Below are positions 1 to 61,075 of a DNA stretch of 61,075 nt, one piece after another (the stretch's first letter is position 1; every line of letters begins with the position of its first letter). Source of the DNA: Chryseosolibacter histidinae (GTDB lineage Bacteria > Bacteroidota > Bacteroidia > Cytophagales > Cyclobacteriaceae); assembly GCF_018598225.1 (NCBI RefSeq), contig NZ_JAHESF010000040.1, forward strand, positions 1 through 61,075, read 5' to 3'. The position numbers were made by a program, and so were the translations under genes. Below the pieces are notes generated by a model that worked only from the letters and a program-made list of their open reading frames with translations, did no database searches and had not been told where the DNA came from.

Positions 1-2
1 AG

Positions 3-227
3 ATCCACACGAAAAAGCAAAAGCATATTGTCAGGAACACGTTGAATGAAGTGGAGGCGCGGCTGCCGCAAAATCAGTTCGTGAGGGTGCACCGCTCCTA
101 CATCGTACGGCTGGAGGCCATTAAAGCGCTCGATGCCCAGAACATCCACCTCGAATCCACCACCATTCCCATCAGTCGTAAGATCCACAGCTGGCTGCTG
201 GACAATCTCAACCTGTTGTCTTCCTGA
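3..227 (+). CDS. LytTR-domain response regulator, C-terminal fragment (5' end outside window)
   Basis: The reading frame is open from the first base to the stop at 225-227, so this is the C-terminal end of a longer protein. The visible 74 residues match the DNA-binding LytTR domain: the core FVRVHRSYIV and the later IPISRKI are hallmarks of that family, in which the beta-strand domain contacts DNA. A receiver domain would be expected upstream but is not in the window. It converges on the DUF4286 gene, with 25 bp between the stops. The first in-frame start (TTG at 42) is internal and not meaningful. Target genes cannot be inferred. Confidence 0.85.
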   Translation: MHTKKQKHIVRNTLNEVEARLPQNQFVRVHRSYIVRLEAIKALDAQNIHLESTTIPISRKIHSWLLDNLNLLSS

Positions 228-252
228 TCAAAAACCTGGATGTTGTAATTCT

Positions 253-555
253 TCAGATCTCCTCCAGCAGCGTGTTGAACGCTACATGCCTGTTGACAAA
301 TTTCCGGCGATGCTCTTCAATAAGCATGGGCGCAAAAACTTCGAGGTACTGTTGTATGTGATCGATGCTCTTGGCAAAATACTGCACGCTGTACGAAATA
401 GTGTTGTCGTCCTGGTCGTGCAGCACCTTGTACATCTTGAATGAAACAAACATGCCGGTATTCAGCACATCGGGAATATGCTTTTCCTTCATCCACTGAA
501 GCCATTCCATCTCGACATCCTTGTCGATGCCAACCGTAACGTTATAGAGCAACAT
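253..555 (-). CDS. DUF4286 family protein
   Basis: A 100-residue soluble protein opening MLLYNVTVGIDKDVEMEWLQ, typical of the small DUF4286 family of Bacteroidota, whose function is unknown. The conserved features visible are the N-terminal strand (YNVTVGID), the WLQWMKEKHIPDVL helix and the central SYSVQYFAKS strand, giving a ferredoxin-like alpha/beta pattern. No signal peptide or membrane segment. A TAnnTTTG box lies only 4 bp upstream of the ATG, which suggests a leaderless or nearly leaderless message. It is transcribed alone, convergent with the LytTR fragment. Confidence 0.85.
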   Translation of the reverse strand: MLLYNVTVGIDKDVEMEWLQWMKEKHIPDVLNTGMFVSFKMYKVLHDQDDNTISYSVQYFAKSIDHIQQYLEVFAPMLIEEHRRKFVNRHVAFNTLLEEI

Positions 556-559
556 GAAA

Positions 560-567
560 CAAAATTA
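560..567 (-). promoter_or_regulatory. Bacteroidota -7 box for the DUF4286 gene
   Basis: The minus strand reads TAATTTTG, an exact TAnnTTTG match, ending 4 bp before the ATG at 555. With the usual 4-7 bp from box to transcription start, the mRNA would begin at or within a base or two of the start codon. No clear -33 TTG was found. Confidence 0.5.
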
Positions 568-612
568 CCTTCTTTTGTTGTATAAACAATGCGCTGAGCC
601 TGCCTGTACGGT

Positions 613-641
613 CATAAAAAAACCGGTTGTTACACCGGTTT
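613..641 (-). terminator. Intrinsic terminator of the DEAD-box helicase gene
   Basis: An 8-bp perfect stem (arms 620-627 and 634-641, AAACCGGT and its complement) with a 6-nt loop is followed on the minus strand by seven T residues. It lies 28 bp after the helicase stop. On the plus strand the tail is weaker (TATATTTTT), so some bidirectional action is possible. Confidence 0.8.
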
Positions 642-668
642 ATATTTTTCAGATCCATCAGATGCACA

Positions 669-2135
669 TCAGTAGCTCAGGTTGTCGCTGCCAAAAGAAT
701 CGCGGTTAGCCCACCATTTCCTTTTGTCGTTGCGCGATGAGCTTGACGTATTGCCGCCCTTGCTCCTGTTGTTGCCACCGGACTTGTTATTATTATTCCT
801 GTTGCCGTTGTTGGGCGTGGCCGCGCTCTTGTTGTTACTTTGAGCAGCCTGCTTGTGGTTATTGCTGGCAACAGGGCTCTTTTTCTGTGAGGTATGCTGA
901 CCACCGTTGCCGTGCTGGCGTTGCCTTTGAGGCTGTTGCTGACGCTGTTTCGGTGCAGCAGGCTGACGTTGTGCCGAAGTGTGTTCCGGCATCTGCGCGC
1001 TCATAGGGAACGGCTGATCGGTGATCACCGGCACCTGTTTGCCGATGAGCTTTTGAATATCTCTCAGGTACTCTTTTTCTTCGGCATCACAGAACGAATA
1101 AGCGATACCGCTCATGCCGGCCCTGCCTGTACGACCGATGCGGTGTACGTAGGTCTCAGGCACATTCGGGATCTCATAGTTGATCACGTGTGAAAGCTCA
1201 TCCACGTCGATGCCGCGGGCAGCAATGTCTGTGGCCACCAGTACGCGCAGCTTGCCCGACTTGAATGCCGTGAGCGCATTTTGTCTTGCGTTCTGGGACT
1301 TGTTACCATGGATGGCAAGAGAATGAATGCCAGCCTTGGAGAGATCTTTGGCGACGCGGTCGGCACCATGCTTCGTGCGGGTGAACACCAGCGCCGATAC
1401 AATAGGCTTTTCACGAAGGATGTGGATCAGCAGCTTCTTTTTATTGTTCTTCTCCACAAAATATACGGCCTGCTCGATCTTCTCTGCCGTGGATGAAACA
1501 GGTGTAACCTCAACTTTGATAGGGTCTACCAAAATGGTGTTGGCCAGCTTCTGGATCTCGGGCGGCATGGTAGCCGAGAAGAAAAGTGTCTGCCGTTTTT
1601 CAGGCAGCTTGGTGATCACTTTTTTAACATCGTGGATAAAGCCCATGTCGAGCATGCGGTCTGCTTCATCGAGCACAAAAAGTTTCAGATGCTGCAGGTT
1701 GATGTAACGCTGGTCGATAAGGTCGAGCAGCCTTCCTGGTGTGGCGATGAGAATGTCTACACCGGCTCTCAGCGCATCGGTTTGTGCTTTTTGTGATACA
1801 CCACCGAAGATCACCGTGTGGCGCAGGCGAAGATATTTGCCATACGCGGCAAAGCTTTCGCCGATCTGGATGGCGAGCTCACGCGTGGGTGTAAGGATCA
1901 GTGATTTGATACCGGCAGGTCCTTTTTTGTACAACTCGTCCTGGTGCAGGATCTGGAGAATAGGAATAGCGAAGGCTGCTGTTTTGCCTGTGCCGGTCTG
2001 CGCACATCCCAGCAGGTCTTTTCTGCTCAGCACAACCGGTATGGATTGCTCCTGGATGGGCGTAGGCTTGGTATAGCCCTCTGCCTTCAGCGCATTGCGG
2101 ATAGGCTCAATTAGTTCTAATTTTTCGAATGACAT
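669..2135 (-). CDS. DEAD-box RNA helicase, RhlE-like
   Basis: ATP-dependent RNA helicase of 488 residues. In order: Q motif PTPIQEQ (about 25-31), Walker A AQTGTGKT (45-52), [12 protein letters not shown] box in [16 protein letters not shown] motif, and [10 protein letters not shown] of the second RecA lobe. After about residue 385 comes a tail of roughly 100 residues rich in Q, N, S, K and R, with no globular character, ending near a KRKWW patch. Such tails usually bind RNA or promote condensates (family knowledge). I chose the ATG at 2135; a 21-residue upstream extension would start inside the -7 promoter box. Likely role: ribosome assembly or RNA turnover. Confidence 0.93.
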
Positions 2136-2195
2136 GAATATGTTGATATTGTTTAAATCCAGCCTGAATTGGCTGTTTTGTTCAGGTGTGTGGTG

Positions 2196-2203
2196 CAAAG
2201 ATA
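2196..2203 (-). promoter_or_regulatory. Bacteroidota -7 box for the helicase gene
   Basis: The minus strand reads TATCTTTG, an exact TAnnTTTG match, 60 bp upstream of the chosen ATG. It rules against the upstream start codon at 2198, which overlaps the box. Confidence 0.6.
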
Positions 2204-2231
2204 GGCTTTATAATCGGATATACCACCATGG

Positions 2232-2711
2232 CTACCACACCTGCTCAATCTTGTAAGTTTTGTTGCCGAAATTGAACGATTCGCCCTGTTTCAGGCCCTT
2301 GAGCTTCAAACCCAGGGGTGACTCTGCAGAAAGGGCGATGTACGTCCGGTTTTCCACCACAAGTTGTCCAACACTGATGGCGACAAAAAAGTTGCCCTGG
2401 TCTGTGATCACCAGGCTTCCCGGCTGAACCGCTACCGGCTGATGGTCTACCCTGATCTGGTCCAGCAGACGCTTCAGCTTCATGGCCTCGGCAAGCTGCG
2501 CACTGTGCTTCTCCATTTCGATCTGCATCATGGCACGGCCGGTTTCGTATTTGTCTCCCGCGCTGCTTTTGGTTTCATCGTTGGCAGCATCCTGCGCACC
2601 TTGCAGCGCATCCTGCGCAGTAGCCATGCGTTGCGAAAGGTAGGCCTGACAACGTTCGTAGAGTTGTTGTTTGATCTCCCGCAAAGGATCGTTAGAGTTT
2701 GAGTTGAACAC
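2232..2711 (-). CDS. GreA/GreB-like small protein
   Basis: About 159 residues. The N-terminal half is an Ala/Gln/Glu-rich coiled coil (KSSAGDKYETGRAMMQIE is typical of the family). The C-terminal half looks like the GreA/GreB FKBP-like domain (SPLGLKLKGLKQGESFNFG). Family relatives are often mislabelled as 3-oxoacyl-ACP synthase. GreA/B factors stimulate transcript cleavage in stalled RNA polymerase; whether this short version does so is unknown. The start is uncertain: GTG at 2711 overlaps the end of the DUF5009 gene by 20 bp, and TTG at 2684 would follow it. A longer frame opens at 2789 but would run far into the upstream gene. Third gene of the operon starting at 5140. Confidence 0.75.
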   Translation of the reverse strand: MFNSNSNDPLREIKQQLYERCQAYLSQRMATAQDALQGAQDAANDETKSSAGDKYETGRAMMQIEMEKHSAQLAEAMKLKRLLDQIRVDHQPVAVQPGSLVITDQGNFFVAISVGQLVVENRTYIALSAESPLGLKLKGLKQGESFNFGNKTYKIEQVW

Positions 2712-3918
2712 CGCGTTTACCCAACCACCCGGCAATGAACACGCAGAGCAGCGCAAACACGAACGACTTGATGAGTCCCACCACTCCATCGAGCATCAAG
2801 GCAGGCCAGTGAATTCCCACAAGGCGCACCACGGCATAGGAGAAATAAGGAATGAGGTAACACAACAGCGTGTTGGTACCCGCCGGTTTGATAACATCGA
2901 ACCAGTTTGCTTTTCCTTTGATATCGGCGAGCCAGTAGACCAGGATAAAGGTTGTGATGGTGATGCCGCTGCAGATCAGGATCCACGGCGGTGTGGCACC
3001 CAGCTTGGCGATGATCCAGAATTTGTTGGTATAAAGGCCGGCCGCAAAAAGCAATGCAGCCATACCGGCGAACAATGCCAGCATCTTGCCATCGGCATTC
3101 TGTTTTTTGAAACGCAGGTACAGCAGGGAGATCACGATGCCACCCATGGTGAGAAACGGCAGCGAGCCATTGCTCAGCGGATCCATCATAAAACTGAGAA
3201 ACCCGAAGGAGATCATGCCGGCGTTGGAGGCCATCGACATCACCAGCATCAGCGCCCATGCCGCGATCACGGCCACGAGACTGCTTCCTACGAAAGTGTA
3301 AATAATACTGCACACCAGGTACGACCATCCGATGAGGCCGAGTATTCCCCACCAGTATGTTGTGAAAGTAACACCTTGCTCGCCTCCACGAACCATGAAT
3401 GCCAGCGTCAGCAGTGTAATGATGCCCACCGCTCTCGCTGCCCACGCCACGGCGGGTTTGACCGTTGAAGGATAAGCATTCCAGATAAGAATGAACGATG
3501 TGCAGCACAGGGTGAAATACAGCAGGCGATGCATGCCGGTAGCGGCCGCGTTGAGGTTCTCGCCATTCACCAGGAATACACCCATGATCAGCAGGGCACC
3601 GCCGCGCATGAGAATGTGCAGAACGATGCGGCCATTGCTATCCCCTTTTTTTCTCCGGTTGTTGATGGCAAACGGAATAGACATGCCAACAATGAACAGG
3701 AAGGCGGGGAAGATAGCGTCAGACAGTCCCATGCCATCCTGGTCGGCCGTGGTATGCAGCAGCCATACCGGTATGTTGGTCAGTGACCAGAGGTCGTTCA
3801 CGAAGATCATCAGCACCATGGTGAGTGCCCGGAGGATGTCGACGGAAGCGATACGGGTAACACGCGCTGTCGCGGTTTCCTGACCAGCGATCAGGGGAGA
3901 CTGTGCCGTGAGTGACAT
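2692..3918 (-). CDS. DUF5009 / heparan-alpha-glucosaminide N-acetyltransferase-like membrane protein
   Basis: A 408-residue polytopic inner-membrane protein with about ten to eleven hydrophobic segments. It begins with the family signature RIASVDILRALTMVLMIFVN, and SDAIFPAFLFIVGMSIPF follows. This matches the DUF5009/DUF1624 group related to lysosomal heparan N-acetyltransferase, which transfers acetyl groups across a membrane; the substrate here is unknown. It begins 4 bp after the stop of the saccharopine dehydrogenase-like gene and overlaps the GreA/B-like gene, so the three are probably one operon. Confidence 0.85.
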   Translation of the reverse strand: MSLTAQSPLIAGQETATARVTRIASVDILRALTMVLMIFVNDLWSLTNIPVWLLHTTADQDGMGLSDAIFPAFLFIVGMSIPFAINNRRKKGDSNGRIVLHILMRGGALLIMGVFLVNGENLNAAATGMHRLLYFTLCCTSFILIWNAYPSTVKPAVAWAARAVGIITLLTLAFMVRGGEQGVTFTTYWWGILGLIGWSYLVCSIIYTFVGSSLVAVIAAWALMLVMSMASNAGMISFGFLSFMMDPLSNGSLPFLTMGGIVISLLYLRFKKQNADGKMLALFAGMAALLFAAGLYTNKFWIIAKLGATPPWILICSGITITTFILVYWLADIKGKANWFDVIKPAGTNTLLCYLIPYFSYAVVRLVGIHWPALMLDGVVGLIKSFVFALLCVFIAGWLGKRGVQLKL

Positions 3919-3922
3919 AATT

Positions 3923-5140
3923 TTATGTGGTTTGAGAAACGTAATCCTGCAAATATAAAAAATGAGGTGTCAATGCTCCGTTCTCTGTGATGGTGGCACG
4001 CTCGATCACTTCGTCTTTGTCTGCACAAACAAGCATGGGCACCACACGGTCTATCAGGTCTCTGCCAAATTCTTCGGATGCGCTCCGCGGCAGCTCACAA
4101 GGCAAGTTATCGATCGCCATCACGGTAACAAAGCGGTCTGACCGCAGTGGCGGCTGAATGCTGTCAGAAGCCGGGTCATAATCATAAATGGGATCAGCGA
4201 TGGAGCTCGCCTTTTTTGTGCTCGGGATAGAGCCGTTGATATCGCAGGTAATGTCGGCGATCACCTTGATCCTGAAGTCGGGCTGAAGCATATCGGCAGG
4301 CGTGAAGAGCACGGGCGCTTTCGGATTCCAATAGGCACCGGCCATCAGGATGTCGGCCACTTTGGTGTAATCGCGGAAGAATGAATCGTACCGTTCAGGA
4401 TGTTTGTGAAACTCTTCACGGTTGAAATGTCCGCCTTCCTTACGCCGGTGATAGTCAGCGCTGCTCAGCTGCACATACACGGGCTCTTCGAAAGTGCGGG
4501 TCAGAAAATCCTGCGCGCTCACTTTACGGATGCCGGCGCTGTCCAGGGTTTCCATGGAACCACGCCCCACACGACCTGCGCCGGTGAGAATGATCTTCAC
4601 AGGCGGCAGCTTCACTTTGCGCAGCTCGAGCTTCAGGTCGTTCACGTCAAAACATTCAAACGCCCTGCGCAGCGAATAAGTACCGTAACGTTTTCCGTAG
4701 GTCCACAGCCCGTTATAGGCGCCCACAATACCGGCGTAACGCCCGAAGGCCACCAACCGGTTGCCCTGCTTGTCTTTGAGAGCCTCGTAGTCGATGAGCC
4801 TGATGTTCTTTTTCAGGACCTCTTGTAAAAGCTTCCGGTTGTAAGGCTGCTTCTTGATGGTGTGCGAAAAGAACAGGTATGTTTTATCGGCGATCAGCTC
4901 CTGGATCGGCACCTCTTTGATGCCCATCAGAATATCGCAGTGTTTTACGTCGGCAGCCACTTCAATATCCAGCTCCTGGTATTCACGGTCCTGAAAACAA
5001 CGGGCGATGCTTTGCTGACAAACAACTTTCACATGAGGATACCGTTGTTCGATCTCTTCTGTCTGGATGGGGGTGAAGGCAACACGTTTGTCGGGAGGTG
5101 TTTTTCCTTCGCGGATCAATCCAATCTTAATGGCGTTCAT
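3923..5140 (-). CDS. Saccharopine dehydrogenase-like (AlaDh/PNT-type) oxidoreductase
   Basis: A 405-residue cytoplasmic NAD(P)-dependent enzyme. The N-terminal half has the AlaDh/PNT pattern (IGLIREGKTPPDKRVAFTP at 6-24). K75 in MGIKEVP and H93 in FFSHTIK sit where saccharopine dehydrogenase (L-lysine-forming) has its catalytic Lys/His pair. The dinucleotide-binding loop GAGRVGRG is at 187-194. Family knowledge suggests saccharopine or a similar opine substrate, but Bacteroidota normally make lysine by the DAP route, so the true substrate is open. First gene of a three-gene operon, with its own -7 box upstream. Confidence 0.82.
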   Translation of the reverse strand: MNAIKIGLIREGKTPPDKRVAFTPIQTEEIEQRYPHVKVVCQQSIARCFQDREYQELDIEVAADVKHCDILMGIKEVPIQELIADKTYLFFSHTIKKQPYNRKLLQEVLKKNIRLIDYEALKDKQGNRLVAFGRYAGIVGAYNGLWTYGKRYGTYSLRRAFECFDVNDLKLELRKVKLPPVKIILTGAGRVGRGSMETLDSAGIRKVSAQDFLTRTFEEPVYVQLSSADYHRRKEGGHFNREEFHKHPERYDSFFRDYTKVADILMAGAYWNPKAPVLFTPADMLQPDFRIKVIADITCDINGSIPSTKKASSIADPIYDYDPASDSIQPPLRSDRFVTVMAIDNLPCELPRSASEEFGRDLIDRVVPMLVCADKDEVIERATITENGALTPHFLYLQDYVSQTT

Positions 5141-5155
5141 TCAAAAACTTTACAC

Positions 5156-5163
5156 CAAAAATA
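5156..5163 (-). promoter_or_regulatory. Bacteroidota -7 box for the saccharopine dehydrogenase operon
   Basis: The minus strand reads TATTTTTG (TAnnTTTG), 15 bp upstream of the ATG at 5140. No obvious -33 element. Confidence 0.55.
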
Positions 5164-5209
5164 ATGAGCTTTTTGGGATAAACTTCGATCGAACCCAGTA
5201 GCGGTGAAT

Positions 5210-5782
5210 TTATATCGACAAAACCGGCATTTTCAACGCATGTGTTCCCGTCAGTGTGGTGTGTGCCTGAAGCACATGGCGTTGTTCGTGCACGATCACG
5301 AACTGAAGTGCCTCACCGATGTTCATCTTCAGCATCTTAAAAAACTCAACAGGCACTTTTCCGGCGTTGATGTTCACGCGTTCTGCCTTTTGCAGCAGAA
5401 TCATCAGTTTTTCCTGGTCTCTCAAGAACAGGTCAAGCTCCGTTCTGTCTTTGGTGCTGTGAACAGGATCCATCCTTTTAAAGGTCTTTTGCTTTTTGCG
5501 ATTGCCGGGTTGCATCATGCTGATGGACTTTCGTCCGATCCAGGTAGTCTTAACTTCCTGGTCAGCGGGTCCCTCCACCAAAAAGAGAGCATCTTCAATA
5601 GCTTTCAGGTAATATCGGTTATACAGGTTGAGGTGTGCAAAACATTCCAGGATGCTCCATGTTGAAACTTCCGGTTTATGGTTGAGGATGGCATCGGGCA
5701 ACGTATAAAAATCATTCTTTACAGCACCAATGATCGCGGCGGTGTCTGATTTCAATGCCTGGAGAAACGCTTCTGTTTTCAT
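5210..5782 (-). CDS. DinB family protein
   Basis: 190 residues of predicted four-helix-bundle protein of the DinB/YfiT metal-binding superfamily. Candidate metal ligands are the His in ECFAHLNLYNRYY (about residue 50) and the two His in VHEQRHVLQAH near residue 165, the usual spacing for the three-His site. Many relatives are bacillithiol- or mycothiol-dependent transferases or stress proteins; the substrate here is unknown. It lies 66 bp downstream of the Crp/Fnr gene on the same strand. A 6-bp inverted repeat (TTTCCT/AGGAAA, 5794-5809) just upstream of its ATG could be an operator. Confidence 0.85.
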   Translation of the reverse strand: MKTEAFLQALKSDTAAIIGAVKNDFYTLPDAILNHKPEVSTWSILECFAHLNLYNRYYLKAIEDALFLVEGPADQEVKTTWIGRKSISMMQPGNRKKQKTFKRMDPVHSTKDRTELDLFLRDQEKLMILLQKAERVNINAGKVPVEFFKMLKMNIGEALQFVIVHEQRHVLQAHTTLTGTHALKMPVLSI

Positions 5783-5848
5783 CGTGATTTAATTTTCCTG
5801 TAAAGGAAAGCACTCAGGGAATGGAAAATATTGACGGAAATCAAGATT

Positions 5849-6424
5849 TCACGACGGCCTGATGCGGCTCAACGTTTCAGGTGTCATGCGAAGATACGAG
5901 GCAATGTACTTGCGGGGAATGATCCTGAAAATATGCGGGCTGCGACTCATCAGCCGGTTATACCGTTCCTCTGGGGTGAAGGTGAGCAGCTCCGTTTCGC
6001 GTTCGATCTTTCCCACCAGCGCTTCTTCCTGCAACATTCTCCAGGCGCGTTCTATTTTCGGGAACCGGTCGAAAAGTGCGTAAAAATCTTTTCTGGCGAT
6101 GGCCGCAATCTCACATGCGGATAACGCCTGAATGTAATAGGCCGAGGGCTGCTGCCGGATGAACGACGGATACGAGCAGATCAGGTTGTGATCATAAGCG
6201 AAGCCCACGCAGATCTCGTCGTCGTTCACGGGATAATAGATGCGCAGGCTTCCACTGATGATGTAAAAAAGATTGGTTTCCGTTTCATCTTTCCGGATCA
6301 GAAAATCGTTGCGCTTCAACGATGGTTTGGTGTGCCAACCTTCGGCAAGACTTTCCTGCTCCCCGGGTGTAAGACTTACCGTGGCGTTAAAAATGCCGAT
6401 GATCTTTTCCTTCCACTGATTCAT
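5849..6424 (-). CDS. Crp/Fnr family transcriptional regulator
   Basis: 191 residues. A cyclic-nucleotide-binding-like beta barrel comes first (NLFYIISGSLRIYY, then DDEICVGFAYDHNLICSYPSF). A dimerisation helix follows, then a short C-terminal helix-turn-helix (IPRKYIASYLRMTPETLSRI) that ends the protein, as is usual for Bacteroidota members. The cAMP-binding RxS signature is not evident, so the ligand is unknown. The ATG at 6424 was chosen because an upstream in-frame extension to 6586 would read through the hairpin at 6446-6478 and into the AIM24-like gene. The hairpin lies just upstream and could be an autoregulatory site. Confidence 0.88.
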   Translation of the reverse strand: MNQWKEKIIGIFNATVSLTPGEQESLAEGWHTKPSLKRNDFLIRKDETETNLFYIISGSLRIYYPVNDDEICVGFAYDHNLICSYPSFIRQQPSAYYIQALSACEIAAIARKDFYALFDRFPKIERAWRMLQEEALVGKIERETELLTFTPEERYNRLMSRSPHIFRIIPRKYIASYLRMTPETLSRIRPS

Positions 6425-6445
6425 ATTTACAGGGATGACATTCGC

Positions 6446-6478
6446 AGAGATGACATCCTTCAAAAGGATGTCATCTCT
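6446..6478 (-). repeat. Perfect 15-bp inverted repeat between AIM24-like and Crp/Fnr genes
   Basis: Arms 6446-6460 (AGAGATGACATCCTT) and 6464-6478 are perfect complements around a 3-nt loop. A third partial copy, AGGGATGACAT, lies at 6431-6441. There is no T-run, so it is a poor intrinsic terminator. It ends against the stop codon of the AIM24-like gene and lies 22 bp upstream of the Crp/Fnr ATG. It could serve as an operator for that regulator, an RNA-stabilising hairpin or a mobile-repeat remnant. Confidence 0.85.
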
Positions 6479-7251
6479 TAACGTTCCAGCAGGCTTCCCA
6501 GCAGTGAGCCACCTTCTTTGCCGCTGTTGCCTCCGTAAGGCGCCAGTGCCTGGATGAGCTTGCGGATGGGCATCGACTGCAACCATACCTTTCCTGTTCC
6601 ACGAAGGGTGGCGAGAAAGATACCTTCACCACCAAAGATCATGGAGCGCAGTCCGCCGGAGGTTTGTACATCAAAATCGATATGCGATTCAAAGGCAACC
6701 ACGCACCCTGTATCCACGCGAAGTGTTTCATTGTTCAGCGTTCTTTCGATCACAGTACCGCCCGCGTGAACAAACGCTTTTCCGTCGCCCTGGAGCTTCT
6801 GAAGAATAAAACCTTCACCACCCACAAGGCCGGAGCCGATCTTTTTGTTGAACGTGATCGATACTTTGGTTCCGTACGCTGCGCAGAGGAATCCATCTTT
6901 CTGCACGATCAGCTCGTTGGAAGGGCTTTGTGCCAGGTCGATGGGGATCACGGTGCCTGGATACGGTGCAGAGAATGCCACTTTTGCTCTCCGGTTGCCG
7001 CGGTTGGTAAAATGGGTCATGAAGATCGATTCACCCGTCAGGATCCTGCTTCCGGCAGAAAGCAACTTGTCGAACAATCCCTGGTTGGGGTTCGAGCCGT
7101 CGCCCATCTTCGCTTCGAAGGTGATGCCGTCTTCCATATACAACATGGCACCTGCTTCCGCGATCACGGTCTCCATCGGGTCTAGCTCCACCTCTACGAT
7201 CTGGATGCTTTCACCTTTTATCTGATAATCGATTACGTGTGATTTGCTCAT
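6478..7251 (-). CDS. TIGR00266 / AIM24 family protein
   Basis: 257 residues of all-beta protein matching the TIGR00266/AIM24 family ([19 protein letters not shown] near the start; [42 protein letters not shown] in the repeat-like barrel). Bacterial members are cytoplasmic trimers of unknown role; the yeast namesake affects inner-membrane organisation in mitochondria. No signal peptide. It follows the M14 peptidase gene by 21 bp and is probably co-transcribed with it. Confidence 0.88.
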
Positions 7252-7272
7252 AATTTTTGTCAGTCAATGGGT

Positions 7273-8898
7273 TTATGGATAGTACTTAAATACGGGATAA
7301 GCCACCGGTTTGTTCTTCACATCCTGCTTATCAAAATAGGCATCGAAGAAATTCCAGGTGATCAGTCCGTCGTCTGATTGCGGCTCCAGCATGTAAAAAA
7401 TGAGATTCGCCAGCGGCTGCGCCAGGTCTACAACATAATCGCCCTTCCGGAATCTTTTCGAGGCGGGTGCAAAAGTACCGGTAGCAGTAGCCATGAAGTG
7501 GCCTTCAAACTTACGCTGTGCCCGTTGCAAGGCCGTAACATTAAAAACCTCACCTTTGAAAGTACGCGAGGCCGTAAGCTGTTCCACTTTCACGCCGTGT
7601 TGTTTCAGGTTCTCGGCAATGGCTGAGAACTCCGCGGGGATCACATAACCCCTGGGAAGTGTGGCCTCAACCTGCGGTGTGAACTTAGCATAGTAAGTTA
7701 CACCATCGTATTGCACAATGTTGCCGGTTCTCAACCACTGGGTTGTACCGTCAGCCTTCTTCATGCCCACATAATCATAAGTAGGAAATTTATTCAGTGT
7801 GGTAGCGCTGTCCATCCTGAAGCGTACGCCCTTCTTCACTTTTCCCGCATTCTCTTTTACGTTACTGATGGCATTCTCGTCGGCTTTTTGATTGATGGTG
7901 ACGATCTCTTTGGTATGGGTGTTCGTATACTCGAGGATCTCGGAAGCGAAAGTGTAGGTTGAATGAATGCGCTGATAGAATCGTTCGTGTGAAAAAGCCT
8001 CGCTCAGAATAGCCATCCGGTTGCGCAGGCTGAACTGGTTCACCAGGTAACGGGGATGATGATTGTAAGTGTAGAATTTTTTAACAGGCCATCCTTCGCT
8101 TACCTCGTAATCGCCGTAAGGCCCCATCGAAAGTCCATAACGTTCCTTCGCCGTCTTTGTGATCGCCTTCAGCATCACATCGTTGGTGTAATCAGAGGTA
8201 ATGGCTTCACCAGCGTAATGATAGCTTGGCGCCCACGTGAGCGACCACGCGTGCCAGGTGCCGTTGGTGGTGTGCAGGTCTACAAACAGCTGCGGGTCCC
8301 ACGGCACGATAATGCTGGTGAAGAGACCCAACGTTTCTTTGGCTTCCATCTTGATGCCGTCGCGGTTGAGGTCGAGGCCCTGGCTGTTCTCCCGGATGCC
8401 TATTTCCAGGGGACTGTCTTCCTGTGAGGGCCTTCTGCCCTTCTCCATCTTGTCGTTGCTGTCGGTGTTATAGATCGGCGCAAAAAGAATGATCTGGTTA
8501 TCGAGCAGGTTCTTCTTGTTGCCCAGCAGGATGTCGCGCATCAGCATCATCACCGCTTCCTTGCCTTCCACTTCTCCCGCGTGAATGTTGCCCTGGATGT
8601 AGATCACCGGTTTGCCCGATGCCTTTGCCTCCTCCGGTGTTCTCACCAAAGGATTGGCAAGGATCGCTACCGGTATGTCTTTCCCCTCAGGGCTTTTGCC
8701 CATGGAGATCACATGAATGTTGGAGCTTTGTTTGCTGATGGCATCGATAAAAGAGATCACATCGGCATGGGTGGAGGTCTTGATGAAGCTGGACTTTTCA
8801 GGTGTAAGGATCAGCGACTCCGGCCAGGTTGACTGCGCGCTTGTGAAAAAAGAAAAGCCCGACAGGGCTATCGTTGAAAATACGGTGGTGAATCTCAT
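7273..8898 (-). CDS. Secreted M14 family zinc carboxypeptidase
   Basis: 541 residues with an N-terminal signal peptide (MRFTTVFSTIALSGFSFF, cut near TSAQ). The zinc-binding HxxE is visible in GNIHAGEVEGKEAVMML (about residue 105), and the third ligand is probably the His in FVDLHTTNGTWH. NSQGLDLNRDGIKMEA carries the substrate-binding Asn-Arg of the carboxypeptidase fold. M14 enzymes remove C-terminal residues from peptides or cleave peptidoglycan stems; the specificity cannot be read here. The last quarter is a separate beta-rich extension. It is expected in the periplasm or outside the cell. Confidence 0.9.
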   Translation of the reverse strand: MRFTTVFSTIALSGFSFFTSAQSTWPESLILTPEKSSFIKTSTHADVISFIDAISKQSSNIHVISMGKSPEGKDIPVAILANPLVRTPEEAKASGKPVIYIQGNIHAGEVEGKEAVMMLMRDILLGNKKNLLDNQIILFAPIYNTDSNDKMEKGRRPSQEDSPLEIGIRENSQGLDLNRDGIKMEAKETLGLFTSIIVPWDPQLFVDLHTTNGTWHAWSLTWAPSYHYAGEAITSDYTNDVMLKAITKTAKERYGLSMGPYGDYEVSEGWPVKKFYTYNHHPRYLVNQFSLRNRMAILSEAFSHERFYQRIHSTYTFASEILEYTNTHTKEIVTINQKADENAISNVKENAGKVKKGVRFRMDSATTLNKFPTYDYVGMKKADGTTQWLRTGNIVQYDGVTYYAKFTPQVEATLPRGYVIPAEFSAIAENLKQHGVKVEQLTASRTFKGEVFNVTALQRAQRKFEGHFMATATGTFAPASKRFRKGDYVVDLAQPLANLIFYMLEPQSDDGLITWNFFDAYFDKQDVKNKPVAYPVFKYYP

Positions 8899-8962
8899 CT
8901 TTGGCTGAATAATGAAAGATGAAAATGGCGGTAATGAAAGGTTATTCCAACTGAACAGGAAT

Positions 8963-9181
8963 TTATTTTTTCTTCTTCTTTTTGCCTTTCATCTCGTCGT
9001 AGTCCTCGCGCTCGGCGAGCTTCTTGTCATCCACGTTCTCGTTGAGGAACTCGTTGATCTTTTCAATATTCATATTGGATTTGATCTCCCCAAAAGAATC
9101 GATGGATATATCGAACCCCTGAAGCTCCTTATGGACCTTCGGTTTGGGTTTGTTTTTCTTTGGTGTTTCCTTTTTAGACAT
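8963..9181 (-). CDS. Small lysine-rich hypothetical protein downstream of gltX
   Basis: 72 residues and highly charged: a Lys/Pro N-terminus (KKETPKKNKPKPK), a central LQGFDISIDSFGEIKSN segment that looks conserved, and a Glu/Asp-rich helix ending in a run of six lysines. The ATG lies 8 bp after the gltX stop on the same strand, so it is almost certainly co-transcribed. I do not recognise a named family. The intact frame, tight spacing and patterned middle argue for a real gene. The charge suggests nucleic-acid or ribosome contact, which is inference only. Confidence 0.7.
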   Translation of the reverse strand: MSKKETPKKNKPKPKVHKELQGFDISIDSFGEIKSNMNIEKINEFLNENVDDKKLAEREDYDEMKGKKKKKK

Positions 9182-9189
9182 ATCAATAT

Positions 9190-10725
9190 TTACGCAACTT
9201 TCACTTTCAGGGTTTTTACAGCCCCCTCAATTCTTTGCACTATTTCTTGCTTTCCAATGATTTCCATGATCATCATCAGGTCGGGTCCTCCTCCAGCGCC
9301 GGTAAGCGATACCCGCAATGCCTGCAGTATTTTGCCGGTTCCGATATTCAAAGCTGCCGTAACTTTTTCAAGCGACGCTTTGGCCGTTGCCGCATCCACC
9401 GTCGAAAGCGTACTGACCTCATCTTTAAAAGCCAAGAGCACTTTTACGGCCTCTTCATTCCATTTTTTGGCAACCACACCCTGGTCGTATTCCGCAGGTG
9501 CGTGAAAGAAATATTTGCCCTGCTCCCAGAAATCCTGCGGAAAAGTGACACGCTCTTTCATCACGGCGGCAATTTTTACAGCCTTTTCCTTGCTGCACGA
9601 AATGTTCTCTTTTTGCAGCGACTGCAGCAGGAATTCAGCGAGCTCCTCGTCGGATTTTGCACGCAGGTATTGCTGATTGAACCACTGCGCCTTATGAATA
9701 TCGAACTTCGCACCTGCTTTGCCAATGCGTTCGATCGAAAATGCCTGGGTGAGCTCCTCCACAGAAAAGAGCTCCTGCGTTGTGCCGGGGTTCCATCCCA
9801 GAAAAGCGAGGAAGTTCAGCAGCGCTTCCGGCAGATAACCGGCCTCCCGGTATCCTTTGGCAACTTCCTGCGTGTGGGGATCTTTCCAGGTGAGCGGAAA
9901 GATCGGGAAGCCGAGCTGATCGGCGTCACGCTTGCTCAGCTTGCCGTTGCCATCGGGCTTCAGCAGCAAGGGCAGGTGCGCAAACTGAGGCATGTCGTTC
10001 TCCCATCCAAAAGCGCGGTACAACAGCACATGCAATGGCGCCGATGGAAGCCACTCTTCACCCCTGATCACGTGTGAGATCTTCATCAGGTAATCGTCAA
10101 CAACATTGGCGAGGTGATACGTGGGCATACCGTCTGACTTCATCAGCACTTTGTCGTCGATCTGCGATGAATGTACCGAGACCCAGCCGCGGATCAGATC
10201 GTTGAGCCGCACTTCTTCCTTGCGAGGCACTTTGAGCCTGATCACATAGGGTGCGCCCGAATCGATAAGACGTTTTACTTCTTCCGCAGGCAGGGTGAGT
10301 GAATTGCGCATCTGCGTGCGGGTGATGCTGTTGTACTGTGGTGTATCCACGCCACCAGCCTTCAGCTTCTCACGCATCTGCTCGAGCTCTTCAGCGGTAT
10401 CAAAAGCATAGTAACCCTGGCCGGAGTCGATCAGCTGCTGCGCATATTGTTTATAGATAGATTGACGCTCAGACTGGCGGTAAGGCGCATGCGGGCCTCC
10501 AACACCCACACCTTCGTCGATGGTGATGCCGACCCATTTCAGCGAATCCAGAATATATTGCTCTGCACCAGGCACATAACGGGTCTGGTCTGTATCTTCA
10601 ATACGGAGGATCATGGTGCCTTTCTGCTGCCGGGCAAGCAAATAGTTATAAAGGGCTGTTCTCACGCCCCCAATGTGCAGCGCTCCCGTGGGACTGGGAG
10701 CAAAACGAACGCGTACTTCTCTCAT
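9190..10725 (-). CDS. gltX: Glutamyl-tRNA synthetase
   Basis: 511 residues of a class I aminoacyl-tRNA synthetase that charges tRNA-Glu. The N-terminus has RFAPSPTGALHIGGVRTALY with the HIGH-type signature. The KMSKS loop is GKLSKRD, followed by the typical DADQLGFPIFPL. The C-terminal helical anticodon-binding domain ends with GGPDLMMIMEIIGK. Length is normal for Bacteroidota. A TAnnTTTG box lies 30 bp upstream, and a small Lys-rich gene follows by 8 bp. I cannot tell whether it also charges tRNA-Gln (non-discriminating form). Confidence 0.97.
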   Translation of the reverse strand: MREVRVRFAPSPTGALHIGGVRTALYNYLLARQQKGTMILRIEDTDQTRYVPGAEQYILDSLKWVGITIDEGVGVGGPHAPYRQSERQSIYKQYAQQLIDSGQGYYAFDTAEELEQMREKLKAGGVDTPQYNSITRTQMRNSLTLPAEEVKRLIDSGAPYVIRLKVPRKEEVRLNDLIRGWVSVHSSQIDDKVLMKSDGMPTYHLANVVDDYLMKISHVIRGEEWLPSAPLHVLLYRAFGWENDMPQFAHLPLLLKPDGNGKLSKRDADQLGFPIFPLTWKDPHTQEVAKGYREAGYLPEALLNFLAFLGWNPGTTQELFSVEELTQAFSIERIGKAGAKFDIHKAQWFNQQYLRAKSDEELAEFLLQSLQKENISCSKEKAVKIAAVMKERVTFPQDFWEQGKYFFHAPAEYDQGVVAKKWNEEAVKVLLAFKDEVSTLSTVDAATAKASLEKVTAALNIGTGKILQALRVSLTGAGGGPDLMMIMEIIGKQEIVQRIEGAVKTLKVKVA

Positions 10726-10754
10726 GCTGTCGTAAAAGTCTGAATTCAGGACTG

Positions 10755-10762
10755 CAAAGGTA
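10755..10762 (-). promoter_or_regulatory. Bacteroidota -7 box for gltX
   Basis: The minus strand reads TACCTTTG (TAnnTTTG) 29 bp upstream of the gltX ATG. Confidence 0.6.
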
Positions 10763-10824
10763 AACCGGATTTACGATTTACGGTACCCTTTCGGATTCTT
10801 ATGACGCGTGGGAAGCTGTTTTTC

Positions 10825-11208
10825 TCAGGATTTTACGGCAATACACGAGATCTCCACGTTCACATCCTTGGGCAAGCGGCTTACCTCAACTGTTTCACGG
10901 GCAGGCGGTTGCGACTTGAAGTACTGGCCATAGATCTCATTCACCTTCGGAAAATTATTCATGTCTTTAAGGAAAATGGAGCTTTTTACAACGTTGCTGA
11001 AATCCATACCCGCTTCCTTCAGTATTACTTCGAGGTTGAACATCACCTGTTTGGTTTCCTGCTCAATGTTGCCTGTGAGGATGTTGCCCGATGACCTTTC
11101 GATGGCGATCTGGCCACTGATGAAGAGTATATTGCCCGACTGGATGGCCTGGCTGTAGGGCCCGATGGGTTCGGGAGCCTGTGCTGCGTATACGACTTTT
11201 TTAGACAT
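10825..11208 (-). CDS. ridA: RidA family reactive imine/enamine deaminase
   Basis: 127 residues matching the YjgF/YER057c/UK114 family throughout: APEPIGPYSQAIQSGNILFISGQIA at the start, and PARETVEVSRLPKDVNVEISC at the end with the conserved Arg that binds the substrate carboxylate. RidA proteins are trimers that hydrolyse 2-aminoacrylate and related imines from PLP enzymes, protecting metabolism. A single gene with its own -7 box at 11243-11250; the next gene, on the plus strand, is divergent. Confidence 0.93.
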   Translation of the reverse strand: MSKKVVYAAQAPEPIGPYSQAIQSGNILFISGQIAIERSSGNILTGNIEQETKQVMFNLEVILKEAGMDFSNVVKSSIFLKDMNNFPKVNEIYGQYFKSQPPARETVEVSRLPKDVNVEISCIAVKS

Positions 11209-11242
11209 GATTTTTTAAATTTGAAAACGTCACGTATTTCGT

Positions 11243-11250
11243 CAAAAATA
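11243..11250 (-). promoter_or_regulatory. Bacteroidota -7 box for ridA
   Basis: The minus strand reads TATTTTTG (TAnnTTTG) 34 bp upstream of the ridA ATG. Confidence 0.55.
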
Positions 11251-11280
11251 GGTATATCTGCAGATCATTTCTGTTAGCGA

Positions 11281-11949
11281 ATGAAAATTTTGATCATCGG
11301 TGAGCAGGCAAACTTTGAGGAGTGCCGCGAAAAATTAGGCCACGACCACACCTATTCATGGGTGGGCGACCACCGTGAAGCGGAGAAATTCCTCGACACC
11401 CATTCGCTGATCTTCGATTTTATCATCGATGAAGAGCCCCACGAATTTGAGATCTATGCCAACAAGTCCGTTACCGTATTTCTGAACACCTGCAAGATCA
11501 GCCTGGGGGAGCTGGCCCATTCGGTGAACCACAAGATGTTGTGCACCGTGTTCGGGTTCAACGGCCTGCCTACACTTTTCAACAGGCCGGTGCTCGAGCT
11601 GGCCCTGTGGCAACAGAAAGACCAGCAGCAACTGCAAAAGATCTGCAGCAGCCTCGGCACAGAATTCATGCTGGTGGATGACCGGGTTGGACTGGTTACA
11701 CCGCGGGTCATCGGCATGATCATCAACGAAGCCTACTATACCGTACAGGAAGGCACTGCCAGCCGTGATGACATCGACATGGCCATGAAGTCTGGCACCA
11801 ACTATCCCTATGGTCCTTTTGAATGGAGCCGTCGCATCGGCATCAGGCATGTATACGAATTGCTGGAAGCGGTTTATGAGGACACGAAAGATGAGCGGTA
11901 CAAGATCTGCGCATTGTTAAAGAGGGAGTATTTGAGTACCGGTGGTTAA
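11281..11949 (+). CDS. Degenerate 3-hydroxyacyl-CoA dehydrogenase-like protein
   Basis: 222 residues. The C-terminal half (about 130-220) matches the 3HCDH C-terminal helical domain: DDRVGLVTPRVIGMIINEAYY, then the signature SGTNYPYGPFEWS. The N-terminal half aligns only loosely with the Rossmann domain. The glycine-rich GxGxxG loop is absent (IIGEQANFEE instead), and the region is about 60 residues short. The catalytic His of the HFFNP motif is not seen; the equivalent stretch reads VFGFNG. It is therefore probably not a working NAD-dependent dehydrogenase. It may bind an acyl-CoA or act as a scaffold. Single gene; no obvious promoter box. Confidence 0.8.
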   Translation: MKILIIGEQANFEECREKLGHDHTYSWVGDHREAEKFLDTHSLIFDFIIDEEPHEFEIYANKSVTVFLNTCKISLGELAHSVNHKMLCTVFGFNGLPTLFNRPVLELALWQQKDQQQLQKICSSLGTEFMLVDDRVGLVTPRVIGMIINEAYYTVQEGTASRDDIDMAMKSGTNYPYGPFEWSRRIGIRHVYELLEAVYEDTKDERYKICALLKREYLSTGG

Positions 11950-12007
11950 AAGTTTAAAGTTGGGGGTCGCATTAACTTGAAACTTGAAACTTTCAACTTG
12001 AAACTAA
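11949..12007. repeat. Heptad array, AACTTGA type
   Basis: From 11974 four consecutive 7-nt units begin with AACTT (AACTTGA three times and AACTTTC once), followed by AACTAAA. At 11949-11962 lie two units in the opposite sense, AAAGTTT and AAAGTTG. The array begins inside the last codon of the upstream gene and runs into the glmS terminator. It shares its units with the array at 22574. Confidence 0.85.
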
Positions 12008-12008
12008 A

Positions 12009-12033
12009 AAAGGCTCCTTTTTCCGGAGCCTTT
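12009..12033 (-). terminator. Intrinsic terminator of glmS
   Basis: A 9-bp perfect stem (12009-12017 and 12025-12033, AAAGGCTCC and its complement) with a 7-nt loop, followed on the minus strand by a run of T residues. It lies 28 bp after the glmS stop. It may also stop transcription from the plus-strand gene ending at 11949. Confidence 0.85.
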
Positions 12034-12060
12034 CACTAAGAACGTTTTCAATAATCGCTG

Positions 12061-13896
12061 CTATTCTACCGTTACCGACTTCGCCAGGTTGCGAGGCTGG
12101 TCTACGTTGCATCCGCGCATCACAGCGATGTGATAAGAAAGAAGCTGCAGCGGTATCACTGACACCATGGGCATCAGCGCTTCGTGAACAGCGGGAACTT
12201 CGATGGTGAACTCTGACATTTTGGGAATCAGCTTATCACCTTCGGTCACCACGGAAATTACCCTTCCTTTACGGGCTTTCACTTCCTGGATATTGGAAAC
12301 TATTTTCTCGTAGGAGCTGTCTTGTGTGGCGATGAACACCACGGGCATCTCCTGATCGATGAGCGCAATGGGTCCGTGCTTCATCTCTGCAGCAGGATAT
12401 CCTTCGGCGTGAATGTAAGAGATCTCTTTCAGCTTGAGCGCACCTTCCAGGGCCACCGGGAAATTGTAACCACGGCCCAGGTACAGGAAGTTGGAGGCGT
12501 CTTTGAAAGTATCGGCGATGACCTTGATCTGGTCATTCAGCTTGAGCGCTTTTTCAACTTTTGCAGGAATGGTCTCCATGTCTACCAGCAGCTCGTGGAA
12601 TTTCTGCTCCGTAATAGTTCCCTTCTTCTGTGCTACGATGAGCGCGATGAGGTTGAGCACGGTAAGCTGCGCAGTGAAGGCCTTGGTGCTGGCCACACCA
12701 ATCTCAGGACCTGCGTGTGTATAAGCACCGGCATGCGTAGCCCGTGGAATAGAGGAGCCCACAACATTACATACACCGAAGATGATAGCACCTTTCGATT
12801 TCGCCAGCTCGATCGCCGCAAGGGTATCTGCGGTTTCTCCCGATTGTGAAATAGCGATCACCACATCACCTTCGCGGACCACCGGATTGCGGTAGCGGAA
12901 CTCCGAGGCATATTCAACTTCTACCGGGATGCGGCAGAACTCTTCGAAAAAATATTCAGCCACCAGCCCCGCGTGCCATGACGTACCGCAGGCAACGATG
13001 AGGATACGGTCTGCATTCACCAGCTTGTTCACGTATTCGCGCAAGCCACCCAGCACCAGCCTTCCTGTTGCAGAATCGAGGCGACCCCTCATACAATCGC
13101 TGATGGAACGGGGCTGTTCGAAGATCTCCTTTAACATGAAGTGCTCGAACCCGCCTTTTTCGATCGCTTCCAGCTCGAGGTCAACGGTCTGGATATACGG
13201 CGTCAATGGTAGATTGGCTGTGTTCTTGATGCTCAGTTTGCCACCGTGGATCACAGCGATCTCCTGGTCGTTGAGGTAAACCACTTCATTTGTGTACTCT
13301 ACAATGGGCGTTGCATCAGAAGCCAGGAAGAACTCGTCTTTGCCCACACCCACTACAAGGGGGCTGCCTTTTCTGGCGGCCACAAGCAGGTCAGGATCTT
13401 CCAGCGACATGATCACAATGGCGTAGGCACCGATCACCCGTGTGAGCGCGAGGCGTACGGCTTCATCCAGCGAACATTTTTCGTGTTCTTTGATGTCTTC
13501 AATAAAATGGATGAAAACCTCGGTGTCGGTTTCGCTGAGGAATTTATGTCCTTTGTTAATGAGCTCCTGTTTCAGGGCGCTGTAGTTCTCGATGATACCG
13601 TTGTGGATGATGGCAAGCTTACCGGTAGACGAGTAGTGCGGGTGAGCGTTCACATCGTTAGGCTCTCCGTGGGTGGCCCACCGGGTGTGGCCGATGCCGA
13701 TGTGGCTGTCGAGGTTTTTGCCTTTCAGGTATTGTTCGAGCTCAGATACTTTGCCTTTCTTTTTGTAAACGTTAAGGCCTCCGTTCAGCAGAGCGATGCC
13801 GGCGCTGTCATAGCCCCGGTACTCAAGACGTTTAAGTCCTTTAATGACAATTTCGTGGGCCTGTCGTTTGCCCACGTAAGCTACAATTCCACACAT
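12061..13896 (-). CDS. glmS: Glutamine-fructose-6-phosphate aminotransferase (isomerising)
   Basis: 611 residues. The N-terminal class II glutamine amidotransferase domain begins MCGIVAYVGKRQ, with Cys2 as the nucleophile after Met removal. Two SIS sugar-isomerase domains follow (SQSGETADTLAAIE in the first; the C-terminus ends DQPRNLAKSVTVE as in the family). It makes glucosamine-6-phosphate from fructose-6-phosphate and glutamine, the first step to UDP-GlcNAc for peptidoglycan and LPS. No glmS ribozyme is seen upstream. It is 30 bp downstream of the DUF4270 gene and probably in one operon with it and the GT5 gene. Confidence 0.97.
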   Translation of the reverse strand: MCGIVAYVGKRQAHEIVIKGLKRLEYRGYDSAGIALLNGGLNVYKKKGKVSELEQYLKGKNLDSHIGIGHTRWATHGEPNDVNAHPHYSSTGKLAIIHNGIIENYSALKQELINKGHKFLSETDTEVFIHFIEDIKEHEKCSLDEAVRLALTRVIGAYAIVIMSLEDPDLLVAARKGSPLVVGVGKDEFFLASDATPIVEYTNEVVYLNDQEIAVIHGGKLSIKNTANLPLTPYIQTVDLELEAIEKGGFEHFMLKEIFEQPRSISDCMRGRLDSATGRLVLGGLREYVNKLVNADRILIVACGTSWHAGLVAEYFFEEFCRIPVEVEYASEFRYRNPVVREGDVVIAISQSGETADTLAAIELAKSKGAIIFGVCNVVGSSIPRATHAGAYTHAGPEIGVASTKAFTAQLTVLNLIALIVAQKKGTITEQKFHELLVDMETIPAKVEKALKLNDQIKVIADTFKDASNFLYLGRGYNFPVALEGALKLKEISYIHAEGYPAAEMKHGPIALIDQEMPVVFIATQDSSYEKIVSNIQEVKARKGRVISVVTEGDKLIPKMSEFTIEVPAVHEALMPMVSVIPLQLLSYHIAVMRGCNVDQPRNLAKSVTVE

Positions 13897-13926
13897 ATTG
13901 GGTTAGGGTTAGGAGATGGTTGGATT

Positions 13927-15369
13927 TTACGGGGTCGCGCCGCTGTTAGCCGGCACGGTATAAAAGATTCGGAGTTTTACATTGTTAGCATTGAAAGTGG
14001 TGCGGGTTACGCTGGTGCCTGAGGCCGGATTGAGCGGATTGATGCCCAGGTATCTGAGGCGGCTCTCATTCACAGCGTCGCCGGTGTTCCGGCCGTTGAA
14101 CAGACTCTGAACGAACAGGGTCATGAAGCCGGAGAACCGATCGTCGTCTGCATTGTATTTAAGACTTACCGGTGTACCGGATGAAGCATCGGAGTTCACA
14201 TAGTAGTGCCGGCTGTCGTTGAACAGGTAATAACGCAACATCGCTTCACGGTCGGCCGTCACCCTTGCGTACATGAACTGGTCATTGTTATTGACCACCT
14301 TCAGCAGCAGGTCTGTGTGCACCTCCGAGCCGGCAGATGATCCTACGTTATCGATCACCAGCTCTGCGGAGTTGATGACCAGTTTGTCGATGGTGTCGGC
14401 AAAGGCATAAAATCCTGACAGGTCGAGCTTTGTCATCATCGGTGCACCGCTCTGAACAGCCCTGAGCCCGGAAGCCGGTGCCATGCTTTGGTAAGATTGT
14501 GTAAGCGTTGCCAGCTCGGTAGCGCCGCGGTTCACGGTTACGTTGGTGAAATTGGGTGCATAAAGCGCCCCGTCAACAAACACAAAGCTCTTCTGTAACG
14601 TATCCTTCGTAGCGCCGTTTTCCATGGTATGATAGTGCACGATCAGCTTGCTCAATGAATTGGTAGGATTCAATCCAAGCACACCATTATCCTGCGTGGG
14701 TGTTATGGCAATGCCTTTTACAGCCGTCCGGAATTTCTTCGCGTCAGACAACTCTGAATTGTTGTCGTTATAGGCGATGTTGAACAGCTTCGTTCCAAAG
14801 GCATCGTTCAACCGGGCCTTCAGCAGGAACGTATCCTGTCCTGAAGTAAGCGCCTGGTTCTTTTTCAGGCTGTCGTAGTCCACGAGGATGTGTGCTTCAC
14901 CGAGGGTTGCGGGGTCGTACGGAACGGTGTAGTTGTAATACTGCCGCTTGTAATTGTTGATCGTATCGGTAAGCTCATGGACATTGAACTGCATATTCTG
15001 CGCGCCTGGAAATCCATACGAATAGAAATTCAGTCTGAGCTGAAGGGTTGTAGAATCATACACCGCCGAAGCATCGAGTTTCGATGTAGACGCCGGCTGC
15101 ATCTGGAAGAACGATTCCGTTCTGACCTTCCCGAGTTGCGCGTCGTTATAGGCGCCGATCAGGTTGATACCGCTGGTTCCCAGGTTATCGGTGATGATAG
15201 AGTCTATCAACACCACGCTGCTGGGCAACGGGATCTCAACATATGCAACATCAAATTTTGGTCGGGGATTTTTAAATCCTAGGAAGCCTGGTTCATCTTC
15301 ACAAGAGAAAAAAAATAAGGCAACTGCCGCTATCAACAGTTGCCTTAAGCTCTTAGCCCACAAGTTCAT
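13927..15369 (-). CDS. DUF4270 lipoprotein
   Basis: 480 residues. A lipoprotein signal (LLIAAVALFFFSCEDEPGFLGF) places the acylated Cys near residue 23. The rest is a long beta-rich domain matching DUF4270, common in Bacteroidota next to glgA-like and glmS genes. Function is unknown; a cell-envelope role fits the signal and the company it keeps. Its start overlaps the end of the GT5 gene by 17 bp, indicating translational coupling, and glmS follows by 30 bp. Confidence 0.9.
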   Translation of the reverse strand: MNLWAKSLRQLLIAAVALFFFSCEDEPGFLGFKNPRPKFDVAYVEIPLPSSVVLIDSIITDNLGTSGINLIGAYNDAQLGKVRTESFFQMQPASTSKLDASAVYDSTTLQLRLNFYSYGFPGAQNMQFNVHELTDTINNYKRQYYNYTVPYDPATLGEAHILVDYDSLKKNQALTSGQDTFLLKARLNDAFGTKLFNIAYNDNNSELSDAKKFRTAVKGIAITPTQDNGVLGLNPTNSLSKLIVHYHTMENGATKDTLQKSFVFVDGALYAPNFTNVTVNRGATELATLTQSYQSMAPASGLRAVQSGAPMMTKLDLSGFYAFADTIDKLVINSAELVIDNVGSSAGSEVHTDLLLKVVNNNDQFMYARVTADREAMLRYYLFNDSRHYYVNSDASSGTPVSLKYNADDDRFSGFMTLFVQSLFNGRNTGDAVNESRLRYLGINPLNPASGTSVTRTTFNANNVKLRIFYTVPANSGATP

Positions 15370-16156
15370 TATAGAGATTGTAGTATGATTCGGTGTAGTT
15401 TTCGTTTTGATCGATGGTCTCTACTTTCTTTTCTTTGATCTTTTTGAAGAGTCCTTCCAGTTTCTTGTTGTCACCTGCCATAATCACGGCATCTGAAAAC
15501 TCAACACCCAATTTGATAAACCCTTCAAAGTCTGCTGTTTTAAGGTTGCCCAGCATGTTGTCTTCGATATCCATCATCTTCACCTTATCGAGCAGGTTGC
15601 TCTTGAATTTGTGGCTGAAGGCGTTGTTGTAGATCGAGAAAACAGTTTTTGCATTTTTGAACAACGGATCGTTTTTATAGGTGGTCTTCAGGTACAGCGG
15701 AATGAAGCTGGTAATCCAGTCGTTGCAGTGTACGATGTCAGGAGCCCATCCTAATTTTCTTACCGTTTCGATCACGCCCTTGCAGAAGAAGATGGCGCGC
15801 TCATCATTGTCTTCGTAAAAATTGTTTTCCTTATCGTGGAAAACAGACTTGCGGTGGAAATAGTCTTCGTTGTCAATAAAATAAACCTGAAGTTTAGCAT
15901 TCGGAATGGATGCCACCTTGATGATCAGTGGTTTTTCTTCATCACCTACCGAAATATTGATTCCCGAAAGCCTTACTACCTCATGTAGCCGGTTCTTACG
16001 CTCATTGATTATTCCAAACCTCGGCACCAGGATCCTGATCTCCATGCCCCTTTCCTGCATCGCTTGCGGAAGTTTCCGCACGAAATTAGCGACCTCGGAA
16101 GTTTGCAAAAAGGGATCGATCTCGCTGGCTACATAAAGAATACGGATTTTCGACAT
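15353..16156 (-). CDS. Glycogen/starch synthase-type GT5 catalytic domain, standalone
   Basis: 267 residues corresponding to only the N-terminal GT5 domain of glycogen synthase: ILYVASEIDPFLQTSEVANFV resembles the KxGGL-containing start of GlgA, and APDIVHCNDWITSFIPLYL is the conserved HxHDW region. The GT-B C-terminal half that binds the nucleotide sugar is missing, yet the gene ends cleanly, so this is the compact form found in Bacteroidota rather than a truncation. Note SEVA in place of the usual GGLA. The ATG at 16156 follows a -7 box; a longer frame to 16315 would cross the divergent promoter region. First gene of the DUF4270/glmS operon. Confidence 0.85.
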   Translation of the reverse strand: MSKIRILYVASEIDPFLQTSEVANFVRKLPQAMQERGMEIRILVPRFGIINERKNRLHEVVRLSGINISVGDEEKPLIIKVASIPNAKLQVYFIDNEDYFHRKSVFHDKENNFYEDNDERAIFFCKGVIETVRKLGWAPDIVHCNDWITSFIPLYLKTTYKNDPLFKNAKTVFSIYNNAFSHKFKSNLLDKVKMMDIEDNMLGNLKTADFEGFIKLGVEFSDAVIMAGDNKKLEGLFKKIKEKKVETIDQNENYTESYYNLYNELVG

Positions 16157-16193
16157 ATTTTTGATATTTAAAGTAGAACGGAATTTAGAGCCA

Positions 16194-16201
16194 CAAAAGT
16201 A
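16194..16201 (-). promoter_or_regulatory. Promoter of the GT5-DUF4270-glmS operon
   Basis: The minus strand reads TACTTTTG (TAnnTTTG) 38 bp upstream of the ATG. A TTG at 16222-16224 lies 20 bp further upstream and fits the -33 element, so both halves of a Bacteroidota promoter are present. Confidence 0.7.
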
Positions 16202-16244
16202 CAAAAAAATACCCCCTGATTCAACATATTTTCGGTTTTCACTA

Positions 16245-16252
16245 TATCTTTG
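16245..16252 (+). promoter_or_regulatory. Bacteroidota -7 box for panC
   Basis: Exact TATCTTTG (TAnnTTTG) 24 bp upstream of the panC ATG, back to back with the divergent promoter at 16194. Confidence 0.65.
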
Positions 16253-16276
16253 CGACCCTTTGCCAAACGGCCTAAA

Positions 16277-17122
16277 ATGAAGATTTTCAAGCAAATAAGC
16301 CCATTGAAAGCCCATTTAGAGGCTGCCAGGCTGAGCGGTAAAAGTATCGGATTGGTACCCACCATGGGAGCCCTGCACAAGGGCCATCTCTCGCTGGTTG
16401 AGGCTTCTCAGGCTCAGAACCAGATCACTGTTTGCAGCATTTTTGTTAACCCGGCGCAGTTCAACAACCCCTCGGAGCTCCTCAAATACCCCCGCACCAT
16501 AGAGAAAGACACGGAAATGCTCAAAGAAGTTCGATGCGACGTGCTCTTTTGTCCGGAAACCGAAGAAATGTACCCACATCAATCAATGATCAAGCTCGAT
16601 TTCGACCCGCTCGATAAAGTGATGGAAGGCAAATTCCGTCCCGGACATTTCAGCGGCGTGGGACTGGTGGTATCCAAGCTGTTCAACATCGTGGAGCCTG
16701 ATCATGCTTATTTTGGTCAGAAAGACTGGCAGCAGTTTGCCATCATCAACCAGATGGTTCAGGACCTGAGCTTCGATATTACGCTGCACAGCATACCAAC
16801 CTTGCGCGAGCCAGACGGCCTGGCGTTGTCTTCGAGAAACCAGCGATTGACAAACGAGCAGCGGCCACACGCCACTGTTTTTCACCGCGCACTCACCCTT
16901 GCAAAACACAAGCTGCTGGAAGGCGAAAGACCTGAAGCAGTGCAGGCTGTCGTCAAAAATATGGTGGAAAATGAACCGGGTGTAACGTTTGAATATTTCG
17001 AGCTTGCCGACAGCACAAACTTAAACAGTATAAAAAACGTTGAAGCATCGAACCGGCCGATTATGTGTATAGCCGGGTACGTTGGCGAAGTGCGATTGAT
17101 CGACAACATGTTTGTTGAATAG
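16277..17122 (+). CDS. panC: Pantoate-beta-alanine ligase
   Basis: 281 residues. It condenses pantoate and beta-alanine with ATP to make pantothenate, the precursor of coenzyme A. The HIGH-type nucleotide-binding signature is in [16 protein letters not shown] (27-42). [18 protein letters not shown] and the second signature region [13 protein letters not shown] are also present. I start at 16277 because an in-frame ATG at 16250 overlaps the -7 box. It is followed by panD after a short heptad array, giving the last two steps of the pathway in one unit. Confidence 0.97.
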
Positions 17123-17150
17123 TCCACGGTCCACAGACGACGGTCCACAG
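17122..17150. repeat. Heptad array, GTCCAC type, between panC and panD
   Basis: Four exact 7-nt units plus a terminal G. The first is GTCCACG, the third GACGACG, and the second and fourth are GTCCACA. The first base is the last base of the panC stop codon. Same family and same four-unit layout as the left arms at 20848 and 36128, but with no opposite arm here. Confidence 0.9.
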
Positions 17151-17195
17151 AAATGCCAGGTTCGGAATTTGAAATCAACCAGAAATCGAAAATCA

Positions 17196-17543
17196 GTGAG
17201 AATAGAGGTTTTAAAATCGAAAATTCACAGGGCGAAGATCACGCAGGCTGAGCTTCATTATGTAGGCAGCATCACCATCGATGAGAACCTGATGGACGCC
17301 GCCAACATGATCGAGGGAGAAAAGGTGCAGGTGGTGAATGTCAACAACGGAGAGCGGCTGGAAACCTACGTGATCAAAGGCCAGCGCGGTTCGGGCACGG
17401 TTTGCCTGAACGGACCCGCGGCACGCAAAGCCCAGGTAGGCGATATTGTGATCATCGTCTCCTATGCCTCGATGGAATTCGAAGAAGCAAAAAAATTCAA
17501 ACCCACGATCATTTTTCCTACGCCAGACAATAAATTATCTTAA
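17196..17543 (+). CDS. panD: Aspartate 1-decarboxylase (proenzyme)
   Basis: 115 residues from the GTG at 17196. It decarboxylates aspartate to beta-alanine for pantothenate. The self-cleavage site is visible: YVGSIT with Gly24-Ser25, where Ser25 becomes the pyruvoyl cofactor. The N-terminus [15 protein letters not shown] is standard. A longer frame to 17112 would include the heptad array and is not expected in this family. Follows panC by 73 bp. Confidence 0.95.
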
Positions 17544-17571
17544 ATTGTTGCGTCGGTATATCTAAATCGTA

Positions 17572-18615
17572 TTGGTGTCTCCCCGTATTAAAACTATTCT
17601 GCAATATGTGATCATCATCGGTATCACAGTTGCACTGATCTGGTTCTCGCTCCGTGGTCTGACCGTTGGAGAGGGCGAAGATAAATTTGATTTTTTGCTG
17701 CGCACCTGGCAATCCGCCAGCAAAGGATGGCTGTTTCTCATGGCGTTCATCGCGATGGTCAGTCATGCCATCAGGGCGGAGCGATGGCGGATGCTCATCG
17801 AACCCGCCGGTCATACCACAACGTGGGGCTACAGCTTTCTGTCACTCATGGTTGGTTATCTGGTGAACCTGGTGATACCCCGCGGCGGCGAAGTATCGCG
17901 TTGCTACAACCTCTACAAGCTCGACAAAACGCCGGTGGAGATCTCGTTCGGCACGGTGGTGGTTGAGCGCATCGTTGACGTGTTGTGCCTGCTGCTGTTG
18001 CTGTGCATCTCGTTCATCGTTGAATCAGAAAAACTTTTCGCGTTCATTGCCACATTGCCCATCGGTGAAGGTGGCCAGTCATCAAAGCTGAAGACGGTGC
18101 TCATCATTCTCGGTGCCGGTGTGATCCTGGCGGGCCTGCTGTTCTGGCTAGTAAAAAGGAACAAAAAACTGAATGCGTTCGTCCGCAAAACATGGATGGG
18201 CTTCCGGGAAGGATTGCTCTCAGTGTTCCGACTCAAGAACAAGGGCCTTTTCATTTTCTACTCGCTGCTGATCTGGACCCTCTACTTCGTGATGAGCTAT
18301 ACGGTCATCCTCGCTTTTCCTGAAACAGAACACCTGGGCATAAGTGCTGTGCTCAGCCTGTTTGCCATCGGCTCCATTGCCATGGCCGCGCCACTACCGG
18401 GTGGCACCGGATCTTATCACGTGCTGGTGCCCCAGGGACTTGTTTTTCTGTATCATGTTCCGCAGGCCGACGCCATCGCTTTCACATTCATTTTTCACGG
18501 ATGGCAGACGGCGATCATGATCTTCGGCGGGGCTATTTCGCTGATCATCACCTCCATCCTGGTAAAGAAAAAATCCGCTGCAGCCAAACGAAATACCGTG
18601 GAAAAACGTCTTTAA
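17572..18615 (+). CDS. Flippase-like / LPG synthase TM-domain membrane protein
   Basis: 347 residues with about eight membrane segments, matching the UPF0104 family (lysylphosphatidylglycerol synthase transmembrane region, AglD-like). Motifs include RAERWRMLI, NLVIPRGGEVSRCYNLYK, TVVVERIVDVLCLL and PLPGGTGSYHVLV. Members are thought to move lipids or act in envelope modification, without a proven reaction here. It starts 28 bp after panD; TTG at 17572 and GTG at 17575 are both possible starts. The location after panC-panD is common in Bacteroidota. Confidence 0.87.
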   Translation: MVSPRIKTILQYVIIIGITVALIWFSLRGLTVGEGEDKFDFLLRTWQSASKGWLFLMAFIAMVSHAIRAERWRMLIEPAGHTTTWGYSFLSLMVGYLVNLVIPRGGEVSRCYNLYKLDKTPVEISFGTVVVERIVDVLCLLLLLCISFIVESEKLFAFIATLPIGEGGQSSKLKTVLIILGAGVILAGLLFWLVKRNKKLNAFVRKTWMGFREGLLSVFRLKNKGLFIFYSLLIWTLYFVMSYTVILAFPETEHLGISAVLSLFAIGSIAMAAPLPGGTGSYHVLVPQGLVFLYHVPQADAIAFTFIFHGWQTAIMIFGGAISLIITSILVKKKSAAAKRNTVEKRL

Positions 18616-18889
18616 TTCATAGATGGCGCAGCCCGCAAACCTGCCCTATTTCTCAGGATTGATTTTACCAGCTTTCATGGCAGCCGGCGAACTGGCAAAT
18701 AATGGTTTGCCTTCCCTTTAATTAGAAAAAGATTAGATTGATCGGATTGGAGAACTAAATGCGCTGTGCTGGCGTGGATATAGGTATAGTACAAATGCCT
18801 TTTTGACAGGAAAGCGGATTTGGCTCAAAGCTTGATAATTGCCATCTTACAAATTGAATTTTGAAACAACTTTAAAAAAATAAAAAACT

Positions 18890-19594
18890 ATGAGTTTCGG
18901 TGCTTTGTTTATAGGCCTTTTCTTCATGCTCATCGGGTGGATCGTGAGCTCACGGTTGAAAAGTAAATTCCGTGAATATTCGCAGATCCATCTCACACGC
19001 GATCTGACGGGTGCTGAAATTGCGCGGCTGATGCTGGCCGATAATGGCATCTCTGATGTTCAGGTGGTCAGCGTGGAGGGTCAGCTTACTGACCATTATA
19101 ACCCTGCCAACAAAACAGTGAACCTGAGCCAGGAAGTGTATCACGGTCGCAACGCCGCTGCTGCCGCTGTAGCCGCCCACGAATGTGGCCACGCGGTGCA
19201 ACACGCCCGGGCGTACAGCATGCTCGAGTTTCGCTCGGCCATGGTTCCTATCCAGAATGTGAGCGCGCAGGTGATCAATTTCCTGTTCATGATCATGATG
19301 TTCGGTTCCATTTTCGCGCAAGGCATTCTGTCGTGGTCAACCGCATTGCTGGTCATTATCGGATGTTACGGTGTTTTTACACTGTTTGCGTTCGTAACGC
19401 TGCCGGTTGAATTCGATGCGAGCAAACGTGCGCTGGCCTGGATCGAGGCCCGTGGCATTGTAACACGGCAGGAGCATAATATGGCAAAAGATGCCTTGAA
19501 ATGGGCTGCCATGACCTACGTGGTTGCCGCCATCGGTGCGCTGACAACCCTTTTCTACTACGTCATGATGTTCCTGGGAAGCAGGGATGAATAA
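18890..19594 (+). CDS. YugP-type zinc metallopeptidase (membrane)
   Basis: 234 residues. One N-terminal membrane segment (GALFIGLFFMLIGWIVSS) and two or three near the C-terminus surround the zinc-binding helix AAHECGHAVQHA (about residue 99), an HExxH-type motif with the Gly-His extension. This is the YugP family of neutral zinc proteases. The target is unknown; membrane-protein quality control is a plausible guess. The 274 bp upstream hold no recognisable gene or exact TAnnTTTG box. A terminator follows at 19643. Confidence 0.92.
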   Translation: MSFGALFIGLFFMLIGWIVSSRLKSKFREYSQIHLTRDLTGAEIARLMLADNGISDVQVVSVEGQLTDHYNPANKTVNLSQEVYHGRNAAAAAVAAHECGHAVQHARAYSMLEFRSAMVPIQNVSAQVINFLFMIMMFGSIFAQGILSWSTALLVIIGCYGVFTLFAFVTLPVEFDASKRALAWIEARGIVTRQEHNMAKDALKWAAMTYVVAAIGALTTLFYYVMMFLGSRDE

Positions 19595-19633
19595 AATATT
19601 CTATATAGAGCGCAATCGTTTTAAAACAGCCGT

Positions 19634-19641
19634 TATTTTTG
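19634..19641 (+). promoter_or_regulatory. Possible -7 box for the acyl-CoA dehydrogenase gene
   Basis: TATTTTTG (TAnnTTTG) 61 bp upstream of the ATG. It sits immediately before the terminator hairpin of the upstream gene, so it would initiate within that hairpin. Weaker case than the others. Confidence 0.35.
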
Positions 19642-19642
19642 T

Positions 19643-19670
19643 AAGCCTGGGCCTTTGCTCAGGCTTTTTC
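19643..19670 (+). terminator. Intrinsic terminator after the YugP-type protease
   Basis: A 10-bp stem with one G-T pair (19643-19652 and 19657-19666), a 4-nt loop and a following run of T residues. Confidence 0.75.
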
Positions 19671-19702
19671 TTTACACGCACTAACCCAATACCATCCACA
19701 TC

Positions 19703-20842
19703 ATGAACTTTGAACTTTCAGAAGAACAGTTGGCCGTTCAGAAAGCCGCCAGGGATTTTGCACAAACCGAATTGCTACCCGGCGTGATCGAACGCGACAC
19801 CCATCAGAAGTTTCCCGCAGAGCAGATCAAAAAAATGGGTGCGCTCGGGTTCATGGGCATGATGGTGGATCCTAAATACAACGGCGGCGGTATGGACTCG
19901 GTCTCCTATACCCTGGCCATGGAAGAGATCTCCAAGATAGACGCCTCCGCTTCAGTTTGCATGTCCGTGAACAATTCACTGGTATGCTGGGGGCTGGAGC
20001 GATTCGGCACCGAAGAACAAAAAGAAAAGTATTTAAAGCGCCTGGCTACCGGTGAAGTGATCGGTGCCTTCTGCCTGTCAGAGCCTGAAGCGGGATCCGA
20101 TGCCACCAGCCAGCGCACCATCGCTGAAGACAAAGGCGATCACTATCTTTTGAACGGAACCAAGAACTGGATCACCAACGGCAACAGCGCCAGCGTGTAC
20201 GTGGTGATCGCCCAGACGGATGCCGAAAAACGCCACAAGGGTATCAACGCCCTGATCGTTGAAAAGGGGATGCCCGGTTTTGTGGTGGGCAAGAAAGAAG
20301 ATAAAATGGGCATCCGCGGATCTGACACGCATTCGCTGATGTTCACCGATGTAAAAGTGCCCAAAGCCAACCGCATCGGCGAAGACGGCTTCGGTTTCAC
20401 TTTTGCCATGACCACACTGAATGGCGGAAGGATCGGTATCGCCGCACAGGCTCTGGGTATTGCCGCCGGCGCCTACGAGCTTGCGCTGAAGTATGCCAAA
20501 GAGCGCAAGGCTTTCGGCAAAACACTGTCGGAACACCAGGCTATCCAGTTCAAGCTTGCGGAGATGGCTACCAAGATCGATGCCGCACGTCTGCTCGTTC
20601 ACCAGGCAGCTTCCCTTAAAGACCAGAAAAAAGATTTCATCAAGGCCGCGGCCATGGCCAAGCTCTTCGCCTCACAGATCGCCCAGGAAGTAACAACGGA
20701 AGCGGTACAGATCCATGGCGGTTATGGTTATGTGAAAGAATACCACGTAGAACGTCTCATGCGCGATGCCAAGATCACACAGATCTATGAAGGCACCACG
20801 GAGATCCAGAAGCTGGTGATCTCCAGAGAACTTATCAGGTAA
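19703..20842 (+). CDS. Acyl-CoA dehydrogenase
   Basis: 379 residues of FAD-dependent enzyme that introduces a trans-2 double bond into acyl-CoA. Visible are the first signature GAFCLSEPEAGSDATS, the FAD-contacting NWITNG, and the C-terminal QIYEGTTEIQKLVISREL, where the Glu after Tyr is the catalytic base of short-chain and butyryl-type members. Length and end match short/medium-chain acyl-CoA dehydrogenases; chain-length preference cannot be told. Monocistronic, and converging on GGGP synthase across a heptad-repeat palindrome. Confidence 0.95.
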   Translation: MNFELSEEQLAVQKAARDFAQTELLPGVIERDTHQKFPAEQIKKMGALGFMGMMVDPKYNGGGMDSVSYTLAMEEISKIDASASVCMSVNNSLVCWGLERFGTEEQKEKYLKRLATGEVIGAFCLSEPEAGSDATSQRTIAEDKGDHYLLNGTKNWITNGNSASVYVVIAQTDAEKRHKGINALIVEKGMPGFVVGKKEDKMGIRGSDTHSLMFTDVKVPKANRIGEDGFGFTFAMTTLNGGRIGIAAQALGIAAGAYELALKYAKERKAFGKTLSEHQAIQFKLAEMATKIDAARLLVHQAASLKDQKKDFIKAAAMAKLFASQIAQEVTTEAVQIHGGYGYVKEYHVERLMRDAKITQIYEGTTEIQKLVISRELIR

Positions 20843-20847
20843 TAAAG

Positions 20848-20961
20848 GTCCATAGTCCATGGTCGATGGTCCATAGCAGGGAGGACTAAAGCATCATGAC
20901 CGGAGTTACAATTGCAGGTTCACCCTGCACGTCCATGGACCATGGACTATCGACTATGGAC
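20848..20961. repeat. Palindromic heptad array, GTCCAT type, between convergent genes
   Basis: The left arm (20848-20876) has four 7-nt units plus G; the outer ones are GTCCATA and the third GTCGATG. The right arm (20931-20961) on the opposite strand again gives GTCCATA, GTCGATA and then two GTCCATG. A 54-bp spacer separates them, so the transcript could fold into a long imperfect hairpin. The arms lie 5 bp after the acyl-CoA dehydrogenase stop and 14 bp after the GGGP synthase stop. Confidence 0.92.
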
Positions 20962-20974
20962 CTGCATTTTTTGC

Positions 20975-21745
20975 CTACTGCCTACTGGTTCCCGCCAGTC
21001 GCTGGTTCCACTCGTATACCTTATCCGAGATCTCGATCAGCATGTCGGGATCTTTTTCCAACGCATTGCCGATCACGATCATGTCTGCTCCTGCTTCGAG
21101 GGCGTTCATGGCCTTGATGGGTGAGTTGATGCCGCCTCCGATGATCAATGGCAGGCTTATGGCTCTTCGCACCGAGGCGATCATCTTCGGGCTGATCTCA
21201 CGTTCGGCGCCGCTGCCGGCATCGAGGTAAATGCATTGCAGACCCAGCATCTCGCCGGCCATGGCGGTGCAGGCTGCAAGCGAGTACTTGTCTTCAGGAA
21301 TGGGAATGGTATTGCTGATGTAGGCTACTGAGGTGATCTTCCCTGAATTGATCAGCATGTATCCTGTGGGAATGATCTCGAGCCTGGTGTTTTTCAAAAT
21401 AGGTGCCGCCATCACATGCTGGCCGATCAGCAGCTCCGGGTTTCGTCCGGAGATCAGTGACAGGAAGAGAATGGCATCCGCCGATGGTTCGATCTGCATG
21501 GAGTTGCCGGGAAAAAGAACCACCGGGAGATTTACGTTCTTCTTGATGTGCTTGATCACCTCCGAGAGATTGGCTGTGGTGATCAGGCTGCCCCCAACGA
21601 AAAAGTAATCAACACAGTTTTCGCTGGCCAGGTTGATCAGGTAATGAAGCTTAGACAGGTCATCGACCTTATCGGGATCGATGAGCACAGCGATGGATTT
21701 TTTTCCAAGCTTGTGTTTCTCACGCAGCGCGCTAAGCAGGTTCAT
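20975..21745 (-). CDS. Geranylgeranylglyceryl/heptaprenylglyceryl phosphate synthase (group II)
   Basis: 256 residues of PcrB/GGGPS TIM barrel. It joins a polyprenyl diphosphate to sn-glycerol-1-phosphate, forming an ether lipid bond. Motifs: VLIDPDKVDD near the start, FFVGGSLI, VVLFPGNSMQIEPSADAI, YLDAGSGAE, and the phosphate-binding PLIIGGGI and IVIGNALE. This archaeal-type enzyme is known in Bacteroidota as group II GGGPS; the role of its product in bacteria is unclear. The ATG at 21745 overlaps the upstream gene by 14 bp. Confidence 0.92.
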   Translation of the reverse strand: MNLLSALREKHKLGKKSIAVLIDPDKVDDLSKLHYLINLASENCVDYFFVGGSLITTANLSEVIKHIKKNVNLPVVLFPGNSMQIEPSADAILFLSLISGRNPELLIGQHVMAAPILKNTRLEIIPTGYMLINSGKITSVAYISNTIPIPEDKYSLAACTAMAGEMLGLQCIYLDAGSGAEREISPKMIASVRRAISLPLIIGGGINSPIKAMNALEAGADMIVIGNALEKDPDMLIEISDKVYEWNQRLAGTSRQ

Positions 21746-22148
21746 TGGTGTGTGGTTTCTTCGCCTGCGATTGCAGGAATTCACCGAGCTTTTCTTTGGC
21801 AAGGCTCAGTAAAAAAACAGTAGCCTGACTTGCCAGGGCTGTTCCTATCTGTGAAACAATTCCGGGTGCCTCCGGTGCTTGTGCCACGGGTACAGCCTCT
21901 TCTGCACGGCCCTGCACCAGCTTTATCTTTGCGGCCTTCGATCTTTTCTTTTGCTTCGATCCGCCCGAGAACTGGTTCACCAGAATGTAAGTCAAAGCCA
22001 GTGCGCTACCGATGATCACAGCGTTTGTAATAACCTTTTGTGTACGCTCAGAGATCATTTTTACTTCTTCTTCAAGTTGCTCACGATGCATAGCCGATTT
22101 CTTTAGTAGCTGACCTTTTACGGGGTCATCCGTTTCAAGCAGTTCCAT
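21732..22148 (-). CDS. Single-TM hypothetical protein in the GGGP synthase operon
   Basis: 138 residues, family not recognised. A charged N-terminal helix (MHREQLEEEVKMISERTQK) leads to one clear membrane segment (VITNAVIIGSALALTYILV, about 40-58), then a basic patch (GGSKQKKRSKAAKIK). A second moderately hydrophobic helix is near the C-terminus (ASQATVFLLSLAKEKL). It starts 6 bp after the holin-like gene and overlaps GGGP synthase by 14 bp. Co-translation suggests a membrane role linked to that lipid enzyme or to the holin-like partner. Confidence 0.75.
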   Translation of the reverse strand: MELLETDDPVKGQLLKKSAMHREQLEEEVKMISERTQKVITNAVIIGSALALTYILVNQFSGGSKQKKRSKAAKIKLVQGRAEEAVPVAQAPEAPGIVSQIGTALASQATVFLLSLAKEKLGEFLQSQAKKPHTNEPA

Positions 22149-22154
22149 ATCAAT

Positions 22155-22511
22155 TTATCTCTTTTTCTTATTGAACATCGCAGATACTTTCTTCTCTACT
22201 TTTTTCACAAGTGTATCGCGCGATAAGGCCAGGCCTGTGCCCACCAACAGGTAAAAGCCCGCCACCACAGCAAACCCGCCGAATCCACCGATGCGCTCTC
22301 CTATCATCAATGCCAGCGCCACGCTGATGAACACAATTACCAGTGCAAACACGAACGCCAGCAGCAGGTAAACCAACACATTCGATAACCCTTTGGAGAA
22401 CTCTTCCTTCGCCTCAACCTTCAACAATTCGACCCGGGTCTCTATATACCCTGTGAGATGACTGATCAGACTATCCACTTTAAAAAACTTCGCAATCGAA
22501 TCCCTTATCAT
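22155..22511 (-). CDS. Phage holin family (Holin-X-like) small membrane protein
   Basis: 118 residues. An amphipathic N-terminal helix (YIETRVELLKVEAKEEFS) is followed by two strong membrane segments (about 42-70 and 78-98) and a basic tail ending NKKKR. This is the layout of the chromosomal 'phage holin family' PF07332-type proteins. These are housekeeping membrane proteins despite the name, and no phage gene is nearby. First gene of the operon ending in GGGP synthase. The 117 bp upstream contain a heptad array. Confidence 0.8.
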   Translation of the reverse strand: MIRDSIAKFFKVDSLISHLTGYIETRVELLKVEAKEEFSKGLSNVLVYLLLAFVFALVIVFISVALALMIGERIGGFGGFAVVAGFYLLVGTGLALSRDTLVKKVEKKVSAMFNKKKR

Positions 22512-22573
22512 AAAACAACTCCTTATGCAATATAGACAGAAGATTTTAACCCGGAAAAAGGAATGCCCGGGGT

Positions 22574-22615
22574 AAAGTTTAAAGTTCCCGGTTTAAAGTT
22601 TAAGGCTCAAAGTTA
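22574..22615. repeat. Heptad array, AAAGTTT type
   Basis: Six consecutive 7-nt units. Units one and four are AAAGTTT, unit two AAAGTTC, and unit six AAAGTTA. Lies between the holin-like gene start and the Na/Pi cotransporter stop. Same unit family as 11949-11962. Confidence 0.85.
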
Positions 22616-22628
22616 ACGTTTGCCGGCC

Positions 22629-23819
22629 TTAATCCTTGTTAAAATAGATGAGAATAAAGGGTAAAAGGAAAAAAGTGACGAGTATAAAAACGAATCCTGC
22701 AAAGCGGTGTTTCATCGTGATCTCACCCAGGCCCCTGGCCATGCGCAGCGGTAGCTCCTGCAGCACCGGCACCGGGAAAAAAAGCAACACCCCGATAAAG
22801 TTGAACAGGAAATGGGCGATAGCGATGCTGATGGCGCTGGTATTCGATTTCATCATAGCGGCAATAAACGCGGTGATGGTTGTGCCGATGTTGGCCCCCA
22901 TGATGAAAGGAGCCGCCTGACGAAGGGTGGTGATCTTTTTGGCCACGATCGGTACCACCACCGAAGTAGTAATGGTGCTGGAGCGTATAGCCGCCGTGGT
23001 GAGCACTCCCCAGAGAAAAGACTTGAACCGGTTCATAAAAAAGAAGCGGCTGAAAGCTTCAGGCGATTTTGCCTTGAGGAGGTCGGAGATCAGCTTTCTG
23101 AACAACAGAATGGATGCAAACAGCAATACAAACGAAAGCACCACCAGCACAATGCCGGAAGGGATAATGTCTGTCAGTAATTCTACCGCCGGATTAAACC
23201 CTGAAGACCAGAGGTGTTGTGCGCTTTTGTTGATCTGTACCGCGGGGCCGTTGAAAAAATAGATGGAAAGCGAGCTTGAGACGGACGACAGAAATCCATA
23301 CCAATATTCCAGTGGGAATAATACAATCACTGTAAGCAGGTTAAAAAAACAGTGATAGCTTCCGCCTGCCACAGCCCGTTTGAATTCCTTTTTCCGGTTG
23401 ATGAAGGCAAATGAAACGATGATGCTGGTGATGGTAGTGCCCACGTTTGCGCCCATGATGATGGGAACAGCGCTGCGAATGGTGAGCGAGCCCGAGGCAA
23501 CCATGGCCACCGTAAGGGCTGTGGTGGTGGAGCTGCTCTGGATCATGGCTGTGATGAGCAACCCGATGAACAGGCCCGCAAACGGGTTGGAGGTAGCCGC
23601 AATGATGGTTTGAACGGTATCCTGCCCCAGATACTGAAGCGATGAGATCATCAGGTCGAGGGCAAAGAGGAAAAGCAACAATGCTCCCAGAATGTAGAGT
23701 GTTATCCTAACGGTACCCCAAAACCTGGGATTGGTACGGAGGGTGGGGGTGGTTTCTTCCACAGTTATGGGTGCAGCGGTTTGAGCCCTGAAAATATCAA
23801 TCCTCAGAAAGCTAATCAA
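22629..23819 (-). CDS. Na/Pi cotransporter family protein
   Basis: 396 residues with about nine membrane segments and the two inverted PF02690-type repeats of sodium/phosphate symporters. The first repeat has the canonical MIQSSSTTTALTVAMVASG and GANVGTTIT. The second has GANIGTTITAFIAAM but reads IRSSTITTSVVVP, with Arg where the transport motif normally has Gln. No PhoU-like regulatory tail is present. It probably imports phosphate with sodium at the inner membrane, though the altered motif leaves activity open. The start at 23819 gives a 30-residue polar N-terminus that may be too long. Confidence 0.88.
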   Translation of the reverse strand: MISFLRIDIFRAQTAAPITVEETTPTLRTNPRFWGTVRITLYILGALLLFLFALDLMISSLQYLGQDTVQTIIAATSNPFAGLFIGLLITAMIQSSSTTTALTVAMVASGSLTIRSAVPIIMGANVGTTITSIIVSFAFINRKKEFKRAVAGGSYHCFFNLLTVIVLFPLEYWYGFLSSVSSSLSIYFFNGPAVQINKSAQHLWSSGFNPAVELLTDIIPSGIVLVVLSFVLLFASILLFRKLISDLLKAKSPEAFSRFFFMNRFKSFLWGVLTTAAIRSSTITTSVVVPIVAKKITTLRQAAPFIMGANIGTTITAFIAAMMKSNTSAISIAIAHFLFNFIGVLLFFPVPVLQELPLRMARGLGEITMKHRFAGFVFILVTFFLLPFILIYFNKD

Positions 23820-23823
23820 AAAA

Positions 23824-25011
23824 TTATTGCAATTCCTGCACGGCCATCCACGCCATCAACCCGGGCCCGATCTTCAGGGCATCTTCGTCGATATCGAACG
23901 TCGGGGTATGCACATACGAGGTGATACCTTTTTCCTCATTTCGTGTGCCCAACCGGTAAAAAGAGGCCGGAATGATCTGCGAATAATAGGCGAAGTCTTC
24001 CGCGCCCAGCGTAATGTCGAGCTCAACCACATTTTCTTTTCCCACATAGGCTTCGGCTGCCTTCCGGATGCGGCGGGTCAGCTCCGGGTCGTTCTGCAGG
24101 TAAGGGTATCCCCTTGAAATATCCACCTCGCATTTCCCACCCATGCCTTCCGCAATGCTTTCGGCCATCTTCTTTATTTTGCGCAGCGCCGATTCACGCC
24201 ACTCTTCATTCATGGCGCGGAAGGTGCCCGCGATGTTCACTTCATTGGGGATGATGTTGGTGGCGCCTTCGCCGATAATCTTGCCGAACGTGAGCACCGT
24301 AGGTTGCTTGGGGCTGGCATTGCGGCTGATCACCTGCTGCAGCGCGATGATGATGTGCGAGGCGATCACAATGGGGTCGATGGCCAGGTCAGGTGCCGCA
24401 CCATGGCCACCCTTGCCGATCACCTTCAGGTAAAGCTCGTCGCAGCTGGCCATGTACATACCTTCGCGAAAACCGATCTTACCGACAGGCAGCAGCGGAA
24501 ACACGTGCTGGCCAACGATGCCCGAAGGCTGCGGATCTTTCAGTGCGCCCTCGCGGATCATGTACGAGGCACCGCCGGGATTCTTTTCTTCTCCAGGCTG
24601 AAAGATAAAACGCACCGTGCCTTCGAAGCGGTCTTTGAGCTCATTCAGGATCCGGGCCGTACCGAGCAGGGAAGACGTGTGCACATCATGGCCACAGGCG
24701 TGCATAACGCCCGGCACTTTTGATTTATAGGGAACGTCGTTTGCCTCGTAGATCGGCAGCGCATCCATATCGGCACGCAGGGCAACGCTTTTCTTCTCAG
24801 GGTTTCTTCCCCTGACCTCTGCAATGAGGCCAGTGGTAGCCACACCCTCTCTGGGTGAAAGCCCGAAGGCCTTCAGTTGTTGCGCCACATATTTTGCCGT
24901 ATCGTATTCATGATACGAGAGCTCGGGGTTTGCGTGCAGGTGCCTGCGAAAGGCGATCACGTCTTTGCTGTACTGGACCGAAAGCGATTTGATATCATTG
25001 AGTAGCTCCAT
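23824..25011 (-). CDS. M20 family amidohydrolase (hippurate/IAA-amino acid hydrolase type)
   Basis: 395 residues, a dinuclear metal hydrolase cleaving N-acyl amino acids. Metal-site motifs are visible: RADMDALPI (Asp), HACGHDVHTS (Cys/His), QPGEEKNPGG (Glu), GQHVFP, and EDFAYYSQ near the end. No signal peptide. I prefer the ATG at 25011 to 25023 because GGAG stands 6 bp before it and because the -7 box at 25031 would leave almost no leader for 25023. The Na/Pi gene follows by 4 bp, suggesting co-transcription. Confidence 0.93.
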   Translation of the reverse strand: MELLNDIKSLSVQYSKDVIAFRRHLHANPELSYHEYDTAKYVAQQLKAFGLSPREGVATTGLIAEVRGRNPEKKSVALRADMDALPIYEANDVPYKSKVPGVMHACGHDVHTSSLLGTARILNELKDRFEGTVRFIFQPGEEKNPGGASYMIREGALKDPQPSGIVGQHVFPLLPVGKIGFREGMYMASCDELYLKVIGKGGHGAAPDLAIDPIVIASHIIIALQQVISRNASPKQPTVLTFGKIIGEGATNIIPNEVNIAGTFRAMNEEWRESALRKIKKMAESIAEGMGGKCEVDISRGYPYLQNDPELTRRIRKAAEAYVGKENVVELDITLGAEDFAYYSQIIPASFYRLGTRNEEKGITSYVHTPTFDIDEDALKIGPGLMAWMAVQELQ

Positions 25012-25030
25012 TCCTGTCTCCATTGAAATC

Positions 25031-25038
25031 CAAAATTA
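25031..25038 (-). promoter_or_regulatory. Bacteroidota -7 box for the M20 amidohydrolase
   Basis: The minus strand reads TAATTTTG (TAnnTTTG) 19 bp upstream of the preferred ATG at 25011. Confidence 0.55.
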
Positions 25039-25211
25039 CTAAAGTTTACCGATCTGTGCGGAATCGCATAAGTTTCTCCACCTTGCGTACAAGTGTTCGC
25101 CATTCAGATCACTACACGGCGCACGGCTCTCAGATTATTGAACTGAATTTTGTGAATGAGCCTTCCTCATCAGATATTAGCGACCCATTGCAGTATAACC
25201 CAAACACAATC

Positions 25212-27137
25212 ATGAAAAAATGTTTTTACTTTTTTGTGCTGATGTTGTGTGCCGCTTTCGCCAAAGCGCAGCCATCATCGTCAGCACAGTCTCTTGCGCT
25301 CGAGGATATGTCGGCCTTCAGACAGCAGGCCGGCAACTGGCAGATCGTGGGCGACGTAGTGATGAATCCTTCCGTGGATGTTCACCACCAGGAGCAACCC
25401 GGGCAGGCGGCAGACCCTAAAACACAAAAGAAGAAAAAATCGAAGGAGCCTGAAGTTGTGGCAGAAGCTCCGAAGGCCGTTACCTTCCAGGCCGGCAAAG
25501 GCATTCTGCTCAACATCAACGATGCCACACGGAAAGACAACCTTGTAACAAACTTCGAGCATGGCGATATCGAGCTCGAGCTTGAAGTGATGCTGCCGAG
25601 AGGATCGAACTCCGGTATCTACCTCCAGGGACGTTACGAAGTGCAGTTGCTGGACAGCTGGGGTGTGAAGAATCCCAAATATTCAGACATTGGAGGCATC
25701 TACCGGAACTGGGAGAACCAACCCGGCAAGATCTACATGGGCAAAGCGCCGTTGAGCAATCCAGCGAAAGCTGCCGGCTTGTGGCAGAAAATGCGGATCG
25801 CTTTTCGCGCGCCGAAGTTCGATGCCTCCGGAAACAAGATCGCCAACGCACGTTTCGTCTCTGTTGAGCTGAACGGCGTTAAGATCCACGACAACGTTGA
25901 AGTTCCGCTGCCTACCGGCGGTCCGATTGAAAACAATGAAAAAGCCACAGGTCCCCTCATGATCCAGGGCGATCACGGCCCGGTTGCCTTCAGGAACATC
26001 AAATACAGACTGATGAAGGATGGCAACGTTTCGATCAGCAACATTGCCTACAAGACGTTCTACGGTAGTTTCAAATCCACGTCAGATTTTGCCAATGCCA
26101 AACCCGCGGCTTCCGGCACCATGAACGAGCTCACCTGCGAGATCCTGGCCAGCGAAAATGCGTATGGTGCTATCTACACCGGAAACATCACCATTCCCGA
26201 AGACGGCGATTACACCTTCAACCTGCGTTACACCGGTGGCGGCACATTCACGGTCAACAACGAAGAGCTGTTAAGCTTTCAGCGTCCTGACGGATGGCGC
26301 AACGATCGCAAAACGGTCAGTCTGAAAGCGGGCACCTATCCGTTCGAGATCCGCAATTTCAAAGATGCTTCGTGGGCACCTCCGCGCCTCGCGCTTTTTG
26401 TGCAAACGGCCAATACCTATCCGCAGGCACTTCACGCGTTCGGCTCGTTTCCGCCCGATGACGAGGCCACCTCTCCCATCTTCATCACGCCCGGTGACGG
26501 TCCCAAACTGCTGCGCGCGTTCCTCGATTTCAAAGGCAGACGTGCCAACCGCCTGACGCATACCATAGGCGTTGGCGAGCCCGCCGGCATTCACTACGTA
26601 TACGATCTTAAATCGGGCAACCTGGTGTGCGTGTGGCGCGGTGCTTTTGTAGACGCAACACCGATGTGGCACGACCGTGGTGATGGCTCATTCAAACCAA
26701 GGGGTGCTGCACAGTACCTGTTCGTGAACCAGCCCCTCGCTATTCTCAGCAACGCCAACGATCCTTTCCCTGACGCCAGCAACGAAGCCGACTTCCGCAG
26801 CAAAGGTTATCAGCTCGATGAAGCAACTTCACGGCCCATATTCAAGTACATTTACAAAGGCCTTGAAGTTGAAGACAAGGTTTACCCTGACGACAACAGC
26901 CGCATTATCACACACGAGGTGAACATCAAAAACCGCGGCAACGAGCAGCTCTACTACAAGCTTGCTGAAGGCAGTGCCATCACTACCATGCCCGACGGAT
27001 CGTACGCTGTTGACGACAAGCAATACTACATCAGGCCGGATCAATCCATCAAACCCGTGGTCCGCACCGTCAACGGCAAACAGGAGCTGGTGACGCCCGT
27101 GCAGGGAAATGTTGTGAAGTATTCAATTATCTGGTAA
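25212..27137 (+). CDS. Secreted DUF1080 + PA14 protein with unknown C-terminal domain
   Basis: 641 residues. Signal peptide MKKCFYFFVLMLCAAFAKAQ. Residues about 30-240 form a 3-keto-disaccharide hydrolase-type (DUF1080) jelly roll (GDIELELEVMLPRGSNSGIY, GPLMIQGDHGPVAFRNIKY). It is interrupted by a Lys-rich low-complexity insert (KTQKKKKSKEP) near residue 75. A PA14 beta-barrel follows (YTGNITIPEDGDYTFNLRY to about 400), typical of carbohydrate or surface binding. The last 230 residues (AFLDFKGRRANRLTHTIGVG onward) I do not recognise. The ATG at 25212 fits the signal peptide; the frame is open upstream to 25023. The dehydrogenase-cytochrome gene follows 9 bp later. Confidence 0.87.
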   Translation: MKKCFYFFVLMLCAAFAKAQPSSSAQSLALEDMSAFRQQAGNWQIVGDVVMNPSVDVHHQEQPGQAADPKTQKKKKSKEPEVVAEAPKAVTFQAGKGILLNINDATRKDNLVTNFEHGDIELELEVMLPRGSNSGIYLQGRYEVQLLDSWGVKNPKYSDIGGIYRNWENQPGKIYMGKAPLSNPAKAAGLWQKMRIAFRAPKFDASGNKIANARFVSVELNGVKIHDNVEVPLPTGGPIENNEKATGPLMIQGDHGPVAFRNIKYRLMKDGNVSISNIAYKTFYGSFKSTSDFANAKPAASGTMNELTCEILASENAYGAIYTGNITIPEDGDYTFNLRYTGGGTFTVNNEELLSFQRPDGWRNDRKTVSLKAGTYPFEIRNFKDASWAPPRLALFVQTANTYPQALHAFGSFPPDDEATSPIFITPGDGPKLLRAFLDFKGRRANRLTHTIGVGEPAGIHYVYDLKSGNLVCVWRGAFVDATPMWHDRGDGSFKPRGAAQYLFVNQPLAILSNANDPFPDASNEADFRSKGYQLDEATSRPIFKYIYKGLEVEDKVYPDDNSRIITHEVNIKNRGNEQLYYKLAEGSAITTMPDGSYAVDDKQYYIRPDQSIKPVVRTVNGKQELVTPVQGNVVKYSIIW

Positions 27138-27146
27138 TCCTAAACA

Positions 27147-29108
27147 ATGATCATGACCATGAAAGCGATAAAAATACAATTTATAACGCTGGTGCTACTG
27201 GTGATCTCCATTCTCCAGGTGCCTGCACAAAAGGCAGGAAAGGCGCCGGCGGAGGAAGATTATTACAGGATTGTTACCATTCCGGCACCTGAAGGCATTC
27301 TGCTTGAAGTAGGTGGCGTGGCAACGTTGCCGGATGGAAGGATAGCCGTGTGCACAAGAAGGGGCGACGTATGGGTGATCGAAAACCCGGAGATGGCAAA
27401 CGGTGCTGTGCCCGTATTTACCCTCTTTGCCTCAGGATTGCATGAAGCGCTGGGACTTGCTTATAAAGATGGCTCGTTATACACCGCACAACGGGGTGAG
27501 CTTACCAGGCTTGCCGATACCAATGGCGATGGCAAGGCCGATGTATATGAAACGGTGTATGCGTGGCCGTTGTCAGGTCATTACCACGAGTATTCATTCG
27601 GGCCGAAGATCGCTGCTGACGGAAGCTTCTTTGTTTCCGGCAACGTTGCCTTCGGAGACGAAGAGTGGTGGCGTGGCGAAAGCCGGGTGCCGTGGCGCGG
27701 GTGGGTGATGAAGATCAAACCCGACGGCACCATGGAACCCTGGGCAACCGGCATGCGCTCACCCTGCGGACTCGGTATGATCGATGGCGAATTATTGTAC
27801 GACGACAACCAGGGCGACTGGATGGGATCCGGTGGCATCTGGCATGTGAAAAAAGGCATTTTCGCAGGTCACCCCGCGGGTCTTCGCTGGACCGACCAAC
27901 CCAACTCACCTGTGAAGCTTACAACGGACAAGGTGTACGCGCTGGCAGATCCGCGCCGGGTGAAGAATGACGGAGGCCGCTATATTAAACCTGAGAACAT
28001 TGCAGATGAAAAAGATCCCAACCTGTTGTTCGAGCTGAAGAAAGAAATCCCCGAGCTTCAGCTGCCGGCGGTGTGGTTGCCTCATGGTATTCTCGGCATC
28101 TCCAATTCGGAGATCATCAAAGACGAGACAAAAGGAAACTTCGGTCCCTTTGCAGGACAGATCTTTGTAGGCGATCAGGGCCAGAGCAAGGTAATGCGTG
28201 TAGTGATGGAAGAGGTGAAAGGAGAAAAGCAGGGTGTTGCCTTCGATTTCAGATCAGGATTTCAATCAGGTGTACTGCGCATGAACTGGGGCCACGATGG
28301 CTCGATGTATGTAGGTGAGACCAACCGCGGATGGGGTTCTGCCGGTGTAACCAACTCGGGCCTCGAGCGCCTGGTGTGGACAGGGAAAACACCTTTGGAA
28401 ATGAAAACCGTGAGCGCTAAACCGGACGGGTTCGAGATCGAGTTCACGCTGCCGGTAGACCGCAAGTTGGCCGAAGACCTCAGCTCCTACACGGGCAAGA
28501 GCTTCGTCTACAAGTATCATCCTGTGTACGGCAGTCCGCCAGTGAACGAAGAAAAACTTCAGATCAAAGGTGTAAAGGTGTCTGACGATGGATTGAAGGT
28601 ACGCGTGGTGATCGACAACCTGCGCCAGTATTATGTTCATGAGCTTTCGCTGCCCGGCATCCGTTCAAAAGACGGCGCGTTGCCCGTGTTGCATGCCACA
28701 GCCTATTACACGCTGAACAACATCCCCGACGGTGCTAAGCTGCCCGCGAATGAGCTCAGCACAAAACGTTCTGTGAGCACCGCTACCAAAGCTCCCGCGC
28801 CTGTTAAAACAGCAACCGCTAAAACAGCGACAACCGCGGCACCGACCTACGCCGACATAGAACCGTTGCTCACCAAGAACACCTGTACCGCCTGCCACCA
28901 GGTTACCAAAAGACAGGTAGGCCCCGCGTTCAAAGATATCGCCAAGCGCAATTATACCAACGAGCGCATTGTGCAGCTCATCTACAACCCCGAGCCAAAG
29001 AACTGGCCCGAGCATGAAACACCGATGGCACCCATGCCTCAGGTGCCCAAAGATGAAGCGCTGAAGATCGCCGCCTGGATCAACTCGTTGAAGCCGGAGA
29101 AGCCGTAA
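27147..29108 (+). CDS. Secreted beta-propeller dehydrogenase with C-terminal cytochrome c domain
   Basis: 653 residues. A signal peptide (IQFITLVLLVISILQVPAQ) precedes a propeller-like domain resembling soluble glucose/sorbosone dehydrogenases and large secreted dehydrogenases (GGVATLPDGRIAVCTRRGDV, LTRLADTNGDGKADVYETV, GMRSPCGLGMIDGELLY). After an Ala/Pro/Thr linker comes a class I cytochrome c: CTACH at 580-584, with the likely distal Met in ETPMAPMPQV. It probably oxidises a sugar or alcohol in the periplasm and passes electrons to the haem. Three clustered Met codons make the start uncertain (27147, 27153 or 27159). Co-transcribed with the DUF1080 gene. Confidence 0.87.
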   Translation: MIMTMKAIKIQFITLVLLVISILQVPAQKAGKAPAEEDYYRIVTIPAPEGILLEVGGVATLPDGRIAVCTRRGDVWVIENPEMANGAVPVFTLFASGLHEALGLAYKDGSLYTAQRGELTRLADTNGDGKADVYETVYAWPLSGHYHEYSFGPKIAADGSFFVSGNVAFGDEEWWRGESRVPWRGWVMKIKPDGTMEPWATGMRSPCGLGMIDGELLYDDNQGDWMGSGGIWHVKKGIFAGHPAGLRWTDQPNSPVKLTTDKVYALADPRRVKNDGGRYIKPENIADEKDPNLLFELKKEIPELQLPAVWLPHGILGISNSEIIKDETKGNFGPFAGQIFVGDQGQSKVMRVVMEEVKGEKQGVAFDFRSGFQSGVLRMNWGHDGSMYVGETNRGWGSAGVTNSGLERLVWTGKTPLEMKTVSAKPDGFEIEFTLPVDRKLAEDLSSYTGKSFVYKYHPVYGSPPVNEEKLQIKGVKVSDDGLKVRVVIDNLRQYYVHELSLPGIRSKDGALPVLHATAYYTLNNIPDGAKLPANELSTKRSVSTATKAPAPVKTATAKTATTAAPTYADIEPLLTKNTCTACHQVTKRQVGPAFKDIAKRNYTNERIVQLIYNPEPKNWPEHETPMAPMPQVPKDEALKIAAWINSLKPEKP

Positions 29109-29131
29109 CAGATTTCGTTTTAACCAAACCC

Positions 29132-29175
29132 AACCCTTTGAGCGGTTTAAAACCCTCAAAGGGTTTATTTTTTTC
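29132..29175 (+). terminator. Intrinsic terminator of the DUF1080/dehydrogenase operon
   Basis: An 11-bp perfect stem (29132-29142 and 29155-29165, AACCCTTTGAG and its complement) is followed by a T-rich tract with seven consecutive T. It lies 24 bp after the stop. Confidence 0.9.
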
Positions 29176-29190
29176 TTAATTTACCTCTCT

Positions 29191-29589
29191 ATGAGACTGA
29201 TCGACAAACTTGCCTGGATCGAATTAAAAGACAAGTCCATTCTTGTAACAAGAAGTTATGGCAAAGACAAATACTACATCCCCGGCGGTAAAAGAGAAAA
29301 CGGAGAAACAGATCAGCAGGCTTTGTGTCGCGAAATAAAAGAAGAGCTCAGCATCGACCTGAGAACCGATACGTTGCAGTTTGTTGGTGTGTTCGAAGCG
29401 CAGGCCCACGGACAACCTGAGGGCACCATCGTAAAAATGACCTGCTACGCCGCGCATTATGACGGAACGCTGCAACCCGATGCGGAGATCGAAGAAATGC
29501 GATGGCTCAACTTTTCGGACCAGGACAAGATCTCACACGTTGACAAGCTGATCTTCGCGTTCCTGAAAGAAAAAGGATTGCTGGCCTGA
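29191..29589 (+). CDS. Nudix hydrolase
   Basis: 132 residues with a complete Nudix box: GGKRENGETDQQALCREIK followed by EELSID, matching GX5EX7REUXEEXGU. The catalytic metal-binding Glu residues are present. It hydrolyses a nucleoside diphosphate linked to another group; the substrate is not predictable. The start LIDKLAWIELKDKSILVTRS is typical of a subfamily of small Nudix proteins. It stands alone between the operon terminator and the aldo/keto reductase. Confidence 0.92.
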   Translation: MRLIDKLAWIELKDKSILVTRSYGKDKYYIPGGKRENGETDQQALCREIKEELSIDLRTDTLQFVGVFEAQAHGQPEGTIVKMTCYAAHYDGTLQPDAEIEEMRWLNFSDQDKISHVDKLIFAFLKEKGLLA

Positions 29590-29643
29590 GGAGGACGTCA
29601 ACGGGGAACGGATTTTTATTTTCAATGCTTAAAGAAGTGAATC

Positions 29644-30510
29644 ATGGAAAGAAAACACCTTCACCTCAAAGGACCGGAGCTGTCGCGTATTGTGGCCGGT
29701 GCATGGCGCTGGAACGCGGAAGCTGACGTTCACAGGCTTGTCAGTGTATCGCTCGAAGCGGGCATAACGTCTTTTGATCATGCCGACATCTACGGCGATT
29801 ACGGGAATGAAAAGATCTTTGGCGAGGTGCTTCGAAAGAACCCGGGCCTGAGAAAAAATATGCAGCTGATCACCAAGTGCGGCATCAAACTTTTATCGGG
29901 CCATCACCGGAAAACCTGGATCAAACACTACGACACTTCCAAAGAACATATCCTCGCTTCGGTAGACAATTCGTTAAAAGCGCTGGGCACAGACTATATC
30001 GACCTGTTGCTGATCCACCGGCCCGATCCGCTGCTCGACCCGGAAGAGGTCTCGGAAACATTCGGTCTGCTCAAACAGAACGGCAAAGTGCTTCACTTCG
30101 GTGTTTCAAATTTTTCGAACACACAGTTCGAGATGCTGCAAAGTTACCTGCCGTTTCCGCTGGTGACCAACCAGGTAGAGGTATCGCTCAGCAAGCTCGA
30201 TGCATTGTATGACGGCACGCTCGATACCCTGCTGCGTTTCAAGGCTTGTCCCATGGCCTGGTCGCCACTCGGTGGAGGAAGATTGATGTCGGCCGCCAGC
30301 GCGTTGTGGTCGAAGAAGGAAAGTTACAAGGCCACAGAAACCCAACTGTCGCTTGCATGGCTGCTGAAACATCCTTCGGGCATGTTCCCGGTGATCGGCA
30401 CCACACAGCCGGAGCGGGTGATAGAAAGCGCCAAAGCCATCAACATCAACCTTGACCGCCAGGATTGGTTCGAAATGTTGAAAATTGCTTCAGGAAGGGA
30501 TGTTCCTTGA
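29644..30510 (+). CDS. Aldo/keto reductase
   Basis: 288 residues of NADPH-dependent oxidoreductase with a (beta/alpha)8 barrel. The catalytic tetrad is readable: Asp and Tyr in FDHADIYGDYGNE, Lys in LITKCGI, and His in LLLIHRPDPLLD. The C-terminal cofactor loop includes PVIGTTQPERV. It is close to the YdhF-type group, which reduces diverse carbonyls. Substrate unknown. It follows the Nudix gene by 54 bp; linkage is uncertain. Confidence 0.93.
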   Translation: MERKHLHLKGPELSRIVAGAWRWNAEADVHRLVSVSLEAGITSFDHADIYGDYGNEKIFGEVLRKNPGLRKNMQLITKCGIKLLSGHHRKTWIKHYDTSKEHILASVDNSLKALGTDYIDLLLIHRPDPLLDPEEVSETFGLLKQNGKVLHFGVSNFSNTQFEMLQSYLPFPLVTNQVEVSLSKLDALYDGTLDTLLRFKACPMAWSPLGGGRLMSAASALWSKKESYKATETQLSLAWLLKHPSGMFPVIGTTQPERVIESAKAININLDRQDWFEMLKIASGRDVP

Positions 30511-30549
30511 GCAGACCAAAAGTATTGAAGAAATCGTTAAATTAGAGGT

Positions 30550-31083
30550 ATGAAAATCGTGATTGACAGCCCTCCAAGAACAATGATGGAAGTGTATAAG
30601 ATGTTACCGGAAGGCACTTTAGCCGAGCTTGTAGATAACATTTTATATATGTCACCCTCTCCTGTTTTTAACCATCACAATGTCGGCAAAGCAATTTTGC
30701 GGAAGCTGTTGGAATTCGAAGATACCGGTAAAGGATCAATTTTCAGCGCCCCATTCGATGTATATCTAGACGAAACTCAAAATGCTGTCCAGCCAGATTT
30801 GTTTGTTGTGCTCAATGCCAACAGGCATATTATCGATACGAAGGGCCATATCCATGGAGTGCCTGATCTCATTATTGAGATACTGTCGCCGGGCAACGAA
30901 AAACATGATCTTGTCCGTAAGAAAGCTCTTTATGAGCGATTTGGCGTTAAAGAGTATTGGATTGTTAACCCGGATAATAAGCTGGCAATGGGCTTCGCGC
31001 TCAGGGACAAAGCATATCAACTAATCGCCGAAGACGTGGGATTGGTCAAATCAACGCTGCTTCAGGCCTCTTTTACCTTCTGA
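30550..31083 (+). CDS. Uma2 family (DUF820) restriction-endonuclease-like protein
   Basis: 177 residues of PD-(D/E)XK-fold protein: VQPDLFVVL (catalytic Asp) and PDLIIEILSPGNEKHDLVRKK (E-x-L and downstream Lys) match the Uma2 core, and the end EYWIVNPDNKLAMG is typical. These proteins are abundant in cyanobacteria and some Bacteroidota, and their target is not established. The gene is visibly more AT-rich than its neighbours and uses codons such as TTA and ATA that are rare around it, which suggests a later arrival. A purine-rich AGAGG lies close to the ATG. Confidence 0.88.
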   Translation: MKIVIDSPPRTMMEVYKMLPEGTLAELVDNILYMSPSPVFNHHNVGKAILRKLLEFEDTGKGSIFSAPFDVYLDETQNAVQPDLFVVLNANRHIIDTKGHIHGVPDLIIEILSPGNEKHDLVRKKALYERFGVKEYWIVNPDNKLAMGFALRDKAYQLIAEDVGLVKSTLLQASFTF

Positions 31084-31187
31084 CAAGCCGGTAACGTTTT
31101 CTCAATTATCCCGTTATCATTTGATTAATTCATTTGGTTTGAAACCATATGGATTTCATTTTTGTATTCTTTCCATATTTACCGGCC

Positions 31188-34037
31188 ATGGCCAAAGCAG
31201 CAGCACAAAAGAAAGTAACAGACCTGACAGGTTTTGAAAATATAGAGGTAATCGGTGCCCGGGAGCACAATCTCAAGAACATCAACGTAGCCTTTCCCCG
31301 CAACAAGCTGGTGGTGATCACCGGCATCAGCGGAAGCGGCAAATCGTCGCTTGCGTTCGATACCATTTACGCGGAGGGACAGCGCCGGTACATGGAAAGC
31401 TTTTCCGCGTATGCCCGGAGCTTTATCGGCAACCTCGAGCGGCCGGATGTTGACAAGATCAACGGCCTGAGCCCCGTGATCTCCATCGAGCAGAAAACAA
31501 CCTCGCGCAATCCGCGCTCAACGGTAGGCACCGTTACAGAGATCTACGACTTCATGCGTCTTCTCTACGCCAGGGCCGGCGAAGCCTTTTCATATCTTAA
31601 CGGTGAGAAAATGGTGCGGCAATCAGAAGACCAGATCCTCGATACCCTGCTCGGCAACTTCAAAGGCAAAAAGCTTATACTGCTGGCGCCGATCGTAAAA
31701 GGCCGCAAAGGACATTACCGCGAGCTCTTTCAGCAGATCCGTAAATCGGGTTATACCAAAGTGCGTGTAGACGGCGAGATCCAGGAGATCACACCCAAAA
31801 TGCAGGTAGACCGCTACAAGATCCACGACATTGAAGTAGTGATGGACCGCATCGTTGCCGATCCAAAAGACCGCGCACGCATCGGGCAATCCATCTCCAA
31901 GTCGCTGAAAGAAGGCAAAGGTGTGATGATGCTGCAGGAAGAGAATGGCAAGGTACACCACTTCTCCAAATACCTGATGGATCCCAAAACCGGATTGTCT
32001 TATGACGAGCCCGCTCCGAACTCTTTTTCTTTCAACTCCCCATACGGCGCATGCCCTGTTTGCAACGGACTTGGGCAGATCGAAGAGATCACAGAAGCAT
32101 CGGTGATCCCAGACAAGAGTCTTAGCATCAGCCGCGGCGGTATTCTGCCCCTGGGAGAATACAGAGACATCTGGATCTTCAAGAAGATCGAATCGATATT
32201 GAAACGTTACAAGCTCACGCTGACCACACCGATCAAGAGCATTCCGAAAGATGTGATCCAGATCTTGTTGTATGGTGACGATGTGCCGGTAGGTGTTCCT
32301 TCAGTAAAATATCCGGGCACAGAATGGTCGACAAAATTTGAAGGCATTGTAAACTTCCTGGAGAAACAGCGCGACGAAGGCTCTGAATCCATCAAGAAAT
32401 GGGTTGAAGATTTCACCATCATCAAAACCTGTGCGGAGTGTAATGGCGCGCGCCTCAAAAAAGAATCGCTGCATTTCAAGATCGACGGAAAGAACATCGC
32501 AGAGCTGGCTACCATGGGCATCAGCGAGCTGAAGGCCTGGTTCAACGGACTCGAAAACCGTCTCGACTCAAAACAAAAGGTCATTGCTACCGAAGTGCTG
32601 AAAGAGATCCGGAAACGCATCGGGTTCCTGCTCGACGTTGGCCTCGATTACCTGAACCTGAACCGCCCCATCAGAACACTGAGCGGCGGAGAATCACAAC
32701 GCATCAGGCTTGCCACACAGATCGGCACCCAGCTTGTAGGTGTGCTGTATATTCTGGATGAGCCCAGCATCGGATTGCATGCCCGCGATAACGTGAAGCT
32801 CATCAAGGCGCTCAAAGACCTGCGCGACCTCGGCAACTCTGTGGTGGTTGTGGAGCACGATAAAGATATGATGCTGGAATCGGATTACATTCTCGACATC
32901 GGGCCTGGCGCGGGACGTCATGGCGGCCACGTGGTGGCTGAGGGCGACCCGGCATCGTTCCTGAAAAACAACAGCACCACCGCGAAATACCTCAGCGGCA
33001 AGCTCGGCATCAACTACTCGAAAGAACGGAGAAAAGGAAAAGACGAGGCGCTGGTGCTCACGGGCGCCGGGGGCAACAACCTGAAGAATGTAGACCTGCG
33101 CATTCCGCTCGGTACGCTCACCTGCATCACAGGCGTTTCCGGAAGTGGAAAATCCACGTTGATCCACGAAACGTTGTTCCCCATCCTGAACAGGCATTTT
33201 TACAACTCGAGAACAGAGCCGCTTGCCTTCAAAAAGATCGAAGGGCTCGAACATATCGATAAGGTGATCGAGGTAGACCAGTCGCCGATCGGGCGCACGC
33301 CCCGTTCAAACCCGGCAACGTATACCGGTGTCTTCACCGACATCCGCGACCTCTTTGCCCAGCTGCCAGAAGCGAAGATCCGTGGCTACAAATCCGGAAG
33401 GTTTTCTTTCAACGTGAAAGGTGGACGCTGCGAGACCTGCGAAGGTGCCGGCCTCCGGTTGATCGAGATGGAGTTCCTGCCCGACATCCACGTACCATGC
33501 GAAACATGTAAGGGCAAACGTTACAACCGCGAGACGCTGGAAGTAAGGTTCAAAGGTAAATCCATTTCGGATGTGCTCGACATGACGGTGGAAGAAGCCG
33601 TTACATTCTTCGAGAACCAGCCCAAGATCCTGAGAAAGATCCAGACACTCTCTGAAGTTGGCCTGGGATACATCTCCCTGGGGCAGCACGCTACTACCCT
33701 CTCCGGCGGTGAAGCACAACGGGTGAAGCTGGCGACGGAGCTTTCGAAACGCGATACCGGTAAAACTTTTTATATCCTCGATGAGCCCACCACCGGGCTG
33801 CATTTTCAGGACATCGCGCACCTGCTCGACGTGCTGCAGAAGCTTGTGGACAAAGGCAACACCGTGCTGGTGATCGAGCACAACATGGACGTGATCAAAT
33901 CGGCCGACCATATTGTTGACCTGGGACCCGAAGGAGGAGAGAAAGGCGGAAGAATTGTAGCGATGGGGAAACCCGAGGAGGTAGCTAAAAATCCGGCCAG
34001 CTTTACCGGCAAGTTCCTGAAAGCCGAGCTGGGATAA
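31188..34037 (+). CDS. uvrA: Excinuclease ABC subunit A
   Basis: 949 residues. UvrA is the damage-sensing ATPase of nucleotide excision repair. Two ABC modules are visible: Walker A GISGSGKSS near the start and GVSGSGKST near 650, with signatures LSGGESQRIRLA and LSGGEAQRVKLA. Zinc-finger cysteines occur as CPVCNGLG with CAECNGARLK, and CETCEGAG with CETCKGKR. The ATG at 31188 gives the usual IEVIGAREHNLKNI spacing; an in-frame ATG at 31149 adds a hydrophobic stretch not found in the family. No LexA-type site was recognised upstream. Confidence 0.98.
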   Translation: MAKAAAQKKVTDLTGFENIEVIGAREHNLKNINVAFPRNKLVVITGISGSGKSSLAFDTIYAEGQRRYMESFSAYARSFIGNLERPDVDKINGLSPVISIEQKTTSRNPRSTVGTVTEIYDFMRLLYARAGEAFSYLNGEKMVRQSEDQILDTLLGNFKGKKLILLAPIVKGRKGHYRELFQQIRKSGYTKVRVDGEIQEITPKMQVDRYKIHDIEVVMDRIVADPKDRARIGQSISKSLKEGKGVMMLQEENGKVHHFSKYLMDPKTGLSYDEPAPNSFSFNSPYGACPVCNGLGQIEEITEASVIPDKSLSISRGGILPLGEYRDIWIFKKIESILKRYKLTLTTPIKSIPKDVIQILLYGDDVPVGVPSVKYPGTEWSTKFEGIVNFLEKQRDEGSESIKKWVEDFTIIKTCAECNGARLKKESLHFKIDGKNIAELATMGISELKAWFNGLENRLDSKQKVIATEVLKEIRKRIGFLLDVGLDYLNLNRPIRTLSGGESQRIRLATQIGTQLVGVLYILDEPSIGLHARDNVKLIKALKDLRDLGNSVVVVEHDKDMMLESDYILDIGPGAGRHGGHVVAEGDPASFLKNNSTTAKYLSGKLGINYSKERRKGKDEALVLTGAGGNNLKNVDLRIPLGTLTCITGVSGSGKSTLIHETLFPILNRHFYNSRTEPLAFKKIEGLEHIDKVIEVDQSPIGRTPRSNPATYTGVFTDIRDLFAQLPEAKIRGYKSGRFSFNVKGGRCETCEGAGLRLIEMEFLPDIHVPCETCKGKRYNRETLEVRFKGKSISDVLDMTVEEAVTFFENQPKILRKIQTLSEVGLGYISLGQHATTLSGGEAQRVKLATELSKRDTGKTFYILDEPTTGLHFQDIAHLLDVLQKLVDKGNTVLVIEHNMDVIKSADHIVDLGPEGGEKGGRIVAMGKPEEVAKNPASFTGKFLKAELG

Positions 34038-34058
34038 AATACCATAACTTTCATCTTC

Positions 34059-34307
34059 ATGAGATCTCTCACCCGGCAGTATCTTTTCGGACTCATTTTC
34101 ATTGGCGTTGCCATCTACCAGCTCGTGATCAAAGACCATCTCGAGTTTGCACTGTATGGAACCGCAGGTCTGGCGTTCATTTTCAATGCGCTCACGTTCG
34201 AGCCCAAGCTGATCGTTTATAAAAAGGCATTGGTGATCACTTCGTGGGTGCTCATTGGCGCCACCGGTATCCTGTTCCTGTACCTGCTCCAGTTCAAGTA
34301 CTTTTAA
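34059..34307 (+). CDS. Small multi-TM hypothetical protein
   Basis: 82 residues with two or three membrane segments: LFGLIFIGVAIYQLV, FALYGTAGLAFIFNAL and ALVITSWVLIGATGILFLYLL. Family not recognised. It starts 21 bp after uvrA and is followed after 59 bp by the LytS-type kinase gene; it may be co-transcribed with either. The intact frame and clear hydrophobic pattern support a real gene. Confidence 0.65.
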   Translation: MRSLTRQYLFGLIFIGVAIYQLVIKDHLEFALYGTAGLAFIFNALTFEPKLIVYKKALVITSWVLIGATGILFLYLLQFKYF

Positions 34308-34366
34308 GTTTTCCGCTGGTAAAAAAGCGGAGCCGTGCTTCGCTGATAAATCATTAATTTTAACCC

Positions 34367-35407
34367 GTGGTAAAAAGGAGACTTTACTGGACCTTGCAGA
34401 TCGGCGGATGGCTCGTGTATGGGATCGTTCAGATCGTTTCCAGCAGCATTCTCCAGTCAGGAACGGTGAGCCCGCGCAGGGTTGTTTTCCTGGCCTATGA
34501 AGCGCTCATCTTTTTGCTGCTCACCCACTGCTTCCGCCTCTTTGTGAAACAGCGGAAGTGGATCAACCTCAACATGCAGCGCCTTATTCCCAGGGTGCTG
34601 GCCAGCATCGGGTTGCTGGCGCTCGCTGTATACTTTTTCAGGATGCCGGTAAGTTTTCTGCTGGGCTTATTCGATAAGAATGTAGCGCTTGATCCTTCTC
34701 GGATCCTGGGGCTGACCTCCGTATATGCCATGATCCTCTTTCTGTGGTCGGTGTTATACTTTACTTACCATTATTTCGATCAGTATAACAAGGCCCTGAA
34801 ATACGAGGCATCCATGGTGCAGATCGAGCTGAACAACCTGAAGTCGCAGCTCAATCCGCATTTCATCTTCAATGCGTTGAACAGCATCCGCGCCCTGGTG
34901 GATGAGAATCCTCTGAAATCGAAGCAGGCTATCAACCAGCTTTCCAACATCCTGAGAAGCTCGCTGGCCTCTGAAAAGAAGGGGCTGACCAAGTTCGACG
35001 ACGAGCTGAAAATAGTGAAAGATTACCTCGGCCTAGAGAGCATCCGGTTCGAGGAGCGGCTTAAAACGGAATTCGATATCCATCCGGAGTCGCACGACTT
35101 CTTTGTACCACCGCTCATGATCCAAACGCTGGTAGAGAATGGGATCAAACACGGTATATCCAAGCTTACGGCCGGTGGCATTATCCAGCTTAAAACAATC
35201 GTTGACAGGGGGCGTTTGAAGGTCCAGATCCGGAACAGTGGTCATCTGGTAAATGGTGTCAAGCGGAACAAAACGGGTATCGGTCTAAAAAACACTGTAC
35301 AACGTCTAAAACTGCTGTATGGCGATGAAGCGGCATTTCGTATTGTGAACGAAAACGATAATTTTGTCCTGACCGAAATTGTTATACCTCAAAACAAGAA
35401 AGTATGA
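34367..35407 (+). CDS. LytS-type sensor histidine kinase
   Basis: 346 residues from a GTG start (VKRRLYWTLQIGGWLVYG is the usual N-terminus). Four membrane segments form the sensor. They are followed by the His_kinase domain with the phospho-accepting His in QLNPHFIFNALNSI, and an ATPase with LVENGIKHG and TGIGLKNTVQRL. It phosphorylates the partner LytTR regulator encoded next, with which it overlaps by 4 bp (ATGA). The signal is unknown. Confidence 0.94.
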   Translation: MVKRRLYWTLQIGGWLVYGIVQIVSSSILQSGTVSPRRVVFLAYEALIFLLLTHCFRLFVKQRKWINLNMQRLIPRVLASIGLLALAVYFFRMPVSFLLGLFDKNVALDPSRILGLTSVYAMILFLWSVLYFTYHYFDQYNKALKYEASMVQIELNNLKSQLNPHFIFNALNSIRALVDENPLKSKQAINQLSNILRSSLASEKKGLTKFDDELKIVKDYLGLESIRFEERLKTEFDIHPESHDFFVPPLMIQTLVENGIKHGISKLTAGGIIQLKTIVDRGRLKVQIRNSGHLVNGVKRNKTGIGLKNTVQRLKLLYGDEAAFRIVNENDNFVLTEIVIPQNKKV

Positions 35408-36126
35408 GAGCATTAATCGTGGATGACGAGCGACTGGCGCGAAAGGAGTTGATGAAGCTGCTGGAAGACCATCCGATGATTGAAGTGATTGGCGAGGCGA
35501 TGAATGCCGATGAAGCCGTGCCGATGATCAACGAGTTAAATCCCGACCTTTTATTCCTGGATATACAGATGCCGGGAAAAACCGGTTTCCAGCTGCTGGA
35601 GATGCTGGATTCGGTTCCCCTGGTGGTGTTTACAACGGCTTACGATGAGTTCGCCCTGAAGGCATTCGAAGTCAACGCGCTGGATTACCTGCTCAAGCCG
35701 ATCCATCCCGAGCGCCTGTCCGAGACCATTGCCAAGCTTTCGGAAAAAGAACGCGCGAAAGCAGTAGCCGTGCATGGCCCTGAGAAAAAGCTGGGACTGA
35801 ACGACCAGGTTTTTGTGAAGGATGGCGACCGTTGCTGGTTTGTGAGCCTGAGCAACGTAAGACTCTTTGAATCTGACGGCAATTACATCAAGGTATATTT
35901 CGATAACAACCGTCCCATGATCCATAAGTCGCTGAACGCGCTGGACGAAAAACTTGACGAACGTGCCTTCTTCCGCGCAAGCCGCAAGCACATTGTAAAC
36001 CTGAGCTGGGTAGAAGGCATCGAACCCTGGTTCAACGGTGGGCTTATGGTAAGGTTGAAAGGTGGCGACAAAGTGGAAGTAAGCCGTCGCCAGGCAGCCA
36101 AGTTCAAGGACATGATGTCGCTTTAG
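35404..36126 (+). CDS. LytTR-family response regulator
   Basis: 240 residues. The receiver domain has the acidic pocket in IVDDERLARKEL, phospho-acceptor Asp53 in LLFLDIQMPG, and Lys in LLKPIHP. A LytTR DNA-binding domain (about 135-240) follows with SDGNYIKVYF, FFRASRKHIVNLSWV and VEVSRRQAAKF. Translationally coupled to the LytS kinase by a 4-bp overlap. It probably binds direct repeats upstream of a few targets; none is evident in this window. A palindromic heptad array starts 1 bp after the stop. Confidence 0.95.
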   Translation: MRALIVDDERLARKELMKLLEDHPMIEVIGEAMNADEAVPMINELNPDLLFLDIQMPGKTGFQLLEMLDSVPLVVFTTAYDEFALKAFEVNALDYLLKPIHPERLSETIAKLSEKERAKAVAVHGPEKKLGLNDQVFVKDGDRCWFVSLSNVRLFESDGNYIKVYFDNNRPMIHKSLNALDEKLDERAFFRASRKHIVNLSWVEGIEPWFNGGLMVRLKGGDKVEVSRRQAAKFKDMMSL

Positions 36127-36127
36127 A

Positions 36128-36247
36128 GTCCACAGACCACGGTCGACGGTCCACAGTAGTTCGGTGTGAGAAACCAATCAGGACTTCGTAGGCAACATTA
36201 AGTTCCAACACTCCACTGCAGTGGACAGTGGACTGTCGACCGTGGAC
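36128..36247. repeat. Palindromic heptad array, GTCCAC type, between convergent genes
   Basis: The left arm (36128-36156) has four 7-nt units plus G; the first and fourth are GTCCACA and the third GTCGACG. The right arm (about 36217-36247), read on the other strand, begins GTCCACG, then GTCGACA, then two GTCCACT. A spacer of about 60 bp separates them. It fills the gap between the convergent LytTR regulator and TPR-kinase genes. Confidence 0.92.
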
Positions 36248-36260
36248 TGATAACGTTCAC

Positions 36261-38285
36261 TTATTGAGTAACCGCCGCATACTCGCCTACATAAGGCAAG
36301 GCAAAGCTGAATACCGAGCCCTTCCCTACCTCACTTTCAACCCAGATCCGTCCGCCATTCTTTTCGATGAACTCTTTGCAGAGGATCAGGCCGAGGCCGG
36401 TTCCTTTTTCGTCTGCCGTGCCTTTGGTTGAATATTTTGTGTCGATGCGGAAGAGCTTCTGCACCACTTCCGGAGGCATGCCTACCCCGTTGTCTCTGAT
36501 GGAAACGATCACTTTGTCATCACTTTGTTTCATGCCCAGCACAATGGTTCCTCCTTCGGGGGTGAACTTGATGGCATTGGAGATCAGGTTGCGCACCACG
36601 GTATTCACGGAGTGCCTGTGCGCATTGATGGTAAGCGCATCGGCATATTGACTTTCAAGGGTGATCTTTTTGTTCTGGGCCTGGGCTTGCAGCAGCTCTT
36701 TATTCTGTTGCAGCAGCGCCGGCAGGTCGAAGCGTTCGGGTTTGAACTCGATGCTGCCGGTCTGTGAGCGCGACCATTCCAACAGGTTCTCCAGCAACGC
36801 GAACAGGTTCTTCAATGACTTATCGAGGTCTTTCGCCAGCATCTTGATCTCATCTTTGCTCAGGCTGTCGGTATGGTTGATGAGCAATCCCGAAAAGGAA
36901 GTAAAAGAGTTCAACGGCCCTTTGAGGTCATGGCTGATGATGGAGAAGAACTTGTCTTTGGTAGCGTTCAGCTCCTGCAGCTGAAGGTTCTGTTGTTGCA
37001 CCCTGGCATTGGCCACCTGCAGTACTTTGTTGGAGCGCCGCTTGACAATGTACAGGTAGAGCGTGAGCAGAACGATCACGGCGGCGAGGGCGATCAGGGC
37101 TACCAGGAAATTCCTGAACTGTTTCTGGGCCTGCAGCTCCTTTTCACGCTCGGCGCGGATGGCATCGAGTCTTTCGATCTGCGATTGCTTCTGATCCATC
37201 ACATACCGGTTTTGAGTGGCCAGCAGCCGCTGCTCCGTTTTTTCGTTCTGGATGAAATCGTTGATGAGCACAAAATCATCTTTGTAGGCCAGGGCTTTCT
37301 GATAGTCGCCCAACGCGCTGTAGCATTGACTGAGGTAATCGTAGCTTCTCCTGATCTGCTCGCGGGCTTGTGCATCGCGCGCGGCGGCAAGGCCCAGCAA
37401 CAGGTTGGCGATGGAGCGTTCAAAATTCTTCTGCTGGAAATACAACACACCGATGTTGTTGAAAGACTCGGCAAGATCGCGTTTGTCGCCAAGGGCCTGC
37501 CGGATCTCCAGCGCCACAACGTGGTTGGCCAGCGCTTTTTCTTCGTTCTTCATCAGGCGATACAGCTCACCGATGTCGTTCAGCGAAAGCGCTTCGTTCT
37601 TTTTATCACGGATCTCACGGCGGATGCGCAGTGCCTCCTTATGCGTTTCAAGCGCCTTCTCGTATTTTCCCTGGTCGGTATAAAGGTGGGCGATGTTCAG
37701 CAAAGCTGCAGCCTCGTGCCGCGCATCCTCCACGTCGTCTTTGTAGCTGAGCACCGTCTCATAGTTCTCAAAAGCAGCATCGATCCTGCCAATGGAGGCG
37801 TTGGTTTCTCCAAGCTTGTTGAGGATCAGCACCAGCAGATCAACATCCCGGAACTGATCGTTCAACGCGTGAGCCTGTTCCAGCAACTCGAGGCTTTTGT
37901 AAGGATCGCCCGCTTCTTCAAACACATGCGCCATGGCCAGATAGGTGTAGACCTGATCCTGCTTCAGCGATAACGAATCTTCAATGGACAGTGAACGGAT
38001 GAAGAAGTCCATCGCTTTTTCGTAATCGTGCGTTCGGGTGAGATGGATCAGACCGAGTGTTTTGCTTGCCATGGCTTCCGCCGTCGCGTCGTGGGCATCA
38101 ACCGCTTCGTCCAGGTCAGCCACGGCCTGCTTCAGGTCATTTTCAGCAGAGGTCTGCTTGTCCCTGAAAAAGCGCTCGTACCATTGTATGGTTTGCTGCG
38201 TGGTTTGTTGTTGTGCAGGTGAATGCCCATAGCAGAATGCCAGCAGGGTCACAGCTCCGAAAAAAATGATTGTCTGGGAAGACAT
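36261..38285 (-). CDS. TPR-repeat sensor histidine kinase
   Basis: 674 residues. Signal peptide (TIIFFGAVTLLAFCYGHSPAQ), then a periplasmic array of about seven tetratricopeptide repeats (for example AALLNIAHLYTDQGKYEKAL, SFNNIGVLYFQQKNFERS). A coiled coil comes next, then one membrane segment (FLVALIALAAVIVLLTLYLY), a second coiled coil, HisKA with the phospho-His in FFSIISHDLKGPLNSF, and an HATPase with NLISNAIKFTPEGG, DNGVGMPPE and KGTGLGLILCKEF. No receiver domain is fused and no partner regulator is adjacent. The periplasmic TPRs probably sense a protein or peptide. An 8-bp inverted repeat lies just upstream of the start. Confidence 0.95.
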   Translation of the reverse strand: MSSQTIIFFGAVTLLAFCYGHSPAQQQTTQQTIQWYERFFRDKQTSAENDLKQAVADLDEAVDAHDATAEAMASKTLGLIHLTRTHDYEKAMDFFIRSLSIEDSLSLKQDQVYTYLAMAHVFEEAGDPYKSLELLEQAHALNDQFRDVDLLVLILNKLGETNASIGRIDAAFENYETVLSYKDDVEDARHEAAALLNIAHLYTDQGKYEKALETHKEALRIRREIRDKKNEALSLNDIGELYRLMKNEEKALANHVVALEIRQALGDKRDLAESFNNIGVLYFQQKNFERSIANLLLGLAAARDAQAREQIRRSYDYLSQCYSALGDYQKALAYKDDFVLINDFIQNEKTEQRLLATQNRYVMDQKQSQIERLDAIRAEREKELQAQKQFRNFLVALIALAAVIVLLTLYLYIVKRRSNKVLQVANARVQQQNLQLQELNATKDKFFSIISHDLKGPLNSFTSFSGLLINHTDSLSKDEIKMLAKDLDKSLKNLFALLENLLEWSRSQTGSIEFKPERFDLPALLQQNKELLQAQAQNKKITLESQYADALTINAHRHSVNTVVRNLISNAIKFTPEGGTIVLGMKQSDDKVIVSIRDNGVGMPPEVVQKLFRIDTKYSTKGTADEKGTGLGLILCKEFIEKNGGRIWVESEVGKGSVFSFALPYVGEYAAVTQ

Positions 38286-38295
38286 TACGGAAAAG

Positions 38296-38315
38296 TTTTC
38301 TCAAAAGTGAGAAAA
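38296..38315 (-). promoter_or_regulatory. Inverted repeat upstream of the TPR histidine kinase
   Basis: TTTTCTCA and its complement TGAGAAAA with a 4-nt spacer, 10 bp upstream of the ATG. A near -7 box (CACTTTTG) lies within it on the minus strand. It could be an operator or a leader hairpin. Confidence 0.4.
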
Positions 38316-38380
38316 AAGTAAGACTATATTCAGGGGAAGTGGGGATTAATCTTACATCGATCGGGGTGTGGTGTTTGGCC

Positions 38381-38415
38381 AGAAGTCAGGAGCCAGAAGC
38401 CAGGAGTCAGAAGAG
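38381..38415. repeat. Heptad array, AGAAGYC/AGGAGYC type
   Basis: Five consecutive 7-nt units alternating AGAAG and AGGAG starts: the first is AGAAGTC, the second AGGAGCC, and the fifth AGAAGAG. Lies between the TPR kinase start and lutC. Confidence 0.9.
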
Positions 38416-38441
38416 CGACCCTTCGGTCAAGCACTGGTCCG

Positions 38442-38469
38442 CGTACCTCGTATTTCGTACCTCGTACCT
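38442..38469. repeat. Heptad array, CGTACCT type
   Basis: Four 7-nt units: CGTACCT three times, with CGTATTT in second place. The last unit includes two bases of the lutC stop codon. It is 26 bp from the preceding, unrelated heptad array. Confidence 0.9.
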
Positions 38470-39046
38470 ATTTCATCAAATACACCACCAAACTCTTCGC
38501 GCCATGGGCTCCGAGCACGAGCGACTGCTCGATGTCGGCGGTTTTTGATGGGCCTGCAATGAAAGTGCCGAGGTTGTAGGACGACATCCCTATCTGCTGG
38601 TATGCTTCGTTGAGGGTGGGCAGGATATCTTGTTTGCGAATGACGAGGGCAAGGTTCTCGCAGATGAAAGGTAAAGCGCGGTCACCCATCATTTCGTCGG
38701 TGATCCAGACCGCACCATTTTCGGCTACGGCAAATTTTCCGGGAAGCACCGCCAATGCCACATTCTCCAGCAAGTGTGGATCCTGCCTGAAGTCGACAGT
38801 ACCAATTCGCTGATTCAGTTCAGGGATGGTGGTGACGATCCGTTTGTTTGTGAAATTAGTGACGAGGCTTGCGTGAAGCTCATCCCATCCGCTCACTTCC
38901 AGCACCGCGCCGCCAATGTTCACCAGCACCGTGCTGAACTTCTCGGCGATGTTATCAGACGAAGAAGAAAAATTCAGATCGGGAAGCATCGCCACACCCG
39001 GCTGATTCTTTCTCACCTGCGACAAGATCTTTTCTCTGCTATCCAT
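38468..39046 (-). CDS. lutC: LutC/YkgG-type lactate utilisation protein (LUD domain)
   Basis: 192 residues of the LUD domain family: GAVWITDEMMGDRALPFICENLALVI, and the C-terminal TFIAGPSKTADIEQSLVLGAHGAKSL, in which FIAGPS(K/R)TADIE is the signature. LutC is one of three subunits of the non-flavin L-lactate oxidation complex that converts L-lactate to pyruvate in the cytoplasm. It overlaps lutB by 8 bp and is the last gene of the rhamnose operon. Confidence 0.92.
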   Translation of the reverse strand: MDSREKILSQVRKNQPGVAMLPDLNFSSSSDNIAEKFSTVLVNIGGAVLEVSGWDELHASLVTNFTNKRIVTTIPELNQRIGTVDFRQDPHLLENVALAVLPGKFAVAENGAVWITDEMMGDRALPFICENLALVIRKQDILPTLNEAYQQIGMSSYNLGTFIAGPSKTADIEQSLVLGAHGAKSLVVYLMK

Positions 39047-40427
39047 GATTCTTCCGGTTCTTGCTATACCATTTCCTGAACGACTGTGCGGGGGCTTCCG
39101 GCATATTGCGCTGCTTATACCACGGGTTGAGCGGGTTGTTCACGAGAAAAGGGAGATACCGCATAATCCACCGGCCAAAAGCACCGGCGCGCCTAAAAAT
39201 ATTTGGATCAGACAACACGGCAGTCATTCCCTGCATTGCTATTTTTTTTCCGCCAGGAGCATATCCTTGCTGTACGATCACCTGCCGCCACTTATAGAGC
39301 TGGTCATGAATATCGATCTTGACAGGGCACACGTTTGAGCATGAGCCGCAAAGTGTAGAAGCAAACGGAAGATCTGCGTAATGTTTCATGTCGAGCCCGG
39401 GTGCGAGAATGGAGCCTATCGGTCCGGCTACTGCATTGTGATAACTATGACCACCGCTTCTCCTGTACACGGGGCATGTGTTGAAGCACGCCCCGCAGCG
39501 AATACACTTCAGCGCATTCCGGAAATCTTCACTTCCCAGACGCTCGCTGCGGCCGTTGTCAAGCAGCACGATGTGAAGCTCCTGGCCAGGCCTCGGTTTT
39601 TTGAAGTGGCTGGAGTAGGTTGTGATCGGTTGCCCCGTGGCGCTCCGTGCCAGCAGCCTGAGGAACACACCCAGGTGCTTTCGCTGCGGGATGATCTTTT
39701 CGATGCCCATACAGGCAATGTGCACATCCGCCAGCTGCACACCGAGGTCGGCGTTACCTTCATTGGTGCACACCACAAATTCTCCTGTTTCAGCAACAGC
39801 GAAGTTCACACCCGTGATGGCAAGCTTGCTGGTCATGAACTTTTCACGGAGGTGTTGTCTTGCGGCCGCCGTCAGGAACTGTGGATCGGCGTTGCCTTTA
39901 GGTGTACCCAGGTGTTCACTGAACAATTCACCGATCTCTTCTTTCTTCCAGTGAATGCATGGCAACACGATGTGGCTGGGAGGCTCGCCGGCAAGCTGAA
40001 CAATACGCTCGCCGAGATCAGTATCCACCACGTTGATGCCCCGCGCCTGCAGGTAATCGTTCATGTGGCATTCTTCCGTGAGCATGGATTTGCTCTTCAC
40101 AATGTTGGTGACACCATGCTTTTGGATAATGCTGTGAACGATCTGGTTATGCTCTTCCGGGGTGGAAGCCCAGTGTACCGTGGCGCCGTTGGTCTGTGCA
40201 TTTTTTTCGAACGCCAGCAGATAGTCGTACAGGTTGCTGAGCACATTGTGCTTGATCTGTGATGCTGTCTCGCGAAGCTTTTCCCAGTCGGGCAGCTGCC
40301 ACGCCGCCTTATCGCGCTTTTCGCGGATAAACCACAATGTCTTGTCGTGCCAGTTCACACGGTCCTCATCCCGGTTGAACCGTTCGGCAAGGTCTGCGTG
40401 CGATTTATGTTCTTTAGTTTCGTTCAC
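39039..40427 (-). CDS. lutB: LutB/YkgF-type iron-sulfur protein of lactate utilisation
   Basis: About 462 residues. An N-terminal LUD-type region (AERFNRDEDRVNWHDKTLWFIREKRD) is followed by two ferredoxin-like clusters: CIRCGACFNTCPVYRRSGG and CGSCSNVCPVKIDI. These carry electrons in the LutABC L-lactate oxidase. The start is uncertain. GTG at 40454 lies inside a 76-nt intergenic repeat, so its first codons would be repeat sequence. The GTG at 40427 gives NETKEHKSHADLAERF, which is closer to the family N-terminus, and I use that. It is 92 bp from lutA, the gap being the repeat. Confidence 0.93.
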   Translation of the reverse strand: MNETKEHKSHADLAERFNRDEDRVNWHDKTLWFIREKRDKAAWQLPDWEKLRETASQIKHNVLSNLYDYLLAFEKNAQTNGATVHWASTPEEHNQIVHSIIQKHGVTNIVKSKSMLTEECHMNDYLQARGINVVDTDLGERIVQLAGEPPSHIVLPCIHWKKEEIGELFSEHLGTPKGNADPQFLTAAARQHLREKFMTSKLAITGVNFAVAETGEFVVCTNEGNADLGVQLADVHIACMGIEKIIPQRKHLGVFLRLLARSATGQPITTYSSHFKKPRPGQELHIVLLDNGRSERLGSEDFRNALKCIRCGACFNTCPVYRRSGGHSYHNAVAGPIGSILAPGLDMKHYADLPFASTLCGSCSNVCPVKIDIHDQLYKWRQVIVQQGYAPGGKKIAMQGMTAVLSDPNIFRRAGAFGRWIMRYLPFLVNNPLNPWYKQRNMPEAPAQSFRKWYSKNRKNHG

Positions 40428-40440
40428 GTCTTCGAAGTTT

Positions 40441-40516
40441 TTCCCGCTGATCACGCAGATAAACGCAGATCCTGATAAAGATCTATTCTGCGTGCATCAG
40501 CGAGATCTGCGGGAAA
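40441..40516. repeat. 76-nt TTCCCGC...GCGGGAA element between lutA and lutB
   Basis: Begins TTCCCGCTGATCACGC (40441-40456) and ends ATCTGCGGGAAA (40505-40516), so the ends are inverted repeats. Inside are further CGCAGAT / ATTCTGCG units. Another copy of nearly equal length with the same 16-nt start and 12-nt end lies at 60596-60670. It interrupts an operon and reaches the start region of lutB on one side and almost the lutA stop on the other. Confidence 0.9.
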
Positions 40517-40519
40517 GTA

Positions 40520-41245
40520 TTATGCATTCAGTATCTCTGCTATGTGTACGACCTTCACGGCGCTCTTTTGTCTTTTCAATATTCCTTCCAGGTGCATCAG
40601 GCACGACATGTCACTTCCTGTGATGTAGTCGGCACCGTGTTGCAGGTGGTCTGTAACCCGGTCTTTGCCCATCTTCGCTGAGACCGCTTCTTCAGAGACG
40701 CAAAAAGTACCCCCAAACCCGCAACATTCATCCTTCCGATTGAGAGAAATTAATTCAACGCCCCGTACCATCTTCAGCAAACTTTCTGATTTGGAGAAAC
40801 CCGGTGCCACCAGCTCAGACATCTGGGCGATCTTGAGGCCACGTTGTCCATGGCAGCTCTGATGCAGTCCTACTTTGTGGCTGAATGTGGCATCCAGTTG
40901 TTTCACCTGCAGCACATCCGTGAGAAATTCCGTAAGCTCATAGGTGCGGCTTCGGATGGCGGCTGCTTCCGTCTCATTACCGTGCAGGTGATCTTTGATG
41001 TGCAGCACACAACTGCCCGACGGCGATACGATGTAATCGTAGCCTGAAAAGTTTTCAATGAACAGGTCGTTACACGGCTGCGTCAGATGCTCAAATCCTG
41101 AGTTGGCCATCGGCTGCCCGCAGCACGTCTGCCTTTCGGGAAAGTGAACCGAGACCTTGAGCTTCTCCAGCAATTCGAGTGTGGCAATGGCAACCTGGGG
41201 ATAGAACTGGTCGATGTAGCAGGGAACAAAAAGTGCAACCTTCAT
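40520..41245 (-). CDS. lutA: LutA/YkgE-type cysteine-rich Fe-S protein of lactate utilisation
   Basis: 241 residues with two CCG-domain (DUF224) motifs: RQTCCGQPMANSGF with LHQSCHGQRGL, and DECCGFGGTFCV. These bind an unusual iron-sulfur cluster as in heterodisulfide reductase and LutA. The protein opens VALFVPCYIDQFYPQVAIA as in the family. It is the third subunit of the L-lactate oxidation system. Its ATG overlaps the rhaB stop by 4 bp, which couples lactate oxidation directly to the rhamnose genes. Confidence 0.93.
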   Translation of the reverse strand: MKVALFVPCYIDQFYPQVAIATLELLEKLKVSVHFPERQTCCGQPMANSGFEHLTQPCNDLFIENFSGYDYIVSPSGSCVLHIKDHLHGNETEAAAIRSRTYELTEFLTDVLQVKQLDATFSHKVGLHQSCHGQRGLKIAQMSELVAPGFSKSESLLKMVRGVELISLNRKDECCGFGGTFCVSEEAVSAKMGKDRVTDHLQHGADYITGSDMSCLMHLEGILKRQKSAVKVVHIAEILNA

Positions 41246-42630
41246 AGCTGATGCTCCTTCACAGCAGAGTAATGTTTTAAATGGATCAGGTCTTTTGGAA
41301 GAGGTTTTTTATTCCATACCTGGTCAATGGCCAGTGCAGCGCCCATGGCCGTAGCCTGTGGCATCGAAGCTGCATAGACCTCCGCGCCAGGAAAAAAGGC
41401 AGCCAGAAAATTCATGTACAGATCATTTTTACCAAAGCCTCCGTCTACAAAGATCCGTTTCGAAGATGTGCCCATGATCACCCGCTGTGTGGCCGTGCGC
41501 TGTTGTGTTACCAGGTCGAACATGAGTTGGTGATAAGCTTCTTCTGCTGTATTAAAATCCGAGAGGTCACGCTTTTCGAAAACAGAGTCTGTGACATCCT
41601 TTCCTGAGGCATGGGCATTTGCCGAAATATCTTCCTTTTTCATCTTCTGCGCAAATGCACGGTCGAACGAAACAGATTTAAAGTGACCGGCGGCCTTATG
41701 GAAATGTGCAGCGATGCGCTCGACCTGGTGATCGTGAATATATCCGGCAAAAAGACGCGAGGCCTTCACGGGTGTTCCCTTATACTGAAGATAACAGAGA
41801 CAATCACTGGCAAGCTCTTCGGCCGTAAGTGGCGACGGGTTGAATGGGTTCAGGCTGATGCACCACGTACCAGTAGAGATCAGCACAAAGGGTTCATGAA
41901 AGTTGACCAGGTACGGGATCAACGCCGCAGAGCTGTCGTGAAGACCAACACCCACCGGACAATTTTTATTGCCAACGTTTGTGGTCACTGTGGAATCTGA
42001 CGGAACGAGCGGCGGCAGCTTTGCTTCGATGCCCTCCTGCTGCACCCAGCGATGATATTGGTGGCTCTTAAAATCCCACAGGTTAGTGTGGCAGCCGATG
42101 CTGGTAATATCCGTGCATACTTTTCCTGTAAGCAGAAAGCTGAGATACTGCGGCAGGTGCAGCGCATGTTGTATCTTTTGAAACACCGCCGGCTTCTCGT
42201 GCTTCAGGCGGTAAAGCTGCATGCCCGAGTTCAAACTTCCCAACACCGGAGAGGCAGTGGTAAAAGCAAATTCAGTGTCTCCGCCATAAGCATCATAGAA
42301 TTTCTTCTTCAATGCTTCCGGATATGGCTTCAGGTAGTTATAAAGCGGTGTAACGGGTTTGCCGTCCTTACTTATGTTCACGAAGCTGGCACCGTAAGTA
42401 GCAAAGTTGACAGCCTTCACATCAAATGACCGGCCAGCGACCACTTCATCGAGCGACTGCTTCACAAAAGTGGTAAGGCTTTCCAGATCTTCGCAGGGGT
42501 CTCCGTCCTCATCGCGTATCTCCTCGAATTGTGCCGAACGTTCGAACACGATGTTGTAGGCCTCATCGAACAGGAAGAGCTTCTTGTTCGTTTTGCCGGC
42601 ATCGAATACAGCGATCACCGAAGTAGTCAT
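41242..42630 (-). CDS. rhaB: Rhamnulokinase-like FGGY carbohydrate kinase
   Basis: 462 residues. The N-terminus VIAVFDAGKTNKKLFLFD is the FGGY ATPase phosphate-1 motif. Later come GTWCISLNPFN and RIFVDGGFGKNDLYMNFLAA, the latter the adenosine-binding signature. In this locus the substrate is expected to be L-rhamnulose, phosphorylated at C1. The family assignment to FGGY is firm; the substrate follows from neighbours (rhaI, rhaEW, rhaT). It lies 37 bp after rhaI and overlaps lutA. Confidence 0.88.
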   Translation of the reverse strand: MTTSVIAVFDAGKTNKKLFLFDEAYNIVFERSAQFEEIRDEDGDPCEDLESLTTFVKQSLDEVVAGRSFDVKAVNFATYGASFVNISKDGKPVTPLYNYLKPYPEALKKKFYDAYGGDTEFAFTTASPVLGSLNSGMQLYRLKHEKPAVFQKIQHALHLPQYLSFLLTGKVCTDITSIGCHTNLWDFKSHQYHRWVQQEGIEAKLPPLVPSDSTVTTNVGNKNCPVGVGLHDSSAALIPYLVNFHEPFVLISTGTWCISLNPFNPSPLTAEELASDCLCYLQYKGTPVKASRLFAGYIHDHQVERIAAHFHKAAGHFKSVSFDRAFAQKMKKEDISANAHASGKDVTDSVFEKRDLSDFNTAEEAYHQLMFDLVTQQRTATQRVIMGTSSKRIFVDGGFGKNDLYMNFLAAFFPGAEVYAASMPQATAMGAALAIDQVWNKKPLPKDLIHLKHYSAVKEHQL

Positions 42631-42667
42631 GACGATTGAATGTTTCCTATCACCCCTGCAACATATT

Positions 42668-43942
42668 TTATAACCCGGTAGCCACTGTTTTGGCGCCGCG
42701 TTCTTTCACAAGCTCTGTGCGCACTTTCAACTTCCGGAAAAGGGTGAGTGGCTGAAGGGCAGCCCCCGCACGCAGCCGCGCTTCGGCAACGAGGGGACGC
42801 ACATCGGTACGATAGGCGGCCTGTAAGATCTCCTGCGCGCGGGTCACATCGTTTTCCTGCTGCGCCTGCTCCAGCTCCCTGCGGTTCACCAGCAACGCCT
42901 GTGCATAGGCCAGCTTGATCGCCTCCACAGATTGCAGCAGGTCTTCCAACGGATCTTTTACGTTGTGCGATGCATCGATCATCCAGCCAAGGTCTGTAGC
43001 GTGGTTCATGCCGCGGGCATCCATGCCTTCGATCAGCTCATTGAAGATCAGGAACAATTGATAAGGGCGGATGCTTCCCACGGTAAGGTCATCGTCTCCG
43101 TATTTTGAGTCGTTAAAATGAAATCCGCCAAGCTTCTTCTCCATCAGCAGCAGTGAAACGATCTGTTCGATGTTGGCATTGGGAAGGTGGTGGCCGAGGT
43201 CGACCAGTGTGTAGGCTTTCGGTCCCAGTTTGGAAGCGTAGAGCAACGACTGTCCCCAATCGCCAACGGTCATGGAATAGAAGTTCGGTTCAAAGGCTTT
43301 GTACTCCACAAACATCTTCCAGTTGTCGGGCAACGCGGCGTAGACCTGTTGCAGTCCATCCAGCGTATGCTGAAATGCCTTTCTGAAGTTCAGCTGGCCG
43401 GGGAAACACGAGCCGTCCGATAACCATACCGTGATAGAATCGGAACCGAGTGCTTTGCCATAGTGGATCACTTCGAGGTTGTGTTCGATGGCTTGGTCAC
43501 GCACCGCTTTGTTCACGTGCTGCAATGATCCGAACTTATAACTGTGCTTCTGGTCTTTCTGATCCTGAAAAGTGTTGGAGTTCACGGCATCGAACCGGAT
43601 GCCATGCTGTGCTGCAAGAATTTTGATCGCGTCTGCGTTTTTGGGAATGTCCCACGGAATGTGGAGCGAGATGGCCCCGCTCGATTTGTTCAGCGCATGG
43701 AGCAAACCGATGTCTTCGATCTTCTCTTCCAGGCTTCGCGGCTCACCTGCACCCGCAAATCTTCCGAAGCGTGTGCCGCCGGTGCCGAGCGCCCAGCTGG
43801 GGATGGCAATCTGGAAGGCCGTCAGTTTCTGAAGAACATCTTCAATATTGGCAACACCGTGCGCCGTAAATTCAAACCTGCGTTTGTGCTCCGCCAGCAA
43901 CGACTGGTTATGTTCGTCCACCTGATACTTTTCAAGCTGCAT
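42668..43942 (-). CDS. rhaI: L-rhamnose isomerase, RhaI type (TIM-barrel sugar isomerase)
   Basis: 424 residues matching the Pseudomonas-type RhaI (xylose isomerase-like TIM barrel) rather than E. coli RhaA. Motifs: FQIAIPSWALGTGGTRFGRF near 50-68, the metal-binding region VEYKAFEPNFYSMTVGDWGQ, TLVDLGHHLPNANIEQIV, and FHFNDSKYGDDDLTVG. It converts L-rhamnose to L-rhamnulose with a divalent metal. The gap of 162 bp to the upstream rhaEW gene contains a weak stem (44046-44060) that might attenuate transcription. Confidence 0.9.
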   Translation of the reverse strand: MQLEKYQVDEHNQSLLAEHKRRFEFTAHGVANIEDVLQKLTAFQIAIPSWALGTGGTRFGRFAGAGEPRSLEEKIEDIGLLHALNKSSGAISLHIPWDIPKNADAIKILAAQHGIRFDAVNSNTFQDQKDQKHSYKFGSLQHVNKAVRDQAIEHNLEVIHYGKALGSDSITVWLSDGSCFPGQLNFRKAFQHTLDGLQQVYAALPDNWKMFVEYKAFEPNFYSMTVGDWGQSLLYASKLGPKAYTLVDLGHHLPNANIEQIVSLLLMEKKLGGFHFNDSKYGDDDLTVGSIRPYQLFLIFNELIEGMDARGMNHATDLGWMIDASHNVKDPLEDLLQSVEAIKLAYAQALLVNRRELEQAQQENDVTRAQEILQAAYRTDVRPLVAEARLRAGAALQPLTLFRKLKVRTELVKERGAKTVATGL

Positions 43943-44104
43943 AACAAATGTTTAGGATAGATAAAATACTTCTTTTACAGCAATACTGCAGGGAGAATGG
44001 CTGAAATCTTTCCACAAGCTTTTATCTAACCTAGTTAAAAATACACAAGCCCGGAGCTTGCACAGGTAGATAGACTCGAAGAAATTGATTTACCCCTACG
44101 CCGC

Positions 44105-46228
44105 CTAGCGAACAAATCCGGGCGCCACGCCGCCATCAACATTCAGCACATTGCCGGTTGACTTGCTCAGCAATCCGCCTACAAAAGCAAAACATGCGTT
44201 GGCGATATCTTCGGGCAGGATCACTTCGTTCAGCAGTGTGCGCTTCGCATAGAAGGCCGGAAGCTCTTCCACTTTCACACCATAGGCTTTCGCTCTTCCC
44301 TCGGCCCATGCGCCAGCCCAGATCTTGCTGTCGGCGATCACGGCATCCGGGTTCACCACGTTCACCCTGATCTTGTCAGCACCGAGCTCTGCCGCGTTGA
44401 GACGACTCAGGTGAAGCTGGGCCGCTTTTGCCGATCCATACCCGGCGTTGTTCGGGCCCGACACCAGCGCATTCTTGCTCACAATGTTCAGCACATCGCC
44501 GCCAAGGCCCTGCTTGCGCATCACATTCACACCGGCCTGCGTGATCATGAACTGGCCTTTCACCAGGATGTCATACAGCAGGTCCCAGTCTTTTTCGGTA
44601 TGGTCTTCCAGCGGTTTGGAGATGGAGATGCCCGCGTTGCTCACAATGATGTCAACACCACCGAATGCAAGCGCCGCAGTTTTCATGGCTTGCCGAATGT
44701 TGTCACTGTTCGTTACATCCATCAGCGTAGACGCAAACACATCTTTACCATAGAGCTTCTTAAAATCGTTCTCAGCTTCCGTGAGCCGGCTCTGATCATT
44801 GTCGCTGATGATCACACAAGCGCCTTCATCGGCAAACTTTTTCAGGATAGCCTTCCCGATACCTCCGGCGCTGCCCGTAACCAGCGCGATCTTGCCAGAC
44901 AATGGCTTGGGCTTCGGCATGCGCTGAAGCTTGGCCTCTTCCAGCAACCAGTACTCAATATTAAATGCTTCCTGCCTTGGTAATGATGTATATTCAGAAA
45001 TAGCTTCGGCACCTTTCATCACGTTGATGGCGTTGATGTAAAACTCCGCCGCCACCCTGGCTGTCTGTTTGTCTTTGGCGAACGTGAACATGCCGATGCC
45101 GGGATACAAGATCACCACGGGGTTGGCATCGCGTATGGGAGGACTGTCAGGATGTTTGCATGTTTCGTAGTATTCCCTGTACATGGCGCGGTATGCTTCA
45201 AAAGCAGGCGCCAGTTTTTCTTTAATAGTCTTGACGTCTGAAAGATCCTGATCCGGCGAAAGACTCAACACAAGAGGGCTGATCTTGGTGCGCAGAAAAT
45301 GATCCGGGCAGCTGGTGCCCATGGGTGCGAGCCGGTCGAGGTCTTTCGAGTTGATGTATTCGAGCACGCGATCGTCATCCGTGAAGTGGCCGATCATGCG
45401 TGTCTGACTCGAGCAGAATCCACGCAGGATGGGTGCAAGCGCGGAGGCCTGCTCCAGGCGTTGTGCCTTGTCAGGACTTTTCAACTTCGTGCCACCAAAC
45501 ACAGGTCTTCGCTTGCCTAAATTCTCTTCGAGGTACTCGGCGCAGCGCTCCACCACTTCGAGCGTGTTCATGTAACTTTCATAAGCGGTGTCTCCCCAGG
45601 TGAAAAGCCCGTGCGACCCCAGCATGATACCGCGGATGCCCGGTGTTTCTTCCACACACTGCCTCAGCTTCAGACCCAGGTCAAAGCCGGGACGTTGCCA
45701 TTCCACCCAGCCGATGGTGCCGTTGAACAGCTCGCGGGTGATGCGCTTTCCATCTTTGGCCGCCGCAATAGCGATGGCCGCATCAGGGTGAAGGTGATCG
45801 ATGTGTTTGAAAGGCAGAAAACCGTGAAGGGGCGTATCGATGGAAGGCGCCTTCGACTGAAGATCGTAGATGCAGTGATTGAAGAGCTCAACCATCTCAT
45901 CTTCGTACTGGATGCCGCGGTAAACATTGGTGAGACTCCTCAGCCGGTCAACGTACAGGGCTGCAAGTCCGCTGCGTTTTAAAGTACCGATGTCGCCGCC
46001 GGAGCCTTTCACCCACATGATCTCCGTCTCCTTTCCGGTGAGTGGGTCTTTCGCCATGGCCTTGCACGACGTATTTCCACCACCGTAGTTGGTCAACCGG
46101 AGGTCGGCCCCCAGCAGGTTAGACCGGTAAATGAGAAGGGCCACTTCATCGCCAGCCAGTTCTGATGCCTTTTTTTCGTCCCACAGGTAGCTGACGTGCC
46201 TGAATTTCGTTTGTGTTGTAGCAGCCAT
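44105..46228 (-). CDS. rhaEW: Bifunctional rhamnulose-1-phosphate aldolase / lactaldehyde dehydrogenase (RhaEW)
   Basis: 707 residues in two parts. Residues 1 to about 420 are a class II aldolase/adducin-type domain (NYGGGNTSCKAM, IMWVKGSGGDIG, HLHPDAAIAIAA, GIMLGSHGLFTWG), which cleaves rhamnulose-1-phosphate into DHAP and L-lactaldehyde. From about 440 there is an SDR domain with TGSAGGIG, NAGIS and the catalytic YGSAK, thought to oxidise L-lactaldehyde to L-lactate with NAD (family knowledge from RhaEW of Bacillus and others). It starts 26 bp after rhaT. The fused oxidation step supplies the lactate used by LutABC in the same operon. Confidence 0.94.
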   Translation of the reverse strand: MAATTQTKFRHVSYLWDEKKASELAGDEVALLIYRSNLLGADLRLTNYGGGNTSCKAMAKDPLTGKETEIMWVKGSGGDIGTLKRSGLAALYVDRLRSLTNVYRGIQYEDEMVELFNHCIYDLQSKAPSIDTPLHGFLPFKHIDHLHPDAAIAIAAAKDGKRITRELFNGTIGWVEWQRPGFDLGLKLRQCVEETPGIRGIMLGSHGLFTWGDTAYESYMNTLEVVERCAEYLEENLGKRRPVFGGTKLKSPDKAQRLEQASALAPILRGFCSSQTRMIGHFTDDDRVLEYINSKDLDRLAPMGTSCPDHFLRTKISPLVLSLSPDQDLSDVKTIKEKLAPAFEAYRAMYREYYETCKHPDSPPIRDANPVVILYPGIGMFTFAKDKQTARVAAEFYINAINVMKGAEAISEYTSLPRQEAFNIEYWLLEEAKLQRMPKPKPLSGKIALVTGSAGGIGKAILKKFADEGACVIISDNDQSRLTEAENDFKKLYGKDVFASTLMDVTNSDNIRQAMKTAALAFGGVDIIVSNAGISISKPLEDHTEKDWDLLYDILVKGQFMITQAGVNVMRKQGLGGDVLNIVSKNALVSGPNNAGYGSAKAAQLHLSRLNAAELGADKIRVNVVNPDAVIADSKIWAGAWAEGRAKAYGVKVEELPAFYAKRTLLNEVILPEDIANACFAFVGGLLSKSTGNVLNVDGGVAPGFVR

Positions 46229-46254
46229 ATAGTTGATATTTTTATTAAATACGC

Positions 46255-47313
46255 TTATTCAGTAAGGGCGTTACCAATTCCTACCAGAAAAACCGAAGCG
46301 AGAATAGTGAGGATGCCGGTAGCGATGGTGAACTTTGTTTTCACGCTCACGCCCTTCCACTCCTTCAGCGCAATGCCCCACATATTGGATACCAGGATGA
46401 TGAACGCCATGTGCAAGATCCACGAGCTGGCGCCGTTGCCGAGCTTGCTTTCACCCATGCCGTAAAAAAAGAACTGAAGAAACCATGTTGTGCCGGCGAG
46501 CGCGGAGAATAAATAGTTGTTTGCCAACGGAGCCTTCGCACTGGTGTAGTCGCCGAGCGTTTTGTTCTGAAGATGAAGAATGATACACCAGAGAAAATTA
46601 GTGGTAAGTCCGCCCCACAGCAGCACCACATAGGTGACATTATTTTGGAACAGCGGATTATAACCTTGCTGCACCGCGGCCTCAGCCATGGGTTTACCCG
46701 CTTCAATGCCGAAATTAAAACAGGCGCTCAGGATACCCGATATCGTGGCAACAACAAGTCCCTTCCCGAGGTTGAACTCGGCGATGCTTTTTTTCTTTTG
46801 TGCTTCGGGCAGATCTTTCTCCTTCAGCATGCCTGCGCGGCCACAGATGAAAATACCCAGCAGGCACACCAGCACACCCAACAGCACCAGCTGGCCTCCG
46901 CCCGAAGAAAGCATGTCTGAGAACGTGACCTTGCCGGCTTGTTGCGAATAATTATAATAAATGGGTGGGATGAGCGATCCAAAGGCCGCGCAATATCCGA
47001 GGATCACGGAATTACCCAGCGACATGCCCAGGTAACGGATGCCGAGGCCGTAAGTGAGTCCGCCGATGCCCCACAAAACACCCATAGTATAAGTCCATGC
47101 AAGGGTCGATGCGTCGGTCTGACTGATGATCTCGGAGAAACCCGGCAGTGTCAGCGCTGCAGCGATGGGAGGCACGATCAGCCATGAGAACAAACCGCCG
47201 ATAAGCCAGTAAGTTTCCCAGGCCCATCCCTTAACTTTTTTGAAGGCCATGTAGAAACTTCCTGAGGCGAAGCCGCCCAGAAAATGAAACAATACACCAA
47301 GAATAATTCCCAT
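46255..47313 (-). CDS. rhaT: L-rhamnose-proton symporter RhaT
   Basis: 352 residues with about ten membrane segments of the DMT-like RhaT family: GILFHFLGGFASGSFYMAFKK, WETYWLIGGLFSWLIVPP, LGIRYLGMSLGNSVILGYC, and NFLWCIILHLQNKTLGDY. It imports L-rhamnose across the inner membrane with protons. First gene of the minus-strand rhamnose operon and divergent from rhaM across 213 bp that hold a -7-like box (TAAAATTG, 47348-47355) and 10-bp-spaced CTGTCATG repeats. Confidence 0.94.
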   Translation of the reverse strand: MGIILGVLFHFLGGFASGSFYMAFKKVKGWAWETYWLIGGLFSWLIVPPIAAALTLPGFSEIISQTDASTLAWTYTMGVLWGIGGLTYGLGIRYLGMSLGNSVILGYCAAFGSLIPPIYYNYSQQAGKVTFSDMLSSGGGQLVLLGVLVCLLGIFICGRAGMLKEKDLPEAQKKKSIAEFNLGKGLVVATISGILSACFNFGIEAGKPMAEAAVQQGYNPLFQNNVTYVVLLWGGLTTNFLWCIILHLQNKTLGDYTSAKAPLANNYLFSALAGTTWFLQFFFYGMGESKLGNGASSWILHMAFIILVSNMWGIALKEWKGVSVKTKFTIATGILTILASVFLVGIGNALTE

Positions 47314-47374
47314 GAGCTGTGTTTTTGCGAACGGTGGAACAGAATAACAATTTTATGACTCGATAGAGGTATGT

Positions 47375-47392
47375 CTGTCATGTACTGTCATG
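47375..47392. promoter_or_regulatory. Direct repeat in the rhaT-rhaM divergent promoter region
   Basis: CTGTCATG occurs twice, at 47375-47382 and 47385-47392, exactly one helical turn apart. On the minus strand it lies 20 bp upstream of a one-mismatch -7 box (TAAAATTG, 47348-47355) for rhaT. That is where a transcription activator bound next to the -33 region would sit. No cognate regulator is in the window. Confidence 0.45.
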
Positions 47393-47526
47393 CTTTTTGA
47401 CCGGTTGTGGAAATCAAACCAACATCCCCTCTTCTATGAACGCGTTCTTCATCTCTTCAACAGCCCGGTAGTACAGGATACCTTTCGTTTTTCTGGATGA
47501 CTAGCTTTAACTTCCACAAAAAAAAC

Positions 47527-47841
47527 ATGAACCGCACAGCCTTTAAGATGAAACTGAAGCCCGGCTACAAAGAAGAGTATAAAAAAAGACACGACAATCT
47601 CTGGCCCGGTTTAAAAACACTGTTAAAGAACGCCGGCGTCAGCGACTATTCCATTTTTATCGATGAAGAAACCGATACCCTCTTTGCGGTTCAGAGAACA
47701 GCCGGCACGGGCGGATCGCAGGACCTTGGCAAGGAAGCGCTGGTGAAACAGTGGTGGGCATACATGGCCGATATCATGGAAGTAAACCCTGATAATTCGC
47801 CAGTATCTGTACCGTTAGAAGAAGTCTTTTATCTCGAATAA
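47527..47841 (+). CDS. rhaM: L-rhamnose mutarotase
   Basis: 104 residues of the RhaM/YiiL (DUF718) family: AFKMKLKPGYKEEYKKRHDNLWPGL at the start and ALVKQWWAYMADIMEVNPDNSPV near the end. It interconverts alpha and beta anomers of L-rhamnose so the isomerase receives its preferred form. The ATG at 47527 gives the family N-terminus; the upstream in-frame start at 47497 would add ten residues. A one-mismatch -7 box (TACCTTTC) is at 47479-47486. Confidence 0.94.
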   Translation: MNRTAFKMKLKPGYKEEYKKRHDNLWPGLKTLLKNAGVSDYSIFIDEETDTLFAVQRTAGTGGSQDLGKEALVKQWWAYMADIMEVNPDNSPVSVPLEEVFYLE

Positions 47842-47843
47842 AA

Positions 47844-47925
47844 ATTGGGCATTGAGGCGTTAAGACGATCTTTGTATCCCGCTGCATTTTCCAATGCCCA
47901 ATGCCTGACCTCCCAATGCCAATAC
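47844..47925. repeat. Heptad array and inverted repeat, CCAATGC type
   Basis: ATTGGGCATTG at 47844-47854 is the exact complement of 47892-47902. From 47891, CCAATGC repeats twice at 7-nt spacing; further CCAATG copies follow with small indels up to 47925. It begins 2 bp after the rhaM stop and lies before the GH106 gene. Confidence 0.85.
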
Positions 47926-47957
47926 CTTTGTATAAAAACAAAAATTTGATCCCTTAG

Positions 47958-50870
47958 ATGAACCCTGTTTCGAAAGCATTATTCCCCCTCATTATTGCAG
48001 CGGTGATCATCGTCTGTCAGTCGTGCGATAACACACCGCCGCGCCAACCGGGATGGCCGGAGATCACCTCTGAAACCAGGCCGTGGACCCGCTGGTGGTG
48101 GCACGGCAATGCGCTGACAAAAGAAGGGATCACAGCAGAAATGGAAGCCTACAAAAAAGCAGGCATCGGCGGACTCGAAATAACACCCATCTACGGCGTG
48201 CACGGATATGAAGACCGGTTCATCAACTACCTCTCGCCACAGTGGATGGAGCTGCTCATGCACACGCTGAAAGAAGGTGAGCGCCTGGGGCTGGGCATCG
48301 ATATGGCTACGGGCACGGGCTGGCCATTCGGCGGACCCTGGATCGGCGCTGAAGATGCGTGCAAGAATATGTACCACAAGGTCTTTGAGCTAAAAGGCGG
48401 AGAGACCCTGAAAGAACCGGTTCAATATATTCAGCAACCGTATTTGCGGGCGGTCGGCAGCCAGATCTACGAAGTGCATGACAACCCTGTGGTTGGCGCC
48501 GAGCCCAAGGGTAGCCGCAAGGAGCCGCTCATGCAGGCCAGTGGAAAACAGATCAGGATCGAAGACCTGGTCGATCCCATTGCAAACAATAAAAATCTTC
48601 AGGCGCTGGCCATCGACCAGGTACAATTCGAAAAGCCAATACCGTTGCAAACACTGATGGCCTACAACGAGTCTGGTGAGGTGCTCGACCTTACCGGTAA
48701 AGTTGATGCAAAGGGAAAACTGAACTGGGTTGCACCCGAAGGAAATTGGAAACTCTACGCTGTATTCCAGGGATGGCACGGCAAAATGGTGGAGCGCGCA
48801 GGGCCTGGCGGCGAAGGAAATGTGATCGACCATTTCTCGGCAGATGCATTGGCGCATTATTTCACCAGGTTCGATAGTGCCTTCAGAGCTCACAACATCA
48901 AATCGCTGCGCAGCTTCTTCAATGACTCCTACGAAGTAGACGACGCCCGCGGCGCAGCAGACTGGACCCCTGAATTGCTGAATGAGTTTGCCAGGCGCAG
49001 GGGCTACGATCTGCGTCATCATTTGCCGGCACTGTTGGGTCACGATACCGAAGAAAAGAACCAACGCGTGCTCAGCGATTACCGCGAAACCATTTCGGAG
49101 CTGCTGCTGACCAACTTCACACAACCCTGGAAAGCGTGGGCACACAAGCACGCCGCGCTTGTACGCAACCAGGCGCACGGATCGCCCGCCAACATCCTCG
49201 ACCTTTATGCCACGGTAGATATCCCCGAGATCGAAGGCGTGGAACCACTGCGCATCCGCATGGCATCTTCGGCCGGAAATGTTACGGGAAAAAAACTGGT
49301 CTCATCCGAGTCGGCAACATGGCTGAACGAACATTTTGAGTCCAACCTTTCCGATATCAAAACCGCGCTTGACCGGTTCATGCTCAACGGTGTCAATCAT
49401 ATTTTCTATCACGGCACTTCTTATTCACCGCCGGGTGAACCGTGGCCGGGATGGCTCTTCTACGCCGCCGTGCACCTGAACCCCAGAAATTCTCTGTGGA
49501 ACGATTTCGATGCGCTCAACCAGTACGTGGCGCGTTGCCAGTCATTTCTGCAGCGCACAAAACCCGACAACGATGTGCTGCTTTACTATCCGGTCTATGA
49601 CCGCTTTGCTGTGCATGGCCAGGAAATGATCGAACACTTTGATGGCATCGGCAAGCAGTTTGCCGGAACAACTTTTGCATATGCGGCCGAAAAAATGCTG
49701 GCGAAGGGATACGCGTTCGATTTTATCTCCGACGCCCAGATCGAAAAAACGATCTTCAAAGACGGCACACTGGTAACCGAGGGCAATAGTGCATACACAA
49801 CACTGGTGGTCCCGCATTGCCGTTTCATTCCTTTGGCAACGCTGAAGAAGATCGTTGCGCTGGCCGAAAAGGGCGCTACCATTATCATGCTGCAGGGCGC
49901 TCCTGATGCTGCCGCAGGATACGCGGACCTGGAAAATAAAAAGCATTCATTCGAAGCGCTGATCAACCAATTTCATGAAGGCCCCAAAGTGCTGGAAGGC
50001 GACAGCATTGACGTGCTGCTGCAACAGGTCGGCACCCGGAGAGAAGCCATGACCGATGCCGGCATCAGCTTCATCCGGAAAAAAGATGAGAATGGAACCA
50101 CTGTGTACCTGATCAGCAATTCGAAGGATACACCATTTGAAGGATGGCTGCCGTTACAAATAAAACCGGAGACGGTGATCCTGTACGACGCCATGACGGG
50201 CGAATACGGAAAAGGCAGGATGCGAACCGGCAACAATGCAACGGCTGAGGTATACGTACAGCTCACGCCACGCCAGACCCTGATCGTGGAAGCACAGCAG
50301 AAGTCAGTGACAGCAGATGATTTCCCGTATTATAAAACGTCTGGCCCGGCAGTAGCGCTCAAAGGACCGTGGAAGATCGCCTTCGCTGCAGGTGGGCCGG
50401 AGTTACCACCCGCTGTCACGGCAGATACGCTGGCATCATGGACCACTTATGGAAAACCGTACGAGCCCTTCTCCGGAACGGCGGTGTATACGTTGTCATT
50501 CAGCAAGCCCGAAGCGCAGGCGGAAGCATGGCTGCTCGACCTGGGCGTGGTGAAAGAAAGCGCCGAGGCAATTTTGAATGGTAAGTCCCTGGGCAAGTTG
50601 ATCGGCCCTGCTTATACGGTGCGTGTAGACGCTTCACTTTTGAAAGCCGACAACCAGCTCGAGGTAAGGGTCTCTAACCTGATGGCTAACCGCATTGCCG
50701 ACATGGACAAGCGAAACGTCTTCTGGAAGAAGTTTTACAACGTGAATTTCCCGGCGCGCAAAGTAGAGAACCGAAAGCATAACATATTCGATGCTTCAGG
50801 CTGGCTTCCGCGCGATTCAGGGTTGATCGGTCCTGTGCGGTTGCTGCCGGTAGCGGTCGGGGGGCAGTAG
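47958..50870 (+). CDS. GH106-type alpha-L-rhamnosidase lipoprotein
   Basis: 970 residues. A lipoprotein signal peptide (FPLIIAAVIIVCQSCDN) puts the acylated Cys near residue 23. The catalytic region opens RPWTRWWWHGNALTKEGIT, then GIGGLEITPIYGVHGYED and GMATGTGWPFGGP-like GIDMATGTGWPFGGPW, as in GH106 enzymes of Bacteroides. A C-terminal jelly-roll domain (AWLLDLGVVKESAEAILNGK) is typical. It should remove terminal alpha-L-rhamnose from glycans such as pectin side chains, at the cell surface or in the periplasm. The placement between rhaM and SusCD supports the assignment. Confidence 0.9.
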   Translation: MNPVSKALFPLIIAAVIIVCQSCDNTPPRQPGWPEITSETRPWTRWWWHGNALTKEGITAEMEAYKKAGIGGLEITPIYGVHGYEDRFINYLSPQWMELLMHTLKEGERLGLGIDMATGTGWPFGGPWIGAEDACKNMYHKVFELKGGETLKEPVQYIQQPYLRAVGSQIYEVHDNPVVGAEPKGSRKEPLMQASGKQIRIEDLVDPIANNKNLQALAIDQVQFEKPIPLQTLMAYNESGEVLDLTGKVDAKGKLNWVAPEGNWKLYAVFQGWHGKMVERAGPGGEGNVIDHFSADALAHYFTRFDSAFRAHNIKSLRSFFNDSYEVDDARGAADWTPELLNEFARRRGYDLRHHLPALLGHDTEEKNQRVLSDYRETISELLLTNFTQPWKAWAHKHAALVRNQAHGSPANILDLYATVDIPEIEGVEPLRIRMASSAGNVTGKKLVSSESATWLNEHFESNLSDIKTALDRFMLNGVNHIFYHGTSYSPPGEPWPGWLFYAAVHLNPRNSLWNDFDALNQYVARCQSFLQRTKPDNDVLLYYPVYDRFAVHGQEMIEHFDGIGKQFAGTTFAYAAEKMLAKGYAFDFISDAQIEKTIFKDGTLVTEGNSAYTTLVVPHCRFIPLATLKKIVALAEKGATIIMLQGAPDAAAGYADLENKKHSFEALINQFHEGPKVLEGDSIDVLLQQVGTRREAMTDAGISFIRKKDENGTTVYLISNSKDTPFEGWLPLQIKPETVILYDAMTGEYGKGRMRTGNNATAEVYVQLTPRQTLIVEAQQKSVTADDFPYYKTSGPAVALKGPWKIAFAAGGPELPPAVTADTLASWTTYGKPYEPFSGTAVYTLSFSKPEAQAEAWLLDLGVVKESAEAILNGKSLGKLIGPAYTVRVDASLLKADNQLEVRVSNLMANRIADMDKRNVFWKKFYNVNFPARKVENRKHNIFDASGWLPRDSGLIGPVRLLPVAVGGQ

Positions 50871-51089
50871 GCTGAAGGCAGAATCTTACATCAGTTCGTA
50901 TTTTGTGAAACTTTTTTTGACTTATAACTAATTGGTAATAAGGCGTTTCACTGTATTTTTTATTGATTTTTTCAAACGATTACACAAACGGTATAGTGCA
51001 GGACAGTTTCCTTTATCTTAGGGTGTACATTCGTAAGGATCGTGCAATCGATTGCGCATCCTATCAAATTAACTCTAACCCTAAATCGT

Positions 51090-54000
51090 ATGACGAGACT
51101 TCTATCTCACTTAAACTGTTCTGCCCGGCGCTTTTGGCCGGTCGGATTCATGCTCCTCCTGTGTTGTCATGCCGCCACCTGGGCGTACGGCGACAACTCC
51201 TTCTCCACTTTCCAGGAACGCACCATCAAAGGCCGCGTAACATCGGCTGACGATGGCCTTGGCTTCCCGGGGGTGAACATCATTGTAAAGGGAACCACCC
51301 GCGGCACCGTATCGGATGCCGAAGGCAATTACTCCATCGAAGTTTCATCGGCGGATGCCATCCTGGTGTTCAGCTCCATCGGCTACAAAACCACCGAGGT
51401 TGCCGTGGGCACACAAACCGACATCAACCTGGCCATCGAGCCGGATGTAACGTCGTTGTCTGAAGTAGTTGTTGTTGGTTATGGAACCGTGAAGAAAAGC
51501 GATGTAACGGGTGCACTCGCCTCCGTATCAGGAGAGCAGCTGCGCGCCATCCCCGTGCAGAGCATTTCACAGGCACTCCAGGGCCGCGCTTCCGGCGTCG
51601 ACGTCTCGCAATCAGGTTTCCGCCCCGGTGAGAACCCGGTGATCAGGATCCGCGGTAACCGCTCGCTCATCGGTGGTAACGATCCCCTCATTGTGCTCGA
51701 CGGCATTCCACTCCCGGAAGGGTCAGGCATCAACGACTTCAACCCCAACGATGTAGAATCGATCGAAGTGCTCAAAGACGCTTCCTCCGCCAGCATCTAC
51801 GGCTCGAGGGGCGCTAACGGTGTGATCCTCGTAACCACAAAAAGAGGAAAAGCAGGTAAAGCAAAAGTAAGTTACGATGGTTATGTTGGCGTTTCTTCTG
51901 CGCTGTCTACCATCGATATGATGAGCGGCGGCCAGTTTGCCGAGCTGAGAAGGGAAGCAAACCGTAACAACTCAGGCCTCGTGTACAGCTTGCCTTGGGC
52001 CGATGTAGCGCAGGACTTTGCAGCGTTCAGTGGCCAGGACATCGAGATGTGGAACTCTGTTGCTGACGGATACCAGTGGGTTGATCGCGCCAACAGGATT
52101 CCCGTAACACGGCCTGTCACTGCCGAAGAACGTGAAGCATACGAAGCCTACTATCAGCAGGCGCTCATCCGTTATCCTGTGGGTTCCCAAAGAACTGCTG
52201 CCATTACAACCAAGCTCAATAACCTCCGTGCGCTGCTCGATGATCCGAACCTTCAGATCCCGGTGTATGATGCCAGCAAAGTAAGGAACACAAACTGGGG
52301 CGACCTTGCGCTGAGAACCGGCATCAAACAAAACCACCAGTTCAGCGTATCCGGAGGAAGTGACAACATCGGTTTGTTCTTCGGCGGCGGATACTACAGC
52401 GAACGCGGGATCCAGGAGTCACAGGCGTTCAAACGTTTCAACGTAAAGCTGGGCCTCGATTACAAGATCAGCGATGCGATCAAAGTGGGCGGTACCATTA
52501 CCGGAACCTCTTCCACCCAGAACTACGGCTCACCCCTTTACTTCAGGGCTATCGGCCAGCTTCCGGTGGCCATCCCTTATGACGCCGAAGGGCGTGTGAT
52601 CCTTCAGCCTGGTGGCGATGCGCTCATCTTCAGCCCGCTCAATGAGATCGAAGACTTCGTCGATGACAGGCTCACCAACAGAGCATTCGGCAGCTTCTAT
52701 GCCGATGCCAAACTCCCTATCAAGGGACTTCGCTATCACGTGAACGTAGGCACAGACTTCAAACATTACAGAAGAGGACGTTACCAGGGTGCGCTCACCT
52801 CTGACAGAAGGGGTGGAACTTCCTGGGCAGACTATTCGCAGGAACAAAACTTTACTTATGTGCTGGAGAACCTGCTTTATTACGATAAACAGGTGGGCGT
52901 TCACAATTTCGGTGTAACAGCGCTTTACAGTATCCAGGAAGATCGTTTCGAAGCTTCCGGTGTTAACGTTGCCAACCTTCCTTATGAGTCACAGCTGTTC
53001 TACAACCTGGGCTCCACCAATGCCACAGGGCCTGATGCGTTCAGCTCCAATTTTACAAGAAAGGTATTCATCTCGTACATGGGCCGTATCAATTATTCAT
53101 TGATGGACAAATACCTCCTGACGGTAACAGGCCGCTACGATGGATTGTCGCCACTGGCTCCCGGCAACAAGTGGGGTTTCTTTCCCTCGGCATCACTGGC
53201 GTGGAAGATCCATCAGGAAGCTTTTATGGACAACCTGAATCTTTTTGACGAATTGAAGTTGCGTGTGGGCTACGGTGAAGTGGGTAATGCAGCAGTGCCA
53301 CCTTACCTGGCACCGGGAAGGATCATCAAGACTCCCTACGTATGGGGTGAAAGCGCGGCGTGGGGTTTTGTGCCCCAGTTCTTTCCGAACCCCAGCCTGA
53401 AATGGGAAAGTACACAATCGCTGAACGTCGGTATTGACTTCGGCATCCTGGGTGGCCGTATCACCGGTAGCATCGAAGGCTATCAACAGAATACGCAAGA
53501 CCTGATGATGTACCGGAACCTGCCTACCGCTTCAGGCTTCTCATCTTATCTCGAGAACGTAGGAAAGGTACGCAACACCGGCATCGAGCTCTCACTGAAC
53601 TCCGTGAACATCGATGCAGGCGACCTGAAGTGGACCACCGGCATCATCTTCTCCAAAAACAAAGAAGAGCTTGTTGAGCTTTATGGAGGAACCAATGACG
53701 ACCTGGGCAACCGCTGGTTCATTGGCCATCCAATTACAACTTATTATGACTGGGAACCCATCGGCGTATGGCAGTCTGATGAAAAAGATGCTGCTGCAGC
53801 GTACGGAAGAATCCCCGGTCAGGGCAAGATCAAAGATCAGCTTACCGTGGATTCAGATGGAGACGGTGTAAAGGATGCGCCTGATGGTGTGATCAACGCC
53901 TCCGATATGGTGATCAGGGGTAACAACGTACCCAAGTGGACAGGAAGTATTGTGAATACCGTTTCTTACAAAGGCGTCGAGCTTTCATTCATGGTCTACA

Positions 54001-54464
54001 CCCGTCAGGGACAGCTCATCGCCAGCGGTTATTACAGGCCCGCGCTCGCCGGAAGGTACACAGAGCCTGCGTTCGTGGATTACTGGACTCCCACCAATCC
54101 AACCAACGTGTATCCCCGTCCTACTACAGATCAGGAAAGGATCGATTATCCCAACGCGTACCTGTATCAGGATGCTTCGTTCGTGAAGATGCGGAACATA
54201 TCACTTTCTTATACTTTCCCCAAGTCGATGATCTCCCGCTTTAAAATGGAGAACCTGAAAGTATACGTCACAGCATACAATCCATTCCTCTGGACGGATT
54301 TCAAAGGTGGTGATCCGGAGTTCTATGCAAACTCAACCCGCATACCTGCCGGGCAAACACTTCCTGTTCCCATCACCAATATCGATGACCAGCTTGTCAA
54401 CGCAAACAATGGCAGTAACCTCAGCGAAAGGAGTTTTGTGTTCGGCCTTACCGTTGGTTTCTGA
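51090..54464 (+). CDS. SusC/RagA family TonB-linked outer membrane protein
   Basis: 1124 residues. Signal peptide (WPVGFMLLLCCHAATWAYG), carboxypeptidase-like regulatory domain (IKGRVTSADDGLGFPGVNII), then the SusC plug with SLSEVVVVGYGTVKKSDVTG and GRASGVDVSQSG, IVLDGIPLPEG, ASIYGSRGANGVILVTTKRG. A 22-stranded barrel ends in RSFVFGLTVGF with the C-terminal Phe. It imports oligosaccharides, here probably rhamnose-containing, with energy from TonB. I chose the ATG at 51090 over 51042 because the signal peptide then has normal length. SusD follows by 27 bp. The 219 bp upstream have a near -7 box (TATCTTAG, 51014-51021). Confidence 0.97.
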   Translation: MTRLLSHLNCSARRFWPVGFMLLLCCHAATWAYGDNSFSTFQERTIKGRVTSADDGLGFPGVNIIVKGTTRGTVSDAEGNYSIEVSSADAILVFSSIGYKTTEVAVGTQTDINLAIEPDVTSLSEVVVVGYGTVKKSDVTGALASVSGEQLRAIPVQSISQALQGRASGVDVSQSGFRPGENPVIRIRGNRSLIGGNDPLIVLDGIPLPEGSGINDFNPNDVESIEVLKDASSASIYGSRGANGVILVTTKRGKAGKAKVSYDGYVGVSSALSTIDMMSGGQFAELRREANRNNSGLVYSLPWADVAQDFAAFSGQDIEMWNSVADGYQWVDRANRIPVTRPVTAEEREAYEAYYQQALIRYPVGSQRTAAITTKLNNLRALLDDPNLQIPVYDASKVRNTNWGDLALRTGIKQNHQFSVSGGSDNIGLFFGGGYYSERGIQESQAFKRFNVKLGLDYKISDAIKVGGTITGTSSTQNYGSPLYFRAIGQLPVAIPYDAEGRVILQPGGDALIFSPLNEIEDFVDDRLTNRAFGSFYADAKLPIKGLRYHVNVGTDFKHYRRGRYQGALTSDRRGGTSWADYSQEQNFTYVLENLLYYDKQVGVHNFGVTALYSIQEDRFEASGVNVANLPYESQLFYNLGSTNATGPDAFSSNFTRKVFISYMGRINYSLMDKYLLTVTGRYDGLSPLAPGNKWGFFPSASLAWKIHQEAFMDNLNLFDELKLRVGYGEVGNAAVPPYLAPGRIIKTPYVWGESAAWGFVPQFFPNPSLKWESTQSLNVGIDFGILGGRITGSIEGYQQNTQDLMMYRNLPTASGFSSYLENVGKVRNTGIELSLNSVNIDAGDLKWTTGIIFSKNKEELVELYGGTNDDLGNRWFIGHPITTYYDWEPIGVWQSDEKDAAAAYGRIPGQGKIKDQLTVDSDGDGVKDAPDGVINASDMVIRGNNVPKWTGSIVNTVSYKGVELSFMVYTRQGQLIASGYYRPALAGRYTEPAFVDYWTPTNPTNVYPRPTTDQERIDYPNAYLYQDASFVKMRNISLSYTFPKSMISRFKMENLKVYVTAYNPFLWTDFKGGDPEFYANSTRIPAGQTLPVPITNIDDQLVNANNGSNLSERSFVFGLTVGF

Positions 54465-54491
54465 TCAAGAAAGACTAAAAGAAATTGAGCT

Positions 54492-56339
54492 ATGAAAAAA
54501 TTAAAACTATTCATAATCGCTGCAACACTCCTGGTTGGTTGTGCAGACAAGCTGGATGAGGAAGTGGTTTCACAGGCACCCTTCAGCTATTTTAATACAG
54601 AGGCAGGTGTGGATGCGCTGATCAACGGCGTTTATAATTCACTGCGCTGGCAATTCAATGGTGAGCAAAGCTTCACGTTGTGGAATTATGGTGTGGATGA
54701 GTATATCCAGGCTGCTGACGGATCGAACAAATTCGTAGACACGTATACCAATCAGCTGAACCCGAGCTTCGGTATGTTCCACGATATGTGGACGGAGTAT
54801 TACAAGGGCATTAACAACGCCAACATTGGACTGAAGCTGATACCAACGGTTAAAGCCGAGGGTGGAGCATTGACTTCGGCTGGCGTAAAGGAGCAACGTA
54901 TGGCCGAGCTTCGTTTCCTGAGAGGTTATTTTTATTTTATGCTGGTTCAGCAATTCGGCCCGATACCGCTTAACCTGGAGGCAATAGAAAGTCTGGAGCT
55001 GGAGTTTCCAAGAGCTCCTGTGGCCGATGTTTACAAAGCCATCATCAGTGACCTGCGTGCTGCGGAAGCCGTTCTCCCCGGCACACAATCGCAGCGTGGC
55101 AGAATCACGAGCTGGGCAGCGCGTCATTTCCTTGCGAAAGTTTATCTCACCCGTGGAAGCGCCGTGACAGACCAGCGTGGCCAGAAAGCCACAGACCTTG
55201 ACAGTGCAGCGTATTATGCCGACATGGTGATCAACAGCGGCGCATTCTCGCTGGTACCCAACTTTGCCGACCTCTGGAACATTGCCAACGAAGCAAATCC
55301 CGAGATCATCCTGGCAGCGCAGTTCAACAACAATGCGCTGCTGCTGAACAACTCCGGCAACAGGGTACATCTCTATTTTCAGATGACCTACGATGTGAAG
55401 CCCGGCATGGAGCGCGACATCACTTATGGACGCCCCTTCAGAAGGATCAGACCCACGTCTTACACCATCAACGTGTTTGACCGCAAGAACGACTCAAGGT
55501 TCTACAAGAGCTTCCGTACCGCATACTTCAGCAACGACAGAACCGCGCCGTTCACCATTCCCAAATGGACCCAGGAAGAAGTTGACAAAGGTTACGTCGC
55601 TGCCTCGAAGCTGGGACAAAACAAGTTCAACGTAGGCGATACTGCCGTATTCATCACCATGGATCAGGGTATATCAGATGCAGCCATCGGCAAAAAGTCT
55701 TACCTGTGGATCCCTCAGAACAAGTGGAACAATTCTGATTTCCCCACCTTGATCAAGTGGATGGACCCTACACGCCTGGATGTGGGAACCGAGTTTGCCG
55801 GACGTGACGGGATCATGGCCAGGCTTGCAGAGACCTACCTGATCGCCGCAGAAGCCTATGGCCGCAAGACAGACTATGTAACGGCCGCCGCGCGCATTAA
55901 CAAGCTGAGAGAACGCGCTGCATACAAGGCAGGTGAAGTAAAACCGGTACATTTCTATAAGAGCGAAGGTGGCACTTACGGAGACGTGACCAGCACCGAG
56001 GCCGCCATTACACTTCCGGCAGATGGATCGTACTGGGATACCGCGCCAGCATTGGAGCAATATCCGGCAACCGCCACCGACAAGGCTTCGCGTTTTGTTC
56101 ATTTCATACTCAACGAAAGAACCAGGGAGTTGCTCGGTGAGCTTCATCGCTGGAACGACCTTGTACGTACTGAAACATTCTATGACCGCGTGAAGCAATT
56201 CCATTCGCTGGCCGCGCCCAATGTGCAACCGTTCCACAAGCTGAGGCCTATACCACAGGCGCACCTTGAACGTGTGTTCACCGCGGGCAGACCACTCACC
56301 GCGGAAGAAAGAGCTGCTAACCAGAACCAGGGATACTGA
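54492..56339 (+). CDS. SusD/RagB family nutrient-binding outer membrane lipoprotein
   Basis: 615 residues. The lipoprotein signal LFIIAATLLVGCADKLDEE has its Cys at about residue 17. SusD hallmarks: FNTEAGVDALINGVYNSLR, RFLRGYFYFMLVQQFGPIPL (TPR helix), RINKLRERAAY and FILNERTRELLGELHRWNDLVRT near the C-terminus. It caps the SusC barrel and delivers the glycan. It is cotranscribed with the upstream SusC gene and ends at a strong terminator. Confidence 0.97.
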   Translation: MKKLKLFIIAATLLVGCADKLDEEVVSQAPFSYFNTEAGVDALINGVYNSLRWQFNGEQSFTLWNYGVDEYIQAADGSNKFVDTYTNQLNPSFGMFHDMWTEYYKGINNANIGLKLIPTVKAEGGALTSAGVKEQRMAELRFLRGYFYFMLVQQFGPIPLNLEAIESLELEFPRAPVADVYKAIISDLRAAEAVLPGTQSQRGRITSWAARHFLAKVYLTRGSAVTDQRGQKATDLDSAAYYADMVINSGAFSLVPNFADLWNIANEANPEIILAAQFNNNALLLNNSGNRVHLYFQMTYDVKPGMERDITYGRPFRRIRPTSYTINVFDRKNDSRFYKSFRTAYFSNDRTAPFTIPKWTQEEVDKGYVAASKLGQNKFNVGDTAVFITMDQGISDAAIGKKSYLWIPQNKWNNSDFPTLIKWMDPTRLDVGTEFAGRDGIMARLAETYLIAAEAYGRKTDYVTAAARINKLRERAAYKAGEVKPVHFYKSEGGTYGDVTSTEAAITLPADGSYWDTAPALEQYPATATDKASRFVHFILNERTRELLGELHRWNDLVRTETFYDRVKQFHSLAAPNVQPFHKLRPIPQAHLERVFTAGRPLTAEERAANQNQGY

Positions 56340-56365
56340 GTTAATTTGTTTGTTTGGGGTAGTGA

Positions 56366-56397
56366 AAAGGTTGCCTGTCATGGGCAACCTTTTTTTA
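56366..56397 (+). terminator. Intrinsic terminator of the SusCD operon
   Basis: A 10-bp stem (AAAGGTTGCC and its complement; left arm 56366-56375, right arm from 56383) with a 7-nt loop, followed by a run of T. It lies 27 bp after the SusD stop. Confidence 0.9.
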
Positions 56398-56515
56398 TTT
56401 CATGCAATTGTCAGACAACCTACCAGTCATTAGGCGACACCGAATGAATTCACGAGCGACCGATGCAAGCCGGTGCAGATGAAGTGTAGCCCTGATATTG
56501 TATGTGTTATTTCTT

Positions 56516-56523
56516 TATCTTTG
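56516..56523 (+). promoter_or_regulatory. Bacteroidota -7 box for the MTHFR-like gene
   Basis: TATCTTTG (TAnnTTTG) 25 bp upstream of the ATG. A TTG at 56498 is 15 bp further up, slightly short for a -33 element. Confidence 0.6.
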
Positions 56524-56548
56524 ACCTTTTATCGAATAACTCCGTAGC

Positions 56549-57520
56549 ATGTTTTTGACCAAGATCAGGAGAAAAGAGTCAGGGATCCTACTCTATGGCA
56601 TCACTCCGCCCAAAGTACAAACGGCGCCCGAAAAGATAACGGAGATCGCGGAACGCACTTTTAACATTCTCCATCCACTCGACATCGATGCCCTGGTAGT
56701 TTATGATGTGCAGGACGAATCGGCCCGCACCACGGAAGAAAGACCTTTTCCGTTCGCCAGCGCGCTTGATCCTTTTGAGTATACCAGTCAACACCTGCAA
56801 CGGCTTACCATCCCCAAGATCATCTATCGCCCTGCAGGCAAGTTCACCCGCGAAGAGCTGACGCAGTGGCTCAACGGCCTGAAGACGCACGGATTTTATC
56901 CCGTGTTCGTAGGCTTGCCTTCACCCGATTATGTTGTGAAAACAAGCCTCGGCGAAGCGTATCAGCTATGGCGCGAGCAGCATGCACACCACTCCGTGAT
57001 CGGCGCCGTTACCATTCCCGAACGCCACGCCGTGCTGAAAGACGAAGATGTCAGGATCCTGGACAAGGTGAGCTCGGGTGTTTCTTATTTCATATCACAA
57101 TGTGTGTTCAACGTAGACTACGCCCGGCAAATGCTGGAAGCGCTCGTCACCACCTGTGCGAATAAGAATCAGGAGCTGCCCACGGTTATTTTTACATTGA
57201 CGATCTGCGGCTCAGTGAAAACGCTTCACTTCATGGAGTGGTTGGGCATTCACATCCCCGAGGCCATGAAAGAAGAGCTCAAGGTGTGCAGCAGTCCCGT
57301 GGCGCGTTCGGTAGAGATCGCCACATCCATTGCCCAAGACCTGATCCGTTACTGCCAGGAAAAGGCCATCCCCTTCGGATTCAATATTGAAAGTGTGGCC
57401 ACGCGAAAAGAAGAAATAGATGCATCGCTCGAGCTGTTGAATACTGTAAGGGAGCTGCTGAAAGTAAACGGCTTGCGCAGCGAAGTGAAGGCACACCAGT
57501 TTGTGAACGTGAACCGCTAA
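56549..57520 (+). CDS. Methylenetetrahydrofolate reductase-like protein
   Basis: 323 residues of probable TIM-barrel protein resembling a broad MTHFR-like family: YGITPPKVQTAPEKITEIAE, ALVVYDVQDESARTTEERPF, SYFISQCVFNVDYARQML, FTLTICGSVKTLHFMEWLG and FGFNIESVATRKEEIDAS. These blocks recur in proteins labelled MTHFR in actinobacteria and others, distinct from E. coli MetF. Classical MTHFR reduces methylene-THF to methyl-THF with FAD; activity of this branch is not established to my knowledge. Single gene, with its stop 3 bp from that of the convergent MFS gene. Confidence 0.72.
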   Translation: MFLTKIRRKESGILLYGITPPKVQTAPEKITEIAERTFNILHPLDIDALVVYDVQDESARTTEERPFPFASALDPFEYTSQHLQRLTIPKIIYRPAGKFTREELTQWLNGLKTHGFYPVFVGLPSPDYVVKTSLGEAYQLWREQHAHHSVIGAVTIPERHAVLKDEDVRILDKVSSGVSYFISQCVFNVDYARQMLEALVTTCANKNQELPTVIFTLTICGSVKTLHFMEWLGIHIPEAMKEELKVCSSPVARSVEIATSIAQDLIRYCQEKAIPFGFNIESVATRKEEIDASLELLNTVRELLKVNGLRSEVKAHQFVNVNR

Positions 57521-57523
57521 CGT

Positions 57524-58702
57524 TTACCTGGCGGGTGCAGGACGCACGAACTTCACCAACGACAATACACCGATAAGCGGGCCCGGCACGAGCACCAGGA
57601 ACAGGTACTGCGCGGGAATGAACTGTTGCGCATAGCTGATCAGTTGAATGCTGGCGATGGTGATGCAGAATCCGATGCTCGTCACCAGCGTGATGGCCGA
57701 GCCGCGGAGCTGGTCGGGTGCATTGCGCGCCACCAGAGCCGAGAACTGTGGAGAATCAGCCGCCACGGTCACACCCCAGAAAACGGTGAATAGAATAAAC
57801 AACCACAGTGGCAGGTGCCACATGAACGGAGAAAGCAGGCAGCACAGTCCCGACGCCAGCAGCGCATAGGCCGCCACCCGAAAGCTGCCGATCCTGAACG
57901 ACCAGATCCCGCCCATCACACAACCCGCCGCCCCAGACGCGATGATCAGGAAACACACGAGTGAAGGCTGAAAGTGCCGCTGCGTTACCTCCTGGTAATG
58001 CATCACGATAAAAGGAACAAAAGCCCAGTAGGCGTACACCTCCCACATATGTCCGAAGTAACCGATAGCAGATGCCCGCAGAGTGTCGTTGCGAAAGATC
58101 TTGCCCATCGCCGCCAGTGAAAACGCCGAGGCACGCTTGCGATAGGGGCCATCGGGCACATACACGAGCAACATCACTGCGCCGGCTACACATAACGTTG
58201 AGATCACCACCAGCAGAATGGAAGGCTGCACGAGCTGCGGCACCAGCTTCAGGCTGTAGGGAAAGGCAGTGCCGAGCACCAGCGCTCCTACCAGCGCTCC
58301 GAGCCAGTGACCCAAACCCTCTGCCTGCCAGTCGGCGGCGATCTTCATGCCGACGGGATAGATGCCCGCCAGAAAAATACCCGTGAGACACCGGCTGACG
58401 AGCACCAGTGGATAAGAAGAAATGTCGATCAGGGCGAGCAGGTTGAAAGCGCCGGCAGCAAGCGAGCTTACGAAGAACAACTTCGAAGGTTGAAAGCGGT
58501 CTGCGAGGCCCAGCGCCGCGAAGATGAGTGTACCTGCTATGAAGCCCAGTTGTGTGGAAGAAGTGAGATAGCCCAGCGCAGAAACGGGCCAGCCATACGC
58601 CGCCTGGAGCTGCGGCAGCACAGCATTACCGGCAAACCACAGCGACGTGCCGCAGAACTGTGCGATAACAATGACATAGAAGACGCGCTGTTGCTGACTC
58701 AA
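57524..58702 (-). CDS. MFS transporter
   Basis: About 392 residues with twelve membrane segments of the major facilitator superfamily: VFYVIVIAQFCGTSLWFAGNAVLPQL at the start, LGLADRFQPSKLF in the loop between TM2 and TM3, and GIYPVGMKIAADW in TM5. Related to cyanate/nitrate-type or Bcr-like MFS groups; the substrate is unknown. No ATG is available in the expected place. TTG at 58702 gives a normal N-terminus and lies 18 bp after a -7 box. The frame is open to an ATG at 58822, but that would translate the heptad array and the promoter. Confidence 0.85.
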   Translation of the reverse strand: MSQQQRVFYVIVIAQFCGTSLWFAGNAVLPQLQAAYGWPVSALGYLTSSTQLGFIAGTLIFAALGLADRFQPSKLFFVSSLAAGAFNLLALIDISSYPLVLVSRCLTGIFLAGIYPVGMKIAADWQAEGLGHWLGALVGALVLGTAFPYSLKLVPQLVQPSILLVVISTLCVAGAVMLLVYVPDGPYRKRASAFSLAAMGKIFRNDTLRASAIGYFGHMWEVYAYWAFVPFIVMHYQEVTQRHFQPSLVCFLIIASGAAGCVMGGIWSFRIGSFRVAAYALLASGLCCLLSPFMWHLPLWLFILFTVFWGVTVAADSPQFSALVARNAPDQLRGSAITLVTSIGFCITIASIQLISYAQQFIPAQYLFLVLVPGPLIGVLSLVKFVRPAPAR

Positions 58703-58720
58703 GCTCGCGGAGTTTGTTGC

Positions 58721-58728
58721 CAAATATA
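58721..58728 (-). promoter_or_regulatory. Bacteroidota -7 box for the MFS gene
   Basis: The minus strand reads TATATTTG (TAnnTTTG), 18 bp upstream of the TTG at 58702. Confidence 0.55.
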
Positions 58729-58745
58729 AACATTGAGATGTAAGT

Positions 58746-58840
58746 CCCGATAGCCATCGGGATGAGACATGTGATAGGAGATCGCGAACCTGAGGGACGG
58801 TTGGTATTGTCTCAAATCCCACGTCTCATATCTCCTGTCT
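58746..58840. repeat. Palindrome plus inverted heptad arrays, ATGAGAC/GTCTCAT type
   Basis: First a 16-nt palindrome, CCCGATAGCCATCGGG (58746-58761). Then three 7-nt units from 58762 (ATGAGAC first, AGGAGAT third). After a 26-bp spacer, four units from 58809, the third GTCTCAT and the fourth ATCTCCT, are exact complements of units in the left arm; a partial GTCT closes it. Confidence 0.9.
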
Positions 58841-58880
58841 AAAAAAATATATTTACGGCAGCCGGATGCAGCTAAAACAT

Positions 58881-58958
58881 GTTTGGTGAGCCGGAAATTT
58901 ATTTTCCCACAGCCGTTTGGGGCTGGTATCCGAATTAGGCTATATTTCCGGCCCAAAC
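58881..58958. ncRNA. Candidate structured RNA element with alternative pairing
   Basis: An outer stem pairs 58881-58886 with 58953-58958 (GTTTGG/CCAAAC), then after a 3-nt bulge 58890-58898 with 58944-58952 (GCCGGAAAT and complement). Inside is a 5-bp hairpin, CAGCC (58910-58914) with GGCTG (58921-58925), whose 6-nt loop is again GTTTGG. CCAAAC could thus pair with either copy. No known riboswitch class recognised; strand not determined. Confidence 0.4.
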
Positions 58959-59121
58959 CGGGATCGATGTCTCTGGCAGGTTCGCCGGGGGAAACTTTTA
59001 ACCGGTATCTTTTTTGTATGTTTAACCACTCATTGTAGCTTAAGCCTCACATTCCGCTCTGTAATTCAATGTAAATCAAAGCGGTAGTTAGGTCGAGCTT
59101 TTTTACTATTTTTACCAAATT

Positions 59122-59706
59122 ATGGAAGAGGTAATCCGCGAACAGTATTCAGAGCAGGAGAAGCAAAGCATCTTCAATAAGGAATTTATGCCACACATAA
59201 ACTCCATGTACAACTTTGCCTACCGACTCACGCTCGATCCTGATGATGCGAAAGACCTCTTGCAGGATACGTACCTAAAGGCTTACAGATTTATAGATTC
59301 CTTCCAGCAAGGAACTAATGCAAAAGCCTGGCTGTTTCGAATTTTAAAAAACAGCTTCATCAACGACTACCGGAAGAAAAGCAAAGAGCCTTCCAAGGTA
59401 GATTATCAGGAAGTTGAAAGTTATTATAACTCTGAGGATGTTGACCGGCAGATAACACCCGATCTGCGCGTGGAGGCGCTGCAGGATATGATCGGGGATG
59501 AGATCTCCGTGGCGCTGAACTCATTGGATGTAGACTTCAGAACTGTGATTATATTGTGTGACTTAGAGGGGTTCAAGTACGAGGAGATGGCGAAGATATT
59601 AGACATACCAATTGGAACAGTACGAAGCCGCCTGCACCGTGCCCGGAATCTTCTGAAGGAAAAATTAAGCGAATACGCCAAAAAAATGGGTTATAAAAAC
59701 GCATAA
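59122..59706 (+). CDS. ECF-type RNA polymerase sigma factor
   Basis: 194 residues with sigma region 2 (FNKEFMPHINSMYNFAYRLT, DAKDLLQDTYLKAYRFIDSF, KAWLFRILKNSFINDYRKK) and region 4 (LEGFKYEEMAKILDIPIGTVRSRL with its helix-turn-helix). This is the RpoE-like type widespread in Bacteroidota. The following gene encodes a small zinc-binding anti-sigma factor, 9 bp away. The stimulus is unknown. A structured element lies about 160 bp upstream. Confidence 0.95.
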   Translation: MEEVIREQYSEQEKQSIFNKEFMPHINSMYNFAYRLTLDPDDAKDLLQDTYLKAYRFIDSFQQGTNAKAWLFRILKNSFINDYRKKSKEPSKVDYQEVESYYNSEDVDRQITPDLRVEALQDMIGDEISVALNSLDVDFRTVIILCDLEGFKYEEMAKILDIPIGTVRSRLHRARNLLKEKLSEYAKKMGYKNA

Positions 59707-59715
59707 ACTGATTAT

Positions 59716-59988
59716 ATGAACTCCCCCGACTTGAGCAAAATGAAGCAGGACTGTTCCAACTCGAAGGAATGTTTGGAAATGCTTCAAATGATACTCGATG
59801 GTGAAGCTACCACTCAGCAGAAAGAACACTTCTTGAAAGAGCACCTGGAACAATGCATGCCGTGCTACAAGAACTACCATCTGGAGGTAGCCATACGTGA
59901 GCTGCTCAAAACCAAATGCACCAGCCACGCGCCGCAGGAGCTCGTTGACAACATCCGCAAACAAGTGTCTCAAAAGCTAGCCAGTTAA
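59716..59988 (+). CDS. Small soluble zinc-finger anti-sigma factor
   Basis: 90 residues. The motif HLEQCMPCYKNYH (about 49-61) gives the H-x3-C-x2-C core of the ZAS/zf-HC2 anti-sigma domain, with an upstream Cys in DCSNSKECLEML as a possible fourth ligand. No membrane segment, unlike most anti-sigma factors, so it would act in the cytoplasm, perhaps redox-sensitive through the cysteines. It presumably binds the ECF sigma encoded just upstream. Its TAA is immediately followed by the ATG of gmk. Confidence 0.82.
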   Translation: MNSPDLSKMKQDCSNSKECLEMLQMILDGEATTQQKEHFLKEHLEQCMPCYKNYHLEVAIRELLKTKCTSHAPQELVDNIRKQVSQKLAS

Positions 59989-60558
59989 ATGCCCGGAAAA
60001 GCGATCATTTTTTCAGCGCCTTCCGGCTCAGGAAAAACCACCATTGTTAAACACCTTCTGAAGACCAACCCCGACCTCGGGTTTTCCATCTCCGCCTCCA
60101 CGCGCGACAAACGCGGACGGACCGAGCAGCATGGAAAAGATTATTACTTCCTCACACCCCTTGAATTCAAAAAGAAGATCGACAACGACGAGTTTGTGGA
60201 ATGGGAAGAAGTATACGAGGGAAATTTTTACGGCACCCTAAAATCGGAGGTCGAGCGCATCTGGCACGAAGGCCGGAATGTGATCTTCGACGTAGACGTG
60301 AAAGGAGGCCTGGCCCTGAAAAAATATTTCGGCCACCAGGCCCTCGCCATCTTTGTAAAAGTACCTTCCGTTGAAGTGCTGAAAGAACGCCTCCACGATC
60401 GCGGCACCGAAAGCCCCGAAAGCCTCTCTCGCAGGCTCTTCAAAGCACAATTCGAAATGACCTTCCAGGACCAGTTCGACATCGTACTCGTCAACGAAAA
60501 GCTCGAAACATCCCTGGCCGAAGCCCAGCGGCTATACGATGACTTCAAGAAAAAGTAA
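59989..60558 (+). CDS. gmk: Guanylate kinase
   Basis: 189 residues. It phosphorylates GMP to GDP. The P-loop [12 protein letters not shown] is at 9-20. The GMP-binding region is [20 protein letters not shown], then [16 protein letters not shown] and [14 protein letters not shown]. The ATG directly follows the anti-sigma stop codon, so it is probably in the same operon. nadD follows after a 75-nt repeat. Confidence 0.97.
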
Positions 60559-60595
60559 ATCCTTATCTTAGGCTTTAAATTTTCCCGGGTTTTAT

Positions 60596-60670
60596 TTCCC
60601 GCTGATCACGCCGATCTTTGTAGAATAGTTTTCTGCTTTTATCTGCGGAATCTGCGGAATCTGCGGGAAA
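60596..60670. repeat. 75-nt TTCCCGC...GCGGGAA element between gmk and nadD
   Basis: Same 16-nt start (TTCCCGCTGATCACGC, 60596-60611) and 12-nt end (ATCTGCGGGAAA, 60659-60670) as the copy at 40441. The interior differs but contains two ATCTGCGGA units at 9-nt spacing. It ends 14 bp before the nadD start. Confidence 0.9.
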
Positions 60671-60684
60671 CAAATCGCATTCAC

Positions 60685-61075
60685 TTGAAAGTAGGTCTGT
60701 TCTTCGGCTCCTTCAACCCCATTCACATGGGTCACATGATCATTGCCAACCTCATGGCAGAGAGCAGCGACCTGAACAAAGTGTGGTTCGTTGTTTCGCC
60801 GCAGAATCCTTTCAAACCAGCCAAGGGGCTACTGCATGAGTTCGACCGTTATGACATGGTGAGGGCGGCCATCTTCGATAACTACAAGCTCGAGGTCTCC
60901 GATATCGAGTTCCACCTTCCCAAGCCGAGCTATACCATCCACACCCTCGTGCACCTCAGCGAAAAACATCCCGACAAACAATTCAAGGTGATCATCGGCG
61001 AAGATAACCTGGCAGGCTTCACCCGCTGGAAGAACCACGAGCGCATCCTCGAAGATTACGGATTATATGTATATC
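60685..61075 (+). CDS. nadD: Nicotinate-nucleotide adenylyltransferase (3' end outside window)
   Basis: The first 130 residues from a TTG start: KVGLFFGSFNPIHMGHMIIAN contains the nucleotidyltransferase HxGH signature (GSFNPIHMGH, 8-17), and WFVVSPQNPFKP, FDRYDMVRAAI and IIGEDNLAGFTRW follow as in NadD. It adenylates nicotinate mononucleotide in NAD synthesis. TTG is chosen because it places the signature at the normal distance and no ATG is nearby. The gene runs off the window. Confidence 0.94.
   Translation, partial: MKVGLFFGSFNPIHMGHMIIANLMAESSDLNKVWFVVSPQNPFKPAKGLLHEFDRYDMVRAAIFDNYKLEVSDIEFHLPKPSYTIHTLVHLSEKHPDKQFKVIIGEDNLAGFTRWKNHERILEDYGLYVY

Follow-up and report, generated by a model that had tools for sequence, protein, structure and literature searches.

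Intergenic DNA of Chryseosolibacter histidinae carries tandem arrays of 7-nt units, and these arrays are probably the arms of short dispersed hairpin elements, REPIN- or MITE-like but armed with heptads, that spread as whole pairs. The analysis started from a window of 61,075 nucleotides (contig NZ_JAHESF010000040.1, the whole stretch) and was extended to 861 kb of the same genome (G000) for genome-scale counts. A lag-7 segment was called at a standard threshold of 11/14 matches. At this setting the intergenic DNA of the window holds 9 segments, whereas 100 dinucleotide shuffles averaged 0.14 and never gave more than 2, so that the 7-nt period described in a sequence-only reading of the window exceeds chance. 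The nine arrays listed in that reading are all readable at or beside their positions. Weaker signals, below the threshold, come from the arrays at 17122, 22574 and 58762/58808. Tandem Repeats Finder scores 33 at 17122, 35 at 22573 and 39 at 58808; the array at 58762 was recognised by eye only. Rfam gave no match above the gathering score within the window.

The signal extends over the 861 kb, where 151 intergenic period-7 segments compare with 2.7 in shuffles. Under a strict setting, 74 intergenic segments have period 7 and 0–1 have each of the periods 4–6 and 8–13. The lag-7 autocorrelation peak is confined to intergenic DNA. In this excess of tandem 7-nt units over chance the arrays resemble heptanucleotide simple sequence repeats (STRR/LSSR).

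Several arrays of the window resolve into paired arms. Directly behind a stop codon (11947–11949), a short family B (AGTTTAA) 5′ arm was read from the sequence at 11950–11961 (+), and its inverted partner, a 3′ arm of AACTTGA units, lies at 11972–12005 (−). The gene beyond this arm ends at 12061 on the − strand. A single family A (GTCCAYR) 5′ arm at 17122–17148 (+) overlaps the TAG stop at 17120–17122. The T-type family A 5′ arm at 20847–20876 (+), with four units and the variant TCGA in the third, pairs with the inverted 3′ arm at 20930–20962 (−). This element of ~116 bp has near-full-length matches at four other sites and a predicted RNA minimum free energy of −64.8 kcal/mol (z −8.1); a short TGCCTAC array, a class H 3′ arm (20972–20987, −), adjoins it. 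A weak family B 5′ arm without clear partner is found at 22573–22614 (+). The C-type family A 5′ arm at 36128–36157 (+) starts 2 nt past the final stop-codon base (36126) and has its inverted 3′ partner at 36219–36247 (−; RNA z −4.8). A hybrid pair of two families is formed by a family G (AGTCAGR) 5′ arm at 38378–38413 (+) and a family C (GGTACGA) 3′ arm at 38442–38469 (−). The class H array of CCAATGC units at 47891–47920 (−) has a short inverted partner, TTGGGCATTG, read from the sequence at 47845–47854 (+). Finally, a degenerate family F (TGAGAYW) 5′ arm at 58761–58782 (+), likewise read by eye from the letters, and its degenerate inverted 3′ partner at 58808–58844 (−) lie between divergent genes by our own ORF calls. 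The sequence-only reading had overlooked the partner arms at 20930–20962, 36219–36247 and 58808–58844, hence several of its arrays are hairpin halves. Its statement that units vary at set positions within an array holds, and adjacency to stop codons applies to most arrays. Its claim of wholly unrelated units from site to site does not hold: one family (GTCCAYR) includes 17122, 20848 and 36128, and another (AGTTTAA-like) includes 11949 and 22574.

Across G000, about nine unit classes coexist, some of which intergrade (e.g. D and E). At 80% fit these classes account for 137 of 149 intergenic arms, compared to 18.5 (5–38) with 15 permuted-unit libraries. The first threshold of 0.72 (145/149) was discarded as weak evidence because permuted libraries already reach 80.5 on average (42–118). 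Four units are present in 57 of 67 family A arms, three in 8, and five and six in one arm each, which shows some variation in the number of units. Within four-unit arms, TCGA is found mainly in units 2–3, and unit 4 always lacks it. Same-family neighbours within 250 bp show the polarity +/− 47 times and −/+ not once. The resulting elements measure 67–255 bp (median 121), and all 47 pairs fold as RNA with z < −2, as expected once inverted pairs were the selection. With an inverted pair of conserved, hairpin-forming ends dispersed in intergenic DNA they match the REPIN/REP-RAYT layout, and they carry the terminal inverted repeats of a MITE. In total, 94 of 168 classified arms belong to inverted same-family pairs. 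The other 74, together with the hybrid pairs, are not predicted by whole-pair copying.

This architecture makes it rather unlikely that each site acquired its own simple sequence repeat by 7-nt polymerase slippage, with the arrays intergenic since frameshifting repeats are purged from genes. MacGregor 2015 (PMC4679880) cites a 2007 survey in which heptads were the commonest long repeat class in most genomes, and a polymerase-footprint idea for 7-nt slippage is attributed to Mrazek 2007. Long pure one-way arrays elsewhere (an ATTAGGA run in the congener G002, Anabaena loci) and the five- and six-unit family A arms also speak for slippage. However, slippage by itself makes no inverted pairs, and it leaves unexplained why few families cover most arms, why four units prevail and why whole elements recur with matching ends. 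Still, slippage may have given rise to founder arms and to the long one-way arrays elsewhere.

The copies themselves end alike. Matches spanning a whole element stop at or near the outer arm ends: for a D element at about query 51–195, eight other spanning matches run from 51–53 to 187–200, and for an A element at 49–168, three others run from 43–48 to 168–169. Such whole-element matches make up 8 of 63 other matches for the D element and 3 of 51 for the A element, the remainder being mostly single arms, and some family A matches overrun the arm by up to 18 nt. In aligned copies (5 A, 8 D), the arms and parts of the spacer are shared, and the flanks seem unrelated by eye. Stem position 6, identical in 116 of 119 neighbouring units and in 13 of 14 arm pairs, is further evidence for such elements. 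Within this genome, the recurrence of complete elements with the same ends at several further sites fits descent from a small number of founder repeats better than the earlier proposal of one process without descent from one repeat.

The congener G002, which diverges from G000 by 18–34% over aligned blocks, allowed orthologous sites to be compared. Among 38 orthologous gaps, arrays were scored only in G000 in 8, only in G002 in 6, in both in 0 and in neither in 24, where at this divergence the “empty” G002 sites are not exact. Arrays are gained, lost or swapped between the two genomes. One gap measures 168 nt in G000 and 13 nt in G002, and arrays are absent from the G002 sites of 17122–17148 and 22573–22614. 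Unit classes of G002 mostly differ from those of G000, its GGCATT class resembling class H. The notion of one process behind different families and species survives, as the classes of both genomes have the 7-nt period and the arrangement in inverted pairs in common and arrays vary at orthologous sites. The period is strict in G000 but not in G002, where 23 intergenic segments have period 7, 12 have period 8, and 7, 2, 2 and 7 have periods 6, 9, 10 and 11.

The elements sit at gene 3′ ends. An arm lies within 20 nt of 46 of 55 3′ gene ends compared to 8 of 37 5′ gene ends, and the median distance from stop codon to inverted pair is 3 nt. Such a flush position and the strong stems would suit bidirectional terminators or mRNA 3′-end stabilisers selected in place, with stems that happen to grow by heptads. 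The C–G or T–A state common to both arms in 13 of 14 arm pairs points the same way, as does the G002 site of 20848, where a degenerate hairpin of heptads precedes TTTTT. However, TTTT within 15 nt past the 3′ arm occurs in 4 of 47 pairs compared to 10.5% of random intergenic windows, so these are not ordinary intrinsic terminators. Moreover, the neighbouring genes are in tandem for 25 of 46 pairs and divergent for 6, and none of the eight array-bearing G000 gaps has a scored array in G002. Selection in place is accordingly considered unlikely.

In other genomes, classes B–H recur no better than letter-permuted controls (16 vs. 17.0 of 125). The family A pattern (GTCCATR)3G was found in at least 117 stretches, Chitinophaga rupis being among the sources, compared to about 0.2 expected from base composition by our own arithmetic. 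Viral contigs carry family A in 18 stretches. Among the 117 stretches listed, several of them from one genome, an inverted arm stands downstream in 31, upstream in 2 and on neither side in 84, and the TCGA variant makes up 20 of the 52 substitutions seen in 3′ arms at 16 loci. The downstream bias and the TCGA counts would favour common ancestry or a shared constraint. Family A may have spread across phyla by horizontal transfer, but independent origins could also yield the frequency of family A because heptad-rich genomes are many and possible unit classes only about 1,200 (own estimate). The forward AGTCATT pattern occurs in 10 of 395 genomes; the backwards-pattern control is not neutral, being itself a heptad family. 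A universal RGT consensus of the 5′ arm was rejected as weak (46/82 unit classes vs. 41% of random necklaces), and although G outnumbers C in 8 of the 11 families clustered, no claim is based on this, as the clustering merged orientations and is unreliable.

In family A arrays of other genomes, positions 1–2 hardly vary, with 20 of 299 tabulated substitutions, and position 4, with 130, is hypervariable. Along with a constant period over different units, this would be expected of tandem sites bound by a protein whose footprint is 7 bp, an alternative raised earlier. Yet a single protein would hardly recognise nine unit classes, classes B–H recur no more than permuted controls and period 8 also occurs in G002, which makes such a protein very improbable.

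Target-site duplication, a usual MITE feature, was not found among 47 pairs (1.11 vs. 1.01 ± 0.23 shuffled); this is neutral for single-strand transposition, yet removes the usual signature. A link to Y1 transposases/RAYTs is not supported, as PF01797 shows no relation to array density where measured: it is present in 15 of 15 genomes tested (4 genes in G000, 4 in G001, 5 in G002 and 28 in G015), including six with 0–1 array segments (80–135 kb read each). Of the four Y1 genes in G000, a single one has a pair nearer than 1.5 kb, which belongs to the C family and lies at a distance of about 200 bp; by our own arithmetic this is not unlikely at this array density. In 18 of 47 pairs, GTAG stands no more than 8 nt from an arm end (random 22%), a mild excess in a minority of pairs; for CGTC this is so in 7 of 47 (random 17%). 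A search of the 861 kb for an autonomous partner, as same-family +/− neighbouring arms 300–4000 bp apart, returned a single interval (L036), which encloses a MacB/FtsX-type permease rather than a transposase.

We infer the following route. Slippage in 7-nt steps would first have produced the heptads of the founder arms, which dispersed afterwards. The element, an inverted arm pair around a variable spacer with usually four heptads per arm in family A, would then be copied as a whole pair into other intergenic places, probably by way of a single strand that folds, without target duplication and with a trans-acting enzyme. About nine families coexist in this genome. The elements would persist where least harmful, directly behind genes, and strong hairpins would form in their RNA there. 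A broader proposal is put forward only tentatively: heptad-armed hairpins may form a separate, widespread class of mobile DNA with a 7-nt step set by the copying machinery, in which families turn over by lineage and period, polarity, about four units and post-gene position stay fixed, and to which the Xanthomonas GGGAATC and perhaps the Nostoc and Beggiatoaceae repeats would belong. Scattered heptamer reports in unrelated bacteria merge into one testable hypothesis, discrete hairpins invading the space behind genes, which could account for heptad over-representation in bacterial intergenic DNA. The elements offer fast-evolving strain markers and hint at an activity that disperses them. Should the RNA hairpins affect 3′ ends, genes by the hundreds would have lineage-specific tails in such genomes.

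Earlier publications cover heptad repeats between genes, their inverted pairs in Xanthomonas and their presence/absence in close Bacteroidetes; an open literature search turned up no account that treats several heptad families as discrete hairpin elements that were copied. TAACTGA repeats (MacGregor 2015, PMC4679880) are likewise intergenic heptamer arrays, reported from Beggiatoaceae, Cyanobacteria and five Bacteroidetes. According to the cited account, Gramella, Aequorivita and Elizabethkingia carry other heptamer repeats alongside, close relatives of the former two have shorter intergenic regions without heptamer repeats, and Cyanothece strains differ by 7-nt indels. TAACTGA is, however, one focal unit in direct repeats, which in the main genome stand for the most part immediately before start codons, with a proposed translational role and, for some Bacteroidetes, one in gene rearrangement. 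BrickBuilt of Porphyromonas gingivalis (PMC4596501) is also an intergenic MITE containing a tandem repeat, but is described with a 23-nt unit within the element, small inverted ends and 19 copies in one strain. REPINs, REP doublets linked to RAYTs (Bertels and Rainey 2011, PMC3116915), share inverted conserved ends, a less conserved spacer, hairpin formation and extragenic dispersal. REPs are given as short palindromes with a GTAG or CGTC tag (PMC3733652), whereas the arms here are heptad arrays, with no short palindromic end of about 20–40 bp and no convincing RAYT association found. Similar features are described for the Xanthomonas GGGAATC heptamers (Rehm et al. 2015, PMC4692102): mostly four-unit intergenic arrays, closely spaced convergent inverted pairs (70 cases in one genome and 75 in another) and a position near the upstream gene (mean 28 nt to the 5′ neighbouring ORF vs. 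160 nt to the next), with 7–8% between divergent ORFs. That report treats one G-rich family (GGGANTN), discussed as G-quadruplexes, whereas about nine mostly not G-rich families occur here, as copies with matching ends and with no site scored in both congeners.

The genome that holds the window is assembled as 8.04 Mb in 122 contigs, the window being an entire contig (C57). Statistics were based on 861,075 of its bases (the window, C34:1-420,000, C11:1-40,000 and 17 further 20-kb pieces), with 20 contigs below 600 bp excluded; genes are longest-ORF calls made here, with no annotation used. The window encodes a SusC/RagA protein (51042-54464; TIGR04056, E = 9.6e-244), adjoined by a SusD-like match that is weaker and under its cut-off; this suggests Bacteroidota, outside which SusC/SusD pairs are not known to occur. 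A 21-base lag test over the 861 kb returned 74 intergenic and 13 “coding” segments at period 7, and 0-1 intergenic segments at each of periods 4-6 and 8-13; periods 14 and 21 are harmonics of 7. At a threshold of 11-of-14, 151 period-7 segments were counted in intergenic pieces 40 bp or longer (n = 355, 78 kb), where 30 dinucleotide shuffles averaged 2.7 and never exceeded 6, and the window held 9 intergenic segments compared to 0.14 expected (100 shuffles). The 7-nt period proposed in the sequence-only reading is thus present beyond the window, and this excess excludes an equal frequency in shuffled intergenic DNA.

Scoring of the 861 kb provided 187 period-7 segments, 149 of them intergenic. 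Nine unit classes, defined from the same data on which their fit was scored, took in 145 of these 149 at a fit of 0.72: A (GTCSAYR, 38 segments), D (GTTRCCR, 25), B (AGTTTAA-like, 21), E (GTRATCR, 14), C (RGTACGA, 12), F (TGAGAYW, 11), G (AGYCAGR, 10), H (7) and G2 (AGTAAGR, 7), with D and E grading into each other. This threshold is lax, permuted unit libraries averaging 80.5. At a fit of 0.80, the classes still accommodated 137 of the 149 intergenic arms (single arrays of 7-nt units), compared to 18.5 (5-38) for 15 permuted libraries, which does not confirm the earlier view that units differ completely from site to site. Linear extrapolation suggests about 1,400 intergenic arms in the whole genome. 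Two and a half units of the family A pattern gave 166 exact matches (75 + 91) and the reversed control none; among 38 relatives, the same pattern was absent from both same-genus genomes and matched twice in G019.

Adjacent arms of one family at most 250 bp apart were oriented +/- in 47 cases, -/- in three, +/+ in one and -/+ in none, and 94 of 168 classified arms belong to same-family +/- pairs. Mixed-family neighbours exist as well (G/C at window 38378-38469; C/G on C34). Spacers measure 8-29 bp in family C, 9-51 in B, 43-199 in A and 70-142 in D. Each of the 47 pairs was more stably folded than its mononucleotide shuffles (z -6.1 and MFE -44 kcal/mol as medians), a necessary outcome for inverted pairs; for the element at 20847-20962 of the window, the values were -64.8 kcal/mol and z -8.1 (dinucleotide shuffles).

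Database queries returned copies with matching ends. For a family A query (window 36080-36290, element at query 49-168), three of 51 other matches cover it from end to end, starting at 43-48 and ending at 168-169; single-arm matches mostly stop at 168-170, while some reach 172, 176 or 186. Similarly, eight of 63 other matches to a D query (element at about 51-195) span the element, from 51-53 to 187-200, and a query of 2.4 kb around 20848 aligned to four further sites over almost the full element, with hardly any match outside it (99-120 bp, 73-81%). Aligned copies have arms and parts of the spacer in common, and their flanks seem unrelated. With one mismatch per unit allowed, 57 of 67 A arms comprise four units, eight three, one five and one six; an additional arm of about five units lies at C45:380278. 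In perfect four-unit A arms, the TCGA variant is absent from unit 4 and mostly occupies units 2-3. Of 119 comparisons between adjacent units, 116 had the same base at position 6 (C or T; 0.56 expected), but just 45 did at position 7 (A or G; 0.50 expected). Both arms share the C or T state in 13 of 14 pairs, the exception appearing nested. Copying from C-type and T-type founders is a simple explanation for the position-6 and arm-pair agreement. A six-unit family A arm on C50 (L280, about 8.8-9.4 kb) has two TCGA units at a distance of 14 nt, the pattern that duplication of a pair of units would leave. On C34:120367-124502, three full-length D elements lie within 4.2 kb, 82-87% identical to the first, which is likely a local amplification.

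The pairs lie between tandem (25), convergent (15) and divergent (6) genes or at an edge (1), compared to 122 tandem, 52 convergent and 58 divergent gaps in the background set (100 bp or longer). Flanking 3' gene ends are within 20 nt of an arm in 46 of 55 cases (median 3 nt), 5' ends in 8 of 37 (median 80 nt). The 47 pairs displayed neither T-tract enrichment nor target duplications, and GTAG close to arm ends was in mild excess (18 of 47 versus 22% at random). Any physiological effect would most likely concern transcript 3' ends.

Orthologous intergenic sites, a comparison the sequence-only reading had suggested, were inspected against the same-genus genome G002. Across 38 collinear gaps below 900 bp, arrays were present in the Chryseosolibacter histidinae genome only at eight, in G002 only at six, in both at none and in neither at 24. 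The absence of gaps with arrays in both is a threshold result, because the G002 counterpart of the 20848 site holds a degenerate heptad hairpin of a different class, followed by TTTTT, below the scoring threshold. One gap, 168 nt long in C. histidinae and containing several arms there, has a G002 counterpart of 13 nt. Period 7 is likewise enriched in 400 kb of G002, mostly with other units (e.g. AGTCATT, ATTAGGC, AAGATTT, CAAGCTT), ATTAGGC being similar to class H. As G002:C5:100001-500000 (L096-L115) also shows an intergenic excess at period 8 (12 segments versus 7, 2, 2 and 7 at periods 6, 9, 10 and 11; 11-of-14), unit length is not always 7. Density at 12-of-14 is patchy among genomes: 100 segments in 861 kb (85 intergenic) in C. 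histidinae, 23 in 400 kb in G002 and, low-complexity segments excluded, 0 in 135 kb (G001), 8 in 160 kb (G019), 2 in 100 kb (G018) and 1 in 400 kb for five other relatives combined.

At least 117 stretches of the species collection contain (GTCCATR)3G. The 80 matches listed with titles, many of them MAGs, include Bacteroidota, Cyanobacteria (many Anabaena azotica), Planctomycetaceae, Lentisphaerae, Chlamydiae, Anaerolineae, Clostridia, Deltaproteobacteria, Omnitrophota, Gemmatimonadaceae, Oceanospirillales and Actinomycetota. Outside the matched array, the listed loci, a set biased by being chosen for a heptad array, hold 125 more period-7 segments versus 3-36 at periods 4-6, 8-11 and 13. Polarity of A is mostly conserved, with an inverted partner downstream in 31 of the 117 listed stretches, upstream in two and no partner in 84. 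Sharing of classes B-H with other bacteria did not exceed permuted controls. Chitinophaga rupis, whose genome also has family A, carries a further unit class, with AGCTAAT/AGCTAAA arrays in opposing orientations (L124, 379-578). Family A arms also occur on 18 viral-contig stretches (L233-L250), which may represent proviruses, contaminating host DNA or cargo.

We read the heptad arrays as REPIN/MITE-like hairpin elements: arms are paired, copy ends match, copies are dispersed and sit at gene 3' ends, and presence differs between species. Heptads may have grown by slippage ahead of dispersal, and a trans-acting enzyme would then move the elements via a folded strand. Y1 enzymes are plausible, though unsupported, candidates for the mobilising factor. 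On C63 (L093), a family C inverted pair (953-1039) lies about 200 bp downstream of a gene for a RAYT-like Y1 transposase (1243-2022; PF01797, E = 3e-9). Contigs C1 and C2 of another genome, G015, hold 28 PF01797 matches, 22 equal in score and two close, an IS200/IS605-like expansion; 80 kb of G015 contained no period-7 segments.

Heptamer repeats are known from Xanthomonas and Nostoc. According to that account (PMC4692102), Xanthomonas arrays mostly have four units, form convergent inverted pairs close to the upstream gene, are for the most part flanked by the same genes in the two species and are generally without link to mobile elements. In MacGregor's work (PMC4679880), TAACTGA repeats are described, along with intergenic mixed heptamer arrays in Gramella, Aequorivita and Elizabethkingia; close relatives of Gramella and Aequorivita have shorter, repeat-free intergenic regions. 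REPINs (PMC3116915) and tagged REPs (PMC3733652) are related systems. In the open-access literature that was searched, no paper was seen to treat multiple heptad families as discrete hairpin elements that are copied. Hence, with heptamer arrays published for Xanthomonas and Bacteroidetes, the kind of repeat is already known, and the arrays of C. histidinae are a richer variant of it, with evidence of discrete copies.
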